DNA of 39,588 bases, from IMG/VR virus record IMGVR_UViG_3300021085_002095, positions 1-39,588 of that record, one strand, 5' to 3'. The translations under genes and the position numbers were made by a program. The notes beneath the pieces were generated by a model. The model had not been told where the DNA came from and did no database searches. It saw only the letters and a list, made by a program, of their open reading frames with translations. Numbering within the stretch: position 1 is the first letter of the stretch; every line of letters starts with the position of its first letter. Shown here one piece after another: positions 1 to 39,588 of the stretch. Source of the stretch: a virus.

Positions 1-2
1 GT

Positions 3-515
3 TTACACCCGCTGAGCACTGTAAGTTGGCAGACTGCCATTAAGGCAATGTGGAGTAGTAAAGTTCGAGTAGTTAAAAATTACGAAGGTAAATTTTTACA
101 TACGCCAACTACAGCCATACCGTTGCCCAGTGTTATTATGATGAACACATATCATAAAAATCCAAGCAAAGCAAAATACACACGCAAGAATGTATATCTG
201 CGTGATCATTACTGTTGCCAATACTGTGGTAATTTATTTTACTACAACGAACTTACAATAGATCATGTTGTTCCAAAATCAAAAGGTGGCAAACTAACAT
301 GGGAAAATACAGTTACAGCATGCGGTCCTTGTAATGTAAAGAAAGCTGACAAACTATATCCCAAACCAATAAAAGAACCAGTAAGGCCTAGCTGGTATCA
401 AATAAATGGCGCAAGTAAGCTACATAATTTGCATATTCCTGATGCTGCCTGGCAGTATTATTTAGATTGGCCAGAAGAAAAACTACACATTGCAGAAACA
501 GTAACAATTCTATAA
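3..515 (+). CDS. HNH homing-type endonuclease, 5' end cut by window edge
   Basis: HNH nuclease of the kind scattered through T4-like marine phages as freestanding, possibly mobile, genes. The core is clear: two zinc-knuckle CxxC pairs (CQYC and CGPC) flank the histidine motif IDHVVPKSKGG and the asparagine of WENTV. An ATG lies at 48, but the frame stays open upstream to the window edge and encodes HPLSTVSWQTAIKAMWSSK. That stretch resembles the usual N-terminal part of this nuclease family as I recall it, so the true start lies left of the window. It sits just before the baseplate genes with an 18 bp gap. Being an HNH protein is near certain; whether it homes, and to what site, cannot be told. 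Confidence 0.9.
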   Translation, partial: LHPLSTVSWQTAIKAMWSSKVRVVKNYEGKFLHTPTTAIPLPSVIMMNTYHKNPSKAKYTRKNVYLRDHYCCQYCGNLFYYNELTIDHVVPKSKGGKLTWENTVTACGPCNVKKADKLYPKPIKEPVRPSWYQINGASKLHNLHIPDAAWQYYLDWPEEKLHIAETVTIL

Positions 516-533
516 TCATTATATTAGCAGATA

Positions 534-938
534 ATGATTTCGATAAATACTAGTATGAACAATATAGTAGGCTACACAACCGTAAATCAAAAGAATGGAA
601 GTTTAAGACTGGACGGTCTTGAGCTTGCAAAACAAGATCTATTGAATCACTTTCATATTCGCAAAGGCGAGAAATGGACTGATCCAACATTTGGTAGCAA
701 TTTATTCAACTATGTTTTCCAACCACTGGATGCAGACACAACAGAAGCAATTAATGATGAGGTATATGAAATTGTATCATATGACCCACGTTTTAAATTA
801 GATGCACAAGATATTGTTGTTGATCAAGATACTCATTCAGTTACAGTAACAGTCAAATTAATATATCTACCAACTACAACTGCAACAGACTTGCAGATTA
901 AATTTGACAGTGATTTCACAGAACAGGCAGAGTTTTAA
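534..938 (+). CDS. 25: Baseplate wedge subunit, T4 gp25-like
   Basis: Small wedge protein of the contractile-tail baseplate (GPW/gp25 family), 134 residues against 132 for T4 gp25. The family core is visible: RKGEKWTDPTFGSNLFNYVF matches the RKGxRxxxPxFGxxL block near residues 43-62, and YDPRFKL near residues 84-90 matches the conserved E/D-P-R motif. It starts the tail module and is followed 2 bp later by gp6, as expected for baseplate neighbours. Start choice is uncertain. ATG 534 gives the family length but lacks a strong Shine-Dalgarno sequence. A second in-frame ATG lies at 555, just after a late-promoter-like ATAAATA (542-549). Confidence 0.92.
   Translation: MISINTSMNNIVGYTTVNQKNGSLRLDGLELAKQDLLNHFHIRKGEKWTDPTFGSNLFNYVFQPLDADTTEAINDEVYEIVSYDPRFKLDAQDIVVDQDTHSVTVTVKLIYLPTTTATDLQIKFDSDFTEQAEF
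542..549 (+). promoter_or_regulatory. Possible T4-type late promoter motif (GATAAATA)
   Basis: The octamer matches the ATAAATA core of T4-like late promoters (TATAAATA in T4, NATAAATA reported in marine relatives). Transcription would start about 6 nt downstream, near 555. That is inside the open frame of gp25 and almost on its second ATG, so the transcript would be leaderless for gp25 or would serve gp6 and later genes. AT-rich coding DNA yields this motif by chance, so the call rests on its position at the head of the tail module. Confidence 0.4.
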
Positions 939-940
939 TT

Positions 941-3900
941 ATGGCACAGAATATTAGACAATCAAAACTTTTTGCAGCTGAAGATTATGTCGCAGTATAC
1001 GAATCGTATGTCAATGCTAATTTACAAGCATTTGATTACGATACTATCAGAACGGCAATGGTCGAGTATGTAAGAAGCACATATCCAGAGAACTACAACG
1101 ACTGGATTGAAAGTTCAGAGTTTGTTGCACTACTTGACGTAGTAGCACAAATGGGACACAACTTAGCATTTAGAGTTGACTTAAACTCACGTAACAACTT
1201 CTTAAGCACAGCTGAAAGACAAGATAGTGTATATAAGTTAGCAGAATTTATTGGCTATACTCCAAGACGCAACGTGCCAGCGTTTGGTGAGATGAAAGTA
1301 GTTAGCGTAAAAACAAACGAGGCTGTAATTGGTAGTGCAGGAACAAGTTTGGGTGGACAAGACATTAGATTTGAATCAACAAGCAATGTAAATAATTTAG
1401 ATGATTTTATTGCAGTAATGAATAGTGTATTACAATTTGGTAATCAGTATGGCAGTCCAAAGAAACAAACATCAGTAAACAGTATATCACAACAATTTTA
1501 CGAACTAAACAATACACCAAACCAAATCAAGTATGACGTTTCAGGTATTGCAAACGGCAGCTCATCTACATTTAATATTGTGAATGTAGATTTAGAAGAT
1601 AATGTAGTTTATGAAAAATCACCTAGTCCTACAAATGCATTTGGTTTGTATTATAAGAATAGTGGATTAGGATTATCAAACAAAGACACAGGCTTCTTCT
1701 TTGGAATAAAAGAAGGAACACTAGCATTCCAAGATATTCAGATTTCAGAAGCAATTGATAATCAAACTATTGATATCAATGTAAACAACATCAATAACAC
1801 TGATGTGTGGGTGCAAACAATTAACAAAAATGGTAGTGTAGTTAAAGACTGGACTAACGTAAAGAATGTAAATGCATATGCAAATACATCATACAATGGA
1901 GTTATGGCATCTAACAGAGATATCTATTCAGTAAAGACACGTAAAAATAATCAAGTGTCAGTTAACTTTGCAGATCAAACTTTTGGTAATGCACCTAAAG
2001 GAATTATTCGTGTATGGTATCGTGTAAGTAAAAACGAATCATATGTTGTAAGACCAGATGACTTATCAAACAAAAAGATTACAGTTGAATACAAAGGAAT
2101 AGATGGTAATACTTATACAGCAACATTTACGTTACAACTAAAAACAAGCATCACTAGTGCAAGTAGTGCCGAGTCGTTGGATAGCATTAAACAAAATGCA
2201 CCACTGGCATATGCAAGCCAAAACAGATTAGTTACAGCAGATGACTATAATACAATACTTGGATACCAAACATCAAGTGTAGTGAAAGTTAAAAGCCTTA
2301 ACAGAACATTTAGTGGACACAGTAGGTATGTTGACTTTACAGATCCAACTGGTGAATACAGTAATTTATTACTAAGTGGCACTGATGGTCGTTTATATGA
2401 AACCAATGTAGTTAAAAGCAAAACCACAATTGTTGGACAAAACAAAGATTATATATTTGAAAAGTATGTGAAACCACAGCTATCAGATTTTGATTTAATC
2501 AACTTGTATTATACAAAATTTACAGGCGCCTTTAACACTTTAAAAACAAACAAGTTAGGTTCTGATACATTTAGTTGGAACGCTCCGGGCACTAATTTAT
2601 ATAATGCCAACACTGGATATTTTCTAAAAGATTCAGTTGTGCAACGAGCAGGTAAAACTGCATCAAACTATTTGAATCAGTTTAGAGTAGGTGCAATGGT
2701 TAAGTTTATTCATCCTACAGATGGAAGTTATAAATGGGCAAAAGTATTAAACATTTTTGCATTTGGACTTGGCATAGACAAAACTGGATCACAACTTGGA
2801 CAAGCAAGTGGATTAAGATCAAATGGACTTGGAGCAATTACACTAGATACAAATATTACAGATGGTTGGATTGTTGATATTATTATACCAGCATTACCAC
2901 GTTTGTTTAAAACAAAAGAATCAAATATTATTACAACATACTTAGAAGCAAAAAGAACATTTGCTCTTACATTTGATTATGAAAATCAAAGTTGGGAATT
3001 AGATAGCGATCCAGGATCGCATACAGCTACAGCTCCAACAGAGTATGATAAAACTGATTGGCTTATTTACTTTAACTTTACTGGTGGAAGGTATAACATA
3101 TACACAAGAACAACACAATACGTTTTAGAAAGCAATAGTGTTGCATTTACAAATGTTAGTATGAATACTGGACTAGATTCACTTACAAAGAAAAAAGCAA
3201 AAGACACAGTTGAGTTTACTAGCGTAGTAAACGGCGCAATAGCAACAAGCGGTAAAATGCACATAAGCGGTATTGATCAAGATTCAAATGGAGTTATTGA
3301 TTCTTCGCATGTGTTCTTATCATTAGTAGATGATAACTCTGATACTAGACCTGACAACCCATTAGTGTTTACAGATATTGTTGGCAATGATACTGTTACT
3401 ATTGATGGCAATGAACTGCCAGGCAGTGATGAGTTAAGATTTGAATGGCGCCATGTTGCAGCAGATAGAGAAATTGTAGACCCAAGCTATACAAATATAA
3501 TTGATGTGTATGTGTTAGATAGAACATACGACACAAACTATAGAAATTGGCTAATGACAAATGAAGGTGAAGAACCAATTCCACCATCAAGCAATGCATT
3601 GTCTAATAGCTTTACAGGAATAGAAAAACAAAAAGTAATCAGTGATACTATATTATATAAACCAGTAAAGTATAAAACTTTATTTGGTCCAACAGCTCAC
3701 TCATCTTTACGTGCAACATTTAATGTAGTAAAAGTAAAAGGAAGTAATGTAGTTGACAGCGAAATTAGAGCAAACGTTGTTAAAGCAATTAACGAATTTT
3801 TTGATGTAAGCAATTGGGAGTTTGGTGAAACATTTTACTTTACAGAATTAGCAGCATATGTTCATAAGCAGTTATCTATGTCGATAAGTAGTTTTACTAT

Positions 3901-4033
3901 CATACCACACGGTGCATCAAGTGTGTTCGGTGAGCTATTTGAAATTACACCAAACGTAGATGAAATGTTTTTACCAGACGTAAGTATCGACGATATTGAT
4001 ATTGTTAGTAACGTTGTTACAAAAATAAATTAG
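941..4033 (+). CDS. 6: Baseplate wedge subunit, T4 gp6-like, enlarged
   Basis: Wedge protein that joins neighbouring baseplate wedges in T4-like tails. The N-terminal 120 residues carry the family signature: FVALLDVVAQMGHNLAFRVD, then NSRNNFLSTAERQDSV and LAEFIGYTPRR (about residues 62-112). The last 120 residues (INEFFDVSNWEFGETFYFTE and on) resemble the usual C-terminal wedge region. At 1030 residues it is well over the 660 of T4 gp6; the extra length is mainly in the middle, rich in Asn, Thr and Ser and beta-like. It starts 2 bp after gp25 and is followed by the giant structural gene, which fits a late tail operon. No frameshift or truncation is seen. Confidence 0.9.
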   Translation: MAQNIRQSKLFAAEDYVAVYESYVNANLQAFDYDTIRTAMVEYVRSTYPENYNDWIESSEFVALLDVVAQMGHNLAFRVDLNSRNNFLSTAERQDSVYKLAEFIGYTPRRNVPAFGEMKVVSVKTNEAVIGSAGTSLGGQDIRFESTSNVNNLDDFIAVMNSVLQFGNQYGSPKKQTSVNSISQQFYELNNTPNQIKYDVSGIANGSSSTFNIVNVDLEDNVVYEKSPSPTNAFGLYYKNSGLGLSNKDTGFFFGIKEGTLAFQDIQISEAIDNQTIDINVNNINNTDVWVQTINKNGSVVKDWTNVKNVNAYANTSYNGVMASNRDIYSVKTRKNNQVSVNFADQTFGNAPKGIIRVWYRVSKNESYVVRPDDLSNKKITVEYKGIDGNTYTATFTLQLKTSITSASSAESLDSIKQNAPLAYASQNRLVTADDYNTILGYQTSSVVKVKSLNRTFSGHSRYVDFTDPTGEYSNLLLSGTDGRLYETNVVKSKTTIVGQNKDYIFEKYVKPQLSDFDLINLYYTKFTGAFNTLKTNKLGSDTFSWNAPGTNLYNANTGYFLKDSVVQRAGKTASNYLNQFRVGAMVKFIHPTDGSYKWAKVLNIFAFGLGIDKTGSQLGQASGLRSNGLGAITLDTNITDGWIVDIIIPALPRLFKTKESNIITTYLEAKRTFALTFDYENQSWELDSDPGSHTATAPTEYDKTDWLIYFNFTGGRYNIYTRTTQYVLESNSVAFTNVSMNTGLDSLTKKKAKDTVEFTSVVNGAIATSGKMHISGIDQDSNGVIDSSHVFLSLVDDNSDTRPDNPLVFTDIVGNDTVTIDGNELPGSDELRFEWRHVAADREIVDPSYTNIIDVYVLDRTYDTNYRNWLMTNEGEEPIPPSSNALSNSFTGIEKQKVISDTILYKPVKYKTLFGPTAHSSLRATFNVVKVKGSNVVDSEIRANVVKAINEFFDVSNWEFGETFYFTELAAYVHKQLSMSISSFTIIPHGASSVFGELFEITPNVDEMFLPDVSIDDIDIVSNVVTKIN

Positions 4034-4044
4034 GATAAGATTTA

Positions 4045-7000
4045 ATGTCTAAGAAAAAATCAGGAAGTTATAATACTCCAAGTATAAAATCGTCAAACTT
4101 ATTACCATCAGTTTTCAACACTGATGTAAATAAAAAGTGGCTTGACAGCACACTAGACCAAATGATCTCAAAAGGTAACCTAAAGAATGTAGAAGGTTAC
4201 ATAGGAGATAAATCAGGCAAGAATAGATATAAAGACGATGTTTACTTAGACAATAGTAATTTAGATCCAGCAATTGTAGTTACTGATGATAATAAAAAAT
4301 TAGTAGATGCAATTACAATAGATGATATTGCAAATGCAATCAACACAAACTTTAGCGAATACAATTACAATACAGCATACGCAACAAAGTCATACAGTTA
4401 TAGACCACCTATTAATATACATAAGTTTATAGACTATCAAAATTATGCATGGGTAGATCAAATGCCTACATACGAAAGTATTAGAACACTTGATACTGCA
4501 ACTGTTGGATCAGTAACATCGGGTTCAACATATCCTGCAAACCCATCGCATGGTGATTACTTTGCACTCAATGATGGAGTAAACACAACAACTTATCAAT
4601 GGGATGACAATGTTAAAACATGGCAACCTAGCGGAACAACTGATGTAATTTATACAAACAACAATAACAATGCAGGATTTACAACTGTAGTTAATCCAAT
4701 AGAGATGTCTGCTAATCAATTAGCATATACAATCATAGACAACAATAATACATTTGATCTAGCAGACCAGATGTTAATTAAGTTTATTGGTGATGGCTGG
4801 CACACAGATGCACATAAAAGAACATACTTGGTAACTGGAACAGGTAGAGGTTTAAAATTAGTAGAAGTTTACAGTTGGGTTGATAACAGCACACGTTATC
4901 CAGACACAACAAAAACAACAGTGACAGTAGGTGGCTTATGGGATAAAAGTAAAATAATAGACATTGATCCTAATGAACAAAGTGTATTATGGACCACTCA
5001 TAATAAAACAACACCTACTGATATGCAAGCATTTTATAATACAGATGCTAACAGATTACCAATATTTGATGGATTTATTTTCCCATCAGAAGAATCAAAC
5101 AAAGAACAATTTATAGAAGGTGAACTAATATCATTCTCAGATAGATGGACTTTATCTGACGATCTTGACTATCACAGAGTATGGTATACAACAATAGATA
5201 ACGTAACCGGTGATATAGGATTTACATTGCTTATTGATGCAAAACCAGTGCCACTAGGATCGTTTCAACAATTTATTGTTCCTGGCACAAGTGAAACAGT
5301 ATTAGCAAAATACAAAGACAGACTGGTAGGATTTGAATCAGTAAACTATGATAAGTCAACAGTAGTTTTCACTGATAAAGATTATCAAGTTATGGAAACA
5401 GATAGTCCATTTAGAACTGCATGGAGCAGAAACAACAAATGGACAGACATTGATGTTCTTAAAAAGATTAATACACTTATATATGGTGGCATTAATATTG
5501 AAGCATTAATTGATACAAAGTTTATCGCAAAAAGACCTATTATTGAATTTAATGGTAAACTAAACCTTTGGGCATGGGCAAACTATGATGCTGGGTTAGT
5601 TGACGATCAATGGACAGGTGTTATTGATTTTGCAATAAAGCCAGTGGGCAATTACGCAGTAACAGAAACTGCTGGCTCGTATTATTTAGATTTAGACAAT
5701 ACAGAAGTTCAGGCTCCACACAATGGATATAGTGGAAGTAGAATTATATTTACTGAAGGAGTATTGCAAGATAAAATTTGGCACGTAGGTGTAAACGGAT
5801 TGTTAACAGAAGATATTGGCTTAGTAGAAAATCATTGTGCTTATGTTAGAGAAGCATTACCAGACACTGAAGATAAGATTTGGTCAAACAGCGATGTATT
5901 CTTTGATGGAACAAAATGGAACCTTGGACAGCAACGCACAACAATTAATCAAATGCCATTGTTCAAACTTTACACAATAGATGGTTTAGCAATAGAGCAA
6001 TTACAAGGTGCTAAGTTTCAAGGTAGTAGAATCTTTAACTATAAAATAGGAACAAGTATAGTTGATACAGAACTAGGTATTCCACTTTCTTATAAAGATA
6101 TTAATGGTATTGGCGAATATGAATTTGAAAACTATTTGTTTACTGAAAAACAGTTTCAAAGTATTACATCACAATTTAACAAAGATTCAAATTATCATAG
6201 ACAGATACTAGGACAAAAACTATTTAAGGTAGAAGATAAATTATCTGACTTATATAAACAAAGCGAAGAAATTGCTGGAGCAGAAACATTAGTAACACAC
6301 AATGTAGAAAGTGTAACATCAGACTTTACAATTAATGTTGGAAGCAGTTCATGGGAAGCAGATAGATATGTTATGTTACATGCACACAATAATAAATGTG
6401 TAGTGACTGAATTATACAACGGTGTGTATTTAGATAAAACAAATGTTGACCACAATAACATTTATGTAGATAAAAACAAAACAACAGTATTCAATGGTTT
6501 ATTTAAATCTGGTAATATTAAATTTAAAACTGTAGATGGCATTGATCTTGAAATAACTCCACAAGCAGGTGTAATTATATCACGTAATGGAAACGATATT
6601 AGTTTATCGCTTGATGGATATAATAACAAAATTATTATAACAAACACTGATGTAATTTATAAAGGCAACTATACACTTATACCAGTTGAGAAGTATGATA
6701 GTATCTATCATACTGTAGAAGTCAATGGTAGATATTTAAGTTCTGACAACTATACAATTAATACGAATACGATTGTTATACCAAAAGAAAAACTAAAGGT
6801 AGGCGATATTGTTGACTTGAAATATGCAAACAGCAATAACAAAAATAGAACTACTAATTCATCAGTTCCTAATACATTAAAACATAATCCAAACAACGAA
6901 GTGCTAAAAACTTTTACAATGGGTGAAACAATAAATCATTGGCAAAGCATAATATCTTCTACTCCTGGATTTACTGGAGACGTATTTGGTGTTAATAATT

Positions 7001-10000
7001 ATGACGCAATAAACAAAACACATTACTTTGGTGGTAAGATATTTATATACAAAGATTTAAGTCTTGTGCATGATGCCTTGTATGCAAATGAAAATGTAAA
7101 CATTACTGACGCATTAAGATCAGCAGGCGAAGATTGGGATAATTTTAGAAATAGATTTAGAAGTCAAGTAGCAAGACTATACGAAAGTAAAACATACACA
7201 AGTATTAGTAAGTTAGTTGATGATACAATTAAAGCAATTACAGTTACTAGACAGGGCGGCGAATTATTTAAAACATCTAACATGGTGTATACAAATACAA
7301 ATAGACTAGAAGAATTTATTTTCAAAGGCTATCCTGGACTACCTAGAATAACTTTAAAAGATAATATTCACAGTGATGATAATATACAAGATCATGTTTA
7401 TGTATATATTTCAGAATGGAATGCTGGTGCTAATAGAGTAGTTACTCGTTTAGCAACTAAAGATATTGAATATAGACAAGCTGGAAATTTACTTGAGTTT
7501 GTTTATTCTCCATTACCTACACCTGCTGGTGGACATCCAAAAATTATAGTCCATCATCATAGAATGGATAACGCTTCATATGTCCCACCAAGTTTAACAA
7601 AACTTAAACTAGCACCTGGTATGACCCCAGAATGGGATACAACAAATAATATACTATTTGGACATGATGGAACTCAATGGAATCTAAAGTCTGTAGCAGA
7701 CTTATTAGATATGAATAGTCCAGACTTTGATGTAGTAAATGCATGTCAATTAGAATTAGAAAGAAGAGCACATACAGGGTTAACTATCACTGATCGTATC
7801 AATGCAGATACTGAATGTGTTAAAAGTTTACAATATGGATTTGCTTCTAAGTTTATTCCAAACACAACAAGACAAACATGGTATACATTAGAAACAATTA
7901 ATGATATGATGTATAAGTCATTTACACAATGGAAAGTAAAGAACAAACGCAGTGATATTAAAATTGATTATGAACTAACTGACATTGACACATGGAACTT
8001 TAGTTCTACTGCACCAGGTGGTAGATTTGGAACTAACAAGGTTCCTGGTCACTGGAAGGGTGCATACGAAGTTTTATTTGGAACAAGCACACCTCATTTA
8101 ACACCTTGGCATATGCTAGGCTATGCGTTTAAACCAACATGGTGGTATGACAAATATAGCTGGACAGATACAGCTAACGGTGGTGATGATGCAAAGCGTG
8201 ATGCATTAATTAAAGCACTGCAAGATGGACAAGTAGCAACTGGCATACAAGATATGCAATGGGCAAACAATATGTGGGACTGGAGAGATGCACCAACTGG
8301 CAAATGTCCAGTTAAACCAGACGGCACATTAGAATCACGTGAAGATGTGTTAGGTGTTCCACAAGAGATTGATAGAGCAAAGCGTTTTGAATTTGGCGAC
8401 TATGCAGGACTAGAAGCAGAATGGAGAGCAAGTGCAAGCGGTAAGGCTGCATTAATCGATGCAATTATTAAATTAAACCCAACAACTGCAACTGGTGTAT
8501 TTTATTCACCTAGTTCAAATGTTACTAAAAAGCAAATAGATTACTTAGACAAGGACAGCTTGAATATATTCACATCATCTTCTATTGCAACACCTGGAAA
8601 AGTATATGGCAGAGTAGTAACAGATGTTGAAATTACAGCAATTGATCAATTTGGAGTAGACACGTTTATTAAGTTAGTAGGCGAAGATGGTTCAATTGAT
8701 GCAGACGTTACATTGGCATTTGACAACAGAACAGGAATATCTAATCGTAATGTAGTAGGCGGAAGTTTATCAAACAGAGGTAGAAACTTAACATCACTGC
8801 CAGCAGTTTATACAAACTTTAACGCAACACAACTTGCAACTTCCACAGTTACATTTAAAACAGATGAAGTAGAATATGTAGGTAGCGGTATTTCACAATC
8901 TATATACAATTATACATTACGTAACAACATTGATTACAATTTAAATAACTTGTATACTAAACTAGATACTAAGTTAGCAACACAGTTGCGTGGATTTACA
9001 AGCAAACATCTACTAGATTTTAGAACACAAACACATGATGACACAAAGCATACATTAAGCGAAAATGACTTTGCGTTGGAAATGTATAAGAGCACTCCAA
9101 TTAATATTGCAATTGCAAGTTCAATTACTGTAGAAGCATTATATCCAGGTTGGAAAATTACAGGAGCAGGTTATGGCAAGCAAGAATTTAATTTCTTTGC
9201 TCCAGACAATACAAACTCAACATCATATGAAAATGTATCAGTATTAGCAACAGAAGTAAAAAAATATAAAAAGTTTGCTCCCACACATAGCATTATAGAA
9301 TATAACACAACTCTTAATAAAATACAAGATGTTTATTCCTTTATTAGAGGTTACTATGCTTACTTAGAATCAGTTGGCTTTGTATTCCCATACAGTGGAG
9401 ATAGTGTTGCTATTGATTTTGTTAAATGGGCATTGGGTAATCCGCAGACTAATAAAACATTTGACTTAGGAAGCAATCTAAAGTTTAAACCATTACACGG
9501 CAACGTAATAGAATTAGACACAGGTGTGTATAAAGAAAATACAATAACTGATGCAACAGGCAATACAATTCAAACAGACAACTTATTAGTTGCTAGAGTA
9601 GACAATGAGTTATCTTTAGAAACAAAAGATAGCACAGTAATTGGCTCAGCTGGGTTTGTTGTAATTGAATATGAACATATTGCACTACTAAATGATAAAA
9701 CAACATTTGGAGTTATTGTGCATGATGATGTAAAAAATATTATACAAGAGAAGATAGCATTTAGAGGACTTATAACAGATGGTTGGGACGGTAATAAACG
9801 TGCACCTGGTTACTTAGTATTTGACAATAAGATTGTTGAAAACTTTGATAGTAGTGTGCAAGCAATTGATGATTACTATAAGACAGACGGGATTGACTTT
9901 AATCCTTCAATTACAAAACTAGAAGATATTACAATTGGTAATTCTAATAACGAACTTACTATTAGTGGTTCAGAATTTGATTCTATCACTAAACGTAATT

Positions 10001-13000
10001 ACTATCAAGGATTAATAAAACAACGAGGCACTGCTACTAGCTTAGATAAAATTGAACGTAAGTATATTAATGATAAACTTGATATTAAAGTTCACGAGCA
10101 ATACATGTTGTCTAGAAGTTACTTTGGTAATAAAGATAGACTAGATGCAGTTGAATTTACATTAGAAAATAATAGCTTTGAAACATCACCACAAGCTATT
10201 AAATTCTCACCACAAGTTGGAGAAGGATACAATGACATATTAGTTTACGCTCCAGGTGATAAAAGATTTGTTAATCCATTTAAAACTGCACCAGCATATA
10301 CTACACAACCAATTGTAGAAGTTGATATAAGCAACCTAACAGCAGGTGCTCTACTTGATGCTGAAGCAAAATATAAAGTAAACTTATTAAATGAAATTGG
10401 CAACGTATATAACGAAGCATCAGATTATGCTACAATAGAAAGTTGGTCAGACAACAGAAGTTACAAATTAAATGACTTAGTAAGACACCAAGGAGCATTA
10501 TTCCAGTGTGCAGTTGATAGCACAACAGTATCAGTAAAAACAGACAACATTGAAATAATTGGTAACGACAGTTTCCCTGAGTTTGATTTTGGCACAACAT
10601 TTACAATTGATGGAGTTACTACTCCACCGTTTGCTACTACATCATCAAGCACTAACAGTATTAATATTTTAGGATCAGTTACAAATCCAGTAGTGTTAGC
10701 ACCAACATCAGCTACAACATTACTAATTGATAATGTAGATGTAAGTCTAACTAATGTTGGAGAAGTTACAGTTATAACAGCGCCAGCAATATTAATTGGC
10801 ACAACAATCAATGCAGCACTAGATGGTAATAATGGTTTTGTTACTAATAAAAGCATTACAATAAATGGTATCACAGTTGACTTTGACACTACACCAGATA
10901 ATGAAGTAGAAAATATTACAGGCGTAGCAGCACAGCAAACATATACAATTAGTCAAGCACTAACTAGTTCAACATATAGTGTTAGTAGTGTTACAGTTGA
11001 TGGCACAGCAAACACAGACTTTACAGTAAGTGGACAAAGTATTACATTTAATAATCCTACGTTTGCAGGCGGTGAAGCAATTCAAATTACGATGTCACAC
11101 GTGCCAGACTCAATGACTACAACAGAAATTTTAACCAAGATAAACGATACAATAGCAGCACAAGGCATCAGCACAACAGAAGGAGCCGATGAGGCGATAC
11201 TAGCAGACACTACTGCTGATAATAGAATTCGTATTAGATATTGGGCAACAAGTCAAACTAGTTTCTTAACTATTCCTGCATCTACATCAAACCAATACTT
11301 AGGATTTAAGAACGCAGGCGAACAAGATTTACCTGAAGCTAGAGTAGATGAAGTCGAACGAGATATGGACTTAGACGCAGTAGTAAGTGCAATAAATTCA
11401 ACTATTGGCTTATCACATATTACTGCATCAAATGATTCTAACAAGCTAAGATTAATAAGCAGTGGTTCACGAACTAATATGTTTGTTGATGGATCTCAAA
11501 GAACAGTATTAGGATTGCTTGAAGTATACCAAGCAGGTATTAGCGAAGTTCAAGCAAAAACACCATTGTCTGAAGCAGTGCAAATAATTACAGACACACT
11601 TACTGCAAATAATATTACGGGTGTAACTGTAATAAACTCAGGTAATAAATTACAAATTACATCAACTAATCCAACACTTGTATTACCGGACGAAGGCGAT
11701 CATGTTTTAGATAAAGCAGGTATAACTTCATATGGGATTATAAACCAGGTAGTTGATGACGCACAGGAAAATCCTTTTGTTGCTAACGAATGGACTAACG
11801 TAAGTCATACTGATCCAGCTTTGTTTAACGTATGGGTTGCAAATGATTCTGATTATGAAATTGAATCCACTGCTGGTGTTCCAGTAAAACATTTTGGGTG
11901 GAACGTTTTCCAAGTGCAGAACAAAGGATTGTATACAGCAGACCTAGTAAATGATCCAACTCAACAAGCTGAGCCTTGTGGTATATGTGCAGGAACAATG
12001 ACTGCTGATGGTAACGATGCAGAAGTAACAGTAAATATTGATCATGGATTACAAGTAGGTGATTATGTAATGCTAATGAATACAACAACTACACCTAGCA
12101 TTGATGGTATACACAAAGTTACAAAACTTAAAAACTCTACAACATTCTACATTGATCAATATATTGACAAGTGTGGATCATCAAGTTCAGTAATGATACT
12201 ACGTTCAACAAGATTCCAATCTATAGAAAATAGAGATACAGCATTACAAAGCACATTATGGAATGTGCCACCTACTACTAATATATTCACAGACTTTGAT
12301 AACTTAATTGGTAATAGAACAAGATCAATAAATGTATTTGAAACAACTTACGCAACAGATGGTGCAAGTTACCTTGCAGGACAGTTAGCACAAGCAACAC
12401 CGGCTGAAGTATCTAATTCTCAAAAATTATCTAGAAGTCAGTCAACTAGAGTTACAAATACAGACTTAGATAATATTACAGTTTATGATTATGAAACTAA
12501 CACACCTATACTTGATTTAGAATTATTTGACCCAATGCGTGGAATCATTCCAGGCATAGCTGATGTTGAAATAGATATAACAAGTGTGCATGACGTAGCA
12601 ATATATAACACATCAACTGAAGAAGAATATGAAGAAGATGACGATAGTGCATGGAGCGATGCAGAAGTTGGTAAACGTTGGTGGGATACAAGTAGAGTTA
12701 GATATTACGATTATGACCAAGGTGATTTAAAAGATAAAACAACTAATTGGGGCAAACAATTTATTGATAGTGAAGTTGTAATTTGGGAATGGACTAAGAG
12801 TTCAGTTGCACCAGACGACTATGCTAAAGCAGTTGACAGCTCTAAAGAAATGTATGGAGTCATAGCATCAGGAACAGCATACTTTGAATTTGACGCAATC
12901 AAAAATCAAAACGAATACTATTATACATTACGTAACGAATGGAATGCAAGCACTAGCAAATACGATAGTGTTTATTACTTCTGGGTGCGTGGAAAAGAAA

Positions 13001-15033
13001 CAATTGGAAGTGCAGACAAAAATATCCTCACAGGTGAAGTAGAAAACATTATTACTGATCCAAGTGCAAATGGAATTTATTGGTTCTCAGTTGTAGATAC
13101 AGATGCAATTATTATATCAGACATATGGGATTTTGTAAATAAGAAAGTTGTTCTACAGTTAAATAAGAAAGTAGATAACAATCATGCTCAGTGGATACTT
13201 GTAAGCAAAGATACAGATGTTATTCCAACATATTGGTATACAGGATTGAGAAGCAACTTAGCTGCAATGGACGAAGATTATTTACGTCTACCAAATTACA
13301 ATAATCACGAATACGCAAGATATGGTGATGATAGATCAATTAGGCAAGCATGGTTTGACGATTTAGTATTAGCTAGAAAAAATGCACTTGATATTATAAA
13401 CAGACTATTATTATCAGTTAACGTATATAATGATCACAGAACTAAATTCTTCCAGTCAATTATAGATAACGGCATTCCAAATGACACATGGGAATGGGTA
13501 GACTTTATTTCATTAGATCATAACTTTGCAAGCACATACACAAAAGATGTTGCTGACATCGAAGAACTTAATTCACTTGATACTGTAGAATACGAAACAG
13601 CAAGAATTGAAATTATAGATGATGATAATATTGACAGAACAGAATATTACAGATATACAACCAACGGTTGGGTATTAAGTAAAAAGAATAATTCAACAAT
13701 ACATTGGATTGAAGAACGTTTGGCTAAGTCTTACACATGGGATATGGAACCATGGGATAGTGTAAACTGGAGCAGTGAAGCTATTGCTGACTGGTGGAAG
13801 GGCATTGTTCAAATACTTAGAGAAGTTATATTTGTAAATGAACACACACATAAATTTAACAAGTTCTTCTTTGGAATGGTTGATTATGCAATGTCAAGAA
13901 CCAAGCAAGTTGAATGGGCAATGAAAACATCTTATGTTAGACTTGAAGTCAAGAGTGACTTAGTAGAAGTTAAAAAATATAAGAAAGATAGTTTAGCTAC
14001 AATCGAAGGTTATGTTAATGATATAAAACCTTTCCATGTTAAGATAAGCGAAACTAGTAGAACATTTAACAAACGTGAAGATGTAATGCTAACAGTTGCA
14101 GAAGAAGAAAAAGCAACAATTACAGTTAAAGCAGATACTAGAGGCACAAACTTCAATGGACTTGTAATTGATGCAAACCAAACAAATTCATTAACAAAAG
14201 ATATTACAATAGCAAACAATGGAACAAATACATATGTTATACCTAAGGAAGATGCAGACTTAACAGAATGGACAGCTACATCAATCAAAGATGGATTAAC
14301 TGAACTAACATTGCTTACTGATTATTTCTTAGTAGAGCAAACTATAAGTTTTGTGAATATTCCATTGGGTGATGTTGTTGTGACAGTTGATTACAATGAA
14401 CCAATTATTTTAAACGGCGGTGACGGTAATACAACATATGCTGATGCCAACGGTGTAGAAGGTTATGCAATTGTATCAGGTGGCGAAGGATTACAACCTT
14501 ACTATTATACATTAGCAAACAATGGTGAGATAAACAGATCAACTGATGCTGATATTAGACCACAAGCAACAACAGTATTTAAAGTGCAAACAAATAGATC
14601 AGGTTCAACAGATACAAACGAGTCTAGAACATTTGCATACATAATTGATATGCATACTAACGAACATGTAGTTGGAATGGCAGACGCTAAAACATCTACA
14701 TTGTCAGCAGATCTTAATATGAGCGACACAATATTAGCAGTAACAGACCCAAGTAAATTTGCAACAGCAGAATTAGTATTAGTAAATAATGAATTGATAC
14801 AAGTTCAAACTGTAAATAATATAATTTATATTAGAAAACGAGGATTAAATTTAACATTTGCAACTAAGCATGTAACAGGCACAACCATTACTGATGTCAC
14901 AGGAAATGAATTACACTATGTAGATTCACCAGCTGATAGAAGATTTAATGATGATAGCACAACAATCTTAGATAGTTCAACACATGCAGAAGCATTTATG
15001 TTGAACTTAGCAGGTAAAGGAACTATACTATAA
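4045..15033 (+). CDS. Giant tail/baseplate structural protein, 3662 residues
   Basis: One unbroken frame of about 11 kb, over a quarter of the window, preceded by AGGA about 10 nt upstream. It occupies the slot after gp6 where T4 has gp7/gp8. The N-terminus (SSNLLPSVFNTDVNKKWLD) resembles the LLP-x-x-F-x-TD-x-NKKFL start of large structural proteins of marine T4-like phages. So does a block near residues 2870-2920 (VGKRWWDTSRVRYYDYDQGD, then WGKQF). Other visible parts: a chitin-binding-like WSDNRSYKLNDLVRHQGALF near residues 2133-2152; a beta-rich region at about 2180-2540 with degenerate repeats (ITINGITVDF; NNITGVTVINSGNKLQI; NKLRLISSG); a DHGLQVGDYVML block near 2670; and an acidic run EEEYEEDDD near 2857. 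I infer a wedge or fibre-like tail component; gp7 equivalence is likely but unproven. Confidence 0.8.
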   Translation: MSKKKSGSYNTPSIKSSNLLPSVFNTDVNKKWLDSTLDQMISKGNLKNVEGYIGDKSGKNRYKDDVYLDNSNLDPAIVVTDDNKKLVDAITIDDIANAINTNFSEYNYNTAYATKSYSYRPPINIHKFIDYQNYAWVDQMPTYESIRTLDTATVGSVTSGSTYPANPSHGDYFALNDGVNTTTYQWDDNVKTWQPSGTTDVIYTNNNNNAGFTTVVNPIEMSANQLAYTIIDNNNTFDLADQMLIKFIGDGWHTDAHKRTYLVTGTGRGLKLVEVYSWVDNSTRYPDTTKTTVTVGGLWDKSKIIDIDPNEQSVLWTTHNKTTPTDMQAFYNTDANRLPIFDGFIFPSEESNKEQFIEGELISFSDRWTLSDDLDYHRVWYTTIDNVTGDIGFTLLIDAKPVPLGSFQQFIVPGTSETVLAKYKDRLVGFESVNYDKSTVVFTDKDYQVMETDSPFRTAWSRNNKWTDIDVLKKINTLIYGGINIEALIDTKFIAKRPIIEFNGKLNLWAWANYDAGLVDDQWTGVIDFAIKPVGNYAVTETAGSYYLDLDNTEVQAPHNGYSGSRIIFTEGVLQDKIWHVGVNGLLTEDIGLVENHCAYVREALPDTEDKIWSNSDVFFDGTKWNLGQQRTTINQMPLFKLYTIDGLAIEQLQGAKFQGSRIFNYKIGTSIVDTELGIPLSYKDINGIGEYEFENYLFTEKQFQSITSQFNKDSNYHRQILGQKLFKVEDKLSDLYKQSEEIAGAETLVTHNVESVTSDFTINVGSSSWEADRYVMLHAHNNKCVVTELYNGVYLDKTNVDHNNIYVDKNKTTVFNGLFKSGNIKFKTVDGIDLEITPQAGVIISRNGNDISLSLDGYNNKIIITNTDVIYKGNYTLIPVEKYDSIYHTVEVNGRYLSSDNYTINTNTIVIPKEKLKVGDIVDLKYANSNNKNRTTNSSVPNTLKHNPNNEVLKTFTMGETINHWQSIISSTPGFTGDVFGVNNYDAINKTHYFGGKIFIYKDLSLVHDALYANENVNITDALRSAGEDWDNFRNRFRSQVARLYESKTYTSISKLVDDTIKAITVTRQGGELFKTSNMVYTNTNRLEEFIFKGYPGLPRITLKDNIHSDDNIQDHVYVYISEWNAGANRVVTRLATKDIEYRQAGNLLEFVYSPLPTPAGGHPKIIVHHHRMDNASYVPPSLTKLKLAPGMTPEWDTTNNILFGHDGTQWNLKSVADLLDMNSPDFDVVNACQLELERRAHTGLTITDRINADTECVKSLQYGFASKFIPNTTRQTWYTLETINDMMYKSFTQWKVKNKRSDIKIDYELTDIDTWNFSSTAPGGRFGTNKVPGHWKGAYEVLFGTSTPHLTPWHMLGYAFKPTWWYDKYSWTDTANGGDDAKRDALIKALQDGQVATGIQDMQWANNMWDWRDAPTGKCPVKPDGTLESREDVLGVPQEIDRAKRFEFGDYAGLEAEWRASASGKAALIDAIIKLNPTTATGVFYSPSSNVTKKQIDYLDKDSLNIFTSSSIATPGKVYGRVVTDVEITAIDQFGVDTFIKLVGEDGSIDADVTLAFDNRTGISNRNVVGGSLSNRGRNLTSLPAVYTNFNATQLATSTVTFKTDEVEYVGSGISQSIYNYTLRNNIDYNLNNLYTKLDTKLATQLRGFTSKHLLDFRTQTHDDTKHTLSENDFALEMYKSTPINIAIASSITVEALYPGWKITGAGYGKQEFNFFAPDNTNSTSYENVSVLATEVKKYKKFAPTHSIIEYNTTLNKIQDVYSFIRGYYAYLESVGFVFPYSGDSVAIDFVKWALGNPQTNKTFDLGSNLKFKPLHGNVIELDTGVYKENTITDATGNTIQTDNLLVARVDNELSLETKDSTVIGSAGFVVIEYEHIALLNDKTTFGVIVHDDVKNIIQEKIAFRGLITDGWDGNKRAPGYLVFDNKIVENFDSSVQAIDDYYKTDGIDFNPSITKLEDITIGNSNNELTISGSEFDSITKRNYYQGLIKQRGTATSLDKIERKYINDKLDIKVHEQYMLSRSYFGNKDRLDAVEFTLENNSFETSPQAIKFSPQVGEGYNDILVYAPGDKRFVNPFKTAPAYTTQPIVEVDISNLTAGALLDAEAKYKVNLLNEIGNVYNEASDYATIESWSDNRSYKLNDLVRHQGALFQCAVDSTTVSVKTDNIEIIGNDSFPEFDFGTTFTIDGVTTPPFATTSSSTNSINILGSVTNPVVLAPTSATTLLIDNVDVSLTNVGEVTVITAPAILIGTTINAALDGNNGFVTNKSITINGITVDFDTTPDNEVENITGVAAQQTYTISQALTSSTYSVSSVTVDGTANTDFTVSGQSITFNNPTFAGGEAIQITMSHVPDSMTTTEILTKINDTIAAQGISTTEGADEAILADTTADNRIRIRYWATSQTSFLTIPASTSNQYLGFKNAGEQDLPEARVDEVERDMDLDAVVSAINSTIGLSHITASNDSNKLRLISSGSRTNMFVDGSQRTVLGLLEVYQAGISEVQAKTPLSEAVQIITDTLTANNITGVTVINSGNKLQITSTNPTLVLPDEGDHVLDKAGITSYGIINQVVDDAQENPFVANEWTNVSHTDPALFNVWVANDSDYEIESTAGVPVKHFGWNVFQVQNKGLYTADLVNDPTQQAEPCGICAGTMTADGNDAEVTVNIDHGLQVGDYVMLMNTTTTPSIDGIHKVTKLKNSTTFYIDQYIDKCGSSSSVMILRSTRFQSIENRDTALQSTLWNVPPTTNIFTDFDNLIGNRTRSINVFETTYATDGASYLAGQLAQATPAEVSNSQKLSRSQSTRVTNTDLDNITVYDYETNTPILDLELFDPMRGIIPGIADVEIDITSVHDVAIYNTSTEEEYEEDDDSAWSDAEVGKRWWDTSRVRYYDYDQGDLKDKTTNWGKQFIDSEVVIWEWTKSSVAPDDYAKAVDSSKEMYGVIASGTAYFEFDAIKNQNEYYYTLRNEWNASTSKYDSVYYFWVRGKETIGSADKNILTGEVENIITDPSANGIYWFSVVDTDAIIISDIWDFVNKKVVLQLNKKVDNNHAQWILVSKDTDVIPTYWYTGLRSNLAAMDEDYLRLPNYNNHEYARYGDDRSIRQAWFDDLVLARKNALDIINRLLLSVNVYNDHRTKFFQSIIDNGIPNDTWEWVDFISLDHNFASTYTKDVADIEELNSLDTVEYETARIEIIDDDNIDRTEYYRYTTNGWVLSKKNNSTIHWIEERLAKSYTWDMEPWDSVNWSSEAIADWWKGIVQILREVIFVNEHTHKFNKFFFGMVDYAMSRTKQVEWAMKTSYVRLEVKSDLVEVKKYKKDSLATIEGYVNDIKPFHVKISETSRTFNKREDVMLTVAEEEKATITVKADTRGTNFNGLVIDANQTNSLTKDITIANNGTNTYVIPKEDADLTEWTATSIKDGLTELTLLTDYFLVEQTISFVNIPLGDVVVTVDYNEPIILNGGDGNTTYADANGVEGYAIVSGGEGLQPYYYTLANNGEINRSTDADIRPQATTVFKVQTNRSGSTDTNESRTFAYIIDMHTNEHVVGMADAKTSTLSADLNMSDTILAVTDPSKFATAELVLVNNELIQVQTVNNIIYIRKRGLNLTFATKHVTGTTITDVTGNELHYVDSPADRRFNDDSTTILDSSTHAEAFMLNLAGKGTIL

Positions 15034-15051
15034 ATGCAAAAATACAATTGG

Positions 15052-15059
15052 CATAAATA
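15052..15059 (+). promoter_or_regulatory. Probable T4-type late promoter motif (CATAAATA)
   Basis: An ATAAATA core in the 52 bp gap between the giant structural gene and the next tail gene. A start about 6 nt downstream (near 15065) gives a leader of about 20 nt that still contains AGGA (15073-15076), 9 nt before the ATG at 15086. An intergenic place with correct spacing to a late gene makes this the best supported of the three such motifs. Confidence 0.55.
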
Positions 15060-15085
15060 GTATATAAGGAGTAGGACGAACAGCA

Positions 15086-15676
15086 ATGAAAAACAATTAT
15101 AACGAACAATCAGATATTTCCGTAGACGGTCATTGTGTAATCAAAGACGTAGACACTGGTGAAATATTACTAGACAAGCATAATGCTATCAACTTTCAGA
15201 ACTTTGCTTTTGCAGTTTCAAATCTGTTAGCAAATAAATCAGAAAATGGTAATCAGTTCTTTATTGATAAGATTGCGTTTGGATATGGCGGCACAGTTAT
15301 TGATGCTAATGGTAACATTACATATAAGAATCCACAAGTAGACGGAGTTAATGGTGCGTTATATAACCCATTACTAGACGGATCAAGTGTTGCGTATGCT
15401 AAACAAGTATCTAGTATAGATGTTGTTGATACGGAAAGTAATCCATATTCAGACATAACTGTAAAGGTTGTTTTAGATTATGACGAGCCTACTACAGCAC
15501 CAACATTAGACAATGCACAGAATTTTGATGATCCTACAAGTTGGGTAATCGATGAGATTGCACTTGTAACAGAAAGTGGATATAACCTTACACATTTAAT
15601 TTTTCATCCTATTCAAAAAGCTAAGAATAGAAAAATAGAGATTCTGTATTCACTTAGAATCAGAGCAGGAGTATAA
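15086..15676 (+). CDS. Tail-fibre/appendage structural protein
   Basis: A 196-residue protein preceded by AAGGAG and AGGA sequences. The order GHCVIKDVDTGEILLDKHNAI, then FIDKIAFGYGGT near residues 60-71, then VNGALYNPLL, then SYNLT..-type beta strands and a C-terminal KNRKIEILYSLRIRAGV, resembles small tail-fibre or baseplate-attached proteins of T4-like marine phages. The DxxTGExLLDKHNAI pattern is typical of that group as I recall it. It is followed after 3 bp by a fibre protein and then another, so it is read as part of the adsorption apparatus. The exact T4 counterpart is not recognisable. No signal peptide or membrane segment. Confidence 0.65.
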   Translation: MKNNYNEQSDISVDGHCVIKDVDTGEILLDKHNAINFQNFAFAVSNLLANKSENGNQFFIDKIAFGYGGTVIDANGNITYKNPQVDGVNGALYNPLLDGSSVAYAKQVSSIDVVDTESNPYSDITVKVVLDYDEPTTAPTLDNAQNFDDPTSWVIDEIALVTESGYNLTHLIFHPIQKAKNRKIEILYSLRIRAGV

Positions 15677-15679
15677 AAA

Positions 15680-16582
15680 ATGTCATACACAATTAATAAA
15701 TTAGGTGCAAATATAACAGTAGAATACGGCACCCTTAATACAGAAACTAGCTTACAACTTGTTGGTAAAGATTATTTTGGATACGGAGAAGCAATAGCTC
15801 AAAACTTTGTTGACTTACTAGAAAATTTTGCAACCGACAATACAGTAAGTGGACCAGCTAACGCAGTTGCAGGTCAGCTATGGTATCATAGCGATGAAGA
15901 CACACTTAAAGTATACGACGGTGTTAAGTGGAGTGGAACAACATTTAACCAAGTAAAAATGTTAGACAACGAAGCAACTCCAGTATTACATGATGTATTT
16001 GTAGTTGAATCAGCAGGAACACCAGTTGCTGCATTTTGTTCAGACTTTACGGGTTCAACTGAAAAATTTGGTATTAACAATAGCGAAACAGATTACAACG
16101 GTGGATTATTCCCAGGTAATGAAATTAAAAAGGGACTAACATTAGGTGCAGGTATGAAAATGCACGGAACGGCAACTACAGCAGAATATGCCGACCTTGC
16201 AGAACTTTACACAAGTGATGTAGATTATGAACCAGGCACAGTTGTTAAGATTGGCGGCGAAGCAGAAGTAACACAAACTACTATAGAACATTGCCCAGAG
16301 GTATTTGGTATTGTATCAAGTAACCCAGCATACTTAATGAACAGCGGTGCTGAAGGCACTACAGTTCCAGTAGCACTAGAAGGTAGAGTTCCTTGTAAAG
16401 TTATAGGCGAAGTTCACAAAGGACAACGTTTAATTACAAGTGATACTCCAGGTGTAGCTAGAGCAGTATCAGAATACGAAAAAGAAGTAGGTATGGATTG
16501 GTTCCGTGTTGTAGGCAGAGCATTAGCAAACAAAGACACATTAGGCGTTGGATTAGTTGAAGTAGTAGTTGGAGTAAAGTAA
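15680..16582 (+). CDS. Tail-fibre protein with YADLAE-type C-terminal domain
   Basis: A 300-residue protein starting 3 bp after the previous gene, with AGGAG before it. The first 100 residues contain LQLVGKDYFGYGEAIAQNFV and AVAGQLWYHSDEDTLKVYDG, common at the start of phage fibre proteins. The C-terminal half holds ATTAEYADLAELYTSDVDY followed by PGTVVKIGGEAEVT, then GRVPCKVIGEVHKGQRLI. This block recurs in tail fibres and structural proteins of T4-like cyanophages and resembles the peptidase-G2 type self-cleaving or trimer-folding domain. I infer a trimeric fibre or fibre-tip protein. Whether the domain cleaves itself cannot be read from sequence. Confidence 0.72.
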   Translation: MSYTINKLGANITVEYGTLNTETSLQLVGKDYFGYGEAIAQNFVDLLENFATDNTVSGPANAVAGQLWYHSDEDTLKVYDGVKWSGTTFNQVKMLDNEATPVLHDVFVVESAGTPVAAFCSDFTGSTEKFGINNSETDYNGGLFPGNEIKKGLTLGAGMKMHGTATTAEYADLAELYTSDVDYEPGTVVKIGGEAEVTQTTIEHCPEVFGIVSSNPAYLMNSGAEGTTVPVALEGRVPCKVIGEVHKGQRLITSDTPGVARAVSEYEKEVGMDWFRVVGRALANKDTLGVGLVEVVVGVK

Positions 16583-16583
16583 T

Positions 16584-17999
16584 ATGCCAGTTACTGGTCC
16601 ACCAAATGCTGAGAAGATTACTGCCGCACAGTTCAACGAACTGGTAGCGTTATATGATGCCTATTGGCAAGGTGAGACCTATTCCTATACAGATAGTATT
16701 GTAACTGAAACTTATACCGGAGGCGATGGTAGTGCTGGTCAAACATACACTATTCAACAGCCACTAGGCGCACCTGCTGGCTGGTTTATAAAAAAAGTAA
16801 TGTTACTAAAAGTTAACGGTTTTCTAAAAGAACTTCAGACACAACACAATGAGTATGAAACAAATGGTCAAATTATTACATTCACTGACTCATATGGAAA
16901 TATTCCATCAGCTGGCGATATAGTTACAATCACTATAGCAAACAGTCACAACACAGAAATAGCTAGACAAAAAGGTTGGGGACAACCAGCAGTTATACCA
17001 ACTGTAGCACAGACTACAATAATTACCGCAGAACATACAAATTATTTAATTGCACAGATTAACGCAGGTCTTTGGCACATGGAAGAGTCTCTTGCATCTT
17101 TGCAAGTTCCACGCTCATCTTCTACTTCAATATCAGCAACACTATACAATCAATTAGAAAACGTATATAACAATGTTATTGAACCAAATAAATTTAATAT
17201 CGACCCCTCTTCAAAAAATGTTAACACATCTATTGTTACTACATCAAACAGTGGAACACCTTGGCAAGCAGACTTATACAGCGAACATAAATTTGCATTT
17301 ACAAGTTACAGTGAAGCAAGACATTTTTTCAACAGTGGTGGAGAATTATTAGTTGACATGTCGTCAACTGCCGGTGGCACAAATACACCATCATTGGTGT
17401 GGAACGATTTCTTTGATAACATAGGTGTAGTTCGTATAGGTGCACTAACTACAACAAACGACGGTGACGGCGAAGGCGATGCACCTTTTAGTAGTCTTGG
17501 TGGATCAAAAGGCTTTTGGCATATGAGTGGTTTTGACAATGGATCAAATCCTACAAATGATGATTGGGTAACAGTATACAATGTTGCTGCTGATGGCGGA
17601 ACTGGAAACGGCAGCTACGGCGGTGGTAGTGAAGCAGGCGAATACGGTTCTGGTTATTCTAGTCCAGGTGGTATATATTCACAACGAAGATTTATTATGG
17701 ATCTAAGAGGAACTGTTAACCCTACTACAAATAATTTTGAAATACATTTAAAAATAAAACTTATTGAAGATGACGATGATGATTCATTTATTAATACTGA
17801 CATCATTGGTGAGTTTGGTTATGCTCAGCCATTAGAAACACCAGACACAGCTGACATATCTGGCAATAGTTTAGCTACATACTTCTCACCAGCTACTGGT
17901 GTAGACTATGTATTCCTAGAACGTGCCGCTCCAATTATATCTCAAGTAACTCCATGGACGGCTGTTAACTATCTAACAGTTACAATTACCGGCGTCTAA
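16584..17999 (+). CDS. Tail-fibre/adhesin-type protein
   Basis: A 471-residue protein, 1 bp after the previous stop, with GGAG about 12 nt upstream. The segment with FTSYSEARHFFNSGGELLVD, then FFDNIGVVRIGA (about residues 235-295), matches the ARxFFNSGGxI pattern recurrent in virion fibre proteins of T4-like marine phages. Between about 325 and 365 lies a glycine/serine-rich loop (GGTGNGSYGGGSEAGEYGSG), a usual form of receptor-binding or flexible fibre segment. An acidic EDDDDD run follows. Last gene of the virion module; a regulatory gap follows. Likely a host-contact appendage, but partner and receptor are unknown. Confidence 0.68.
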   Translation: MPVTGPPNAEKITAAQFNELVALYDAYWQGETYSYTDSIVTETYTGGDGSAGQTYTIQQPLGAPAGWFIKKVMLLKVNGFLKELQTQHNEYETNGQIITFTDSYGNIPSAGDIVTITIANSHNTEIARQKGWGQPAVIPTVAQTTIITAEHTNYLIAQINAGLWHMEESLASLQVPRSSSTSISATLYNQLENVYNNVIEPNKFNIDPSSKNVNTSIVTTSNSGTPWQADLYSEHKFAFTSYSEARHFFNSGGELLVDMSSTAGGTNTPSLVWNDFFDNIGVVRIGALTTTNDGDGEGDAPFSSLGGSKGFWHMSGFDNGSNPTNDDWVTVYNVAADGGTGNGSYGGGSEAGEYGSGYSSPGGIYSQRRFIMDLRGTVNPTTNNFEIHLKIKLIEDDDDDSFINTDIIGEFGYAQPLETPDTADISGNSLATYFSPATGVDYVFLERAAPIISQVTPWTAVNYLTVTITGV

Positions 18000-18005
18000 G
18001 TCGAT

Positions 18006-18013
18006 AATAAATA
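18006..18013 (+). promoter_or_regulatory. Possible late promoter motif (AATAAATA)
   Basis: A third ATAAATA core, intergenic, 7 nt after the last virion gene. A start near 18019 would give a leader of about 50 nt before the ATG at 18069. It directly abuts the sigma70-like promoter at 18015, so this gap may drive the island both early and late. Confidence 0.45.
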
Positions 18014-18014
18014 C

Positions 18015-18043
18015 TTGACAAAACCCCACAATTAGCGTATTAT
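18015..18043 (+). promoter_or_regulatory. Sigma70-type promoter before the glycan/radical SAM island
   Basis: A consensus -35 TTGACA (18015-18020), a 17 bp spacer and a -10 TATTAT (18038-18043) lie in the only sizeable gap between the virion module and the downstream island. Transcription would begin near 18050 and include AGGAG at 18056-18060. The near-perfect -35 and ideal spacing suggest recognition by unmodified host RNA polymerase. Confidence 0.7.
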
Positions 18044-18055
18044 AGTATATAAACT

Positions 18056-18060
18056 AGGAG
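18056..18060 (+). promoter_or_regulatory. Ribosome binding site AGGAG
   Basis: AGGAG ends 8 nt before the ATG at 18069 and fixes that start. It is one of the clearest Shine-Dalgarno sequences in the window and heads a long chain of overlapping genes. Confidence 0.7.
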
Positions 18061-18068
18061 AATTTTCT

Positions 18069-18419
18069 ATGGACGAACGTCTTGAGAAAGCGTTAGAGTT
18101 TAGCAATTACACTTTAACACTTAACAATCAGAAACGAAATATTAAAAACAGAGTAGCACAGTTACAATTAGTGCATCACCAAGCTGGTGTGTTTATTGCA
18201 GATCAAGAAACAATTGCATTTGTAAAAACATTAATTGACCTTGACAAAAATAAAAATGTAGTCTTAATTGATTCAAAAGATAATCCAGTTCAAGTAGCTG
18301 ACTTAAAAGAACTACTGGATAAATTAGTAGATCAGTATATTAGTGCTACACAAGAGTATGATGTTGAATACCAAAAACTACGAAAGTCTAGAAGTATCAA
18401 AACAATAATGGATTGGTAA
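18069..18419 (+). CDS. Conserved small helical protein of unknown function
   Basis: A 116-residue, charged, mostly helical protein with no signal peptide or membrane segment. Visible blocks are ALEFSNYTLTLNNQKRNIKN near the N-terminus, AFVKTLIDLDKNKNVVLIDS in the middle and YDVEYQKLRKSRSIKTIMDW at the end; the last 45 residues look coiled-coil-like. I recall similar small proteins in marine T4-like phages with no assigned role. It is the first gene after the promoter region, with a strong ribosome binding site, and its stop overlaps the next ATG by 1 nt, so it is translationally tied to the glycosyltransferase genes. It could be a chaperone or regulator, but nothing shows this. Confidence 0.6.
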   Translation: MDERLEKALEFSNYTLTLNNQKRNIKNRVAQLQLVHHQAGVFIADQETIAFVKTLIDLDKNKNVVLIDSKDNPVQVADLKELLDKLVDQYISATQEYDVEYQKLRKSRSIKTIMDW

Positions 18420-19327
18420 TGAGCGAATACAAAGTGCAACCATACAAAGAAGATGAAGGAGTATGCTTCTTTGTTTATAACAATGAGCATTTAGATTATG
18501 TTGACTTGGCAATACTTGCTTCTCGATATGTTAAAGAATATCTTGACTTACCAGTTTGTATAATCACTGATGCTGGAACTTATGCATGGATGAAACAGTC
18601 GCAAGAAGATGATGTTATTAATGAGTGTTTTGATTATATAAAAATAACAGAAGATGAATTCAGACCCAATGAGCGTAGACACTACGACAGTCCATGGACA
18701 GAATTCAAAGCACAGTTCAGTAACAGCAACAAGCATAAGATATGGGAATACAGTCCATTTTCAAAAACACTATTGCTTGATACTGACTACATTGTAAAGA
18801 ATGAATTCCTACTACGTAGTATGGCATACGAGGGTGTTGCAATGTTTAACAATGCCGTAAGTGCCAGAAATGATAGCCCACACATAAACGAAGTGTTGTT
18901 ATACCCAGGTGGTGTTAAAATGTGGTGGAGCACAGTTGTATATTTTGATCGTAGTGAATTTAGTAAAATATTTTTTGAGTTATGGGCTCATGTTGCAGAG
19001 AACTACGAGTTCTATCAATTCTTATATAATTTTCCAAACAATTTATTCAGAACAGATTATTGTGTAAGCATTGCTGTTCATATACTAAATGGCATGGAAG
19101 AAGGTGATGTTGTTCATAACTTTGATGACCAACCAATGTATTATCTATCGCAAAAAGATGATATTGTTGATGTTAACAATTTACAAGATTGGATATGCCT
19201 TGGCAATGACACAAAAGAAGAATGGAAGAACATATTAATCAAGCATAAAAATTTAGACTTACACGTTATGAACAAACGTGCATTATCGAGAGTAAAGCCA
19301 AAACTTATGGAGTTCTTTGATGAGTAA
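18419..19327 (+). CDS. GT-A type glycosyltransferase-like protein
   Basis: A 302-residue protein with the layout of nucleotide-sugar glycosyltransferases: an N-terminal FFVYNNEHLDYVDLAILASR (about residues 14-33) with a Rossmann-like start, then SPFSKTLLLDTDYIVKNE, where D121-T-D123 is the DxD that binds metal and nucleotide sugar. The acidic pair at the end of a hydrophobic strand is the main evidence. An in-frame TTG at 18413 exists, but ATG 18419 overlaps the upstream stop by 1 nt (TAATG) and is preferred. Sugar donor and acceptor unknown. The next gene looks like a diverged relative. No transmembrane segment, so it is presumably cytoplasmic. Confidence 0.65.
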   Translation: MSEYKVQPYKEDEGVCFFVYNNEHLDYVDLAILASRYVKEYLDLPVCIITDAGTYAWMKQSQEDDVINECFDYIKITEDEFRPNERRHYDSPWTEFKAQFSNSNKHKIWEYSPFSKTLLLDTDYIVKNEFLLRSMAYEGVAMFNNAVSARNDSPHINEVLLYPGGVKMWWSTVVYFDRSEFSKIFFELWAHVAENYEFYQFLYNFPNNLFRTDYCVSIAVHILNGMEEGDVVHNFDDQPMYYLSQKDDIVDVNNLQDWICLGNDTKEEWKNILIKHKNLDLHVMNKRALSRVKPKLMEFFDE

Positions 19328-20171
19328 TGAAATTATTGCCGAGAACGGCTATGTAATTATAGCTGTCAATCCTATTGAGTTTAGACAAGCACAATGTTGT
19401 GCATTTTCAATTAAGAGCAAGATGCCAGATGCTAGTGTTACACTAGTAGTTCCAGACAGCAATAAAGTAGAACGTTCTTTTCTGGAAGGGTTTGATGCAG
19501 TTGCAGACTTACCATATAAACAACACACAACATGTAGACAAAATGATTGGCAGTTATACTGGTGTAGTCCATATGAGAATACAATAGCTATAGATTGTAA
19601 ATCGTTAGTCAAAGACGATCAAACCAGCATGTGGGAATATCTAATAGATCACTATGACATTGTATTTCCAGATGCAGTTAATGATATTAGAAAAAACAAA
19701 ATTAGTTTAAAATATCAAAACAGTCTACAAAGTGAATACAACTTAAATGTAGTTTATACTAACATGTTCTTCTTCAAAAAGAATGAAGTAGCACTACGTC
19801 ATTTTAAATTAGCAGATGTGTATTTTCAATACTGGAAAGATGCTTGTGTTAAATTTTTACAACCTCAACACATACCAGACTTCTTTGATGCTGATGTTAT
19901 GCACTCACTTGTTGCTACACATACAGGCGACGATACAGTTGCACAACACAACGTATTACAATATATTGATATGAAGAATAGTGTAGTGTCAGGTGCATTA
20001 GGTAAAATAAACAAGTGGACTGATAAGTTGAACATTTGGTCAAGTGCTAATGGAAAAATAAAAATCCAAAACTATGCAGTCAATGGAACACTAAGTTACC
20101 ATGAGAATGAATTCTTAACAGACGAAATATTTAATGAGCAACGCAACTACTACAGCACCATCACAAAGTAA
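19320..20171 (+). CDS. Diverged glycosyltransferase-like protein with altered DxD
   Basis: A 283-residue protein starting at ATG 19320, inside the end of the previous gene (ATGAGTAA overlap); the frame also has a TTG three bases earlier. It follows the same plan as its upstream neighbour: an N-terminal VIIAVNPIEFRQAQCCAFSI strand-helix unit, a middle YKQHTTCRQNDWQLYWCSPY and the strand SPYENTIAIDCKSLVKDD. There the DxD of the neighbour (DTD) reads D92-C-K94, so the second acidic residue is gone. It may be metal independent, a non-catalytic partner of the neighbour, or decayed. The frame is intact. Glycosyltransferase assignment is by comparison with the neighbour only. Confidence 0.5.
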   Translation: MSNEIIAENGYVIIAVNPIEFRQAQCCAFSIKSKMPDASVTLVVPDSNKVERSFLEGFDAVADLPYKQHTTCRQNDWQLYWCSPYENTIAIDCKSLVKDDQTSMWEYLIDHYDIVFPDAVNDIRKNKISLKYQNSLQSEYNLNVVYTNMFFFKKNEVALRHFKLADVYFQYWKDACVKFLQPQHIPDFFDADVMHSLVATHTGDDTVAQHNVLQYIDMKNSVVSGALGKINKWTDKLNIWSSANGKIKIQNYAVNGTLSYHENEFLTDEIFNEQRNYYSTITK

Positions 20172-21108
20172 AAAGTGGTATATTCGATTTAATAAAAACT
20201 CAGGCAAAATACTGAGCATTGGCCCACGACAGTTTGTTACTACAAACGAAGATGAAGAAGTAACTGCTTCTACAAATTCTATATGTAAACATTTAATAAC
20301 AGGCAAGAAAAAGATTAACAAGTATGCAGTTCATTGGGATATCTTTAATGAAGCCTGGGACATTGATGTTAAAAGTTCTACACTAGAATTAAAAACAAAC
20401 GGCGAAAAGCTAAACCAGGCATTAGAAAGAGACCCAAGTATATGTGATGTGTATATTAAAGTTATACGTGCAACCAACACAATTAAGATGGAAATTAATT
20501 TAACCACAATTAAAAAATCATTGAACCTGGGACAAATCAATAGTATCAAGCAAGATAACACAAGCATACTAGATCTTTATCTTTGTAGGAAGAATGATCC
20601 AGATTATATGATAGGAGTTATTCCAGTTGATGCAATTAAATTTATTAACGACAGGCATCTTTATATACAAGTTCCACCTGAGGTAACACGTCATATTAAT
20701 AGTTGGGATGAGATAAGTTTCTTTACCAAGCCTGTGTTTGAAACATATGGTATTGAATTTAGTGATGTTGCACTATCAGAAAAAGATGACAACAACCAAC
20801 GCACACATCAAATTGCAAACAGAGGTGAAACAGCACACATAAATATGTATACATTAAATGATAAGTTAATTATTAAGAGTGAAGTCGGTCCAGATACAAT
20901 GTATTACTTTGATAACAAACCTAAGTTAGAATTACATGTATCAGACACAGAAGTTGACAACTATGTCAACACATTAAGATTTCAAACTTCTAAGTTACTT
21001 AATAATAAGATAGAAATAGACTTGCCGGATAATTGGCCAGTTGATCCTATAATTACATTTAAGAACAAAAAGTTAACAGTGAATTACTACGGAGAAAAGA
21101 ATGAGTAA
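20134..21108 (+). CDS. Unrecognised protein in glycosyltransferase block
   Basis: A 324-residue protein I do not recognise. It begins KKWYIRFNKNSGKILSIGPR after a short Thr/Ser-rich leader, and continues with many alternating beta-like segments (AWDIDVKSSTLELKTNGEKL; KLIIKSEVGPDTMYYFDNKP; KKLTVNYYGEKNE). There is no cysteine motif, membrane segment or clear catalytic motif. The ATG at 20134 lies 38 nt inside the previous gene, the longest overlap in the operon; a later start is possible but none is better supported. It ends in ATGAGTAA overlapping the next glycosyltransferase. Beta-rich character suggests a structural or binding protein, possibly an acceptor for the surrounding enzymes, but that is a guess. 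Confidence 0.5.
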   Translation: MSNATTTAPSQSKKWYIRFNKNSGKILSIGPRQFVTTNEDEEVTASTNSICKHLITGKKKINKYAVHWDIFNEAWDIDVKSSTLELKTNGEKLNQALERDPSICDVYIKVIRATNTIKMEINLTTIKKSLNLGQINSIKQDNTSILDLYLCRKNDPDYMIGVIPVDAIKFINDRHLYIQVPPEVTRHINSWDEISFFTKPVFETYGIEFSDVALSEKDDNNQRTHQIANRGETAHINMYTLNDKLIIKSEVGPDTMYYFDNKPKLELHVSDTEVDNYVNTLRFQTSKLLNNKIEIDLPDNWPVDPIITFKNKKLTVNYYGEKNE

Positions 21109-22087
21109 CATGCAGAGCATTAATGAATTTGATATTGTATATATCAGTTATGACGAACCAAATGCAGATGAGAACTATGCAGACTTGCTAGACAAATGCC
21201 CATGGGCTAAACGTAGTCATGGCGTAGAGGGAAGTGATGCAGCACACAAGGCCGCAGCACAGATGGCAGAGACTGATAGGTTTATTACAATTGATGCAGA
21301 CAACATTGTGCATGATGCTTTCTTTAGTGTCGAAGTAGACATGGATAAGATTGGTGAAACTGATGTTATTAGTTGGGCTGGCAAGAACATTACCAATGGA
21401 CTTGTATACGGCAACGGTGGTATCAAGTGTTGGCCAAAGCCTGTTGTTATGAATATGAAAACACATGAGAATGCACCAGCTGGCGACAAACGAGCTCAAG
21501 TAGATTTCTGTTGGAACATTAACTACGTGCAAATGAATAATATCTATTGCACAGTAATGAACAATGGTAGTCCACTACAAGCATGGCGAGCCGGCTTCCG
21601 TGAAGGTGTTAAGATGGGATTAGTAGATGGCGATGTAATTGATCCAAGCGAACTAAAGGATCGTGTGCATAGCAAAAACTATAAACGTTTGTTAACATGG
21701 ATGAGCGTTGGTGACGATAGTGAGAATGGCATATGGGCAATATATGGCGCACGTCTAGGATGCCATATGACAAACATTACTAGAACAGAATGGGATTGGA
21801 AAAACGTTAGAGACTTTAACTGGCTTACTAATTATTTTAATCAAGAAGTATTGCCACAGTTTCAAGACAATCCAGATCAACTATGTAAACGCACAGGAAC
21901 ACAATGGAATTACAAAGCAGTAGAAGATTCGGCAATTGAACTTGGCATTGACCTACGCAAACGATTACATCTGGAAATTGCAGACTTAGGTAAAGAGGGC
22001 AGTGCTTTCTTTAAAGAAGTTTACATTAACCCAAGTCGTATGGGAGCACAAATTAGAGAAGACCAAGTAGAAGATACATTAGAATAA
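21101..22087 (+). CDS. GT-A type glycosyltransferase
   Basis: A 328-residue protein of a glycosyltransferase-like family seen in phages and marine bacteria, opening with FDIVYISYDEPNADENYADL. This is followed by CPWAKRSHGVEGSDAAHKAA and the strand RFITIDADNIVHDAFF, where D65-A-D67 is the DxD. Later come NGLVYGNGGIKCWPKPVV (residues about 100-117) and HSKNYKRLLTWMSVG, typical acceptor-side features. It overlaps its upstream neighbour by 8 nt and is followed 3 bp later by a radical SAM gene. The donor sugar is not predictable. Likely acts in the cytoplasm with the neighbouring modifying enzymes. Confidence 0.72.
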   Translation: MSNMQSINEFDIVYISYDEPNADENYADLLDKCPWAKRSHGVEGSDAAHKAAAQMAETDRFITIDADNIVHDAFFSVEVDMDKIGETDVISWAGKNITNGLVYGNGGIKCWPKPVVMNMKTHENAPAGDKRAQVDFCWNINYVQMNNIYCTVMNNGSPLQAWRAGFREGVKMGLVDGDVIDPSELKDRVHSKNYKRLLTWMSVGDDSENGIWAIYGARLGCHMTNITRTEWDWKNVRDFNWLTNYFNQEVLPQFQDNPDQLCKRTGTQWNYKAVEDSAIELGIDLRKRLHLEIADLGKEGSAFFKEVYINPSRMGAQIREDQVEDTLE

Positions 22088-22090
22088 GAT

Positions 22091-23443
22091 ATGGCAGATA
22101 CCAAAACTAATTGGGAAGAACATTATGGAGATACCTTCTGTGTTTACCCATGGCTCAGCTTAATGGTTAATACAAGTGGAAGCATTGACTTTTGTTGTAT
22201 TGCAAAGCCAAGTGTTCTACGAGACCAGGATGGAAAGATATTAGATATCAGCACCACTACTCTCAAAGAAGCATGGAACAGCGATGCTATGAAAGACCTT
22301 CGACTTGGTATGATACAAGGTGAACAGATTAGTAGTTGTAAGCATTGTTACCTACAAGAAGAAGTAGGTAAAAAAAGTTTTAGACAAATGCACAACGAAG
22401 AATGGGAACGTAGAATTGGTGCAGATGCAATACACGAACGGGTTAAGGCAAGCTATGATAACGACATGGGACTACCTGACCACGATCCGGTATACTTAGA
22501 TTTAAGACTGGGTAACCTATGTAACCTTAGTTGTAGAATGTGTAATAGTTTTAACAGTAGCACAATTGCAAAAGAAAATAAGCAACTAGAAGAACTAGAA
22601 CCTGAATACAAAAAGATACAAGAAAAAACATATGGCAAAACTCCAGACTGGGTATACAGCAAAGAGTATAGAGATAAATTTGATGCTGATGTTTTTTGGA
22701 AAGATATCTATGCATGGCTTCCAGACTTGAGAAAAGTTTACATGACAGGTGGCGAGCCTACTATGATTAAGAACAACATGGACTTCTTAGACTTTGCTGC
22801 AGACAATGGACATGCTGAACACATAACAGTATTCATGAACACAAATTGCACAAACGCTAATCCAAAATTCCTAAACAGCATAAGCAAATATGAAAGTGTA
22901 GATATTAATGCCAGCCTTGATGGTGTAGGCAATGTAAACGAATTCATACGTGGAACTAAGAGTTGGGATATCATTCTTAGAAACTATCGTGCTATGTTAG
23001 ACAAGCCAAATGTTAACAGTAACATTACTCCAGTGCTACAAATATATAATTTAAATCGTATACACGAAGTATTATACTTAGCAGCAGAACTAACAGATGA
23101 ATATTATCCAAACCACGATTGGAAAACAATTGGTGTAGATATATTAATAAACACGCATCCAAATTATTTAGACATACGTAATCTTACAGTTGAACAACGA
23201 GCACCTGCATTAAAAAGATTACAAGAGTTTTCAGTTACATGCAAATATCTATACGAGAAGAATTGGTTAGTTAAGAATAGTGTAGACGGTATCATCAGTT
23301 ACTTACAGCAACCTCAATTAGAAAACTGGCACGAAAACTTAACAGAGTTTGTTACATTAACCCAAGTATGGGATCGTAAACGTAACACAAACTTTAGTAT
23401 TATAGACGACGAACTATATCAATCTATAAAAGAGATGTTATAA
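22091..23443 (+). CDS. Radical SAM protein with N-terminal auxiliary Fe-S (twitch/SPASM-like) motif
   Basis: A 450-residue radical SAM enzyme. The core motif CxxxCxxC is C144-NLS-C148-RM-C151 after LDLRLGNL, followed by the SAM-binding TGGEPT near 219-224. Before the core lies a second cysteine set: C17 in FCVYPWLSL, C35-C36, and C83-KH-C86 followed by EEVGKKSFRQ. This looks like an auxiliary cluster site of the twitch/SPASM type, but on the N-terminal side of the core. Such proteins are called twitch-domain radical SAM proteins in phage annotation. Abstraction of hydrogen by a 5'-deoxyadenosyl radical is known for the superfamily; the substrate (peptide or sugar) is unknown. It forms a tandem pair with the next gene, overlapping by 1 nt. 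Confidence 0.88.
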   Translation: MADTKTNWEEHYGDTFCVYPWLSLMVNTSGSIDFCCIAKPSVLRDQDGKILDISTTTLKEAWNSDAMKDLRLGMIQGEQISSCKHCYLQEEVGKKSFRQMHNEEWERRIGADAIHERVKASYDNDMGLPDHDPVYLDLRLGNLCNLSCRMCNSFNSSTIAKENKQLEELEPEYKKIQEKTYGKTPDWVYSKEYRDKFDADVFWKDIYAWLPDLRKVYMTGGEPTMIKNNMDFLDFAADNGHAEHITVFMNTNCTNANPKFLNSISKYESVDINASLDGVGNVNEFIRGTKSWDIILRNYRAMLDKPNVNSNITPVLQIYNLNRIHEVLYLAAELTDEYYPNHDWKTIGVDILINTHPNYLDIRNLTVEQRAPALKRLQEFSVTCKYLYEKNWLVKNSVDGIISYLQQPQLENWHENLTEFVTLTQVWDRKRNTNFSIIDDELYQSIKEML

Positions 23444-24738
23444 TGGCACAAGACTTTTTAGAAGATTACGGAAAAGATTTCTGTATACTGCCATGGATAC
23501 ATATGGCAACACACACTGACGGCACTGCATTACTATGTTGTGTTGCACAGAAGCCACCAGACGAAAGAGTAAACTTAAATCATACAACAGTAGATGGTAT
23601 ATGGAATAGTTACTATTGGAAGAAAGCCAGACTGGCTATGCTCGACGAGCAAAAACTAAAAGCATGTTCTCATTGTTACAAAGAAGAAGTAGCTGGTATT
23701 AGAAGTCACAGAATGAATGAAAATAATCTGTGGACAAAGAAGCTAGGCAGAGAATACATTGACGAATTAATTGCAAGCACAAACACAGACGGTAGTTTAG
23801 ATCAAGATGTTGTTACATTAGACTTGCGTTTGGGAAACACATGTAATGTGCAATGCGTTATGTGTAGACCTACTGATTCAAGTAAGTGGGTTAAGGCTGC
23901 TGAGATAATAGCTGCAGACAGCGAAGGCGAAGTTAAAGATGATTGGGATTGGAAGATACAAGATTTCAAACGTAATAAATTTAAGTGGGCTGAAGATGAT
24001 GAGTTTTGGATTGAAGAGATTGAACCATTGCTGCCTACCATGCGTCATTTTATATTTGCAGGTGGTGAACCGCTATACCTAAAGAACCACAAACGTTTTT
24101 TAAAGATGTGTGTTGAGAGTGGACATGCAGAACACATAGAACTACGTTACCATACTAATGGCACTATAATGCCAGACGATATAATTGAACTATGGAGTAA
24201 CTTTAAGTTTGTAGAACTAATGATTAGTATTGATGGTATAGGCGAAATGAATAAATGGCTACGCTATCCAACTGAATGGGAAACAGTAGAACAAACATTA
24301 GACAAAGTAGAGAACTCGCCACATGATAATATTGTAGGTAAAGTATTGTGTACCGTTAGTGCATTAAACATTTGGTATCTCCCAGACTTTGCTGAGTTCT
24401 TAATTTCAAAACAATACAAAAAGATTGGAGCACAAGACCACCATGGTGTGTTTCATCCAGGCATATTACATTGGCCTACTTACCTATGCACAAAAGTTTT
24501 ACCAACTGGACTTAAAGAAGAAATAACAAACAAGATGCAGAAGTTGTTAGACGCATACCCCGACAATCCAAAAATACAAGAACTAAAAAATATTGTAAAC
24601 TTTATGAACGAAGAAGACCACAGTCATAGTTGGCCTGCATTAAACAAATACATACATTCGTTAGATAAGATGCGTGGCACAGACTTTAAACAAGACTTTG
24701 CTTCGTTGTATGAGATATGGAAAAAGTATGAAGTTTGA
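23443..24738 (+). CDS. Second radical SAM protein with N-terminal auxiliary Fe-S motif
   Basis: A 431-residue paralogue of the gene before it, with the same order of parts. The auxiliary cysteines are C14 in FCILPWIHM, C32-C33 and C75-SH-C78, followed by EEVAGIRSHR. The core is C134-NVQ-C138-VM-C141 after LDLRLGNT, and the GGEP motif is AGGEPLYL near 206-213. Both proteins also share a GHAEHI block about 20-30 residues after GGEP. The two differ most in the C-terminal third, which would fit different substrates in one pathway. The start ATG overlaps the preceding TAA by 1 nt. Both would need host SAM and iron-sulfur assembly. Confidence 0.88.
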   Translation: MAQDFLEDYGKDFCILPWIHMATHTDGTALLCCVAQKPPDERVNLNHTTVDGIWNSYYWKKARLAMLDEQKLKACSHCYKEEVAGIRSHRMNENNLWTKKLGREYIDELIASTNTDGSLDQDVVTLDLRLGNTCNVQCVMCRPTDSSKWVKAAEIIAADSEGEVKDDWDWKIQDFKRNKFKWAEDDEFWIEEIEPLLPTMRHFIFAGGEPLYLKNHKRFLKMCVESGHAEHIELRYHTNGTIMPDDIIELWSNFKFVELMISIDGIGEMNKWLRYPTEWETVEQTLDKVENSPHDNIVGKVLCTVSALNIWYLPDFAEFLISKQYKKIGAQDHHGVFHPGILHWPTYLCTKVLPTGLKEEITNKMQKLLDAYPDNPKIQELKNIVNFMNEEDHSHSWPALNKYIHSLDKMRGTDFKQDFASLYEIWKKYEV

Positions 24739-25609
24739 TCTAATACTTGGAGATAACAGTAGTAAGCATACAGTATTAAAGTGTGATATATTTCAGCATG
24801 AGTATTTAGATATTTTTCAGAATGAGCCTACTATGTGCGAATGGAATTTATACAATGATAAATCAGCACAGCTACAGAAGTTATCCAACGAGTTGAAAAA
24901 ATTAATAGACACATGGAACACACATGGTATACATCAACTTGATACCAGTGAGTTTTATTTGTTTAGTGATGACTCGGCTGCCGCTTCAATGAAACTGCAT
25001 CAAGATATTCTTAATCCATTACAGTCAAGTATTATAACTGCATACAGAGATCTAAACGATAACAGTCAAGTAGAACACACTGAAGAACTAGTAGTTATGT
25101 TTAGAAAACTAAATCTAATAAGAGATATAGTTTCACACTTGTCTGTAGATTTAGATTCTCAACAGTTTCAACTTGCGTTTGAAAGTGATTATAAGTTATT
25201 TGAAGATGACGACTTTGCAAGATTTAGTTTTGCTCGCAACCCAGGTGAAATATTTTTAGCACCAACTGACATTTCATATAACTATGATAATTTAATTATT
25301 GAAGAAAAGTCAGCATACGAAATAGATATGCAAGCTATTAGAATGACGCCAGGTGGCACAGACCTAATAGGACAACAAACATACTATGGTGGTAACTTAA
25401 TTTTTTGGTGTGGTGCAAGTAGAACACATGAAGAAACAGTTAATCAAATCAATTACTCATTAGAAAAAGCATGGGGTGGGTATACACTAAATGCACAAGA
25501 CTTGCGTAACAAATGGAATATGTTAACTACTGGTATGATTAAGGTTGGAAGTTTTAATAAGGTTCCTGACTTAGAGTTTAACGAGGTGATAGGTTATGTT
25601 ATCCAGTAA
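24728..25609 (+). CDS. Unrecognised protein between radical SAM genes
   Basis: A 293-residue protein with ATG at 24728, 11 nt inside the previous gene; the frame is open further upstream, but that would mean a much longer overlap. Not recognised. It is acidic, starts MKFDLILGDNSSKHTVLKCD, has a helical middle (ELVVMFRKLNLIRDIVSHLS) and a C-terminal part GGNLIFWCGASRTHEETVNQ and WGGYTLNAQDLRNKWN. No CxxxCxxC, DxD or membrane segment. It lies between three radical SAM genes, so it could be a partner, a carrier or a substrate. Nothing in the sequence chooses among these. Confidence 0.55.
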   Translation: MKFDLILGDNSSKHTVLKCDIFQHEYLDIFQNEPTMCEWNLYNDKSAQLQKLSNELKKLIDTWNTHGIHQLDTSEFYLFSDDSAAASMKLHQDILNPLQSSIITAYRDLNDNSQVEHTEELVVMFRKLNLIRDIVSHLSVDLDSQQFQLAFESDYKLFEDDDFARFSFARNPGEIFLAPTDISYNYDNLIIEEKSAYEIDMQAIRMTPGGTDLIGQQTYYGGNLIFWCGASRTHEETVNQINYSLEKAWGGYTLNAQDLRNKWNMLTTGMIKVGSFNKVPDLEFNEVIGYVIQ

Positions 25610-26630
25610 TGCTAAACTAATAGAGATCAAACAAAAGTATAACAACTACTTTCACATCAATTGGAATATTACCAATAAGTGTAACTTTAGTTGTGCATAC
25701 TGTCATCCTATGAACTACGAAGGTAGTAGTAAAGCATACGAACTAGAAACATATAAAAAGTTTGTTAGACGTGTGCAAAAATACATTGGCGAAGAAGAAC
25801 AGTTGGTTATTAGTTTCACTGGCGGTGAGCCTACAGCAATGCCTATCTTTGATGACTTCTTAACTTGGTTAGTTGAAGAAGGTGTGCAGGTTGGACTTAC
25901 TACAAATGGTAGTAAGAGTATTAAGTTTTGGGAGAAGCACAAGGAAAGTTTCCGTTGGGTTAGTTTTAGTTTCCACAGTGAGAAAACAAGCATACCACAT
26001 TGTGTTAAAGTTATTGACACACTATGGCCGCATACATTATTAGGTGTTCGTGTTATGATGCATCCTAAACAAGAATACTTTGATAAGTGCATTGACTTCT
26101 TTGAGATTCTAAAAACACAACCATACATGGGACATTTCTTTGTAGAGAAAGTTCCAATCATTGCTGACTGGTTAACTGAAAAAGAAAAACCACATGTGTA
26201 TACAAAAGAACAACAAGAACAAATAGAAGATAGATTAAACTTTAAACGTAAGTCAAGTAATCCAAAAGTAACATTAGATCAATACCAGATGCCAGTTGAT
26301 GTTAGTGCAACATATCAATTACCAGATGGTAGGTATATAGAAGAACTAAGATTAGATACAAATGGATTGTATGCTGCACAAAATAATAAATTCAAAGGTT
26401 GGAAATGTTATGCAGGTATAGACGGACTGTTTGTAAATGAACGAGGTTTGATCAGTGGAGCAACATGCTTACCAGAAGAAAAAGACTTGCACGGTGGACA
26501 CAAATGGCTTGGTAGCTTAGAAGATATTGATAACTTTAAATTACCTACACAGCCTTACATATGCAAAAAGTCTGCATGCTTCTGTAATACAGATTTAATT
26601 CTTAGTAAGATGAGGCCAGACAATGCATAG
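25596..26630 (+). CDS. Radical SAM protein with C-terminal auxiliary Fe-S domain
   Basis: A 344-residue radical SAM enzyme with the core at the N-terminus: C29-NFS-C33-AY-C36 in the usual NxxCNxxCxYC setting, T75-GGEP for SAM binding and a TTNGS strand. After the core comes an auxiliary cluster site of five cysteines: C271, C291, C323, C328 and C330 (C-x19-C, then C-x4-C-x-C in KKSACFCNTDL). This C-terminal placement is the ordinary SPASM/twitch order, unlike the related arrangement in the gene at 31017. It overlaps its upstream neighbour by 14 nt. The substrate is unknown; a sugar or a peptide are both possible for this class. Confidence 0.87.
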   Translation: MLSSNAKLIEIKQKYNNYFHINWNITNKCNFSCAYCHPMNYEGSSKAYELETYKKFVRRVQKYIGEEEQLVISFTGGEPTAMPIFDDFLTWLVEEGVQVGLTTNGSKSIKFWEKHKESFRWVSFSFHSEKTSIPHCVKVIDTLWPHTLLGVRVMMHPKQEYFDKCIDFFEILKTQPYMGHFFVEKVPIIADWLTEKEKPHVYTKEQQEQIEDRLNFKRKSSNPKVTLDQYQMPVDVSATYQLPDGRYIEELRLDTNGLYAAQNNKFKGWKCYAGIDGLFVNERGLISGATCLPEEKDLHGGHKWLGSLEDIDNFKLPTQPYICKKSACFCNTDLILSKMRPDNA

Positions 26631-27195
26631 TATATTACACATCAACAATGTATCAGAACAGTTTGCACAAGCATACAACCTAAATGTAACAAAGAGTGTA
26701 GACGAAGCTGACATACTTATTATCAGAGATCCAATGGATAGGATAGCTGAACAAGTAACTGACGAATTAGAAAACTATGGCAATACCAAAGGCATAACGT
26801 TTGAAGAGTATTTTTTCTTAGAACAAAATGCATATTGTAAAATGCTAAACATTGAAGCTCACAGTGATGTCCGTAAATGTTTTGAAACACAAGAACAGTT
26901 TAAGTTTATTGGACTAATGACAAATGCAATATGGTCAGAGGATGCAATCTCATTGCAACCAAATACAACTATAGTATTGAATCCGTTGTATAGCCTTAGT
27001 AAAGTTAATAATAGGTTAGCTGAGTTTTTAGAGCAACCAGTAGTTGACATAGAAGATAATAGTTATTATGCAACCAACGAAATTGATGTAGGCTTTCGTG
27101 CAGACTTCCAAAAGCACAATGCAATGGATTATTACTTGATAAGAAAGATTAGACAGTTCTTAGAATTTGGAGACTTTGATGACAGCCTCGACTAA
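26623..27195 (+). CDS. Unrecognised small protein next to sulfotransferases
   Basis: A 190-residue protein overlapping the previous gene by 8 nt and the next by 17 nt. I do not recognise it. LIIRDPMDRIAEQVTDELEN (residues about 32-51) recalls the RDPxxR element of sulfotransferases, but there is no phosphate-binding PKTxGTT loop at the N-terminus, so it is probably not an active sulfotransferase by itself. Later features are LQPNTTIVLNPLYSLSKVNN and NRLAEFLEQPVVDI. It could be a diverged or partial relative of the two sulfotransferases that follow, or a separate sensor or binding protein. Confidence 0.5.
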   Translation: MHSILHINNVSEQFAQAYNLNVTKSVDEADILIIRDPMDRIAEQVTDELENYGNTKGITFEEYFFLEQNAYCKMLNIEAHSDVRKCFETQEQFKFIGLMTNAIWSEDAISLQPNTTIVLNPLYSLSKVNNRLAEFLEQPVVDIEDNSYYATNEIDVGFRADFQKHNAMDYYLIRKIRQFLEFGDFDDSLD

Positions 27196-28006
27196 TTTAA
27201 TTTTATATCCACACTGTCCTAAGACAGCTGGCACTACACTTAAACAACGCTACAGATATGATAACAAAGAGTTTTGTGTGTATGACGACGAGCATGACAA
27301 CGATGATTTTATAAATAATACCAAAGTAATATTTGGACATGGTGTTGAAATTAACGTATGGGAAGATACATTCCCTGACAGAAATATAATATACATAACT
27401 TGTTTGCGTGATCCCATTGAGCGTATGATGAGTATGTATAATTTCTTTAAGACACAATTATTTCATATTAACAAGAACTCACTTGACGTTGACTTTTATC
27501 TATGGTATACAAACAAAGATGTAATACGTCCTATGCCAGCAGTTAAACAATATGAATATTATTTACAACAATCTGACTGTTACAGTCAATCACATTTAGT
27601 AGATTATGATTTGTATAACAATACTATTCTCACATGGGATGTAGAAGCTGATGCTACCTCTATAAACAAAGATAGAGTAAGCCAATTGCAAATGATAAAG
27701 GACAGAGCAGAAGAACACAATATGGAATTAACTTGGAATAACGTAATGCAAAGATTTGATCATGTGCTATTCCAAGACACAGATATTGTTAAAGAGTTTG
27801 ACAACTTGCTTAATCATTATGATATGAATATGGAACCATGGCGAGACATGACTATAACTAACGAAACATCATATGACTTAAACAAGCAAGGTTATAATTA
27901 TATTAGATTTGGAGATCTAAAAACTAATTTGCAAGAACTAGTTTTGGAAGATTTAAAATATGATATTGAATTTTATATTAGGTGTGTGGACAAATGGAAA
28001 CGTTAG
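27179..28006 (+). CDS. PAPS-dependent sulfotransferase-like protein (copy 1)
   Basis: A 275-residue sulfotransferase-family protein. The N-terminal PHCPKTAGTTLKQRYR gives the 5'-phosphosulfate loop (K15-TAGTT), and CLRDPIERMMSMYNFF gives the 3'-phosphate site, R77-x7-S85, with the usual family spacing. FGHGVEINVW between them and a C-terminal YIRFGDLKTNLQELVLED also occur in related form in the next gene. The family moves sulfate from PAPS to a hydroxyl or amine of a sugar, lipid or protein; the PKTAGTT form is common among carbohydrate 2-O-type enzymes. ATG 27179 is preferred to an upstream in-frame TTG. No membrane anchor, so a cytoplasmic substrate is likely. Confidence 0.8.
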   Translation: MTASTNLILYPHCPKTAGTTLKQRYRYDNKEFCVYDDEHDNDDFINNTKVIFGHGVEINVWEDTFPDRNIIYITCLRDPIERMMSMYNFFKTQLFHINKNSLDVDFYLWYTNKDVIRPMPAVKQYEYYLQQSDCYSQSHLVDYDLYNNTILTWDVEADATSINKDRVSQLQMIKDRAEEHNMELTWNNVMQRFDHVLFQDTDIVKEFDNLLNHYDMNMEPWRDMTITNETSYDLNKQGYNYIRFGDLKTNLQELVLEDLKYDIEFYIRCVDKWKR

Positions 28007-28758
28007 CAGTATTTCACATATTAAAAAATGGTGGAACTACATTAGTAGATAGATACAAGCACAACAAAGGCTTTGTGTATCAACGAGTTAACAATGAATT
28101 GGTATATAGATATCAACAACCAGAACAAGAAACTATAGAAGTAACCGATGCATTAATATTTGCATCACCTCCTAACGTAGTATTTGGACATGGTGTTACA
28201 TTTAATTGGGATTATTTGTCGACAAAACCAGTAAGGTATGCTACAATATTAAGACAGCCGTGTGAAAGAATGTTGAGTGCTTATAACTATTTTAAGTTAG
28301 AAATGTATACAATACATAAAGTAAACACAACAATAGACTTTAGAACATGGTTTATAAATAGAAGCAGACTGTTGCCTACGCCAGTATTTTATCAATGGCA
28401 AACGTTTACAGATACTCCTACTCGTTGTTATGCAACAGAGTTTGGCAAGGAAACAGATGCAGAGGCTATGGAAGATTCATATGTCAGTGCGGTAAACAAT
28501 ATTAATAAGTTAGATCACATATTGTTTATGGAAGATGATTATGTAAAACAGTTTGATGCAATTGTATCGCGTTATGGATTAAAACCAAACAAAGACATAT
28601 TGCATACACATAATACAGAAAATGAATTAAAACGTATAGGACAAACTTATACAACATACGAAGATTTAAACAGTGACGATAAACAAATGCTAAACAAACA
28701 ATTACAAGATGATTATGCATTTTATCAATACTGTAAAGAAATAGAGGAACTAAAATGA
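27994..28758 (+). CDS. PAPS-dependent sulfotransferase-like protein (copy 2)
   Basis: A 254-residue paralogue of the previous gene. The PAPS loop is FHILKNGGTTLVDRY (K11-NGGTT), the 3'-phosphate site is LRQPCERMLSAYNYF with R87-x7-S95, and FGHGVTFNWDYL matches the FGHGVEIN block of copy 1. The D of the usual RDP is Q here, and K-N-G replaces K-T-A, so its activity may differ. ATG 27994 overlaps the previous stop by 13 nt; an in-frame GTG at 27982 is less likely. Two tandem copies in a sugar-gene island suggest sulfation at two positions or of two substrates, which is inference. Confidence 0.75.
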   Translation: METLAVFHILKNGGTTLVDRYKHNKGFVYQRVNNELVYRYQQPEQETIEVTDALIFASPPNVVFGHGVTFNWDYLSTKPVRYATILRQPCERMLSAYNYFKLEMYTIHKVNTTIDFRTWFINRSRLLPTPVFYQWQTFTDTPTRCYATEFGKETDAEAMEDSYVSAVNNINKLDHILFMEDDYVKQFDAIVSRYGLKPNKDILHTHNTENELKRIGQTYTTYEDLNSDDKQMLNKQLQDDYAFYQYCKEIEELK

Positions 28759-29639
28759 TAACTGTGGTTTACGGAACATTAAACGGAACACAAGACAGTA
28801 TCGGCTGGTGGTTATGTGAACACGAAGGCATTGGTCCTCAGGCTTACAGAGCACCGTTCCTAAAACATGAATGGCAAGGCTCACCAGGTGCATACAGTGG
28901 ATTAGTTCTTGATGACGACCGTATTGAACCACATGTTGAATGTCATAGGCGTATGGAAAACATACGTGGTGATATTATTGCTCCTATGCGTCCATTAGAA
29001 AAAGACTACAAGATGTTACTGTGGAGTAATTATTTTGGTTGCCTTCGTTACGAAGATCAAAAAATAGATTGTGACAAACTAATTATATGTGATGCTGACC
29101 CATTAGAAGATGCATTCCATTATGTAATAAACCATGCATACAAGCCAATGTCACACAAAAAGATTGACAAGGATTCTGAGATATGGTGGACAGATCATAA
29201 ACTACTTGGTGGCATCGACGATGGGAAAGTATTAGATAGTTGGAAATATGTTTGGTATAAAAAGTATCATCAAGCAATGCATGATGCATTTGACAATGGC
29301 ACACTAAGGTATATGTGGCAAATAAACTTTTTGCATTGGGATGTAAATGATTGTTTGTTTAACAATGGACCTGAGCCTAAACTAAATGCATATGATGACT
29401 TTAAAAGTTTAATAAAACGTAAACTATTTGATATGCATGACAATCAAGCATCAGTAACACTAAGACATAATCCAGATGCATTGTATATTAGAGATCCAAA
29501 TTGGTTTACCCATGCACAAGCAATAGTAGATTATTTAGAATTAGAAATTGATACTTCAACTGATCCAAAACTTAATGCATACATAGATGCATATTCAGTA
29601 AGACGTGATTGGTTTAATCAACAGTTGAGAGATATGTAA
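28755..29639 (+). CDS. Unrecognised protein after sulfotransferases
   Basis: A 294-residue protein with an ATGA overlap with the previous stop. Not recognised. It starts MITVVYGTLNGTQDSIGWWL, has an aromatic-rich middle (SEIWWTDHKLLGGIDDGKVL; RYMWQINFLHWDVNDCLFNN) and ends with ALYIRDPNWFTHAQAIVDYL and AYSVRRDWFNQQL. The C-terminal YIRDPNW stretch recalls sulfotransferase ends, but no PAPS loop is seen. A single KLIICDADPLEDAF segment (around residue 112) has an acidic pair at a strand end, as in a DxD, so a glycosyltransferase cannot be excluded. Its place between sulfotransferases and the MORN-methyltransferase suggests a part in the same modification. Confidence 0.5.
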   Translation: MITVVYGTLNGTQDSIGWWLCEHEGIGPQAYRAPFLKHEWQGSPGAYSGLVLDDDRIEPHVECHRRMENIRGDIIAPMRPLEKDYKMLLWSNYFGCLRYEDQKIDCDKLIICDADPLEDAFHYVINHAYKPMSHKKIDKDSEIWWTDHKLLGGIDDGKVLDSWKYVWYKKYHQAMHDAFDNGTLRYMWQINFLHWDVNDCLFNNGPEPKLNAYDDFKSLIKRKLFDMHDNQASVTLRHNPDALYIRDPNWFTHAQAIVDYLELEIDTSTDPKLNAYIDAYSVRRDWFNQQLRDM

Positions 29640-31015
29640 TGAGAGATTATTATAAAGTCAAACGCAATTATGTAGGACAACTAAAAGTTGATGGCCAACG
29701 CACATGGGAACATGGTATTGGTTACTACGATGTTTCGCTTACTGGAAAAGCAGTAGGTGACTTTCATATGAATAAGGTTGAAGGCTATTCAGCTAAGGAA
29801 TGGTATCATGGCGAGAAGTATATTGGACAAGTGCATCAGAATAAAAAGGATGGATACGGAGTTCATATTTGGCCAAGTGGTGCTAGATTCTATGGACAGT
29901 TCAAAGGCAACCAGCCAGCAGGTTATGGTGTATTAGAAACTGTGCATGAAGGTATTAAGTTTATAGGAAAAGTTCACGGCTTTGTAGCTGAAGACATTGG
30001 CCGAGGACAATGGTATTTAAACAACCAACCAGTTGATATAGAAGATATTATTTGTGATGAAGATGGCATAGTAGAACTTGAACCTAATAAATGGCTTAAC
30101 CCTGTGGGTGATGTTATTGAAAAATTTGAAGATGGAACTGTAAGAACAACAGAAAAGAATCTTACAACTGAATTAAAAGAACAAGGCCCTTATCAATTCC
30201 AATACGGTGAACGATCAACTACAATGTATGGTGACTGGTTGAAATCATTTAGAGGACATTTTATAAGCGGTAGGTATCATGGATACGGTGTTGAACAACG
30301 ACTTGGCGGAGAGAACTGGGCTTCAAATTATATTTGTGGTGACCCAGTAAAATTTGAAACATATAGTAACCTTGCATTCAACACACAAAATGAAACTAGG
30401 TCAGTCAAGCGTAGAATGTCTAGAAGGTATTGTGCAATGTATGATATGGTAATGAGGCATGTGAATAGTTTTAAACCCAAAGACTTAGTGATAATGGAAT
30501 TTGGTATAGGCAAAGGAGAACACTTACAGTTCTTACGTGAACTATTTCCAGAAGCAACAATAGTAGGTGTAGACAAACTTACGTTAGATCACATACCAGA
30601 CACAGAACTAGAACAGCAACAACTAGAAGACTTACGCATTGCATCAAAGATAAAAGATGTAAACTTGGAACTAGGATATGATGCATATTCAAAAGACGCT
30701 ATATATCATTTAGTAAATACATATGGTAAGATAGGTATTGGTATACATGATGCAACACATGGAGCTCAAGTGTGGAATCAATTAGACACAATAGTAGAAT
30801 GTATGAATCCAGCTTATGGTGTTGTGATCACAGAAGAGATGTGTTGCAAAGACGGAGAACCTAACTTACGAGAGTTAAAGAAAGCAATTGACGATGGCTG
30901 GCGTGTATTTGATTTTAATCCATTAACACATGGAAGATACACAGATAGTTTAATTGGTATAAGATGTTTTGAACATGTAGATACTGATGCATTAAGTTCA
31001 TACGAGATTAATTAA
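29639..31015 (+). CDS. MORN-repeat protein fused to a SAM methyltransferase-like domain
   Basis: A 458-residue two-part protein. Residues about 35-115 contain MORN-type repeats (KYIGQVHQNKKDGYGVHIWP; RFYGQFKGNQPAGYGVLET), and a further copy, GHFISGRYHGYGVE, lies near 208-221. Residues about 280-450 form a class I methyltransferase-like domain: LVIMEFGIGKGEHLQFL gives motif I (E287-FGIGKG), ATIVGVDKL is the acidic end of strand 2, and IGIGIHDATH and GVVITEEM are later strands. MORN units usually bind lipid or protein surfaces in larger proteins; joining to a methyltransferase in a phage is unusual. ATG 29639 overlaps the preceding stop by 1 nt (TAATG). The substrate is unknown; sugar O-methylation is one option. 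Confidence 0.72.
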   Translation: MRDYYKVKRNYVGQLKVDGQRTWEHGIGYYDVSLTGKAVGDFHMNKVEGYSAKEWYHGEKYIGQVHQNKKDGYGVHIWPSGARFYGQFKGNQPAGYGVLETVHEGIKFIGKVHGFVAEDIGRGQWYLNNQPVDIEDIICDEDGIVELEPNKWLNPVGDVIEKFEDGTVRTTEKNLTTELKEQGPYQFQYGERSTTMYGDWLKSFRGHFISGRYHGYGVEQRLGGENWASNYICGDPVKFETYSNLAFNTQNETRSVKRRMSRRYCAMYDMVMRHVNSFKPKDLVIMEFGIGKGEHLQFLRELFPEATIVGVDKLTLDHIPDTELEQQQLEDLRIASKIKDVNLELGYDAYSKDAIYHLVNTYGKIGIGIHDATHGAQVWNQLDTIVECMNPAYGVVITEEMCCKDGEPNLRELKKAIDDGWRVFDFNPLTHGRYTDSLIGIRCFEHVDTDALSSYEIN

Positions 31016-31016
31016 T

Positions 31017-32345
31017 ATGAGAGTTACTAAGAAAATGTTAAAGAACGGCTACACTGGTCCAGGTGAACTGGATGATACAGTAGCAGAGTTTCGCGATGGT
31101 AATAAGCATGGACTTGGTATTGACAGCACAGTAGCAGGTGAATACAAAGATAATAAGTTACACGGCTATGCAGTAAGCAAGCTAACTGGTAACATTAATT
31201 ATTACACCGAAGGTAAGATAACAGAACAATTAGTTACACAATATCCAAATGGTAACGTGTGGATAGGTGATGGAGACCAAGGTATATTTGTTATGCTAGA
31301 TGGAACTGTAAGTCACACAAAGCCAGAATATATTATGAACCCTGTTCTTGTATTAACCAGTGACATGGAATTTAAACGCATGGGTATGGTTGAACTTAAA
31401 GACTTGCAAATTGATTTTACTGGTTGGTATTGTCCAATTTATAAAAGTATAATTAATATCTCACCAGTGGGAGAAATTCAAAGTGGAGTATGTGGAAACA
31501 TAAGACACAACAACTGGAAGATAGAGCCTTGGCAGAAACTAGATAAACTAGAATTTAAAACTCCTGATACTTGTGGAATAGGAACTTGTTTTTGTGATGC
31601 TGATATACTTCAAGCAAAAGGAATCAACAAACAAGCATATGATTTGCTTTACAATAAAAAAGATATGGAACCTTGGCAAGTAGATTCATTGCCTGTTGTT
31701 ACTGCTGAAGATACTATTATTGGCATTGACAGATTTGGCAAAGCTAGAATGAGCGAAGTTCATTTTCATATTGGTAGACGTTGCAACTATGATTGCACAT
31801 ACTGTCCAGGTCCTGAACAAACAGATGGTGGCATACATGATAACTTTAGTCCTCACTTAACACTAGATGAGTTTAAACATTGCTTAAAGTTATTGCATCC
31901 ACATCTACCTACTGAGCCACACAGACGTTTATACATAACAGGTGGTGAACCTACAATCAATCCAATGCTTCCTGAATTTGTAAAACATGCAATAGGTGAT
32001 GGATATGAAGTAAGGATAAGCACAAATGGAACAGCAGGTGAACGCAGATACACAGAGCTACTAAACATGGGAGCAATGCTAGAAGTTAGTTTGCATGTTG
32101 AATTTACAATTGACAAAGTGCTAAACAGGTTAGCCAAGTTAGTTCCATTGTGGTCCAATGAAATGATAACTGTTAAATGTATGAGCTATGACGATACTGA
32201 GTTTGCAAAGAAAGTGCAAGCAATTATTCCAAAGGACAAAGACATATACTATTATCCAATATACGGCAGAGACATAGAACATAAGTATTACTATACCCGA
32301 ACAGAAGAAGAAAAAGAAACAGCAGAGATTCAATTCGATGATTAA
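31017..32345 (+). CDS. MORN-like/radical SAM protein with auxiliary Fe-S motif before the core
   Basis: A 442-residue protein of three parts. Residues 1-100 have MORN-like pieces (FRDGNKHGLGIDSTVAGEYK; KDNKLHGYAVSK; YPNGNVWIGDGDQG), like the N-terminus of the gene before. Residues 139-193 hold an auxiliary cysteine set C139, C159, C186, C191, C193 (C-x19-C, then C-x4-C-x-C). Residues about 245-420 are the radical SAM core, C256-NYD-C260-TY-C263, with T308-GGEPT and a STNGT strand. The auxiliary pattern repeats that of the 25596 gene, where it follows the core, so the domain order is swapped. It begins 1 bp after the MORN-methyltransferase gene. Substrate unknown. Confidence 0.85.
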   Translation: MRVTKKMLKNGYTGPGELDDTVAEFRDGNKHGLGIDSTVAGEYKDNKLHGYAVSKLTGNINYYTEGKITEQLVTQYPNGNVWIGDGDQGIFVMLDGTVSHTKPEYIMNPVLVLTSDMEFKRMGMVELKDLQIDFTGWYCPIYKSIINISPVGEIQSGVCGNIRHNNWKIEPWQKLDKLEFKTPDTCGIGTCFCDADILQAKGINKQAYDLLYNKKDMEPWQVDSLPVVTAEDTIIGIDRFGKARMSEVHFHIGRRCNYDCTYCPGPEQTDGGIHDNFSPHLTLDEFKHCLKLLHPHLPTEPHRRLYITGGEPTINPMLPEFVKHAIGDGYEVRISTNGTAGERRYTELLNMGAMLEVSLHVEFTIDKVLNRLAKLVPLWSNEMITVKCMSYDDTEFAKKVQAIIPKDKDIYYYPIYGRDIEHKYYYTRTEEEKETAEIQFDD

Positions 32346-33363
32346 AAAGAACATACAAAATATAGATAGGCCACACTGGGCTGGACTTTTACCTAGAGTA
32401 GAGAAAGTTGAAGCTGGCTATACTAATTTAGATCGTAATGAGAATCACGATGAAGTTCTTGCAGAGCATATACAAAAAGCAATCAAACATTTTATTCCTT
32501 TAGATAGTGCAATGTTTTATGCAGACTACTATAGATTCTATGAGATGTTTGCTGAATACTACAATTGCAACATGGATAACTTATTAATTACAGCAGGTTG
32601 CGATGAGGCTATTAGATTATCGTTTGAAGCAACACTAAGCAAAGACAGTGTGTTTCTTACTATTGCTCCTACATACAGAGGCAGCATATCTAACTCAGTT
32701 GACTTATGCGAAAACATTATCACATGCAGCGAAGATGAGGAAGATATAGTTGCACATCTAGAGAAACATAAACCAGATGTGTTTTATATATGTTCTCCAA
32801 ACAACCCAACAGGTTATGTATACTCATTTGGATTTTTAAAATATATATGTGAAACATTTCCAAACACTACTATCTTTGTTGACAACACATACAGACCTTT
32901 TTGTAATGAAAACTATCAAGCGTTAATCAATCAACCTAACTGCTTGATTGGATTTAGTTACAGTAAGAGTTGGGGACTAGCAGGTGCTAGACTAGGATTG
33001 CTACAAGGACACAAAGATATTATATCACAAGTAACTAAGATAAGAGCAAACATGAGTGTAAGTTCAATTACACTAAGACTAGCTGAGTATCTACATAACA
33101 ATCATTACATAGTAGATAAAAGTTTAGAACGCAACGTAGCCGGTATACATTACGCACATGAATACTTTAAGGATTGTAAAATTTATAGTATGCCAACACT
33201 AAACCATATTGTGTTTGAACCCACAGAAGAAATAATTAAACAGTTAGATTCTTGTAAAATACTATACGGCAAAGCCGGAGAGTTTAGTGATACTGCTATT
33301 AGGTTAACTACATTACCAGTAGAACAATTTGAGAAACTAATATGTTCAAATACCTCCAAATAG
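32338..33363 (+). CDS. PLP-dependent aminotransferase, HisC-like
   Basis: A fold-type I aminotransferase of 341 residues, the usual size of histidinol-phosphate aminotransferases. Family marks: LITAGCDEAIRLSF (cofactor phosphate loop, about residues 83-96), C152-SPNNPTG, FVDNTYRPF (the Asp that pairs with the pyridine nitrogen) and SYSKSWGLAGARLG with K210 as the Schiff-base lysine. The family moves an amino group from glutamate to a keto or aldehyde acceptor; HisC relatives also serve modified amino acids and other phosphorylated substrates. In this setting it could aminate a sugar or ulosonic acid, which is inference. The ATG overlaps the previous gene by 8 nt. Confidence 0.9.
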   Translation: MIKKNIQNIDRPHWAGLLPRVEKVEAGYTNLDRNENHDEVLAEHIQKAIKHFIPLDSAMFYADYYRFYEMFAEYYNCNMDNLLITAGCDEAIRLSFEATLSKDSVFLTIAPTYRGSISNSVDLCENIITCSEDEEDIVAHLEKHKPDVFYICSPNNPTGYVYSFGFLKYICETFPNTTIFVDNTYRPFCNENYQALINQPNCLIGFSYSKSWGLAGARLGLLQGHKDIISQVTKIRANMSVSSITLRLAEYLHNNHYIVDKSLERNVAGIHYAHEYFKDCKIYSMPTLNHIVFEPTEEIIKQLDSCKILYGKAGEFSDTAIRLTTLPVEQFEKLICSNTSK

Positions 33364-34133
33364 AAACAACTACATTCTGTAATGCAACCTGTTGGTTCTG
33401 TCCTAATCATCTGACACCAAAGGAACACATGGACATTGATCTCATATATAAGATCATCAATGACACACGTGGACACAACATTATATACAGACCGTTTGGT
33501 TTAGGTGATCCATTAGTTGATACACGTATGCCAGACATATGCAGATACATTAAACAAGACCCAACAGCTAAAGTTGAAATACACAGCAACGGCGAACCAA
33601 TGACTGCTAAGATGGAACTTAACCTTGCGCCATATGTAGACATAGTTAGGTTCAGCATTGATGGTATAACCAAAAAGACATTTGATGAAACACGTGGTAT
33701 CAAGTTTGATACTGTATATAAAAACGTTGAACGATTTATAAGTAACAACCCACAGCTAGATATAGAAGTGCGTATGATTAACTTGCCAGACACACAAGCA
33801 GAGCAAGTAGACTTTTTGGATCATTGGAATAACATTAGACCAGGGTGTGCTAAGATTACAGAACTGTATGATCATCCATGGGAAAAGCAAACTGAGAGTT
33901 TAAACTTACCTTGTAAGAAAACAGTAGACGAAGCATTTATATATGTAGATGGAACAATGTATTTGTGTCCATGGGACTTTGGTAAACGTAACCCAGTAGG
34001 TAAAGTAGATATGTTAACTAATCCGGTTGACATTTGGAACAGCAGCAAGTATAATGATTACAGAAAACTTTTAAGCAATGGACAACGTTGCGACATAGAA
34101 TTGTGTAGTAGATGTAGTGCGGTGTTTGAATGA
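33342..34133 (+). CDS. Radical SAM/SPASM protein
   Basis: A compact 263-residue radical SAM protein with a C-terminal SPASM domain. The core is C13-NAT-C17-WF-C20; the following SAM-binding motif reads FGLGDPL instead of GGEP. The SPASM cysteines are C191, C209, C250, C255 and C258 (LPCKK, YVDGTMYLCPWD, and CDIELCSRC), with the typical G-x-xYxCPWD and PVGKVD...DIWNS blocks between them. This is the ordinary domain order, similar to small SPASM enzymes found in sugar and peptide modification clusters. ATG 33342 lies 22 nt inside the aminotransferase gene, so the two are probably translated together. Confidence 0.88.
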   Translation: MFKYLQIETTTFCNATCWFCPNHLTPKEHMDIDLIYKIINDTRGHNIIYRPFGLGDPLVDTRMPDICRYIKQDPTAKVEIHSNGEPMTAKMELNLAPYVDIVRFSIDGITKKTFDETRGIKFDTVYKNVERFISNNPQLDIEVRMINLPDTQAEQVDFLDHWNNIRPGCAKITELYDHPWEKQTESLNLPCKKTVDEAFIYVDGTMYLCPWDFGKRNPVGKVDMLTNPVDIWNSSKYNDYRKLLSNGQRCDIELCSRCSAVFE

Positions 34134-36472
34134 AACTAGGAATCGTTGGCGGTGGTCGTTGGGCTAAGATAATACAAAGTGTAGCACAAAAGCATAACAC
34201 AGCTACAGAGATATACACACGTAGCGAACTTGCTACAGTAAGTAGCTTGGAAGATATAACAGCTGATCATGTATGGGTTGCCAACCTAGCAGATGATCAT
34301 TATGAAACTGTTAAGAAATTACTATTACTATCAAAGAATGTTTTGTGTGAGAAGCCATTTGTAACAACACTAGAGCAATACGACGAACTAGTTCACTTAG
34401 CTGAACTACAAGGTTGTGTTTTAAAGATTGGTTATGAATTTGCATACAGTGATGCAGTAAATAATATTGCACGTGGACTGAAAACTACAACATCTAACGC
34501 TCCAGTAATGCGTAGGCGACAAATAGATTTTACATGGCACAGTGAGAACAATGTTGGCAGACATGACTTTATGTTTGTTAGTGATCAAACGTTGTCAGTG
34601 TTTAATGACTTGGCATCACATGTGCTAATAATATTAAGAACTATATTAAACACTGTAGACTTTAAATTAACTGACATACAACAAACTGAGAATGGTGTTA
34701 GGTTTTGTATGTATGCAGGACACTTGCGTGAAACAATAATTAATGTAGACCTACAACGCAATGCTACAACATATAGACGCTTGGTAATAGATGGAGTTGA
34801 CTACGACTTTAGTTCAGACAACGAAACACTAGACAAGCAATTGATTAATTTTATGAGAGACTTGCCTAGCAGTAATGAAGCACAACTCACACGTTGGATT
34901 GATAGACTTGTGTTAGACGGAGTAGATACATTACGTGAACAACACTTAGACATTGTTAGATATAATAAACTAAACAATATCAAAGACATAGTAGGTATAT
35001 ATGTAACTAAGTTATTGATAGACAACGGACTGATTGCTAGTAGATATGATAAACAACTAGACACTTACTTACAACACAGTGTTGATATTATTGAATGTTA
35101 CAAGCACAATCCATTTGTAACACAACAAGAAATATATTTCAAGTTAAATATTGCACACGACGATCTTGTAAAACTTAATCTTGTGTTGCAGAAATGCGAC
35201 TTCGTGCAAGAATGTATTGTAAATGATATACGCAATGCTCAGTATTGGAATAATACAATTATACCATTAACACAAAGCGGCACAGTAGATCGTGTAGTAA
35301 ACAATGAATATGGTTACCCACTACGCATAGGATTGCACATAGGACAAAGTTGTATGTTCTGGTGTCACTTCTGTGGACGCAACATGGATACTAATGCAGC
35401 ATACAAGAAGCCACAGCTACGTGCAACTACACCTGACTTGGTTAACTTACTACAGACTGCACCAAACGATGATCCATATAGATTTTATCTAAGTGGTGGA
35501 TTGGAAACATTAACTAATCCAGACCTAATGAAATTGATTACAGCAGGTTATGAACGAGGCTTTAAGTTTAGTTTATACACAAACGGCTTTATGTTAACTG
35601 AGAAGTTTTTGGATAACAATCCAGAACTATGGAACCTAGAAGTGTTGCGTATAAGTTTGTATGGAAGCAATGCAACAGTATACGAAGAAGTAACCAAGCA
35701 CAAGCAAGGATTCAAACGTGTTAAACAAAATGTTATTGACTTTCTAAAATATAGAAAGCGACATGACAAGACACTAAGGTTTGGATTTAATTATATAATA
35801 CTACCAGGCATGGAAGAAGATTTGTTAGAAGTAATTGACTTTGTAGAAGAAGTAAACAGAAAGTCAGACGACAGCATTGACTTTATTACACTACGAGAAA
35901 ACTTTCAAAAGCCAAATGAATTAGATACGTTTGGAGATAGAGAAGAACTCAAACGTATATTTAAAATTGTAGATGAACGTGTAGAGAAGTCTAGGGATTT
36001 GGAATACGTGCATATTGATTATGGTTATGCCTTGAACGCACTACGTGAAGGAGTAGACGCACCTACTATGCATTGTATAACAGATGAACAGATGTTACCC
36101 AAAGGCTTTCCACAGGTTGATGTTGTAGTTGATGCGTATGGTTATGTATACTTGTGTAGAGAAGCAGGCTTCTTAGATAGACCAGGCAATGATAGATTTA
36201 TTATTGGACAAGTAAACAGTGAAACAAGTTTAGAAAGTATTGTAGACGATTGGATTAAAAATGGCAAGCCAATTGATATACAAAAAGGTGATACAGAATT
36301 TATGGATAGTTATGAACACATAGTAAGTCTTGTAGTCAAGCAATGCACCAGCGACAAACAGTTTGGTATAAACAACAGCATTGGACCTATACGTGCAAAA
36401 GCACAAAGCGTAAACACGCCAAGCATACAAGCGTTCTACCAAGGAGATAAAGATGCTACAGTCAATAAGTGA
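34130..36472 (+). CDS. Gfo/Idh/MocA oxidoreductase fused to a radical SAM domain
   Basis: A 780-residue fusion. The N-terminal part (about 1-260) is a NAD(P)-dependent sugar-type oxidoreductase: MKLGIVGGGRWAK nucleotide loop, VANLADDHYETVKKLL and the CEKPF motif with K75. The next 100 residues are helical and include FVTQQEIYFKLNIAHDDLVK, winged-helix-like. The C-terminal part (about 395-740) is radical SAM: C408-MFW-C412-HF-C415 in a GLHIGQSCMF setting, then YLSGGLETLTNP in place of GGEP, a LYTNGFMLT strand and a late pair of cysteines around YVYLC. The frame is unbroken. Oxidation plus radical chemistry on one sugar is the simple reading, but this is inference. An ATGA overlap links it to the SPASM gene. 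Confidence 0.85.
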   Translation: MKLGIVGGGRWAKIIQSVAQKHNTATEIYTRSELATVSSLEDITADHVWVANLADDHYETVKKLLLLSKNVLCEKPFVTTLEQYDELVHLAELQGCVLKIGYEFAYSDAVNNIARGLKTTTSNAPVMRRRQIDFTWHSENNVGRHDFMFVSDQTLSVFNDLASHVLIILRTILNTVDFKLTDIQQTENGVRFCMYAGHLRETIINVDLQRNATTYRRLVIDGVDYDFSSDNETLDKQLINFMRDLPSSNEAQLTRWIDRLVLDGVDTLREQHLDIVRYNKLNNIKDIVGIYVTKLLIDNGLIASRYDKQLDTYLQHSVDIIECYKHNPFVTQQEIYFKLNIAHDDLVKLNLVLQKCDFVQECIVNDIRNAQYWNNTIIPLTQSGTVDRVVNNEYGYPLRIGLHIGQSCMFWCHFCGRNMDTNAAYKKPQLRATTPDLVNLLQTAPNDDPYRFYLSGGLETLTNPDLMKLITAGYERGFKFSLYTNGFMLTEKFLDNNPELWNLEVLRISLYGSNATVYEEVTKHKQGFKRVKQNVIDFLKYRKRHDKTLRFGFNYIILPGMEEDLLEVIDFVEEVNRKSDDSIDFITLRENFQKPNELDTFGDREELKRIFKIVDERVEKSRDLEYVHIDYGYALNALREGVDAPTMHCITDEQMLPKGFPQVDVVVDAYGYVYLCREAGFLDRPGNDRFIIGQVNSETSLESIVDDWIKNGKPIDIQKGDTEFMDSYEHIVSLVVKQCTSDKQFGINNSIGPIRAKAQSVNTPSIQAFYQGDKDATVNK

Positions 36473-37196
36473 TTATTGTAAAACAATAGAAGGTGATACA
36501 GTATACTGGTGCATGGGCAATGAGCCCGTGTTGCAATTGGTATTGAACTGGGCTGAGAGTTGTAAACGTTTGAACATACCCGTGTTATACGTTGCATTAG
36601 ACTTACAAACATATCACATAGTAAGTAGTTTAAAGATTCCTACAGTGTTTGTGCCACAAGGTGAACATCATGTGTTTGTTTACAAGTTTATAGTAGGACA
36701 ACAGATAATGAACGCAGGTAAGAATTGGTTCTACACAGATGTAGATTGTGTAGCACGTGTTGATTACACAACAGAAGTATCAGCATTGTTTGATGCTGGT
36801 GCTGATATGATATGTCAAAGTGTTAAACAGTATGCTTGGTTGGGTGAACCCATAGACGCACACGGCGAATACAACTGTGGAACTGGAATGTTTGGTATGC
36901 GAGCAACACAACGTAATCAAGAACTATGCGAAACAGATTACTTGTATAAGCATGGATATGCAGAAGCAGGCACGTGTCAAGCGTTTGCTAACACACATTT
37001 AAAGCACGTAGACAATATAACACTATTAGATCCTGTTAGGTATCCCACAGGACATAACTTTGATATAGATGCAGATTGGAATATATTCCATGTAACTGGA
37101 AAGTATGCATATGAGGATTGGGATAACACAAAACAATACTTGGGTGATGTTGCAAAGATCTCAAGTTTAAAACAATTGGGGTATTGGTATATATGA
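36453..37196 (+). CDS. Nucleotide-sugar glycosyltransferase-like protein
   Basis: A 247-residue GT-A type protein. The strand GKNWFYTDVDCVARVDYTTE carries the DxD, D96-V-D98, and is followed by CGTGMFGMRATQ, the usual acceptor/donor loop of this nucleotide-diphospho-sugar transferase group; LDPVRYPTGHNFDID and IFHVTGKYAY complete the C-terminal part. A clear AAGGAG lies 6 nt before ATG 36453, which sits 20 nt inside the previous gene, so it can be translated independently of it. The sugar donor is unknown; the UXS-like gene next door makes a UDP-pentose one candidate, and KDO-type sugars another. Confidence 0.7.
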   Translation: MLQSISDYCKTIEGDTVYWCMGNEPVLQLVLNWAESCKRLNIPVLYVALDLQTYHIVSSLKIPTVFVPQGEHHVFVYKFIVGQQIMNAGKNWFYTDVDCVARVDYTTEVSALFDAGADMICQSVKQYAWLGEPIDAHGEYNCGTGMFGMRATQRNQELCETDYLYKHGYAEAGTCQAFANTHLKHVDNITLLDPVRYPTGHNFDIDADWNIFHVTGKYAYEDWDNTKQYLGDVAKISSLKQLGYWYI

Positions 37197-38128
37197 AAAT
37201 ATTAATAACAGGTGCCGCAGGCTTATTGGGAACAGAACTAACAAAGCAATTACTTGATGCTGGACATGAAGTAGATGCAATAGATAACTTCTACACTAGC
37301 AGTCGCGACAATATAAAACAATTTAAAGACAACGACAACTATACATTTGTGCAACATGATATAACATATCCACTGCCTAATGTATTTTGGAACCAACGTG
37401 AATGGGATCAAATATACAACTTGGCCTGTCCGGCTAGTCCTATACACTATCAACGTGACCCACAGTATACATTAGACTGTAGTTTGTTGGGTGTGCGTAA
37501 CATGTTAGCATTAGCTGAACGCATAGGTGCTGTCTTTATACAAGCAAGCACTAGCGAAACATATGGAGACCCACTGGAACACCCACAAGCGGAAACCTAT
37601 TGGGGTAATGTAAACACACTAGGACCACGTGCATGTTACGATGAAGGCAAACGAGCTGCAGAAACAATGTGTCTGTTAAGCTCAACACGGTGTCATATAG
37701 CAAGGATCTTTAATACATATGGTCCTAACATGGCATTAAACGATGGACGTGCAGTTAGTAACTTTGTAACACAAGCATTAGCTGATGAACCTATAACACT
37801 ACACGGAACTGGAAAACAAACACGCAGTTTTTGTTATGTAGAAGATACAGTGCGTGGACTAATACTATTAGCCAACAGTGAAGCAGAGGGCCCAGTTAAC
37901 ATTGGAAACCCAGATGAGATAGAATTAATTGAACTAGTAAACGAAATATTACATATAACAGCAAGCAAAAGTGAAATAAGTTGGGAACCAGCTGCTGTTG
38001 ACGACCCTGGACAACGATGTCCTGATATAAGCAAAGCCCGAGCAGTGTTAAATTGGGAGCCTACTGTAAGCAGAAGTGCTGGCCTTGGACGCACTGTTAG
38101 TGGATTTATAGAGAGAATAAGCCAATGA
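37193..38128 (+). CDS. NAD-dependent sugar decarboxylase/epimerase, UDP-glucuronate decarboxylase-like
   Basis: An extended short-chain dehydrogenase of 311 residues from ATG 37193, which overlaps the previous stop by ATGA; an in-frame TTG at 37184 is less likely. The NAD loop is MKILITGAAGLLG, with AIDNF at the end of strand 2. YNLACPASPIHYQRDP, the catalytic T120-S-E in STSETYGDP, and Y149-DEG-K153 in RACYDEGKRAAET closely follow the UDP-xylose synthase (UXS) family, which turns UDP-glucuronate to UDP-xylose. IARIFNTYGPNM and QTRSFCYVEDTVRGL complete the fold. A dTDP-glucose-4,6-dehydratase or epimerase is the alternative. Product transfer by the adjacent glycosyltransferase is inferred. 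Confidence 0.85.
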   Translation: MKILITGAAGLLGTELTKQLLDAGHEVDAIDNFYTSSRDNIKQFKDNDNYTFVQHDITYPLPNVFWNQREWDQIYNLACPASPIHYQRDPQYTLDCSLLGVRNMLALAERIGAVFIQASTSETYGDPLEHPQAETYWGNVNTLGPRACYDEGKRAAETMCLLSSTRCHIARIFNTYGPNMALNDGRAVSNFVTQALADEPITLHGTGKQTRSFCYVEDTVRGLILLANSEAEGPVNIGNPDEIELIELVNEILHITASKSEISWEPAAVDDPGQRCPDISKARAVLNWEPTVSRSAGLGRTVSGFIERISQ

Positions 38129-38472
38129 AACAAGGTAAAGTATGGGGTACTACCGAAAGTATAATACAAAACAATAGATTAGAAGTGCATAGATTAGAAT
38201 GCAATGCTGGACATCACTGTAGTGAACACTTGCATGAACACAAATGGAATGCATTTTATGTAGAAAGTGGACACCTAACAGTAATGATATGGCAACCAGA
38301 CAGCGACATTGTTGATGTAACACACTTATACAAAGGCGAAAGCACCAGTGTGCCGCCAGGCGTATACCATCAATTTGCAGTAGAAGAAGATACTATAGCA
38401 TTTGAATACTACTGGAGCGATGGTGAAGATCACATATCAGATGATATACAACGGCGGACACAAGGTGCATGA
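38125..38472 (+). CDS. Cupin-domain protein
   Basis: A 115-residue single cupin. The metal-site histidines are in CSEHLHEHKWNAFYVESG (H35, H37, H39), with the second cupin motif in VPPGVYHQF, and VESGHLTV gives the glycine-rich turn. Small cupins in sugar clusters are often isomerases, epimerases or sugar-binding proteins; the SEHLHEHKWNAFYVESG order resembles the C-terminal cupin of type II phosphomannose isomerases, but the pyrophosphorylase part is absent. ATGA overlaps join it to the UXS-like gene before and to kdsA after. It lies directly before kdsA, so supplying or binding its sugar phosphate is possible but unproven. Confidence 0.78.
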   Translation: MKQGKVWGTTESIIQNNRLEVHRLECNAGHHCSEHLHEHKWNAFYVESGHLTVMIWQPDSDIVDVTHLYKGESTSVPPGVYHQFAVEEDTIAFEYYWSDGEDHISDDIQRRTQGA

Positions 38473-39251
38473 GAATAATAGCAGGACCTTGCCAACATGA
38501 AAGCTTCGAACAAAGTTTAGCTATAGCACAGCATTGCAAACAAGTATGCGATGGTGCAGGTGTAGACTATTACTTTAAAGCAAGTTACGACAAAGCCAAT
38601 AGAACCAGCGGTGATAGTCCACGTGGACGTGGTATGCGAGCTACTATGAATGACTTTGTAGAGCTAAAGAAAGCTATACCCGGCCTAAAGATACTAACAG
38701 ACTTCCACAGTGTGTTTGATATACACTCATGGAGCGGAGTAGATGCTTGGGTAGATGCTGTTGATGTAATACAAATACCTGCATTGTTGTGTAGACAAAC
38801 AGATATAATACGAGCTGCTGTGGCTACTGATAAGATTGTAAACATTAAAAAAGGACAATTCATTGCGCCTTGGGATAGCACTAACATAGTAAACAAAGCC
38901 GATGCAGGTGATAAACTATGGATAACTGAAAGGGGAACTAGCTTTGGTTATAATAATATTATTGTCGACTATACTGGTATTATGTATATGCTTGACAACG
39001 TTGACGCTGACGTTGTGTTTGATGTTACGCACAGTGTCCAAAAGCCCGGAGGAAATAACACTAGCTCGGGCGGCAATAGTGATTATGTGCTTGGGTTGGC
39101 TCGTGGTGGGAGTGCTATTGGTGTCAGTTCCTTCTTCTTGGAAGTCCACCCTATGCCAAGCAACGCTCCATCGGACGGTGACTGTATGCTTAAACTAAGT
39201 GACTTTGAAAGGTGTGTAGATGAAATCAACCGCTATCATTATACCCGCTAG
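38469..39251 (+). CDS. kdsA: 3-deoxy-D-manno-octulosonate-8-phosphate synthase, metal-dependent type
   Basis: A 260-residue KDO-8-phosphate synthase, joining phosphoenolpyruvate and arabinose-5-phosphate. Family blocks are all present: IAGPCQHES, YFKASYDKANRTS, ILTDFHSV, VIQIPALLCRQTDII, VNIKKGQFIAPWDS, RGTSFGYNNIIVDY, FDVTHSVQKPGGN and LEVHPMPSNAPSDGD. The metal site is complete: C8, H188, E225 and D236. The spacings of 37 and 11 match those of the Aquifex metal-dependent enzyme, where the Cys replaces the Asn of the E. coli metal-free type. ATGA overlap with the cupin gene. The last 180 bases before 39180 are richer in G+C (about 52 against 35 percent just upstream by hand count). No kdsD or kdsC is seen, so arabinose-5-phosphate and the phosphatase would come from the host. 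Confidence 0.93.
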   Translation: MRIIAGPCQHESFEQSLAIAQHCKQVCDGAGVDYYFKASYDKANRTSGDSPRGRGMRATMNDFVELKKAIPGLKILTDFHSVFDIHSWSGVDAWVDAVDVIQIPALLCRQTDIIRAAVATDKIVNIKKGQFIAPWDSTNIVNKADAGDKLWITERGTSFGYNNIIVDYTGIMYMLDNVDADVVFDVTHSVQKPGGNNTSSGGNSDYVLGLARGGSAIGVSSFFLEVHPMPSNAPSDGDCMLKLSDFERCVDEINRYHYTR

Positions 39252-39588
39252 ATACAACAGCAGTCGTTTTCCCGGCAAAGCACTGGTAGAAATCGATGGA
39301 CAACCATTGGTTAAACGTGTAGCTGATAGGTGTAGAGCCAGTGGATACCCAGTGTATATCACCACAGACGACCAACGCATAGCTAATGCAGTTAACAGTG
39401 AATACACTACACTAGTAGATACAACTGAATATCGCAACGGAACTGAACGTTGTGCAGGCTTATTATCACAAGACTACATGGATGATTATACACAGTTTGT
39501 TAACGTGCAAGTGGATTTATGTGATGTAACCAGTGAAATGATTGAAAAGACTGTGTGGCATCTACAACACTACAGCATAACAACACTG
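39220..39588 (+). CDS. kdsB: CMP-KDO synthetase-like cytidylyltransferase, 3' end cut by window edge
   Basis: The first 123 residues of a CMP-KDO synthetase-like protein, starting ATG 39220 inside the end of kdsA (32 nt overlap) and running off the window without a stop. IIIPARYNSSRFPGKAL (residues 6-22) is the family CTP-binding signature; ITTDDQRIANAV and RNGTERCAG follow as expected. The magnesium-site block usually written VNVQGDEP reads VNVQVDLCDV here (residues 94-103): the Asp aligned to the metal ligand is kept, but the Gly, Glu and Pro are changed. The enzyme would activate KDO, or an amino or deoxy derivative, with CMP. Adjacent kdsA supports the assignment; the altered loop leaves a related ulosonic acid possible. 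Confidence 0.85.
   Translation, partial: MKSTAIIIPARYNSSRFPGKALVEIDGQPLVKRVADRCRASGYPVYITTDDQRIANAVNSEYTTLVDTTEYRNGTERCAGLLSQDYMDDYTQFVNVQVDLCDVTSEMIEKTVWHLQHYSITTL

Follow-up and report, generated by a model that had tools for sequence, protein, structure and literature searches.

A hypervariable sugar and radical SAM gene island with a constant glycosyltransferase head behind the tail genes of a virus, and its possible role in virion glycosylation

Extent and layout of the island

An island of twenty-three open reading frames (o8-o30, positions 18069-39588) was found directly 3' of the tail genes in the window, which is the whole stretch of DNA analysed (39,588 nt; IMG/VR virus record IMGVR_UViG_3300021085_002095, positions 1 to 39,588). 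We tentatively prefer to read it, at a confidence short of even, as a promoter-led operon in which a constant glycosyltransferase head precedes exchangeable sugar cargo, with a glycosylated virion as the outcome. A more specific version is possible but doubtful, namely that jumbo-type phages of a large clade not yet in culture use the constant head to decorate a tail protein of their own, while exchangeable radical SAM cassettes, among them a DesII-reductase fusion, supply a variable virion coat of sulfated deoxy-sugars. The observations behind these readings are the gene content and order of the island, the selection acting on it, a promoter-like site, the DesII-type active-site residues of one protein and the UXS similarity of another.

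All of the island ORFs lie on the plus strand and are packed end to end. The gaps between them range from -65 to +3 bp, where part of the overlaps are overestimates as ORF starts were set at the first ATG, GTG or TTG, and a 69-bp gap precedes o8. This confirms the tight coupling of the twenty-three genes noted in a preliminary description of the sequence, and we propose that the island is a single transcription unit behind a sigma-70 promoter. The last ORF (o30) is cut by the contig end, so the island may extend further. Pfam and NCBIfam agree with the preliminary description on six radical SAM proteins (o13, o14, o16, o22, o24 and o25), all of which keep the CxxxCxxC motif, and they return Aminotran_1_2, Epimerase/UXS, Cupin_2, KdsA and KdsB for the proteins that it had named as aminotransferase, UXS-like enzyme, cupin, kdsA and kdsB.

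Promoter and constant head

The sigma-70-type promoter (TTGACA-17-TATTAT, 11/12; 18015..18043, plus strand) is located at the head of the operon. Of the 64 distinct regions upstream of o8, 39 have a consensus sigma-70 promoter, compared to 4.1 by shuffle, and the same promoter occurs at other genes with a frequency of 0-17%. Its presence goes together with radical SAM cargo (25/33 against 2/15, loci being counted irrespective of kinship). A TAAATA core is also enriched before o8 (40/64, with 8 expected). The T4 late promoter TATAAATA was considered and rejected, with three occurrences in the window against seven expected.

The genes o8-o12 form a head that is constant across about eighty relatives and contains two or three GT-A-type glycosyltransferases and a beta-rich protein. 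The first gene, o8 (18069..18419), encodes a small protein conserved in relatives. It is followed by o9 (18413..19327), a GT8/glycogenin-like glycosyltransferase with an invariant DxD in the alignment and a glycogenin profile match of E 0.16 only, and by its paralogue o10 (19317..20171; hhalign 99.7%), in which the DxD is degenerate (DCK) in the window and retained in many relatives. The product of o11 (20134..21108) consists of fast-evolving tandem beta-rich domains that appear Ig/FnIII-like from the alignment and a model of pLDDT 87; fold searches returned weak beta-sandwich matches only (best Z 4.9). The most conserved gene is o12 (21101..22087), which marks the 3' border of the head and encodes a glycosyltransferase of GT-A fold (alignment; model pLDDT 90.5). 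Its model matches B4GALNT1 and others with a Z of about 10 over 141 residues (rmsd 3.0), and the two aspartates of its DxD, D65 and D67, are invariant in 54 aligned sequences. The o12 family was found in at least 549 viral loci, and tblastn of o12, o21 and o25 against 50,697 phage records gave no match; the family marks a large phage group without a deposited relative.

The GT-A label of the preliminary description is upheld by fold for o12 and by weak profile matches for o9 and o10. In the cargo, the match of o26 (36453..37196), a GT-like protein, is weak and below the cut-off (Nucleotid_trans, 20.8 bits against 22), and o20 (28755..29639) is a possible glycosyltransferase from a DxD noticed by eye, with no relative on the related contigs G001-G006.

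The cargo zone

The region 3' of o12 is a hypervariable cargo zone, the content of which is very different between relatives. Radical SAM genes occur there in 37 of 59 loci, and none was found upstream of the head in these 59. The zone opens in the window with o13 (22091..23443; CxxxCxxC at 144) and o14 (23443..24738), which score far over the 170-bit cut-off of the N_Twi radical SAM family (NF033640; 350.9 and 375.7 bits respectively). Further radical SAM proteins are encoded by o16 (25596..26630), by o22 (31017..32345), which also has a weak MORN match, and by o24 (33342..34133), a radical SAM-SPASM protein with 78-79% identity across lineages. Both o15 (24674..25609) and o17 (26623..27195) are kept in place in relatives, and o23 (32338..33363) encodes a HisC-like PLP aminotransferase. 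As to the sulfotransferases of the preliminary description, o18 (27167..28006) matches Sulfotransfer_2, with no solved relative found by sequence search, whereas o19 (27982..28758) lacks a Pfam match and is a probable sulfotransferase as a paralogue of o18 (28% over 276 aa). Similarly, the MORN repeats of the presumed MORN-methyltransferase o21 (29639..31015) are recovered by Pfam, and its methyltransferase-like C-terminal half is a motif reading made by eye from the alignment; a scan with o21 alone gave no additional loci. The G004 island also holds APS-kinase-like, carbamoyltransferase and MTA/SAH-nucleosidase-like genes, a set consistent with sulfation and the removal of SAM by-products.

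The abundance of radical SAM proteins could be explained differently if the N_Twi proteins were SPASM-like maturases acting on a virion protein in the manner of RiPP pathways, with the sugar genes either incidental or directed at the same target. Up to eighteen radical SAM matches lie on a single relative's contig, and the secondary NCBIfam matches of o13 and o14 are mostly to peptide maturases. These secondary matches are however far under their cut-offs. A gene for a short precursor was not recognised, and the neighbouring genes encode sugar enzymes, including a relative of DesII, which acts on nucleotide sugars. We consider peptide modification unlikely.

A DesII-like fusion and a possible sugar route

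The sixth radical SAM protein, o25 (34130..36472), combines a Gfo/Idh/MocA oxidoreductase and a DesII-like radical SAM deaminase in a single fusion protein. It aligns with DesII of the S. venezuelae desosamine pathway (PDB 8HZV) at E 2.5e-82, with 37.5% identity over 432 aa. Among the active-site residues defined for DesII (PMC11434129), C141/C145/C148, GGLE 187-190, R238/S240/Y242, E408 and D456 are kept in five phages, and these cover the cluster, the SAM-binding residues and both proton-transfer residues. The phage-borne protein differs from DesII in its fusion to the reductase, in the replacement of D323/Y324 by N/F and in its score against the DesII equivalog TIGR04426 (372.7 bits, under the curated cut-off of 450). 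The radical half is very like DesII in sequence and is a putative nucleotide-sugar deaminase. The one strong match among the genome contigs, in the MAG MED685 (G007:C3), was first a candidate for a bacterial origin, which was rejected since tail, portal and capsid genes show this contig to be that of a phage. A search for DesII in cells, run at E 1e-20 on 398 genomes from the phylum of MED685, gave no further match, and genomes of the same order gave short matches to the Gfo/Idh region only. The DesII-reductase fusion has so far been seen only on phage contigs.

The nearest solved structures of o27 (37184..38128) are UDP-glucuronate decarboxylases (UDP-xylose synthases, UXS), with 324 bits to human UXS1, whereas the next family reaches 107; the motifs SETYGDP, YDEGK and TRSF were noticed by eye. 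With this enzyme, the DesII half of o25 and the aminotransferase o23, a route to a 4-deoxy-sugar can be written, of which we infer the substrates and the step order. UDP-glucuronate would be converted by o27 to UDP-4-keto-pentose/UDP-xylose, o23 or a host enzyme would add an amino group at C4, and the DesII half of o25 would strip this group by radical chemistry to leave a 3-keto-4-deoxy sugar, whose keto group would be reduced by the Gfo/Idh/MocA half. Tailoring and sulfation of the product might then fall to o18/o19, o21, the N_Twi proteins and further members of the radical SAM group, and its transfer to o9, o12 and o26, with kdsA/kdsB/cupin as an added Kdo module and every step being cytoplasmic. 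DesI belongs to the DegT class and o23 is HisC-like, which leaves the 4-amination step unsupported. A lasting aminated sugar, as the preliminary description had suggested, is not implied, as the DesII-like step takes the amino group off.

The 3' end of the island is occupied by the cupin o28 (38125..38472; Pfam), the 3-deoxy-8-phosphooctulonate synthase KdsA (o29, 38469..39251) and the truncated KdsB (o30, 39220..39588; NCBIfam). KdsA exceeds the cut-off of NF003543 (298.7 bits against 242) and stays under that of TIGR01362 (289.5 against 314). At least 188 viral loci hold these three genes, in most cases without island-type radical SAM genes, and no homologue of them was found on G001-G006. 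They are a separate, widespread marine phage module, and the earlier proposal of a single pathway to a sulfated, aminated ulosonic acid is not supported in that form. In cyanophage S-SCSM2R, numerous glycosyltransferase genes surround kdsA/kdsB, and the annotation shows a single radical SAM maturase and a single sulfotransferase within about 20 kb.

Conservation in relatives and known systems

The order of o13-o27 is the same in three phage lineages (the window, G002 and G003, to contig limits; G004, G005, G006 and G007; and G001), and purifying selection acts on the island genes of relatives (dN/dS 0.03-0.28). The claim of a coherent phage-borne sugar island is thereby sustained, and scattered strays are ruled out by the conserved gene order in independent contigs. 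Auxiliary metabolic genes loosely assembled, without a common product, would suit the strong cargo differences among relatives and the separate kdsA/kdsB/cupin module, but the collinearity and the selection oppose it, and we regard it as quite unlikely. The window itself lacks a capsid gene; G007 is nearest to PA5oct-type jumbo phages (capsid 69%, portal 53%). We propose that the source is an uncultured, mostly marine, jumbo-type phage of the T4 superfamily.

The gene mix had been described as unrecognised. Islands of this general type, hypervariable and bearing glycosyltransferase and radical SAM cassettes next to tail genes, have been published before for pelagimyophages (PMC7029224). The DesII fusion and the UXS make the sugar chemistry more precise than in the preliminary description. 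The island is a new form of the hypervariable host-recognition islands of marine T4-like phages. The host recognition cluster of pelagimyophages and cyanomyophages, which is defined by its position between VrlC and gp14, is likewise a large, hypervariable island within the structural region that contains glycosyltransferases and radical SAM cassettes (PMC7029224), and hypervariable content with both gene types was found here. In contrast to that cluster, the present island probably belongs to a different phage branch (a relative's portal and capsid are nearest the PA5oct type), has a conserved promoter-led glycosyltransferase head, and keeps its DesII fusion, sulfotransferase and UXS genes in a fixed order. 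The LPS gene clusters of cyanophage P-SSM2 (24 genes; PMC2984593), compared by description, also consist of phage sugar genes thought to act at the surface. The T4-like environmental genome TARA_ERS488813_N000010 is a marine virus similarly rich in radical SAM genes, with twelve that were read as Fe-S metabolism (PMC5332604); the passages on it give neither gene order nor sugar context. Vibrio phage K566 was set aside as its radical SAM genes have no annotated sugar genes around them.

The acceptor

The acceptor is inferred, above all other parts of this account. A phage protein, either o11 or a tail protein, would be the most likely one and would yield a glycosylated virion. In 45 of 45 loci o12 is closer to the window than the tail proteins o5 and o6, as expected with a phage-made acceptor, though o12 conservation is biased here because o12 itself served to retrieve and rank the loci.

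It is also quite possible, though short of probable, that the host envelope is remodelled, whereby LPS or capsule intermediates of the host would receive the sugars and its own machinery would export them, to exclude other phages or grazers. The early transcription suggested by the sigma-70 promoter accords with host remodelling equally well or better, and the Kdo module and the hypervariable content agree with it. LPS and capsule typically bear Kdo, sulfate and carbamoyl groups, which counts against a virion acceptor. Comparable islands in pelagimyophages (PMC7029224) and P-SSM2 (PMC2984593) have been read as host-envelope remodelling. On the other hand, no flippase, polymerase, ligase or initiating transferase was recognised in the island, no candidate membrane protein was found among its twenty-three ORFs, and the glycosyltransferase head remains constant despite differing cargo, which is less expected for a host-specific acceptor. 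Between the two, we lean with modest confidence towards a glycosylated phage protein rather than a remodelled host envelope.

DNA is a very improbable acceptor. Phage DNA hypermodification is known to use glycosyltransferases, radical SAM or PLP enzymes, and the island shares these enzyme classes. However, the window has no recognised gene for a hydroxymethylase or for any other base modification, and the ThyA/DHFR or ThyX-like genes of some relatives have no recognised base-modification genes nearby.

Biological significance

A promoter-led block of sugar genes of this kind occurs behind the tail genes in a large group of uncultured, mostly marine giant phages, which suggests that they make unusual sugars of their own, probably as a coat for the phage or the host. 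Little is known of glycans that a phage makes and carries on its particle, and we found no assigned pathway for the abundant radical SAM genes of marine phages. The DesII-type active site offers a first concrete, assayable reaction within such islands, and a constant head with swappable cargo provides a testable model for how phages may change their own surface or that of their host.

Gene order in the island and its relatives

The window is a virus record of 39,588 bases. The twenty-three ORFs of the island (o8-o30) were found clustered and closely packed on the plus strand at positions 18069-39588, as in the preliminary description; gene calls were mechanical and ORF starts are uncertain. 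The domains named there were also recovered, with the exceptions that the GT-A label is firm only for o12 and that the methyltransferase half of o21 is putative. Upstream lie baseplate/virion genes, namely the gp25-like o2, the gp6-like o3, whose matches in jumbo phages include Salicola phage SCTP-2 and Cronobacter phage GAP32, and o4 of 3,662 aa. An HNH endonuclease ORF (positions 3-515) precedes the gp25-like gene. Its homologue occupies the equivalent position in the related contigs G001 and G003 and was not found in G002 and G004-G006, all of them fragments, so this ORF may be a mobile insertion.

Viral-contig scans with o25 and o14 as queries gave six related contigs (G001-G006), all fragments, on which the order of o8-o27 is repeated. 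G002 and G003 are near-identical to the window over o8-o27 as far as they extend, whereas o13-o27 share about 34-79% identity with G004, G005 and G006, the order being kept. G001 keeps the order of o8-o27 with gaps; of o22, the MORN-radical SAM gene, this contig (L020) has no more than a short counterpart, ORF 32 (~113 aa), which matches part of it. No match to o20, o28, o29 or o30 was found on these fragmentary contigs. The island of G004 reaches ~43 kb, with additional carbamoyltransferase, APS-kinase-like and MTA/SAH-nucleosidase-like genes, and this contig has 18 radical SAM matches. Pairwise dN/dS between G004 and G006 is 0.03-0.28 across the island.

The sole strong GTDB match was MAG MED685 (Gammaproteobacteria), in which a 108-kb phage contig (G007:C3; L113-L118) carries the same island, its capsid and portal being closest to PA5oct-type jumbo phages. 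A second MED685 contig, C12, carries an N_Twi radical SAM gene. The two contigs possibly reflect contamination or, alternatively, an infected cell.

Constant head and variable cargo

At least 549 encoding stretches matched o12, which is confidently modelled as a GT-A fold, and 80 were kept; no match was found in the deposited phage collection. In these loci o8-o12 almost always follow the tail genes, although conservation of o12 is inflated because the loci were chosen by similarity to it, while the content 3' of o12 varies throughout. Radical SAM genes occur 3' of o12 in 37 of the 59 loci with at least 6 kb downstream and upstream in 0 of 54 o12-selected loci; CxxxCxxC is kept in 119 of 121 radical SAM sequences from such loci. 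Another glycosyltransferase of the o12 type is the first gene 3' of o12 in 40 loci (among L032-L111), and homologues of G004 genes 55 and 70 often come after it. DHFR and ThyA genes lie between o12 and the remaining cargo in L020 (G001), L036, L037 and L040, so the cargo zone also accepts nucleotide-metabolism genes.

Within the head, o9 and its paralogue o10 share a DxD motif, which the window's o10 (19317-20171) lacks. DCK replaces it in the window lineage and DxD is retained in many relatives; the window's o10 is possibly a pseudo-glycosyltransferase partner of o9. The o11 product is beta-rich and fast-evolving.

Of the 64 distinct regions upstream of o8, 39 have a consensus sigma-70 promoter just 5' of that gene (mean of 4.1 in shuffles), compared with 0-17% before neighbouring genes. 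The promoter correlates with radical SAM cargo before any correction for relatedness. The unit therefore begins at o8, in agreement with the island start first proposed. The same regions are enriched for the TAAATA core typical of T4 late promoters (40/64 versus 8 by shuffle), often within or adjoining the sigma-70 promoter, and dual early/late control is possible.

The cupin, kdsA and kdsB genes (o28-o30) are a separate module attached to the island in the window. At least 188 viral loci carry kdsA; in a survey of 80 of them, kdsB and the cupin each occur in 73, mostly in gene settings other than the window's.

Sugar chemistry

The key gene of the island chemistry is o25. Its N-terminal half is Gfo/Idh/MocA, and its C-terminal half matches the crystal sequence of DesII, the radical SAM deaminase of the desosamine pathway (E 2.5e-82). 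The DesII-type cluster cysteines, GGLE, the ribose motif, E408 and D456 are retained in o25 of five phages; residue roles are those reported for DesII, which is inactivated by D456A and not by E408A (PMC11434129). The score of o25 falls below the cut-off of the DesII equivalog model TIGR04426, and its substrate may therefore differ.

By similarity o27 is a UDP-xylose synthase, while sequence identifies o23 as a HisC-like aminotransferase, o18 as a predicted sulfotransferase and its paralogue o19 as a probable one. From family knowledge, UDP-glucuronate would be converted to a 4-keto-pentose, then to a 4-amino sugar, a 3-keto-4-deoxy sugar and finally a 4-deoxy sugar, amination being the weakest link of this route.

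Destination of the sugars

In favour of the host envelope as the target are the promoter, which is of the early type, and a chemistry involving Kdo, sulfate and carbamoyl groups. Two observations favour a phage-made acceptor instead. No candidate membrane-spanning segment was found in the 23 island proteins using a hydropathy threshold only, and hence no recognised polymer exporter or ligase, and the glycosyltransferase head stays constant though the cargo changes. On balance we tentatively prefer a virion target, which we consider only slightly more probable than the envelope.
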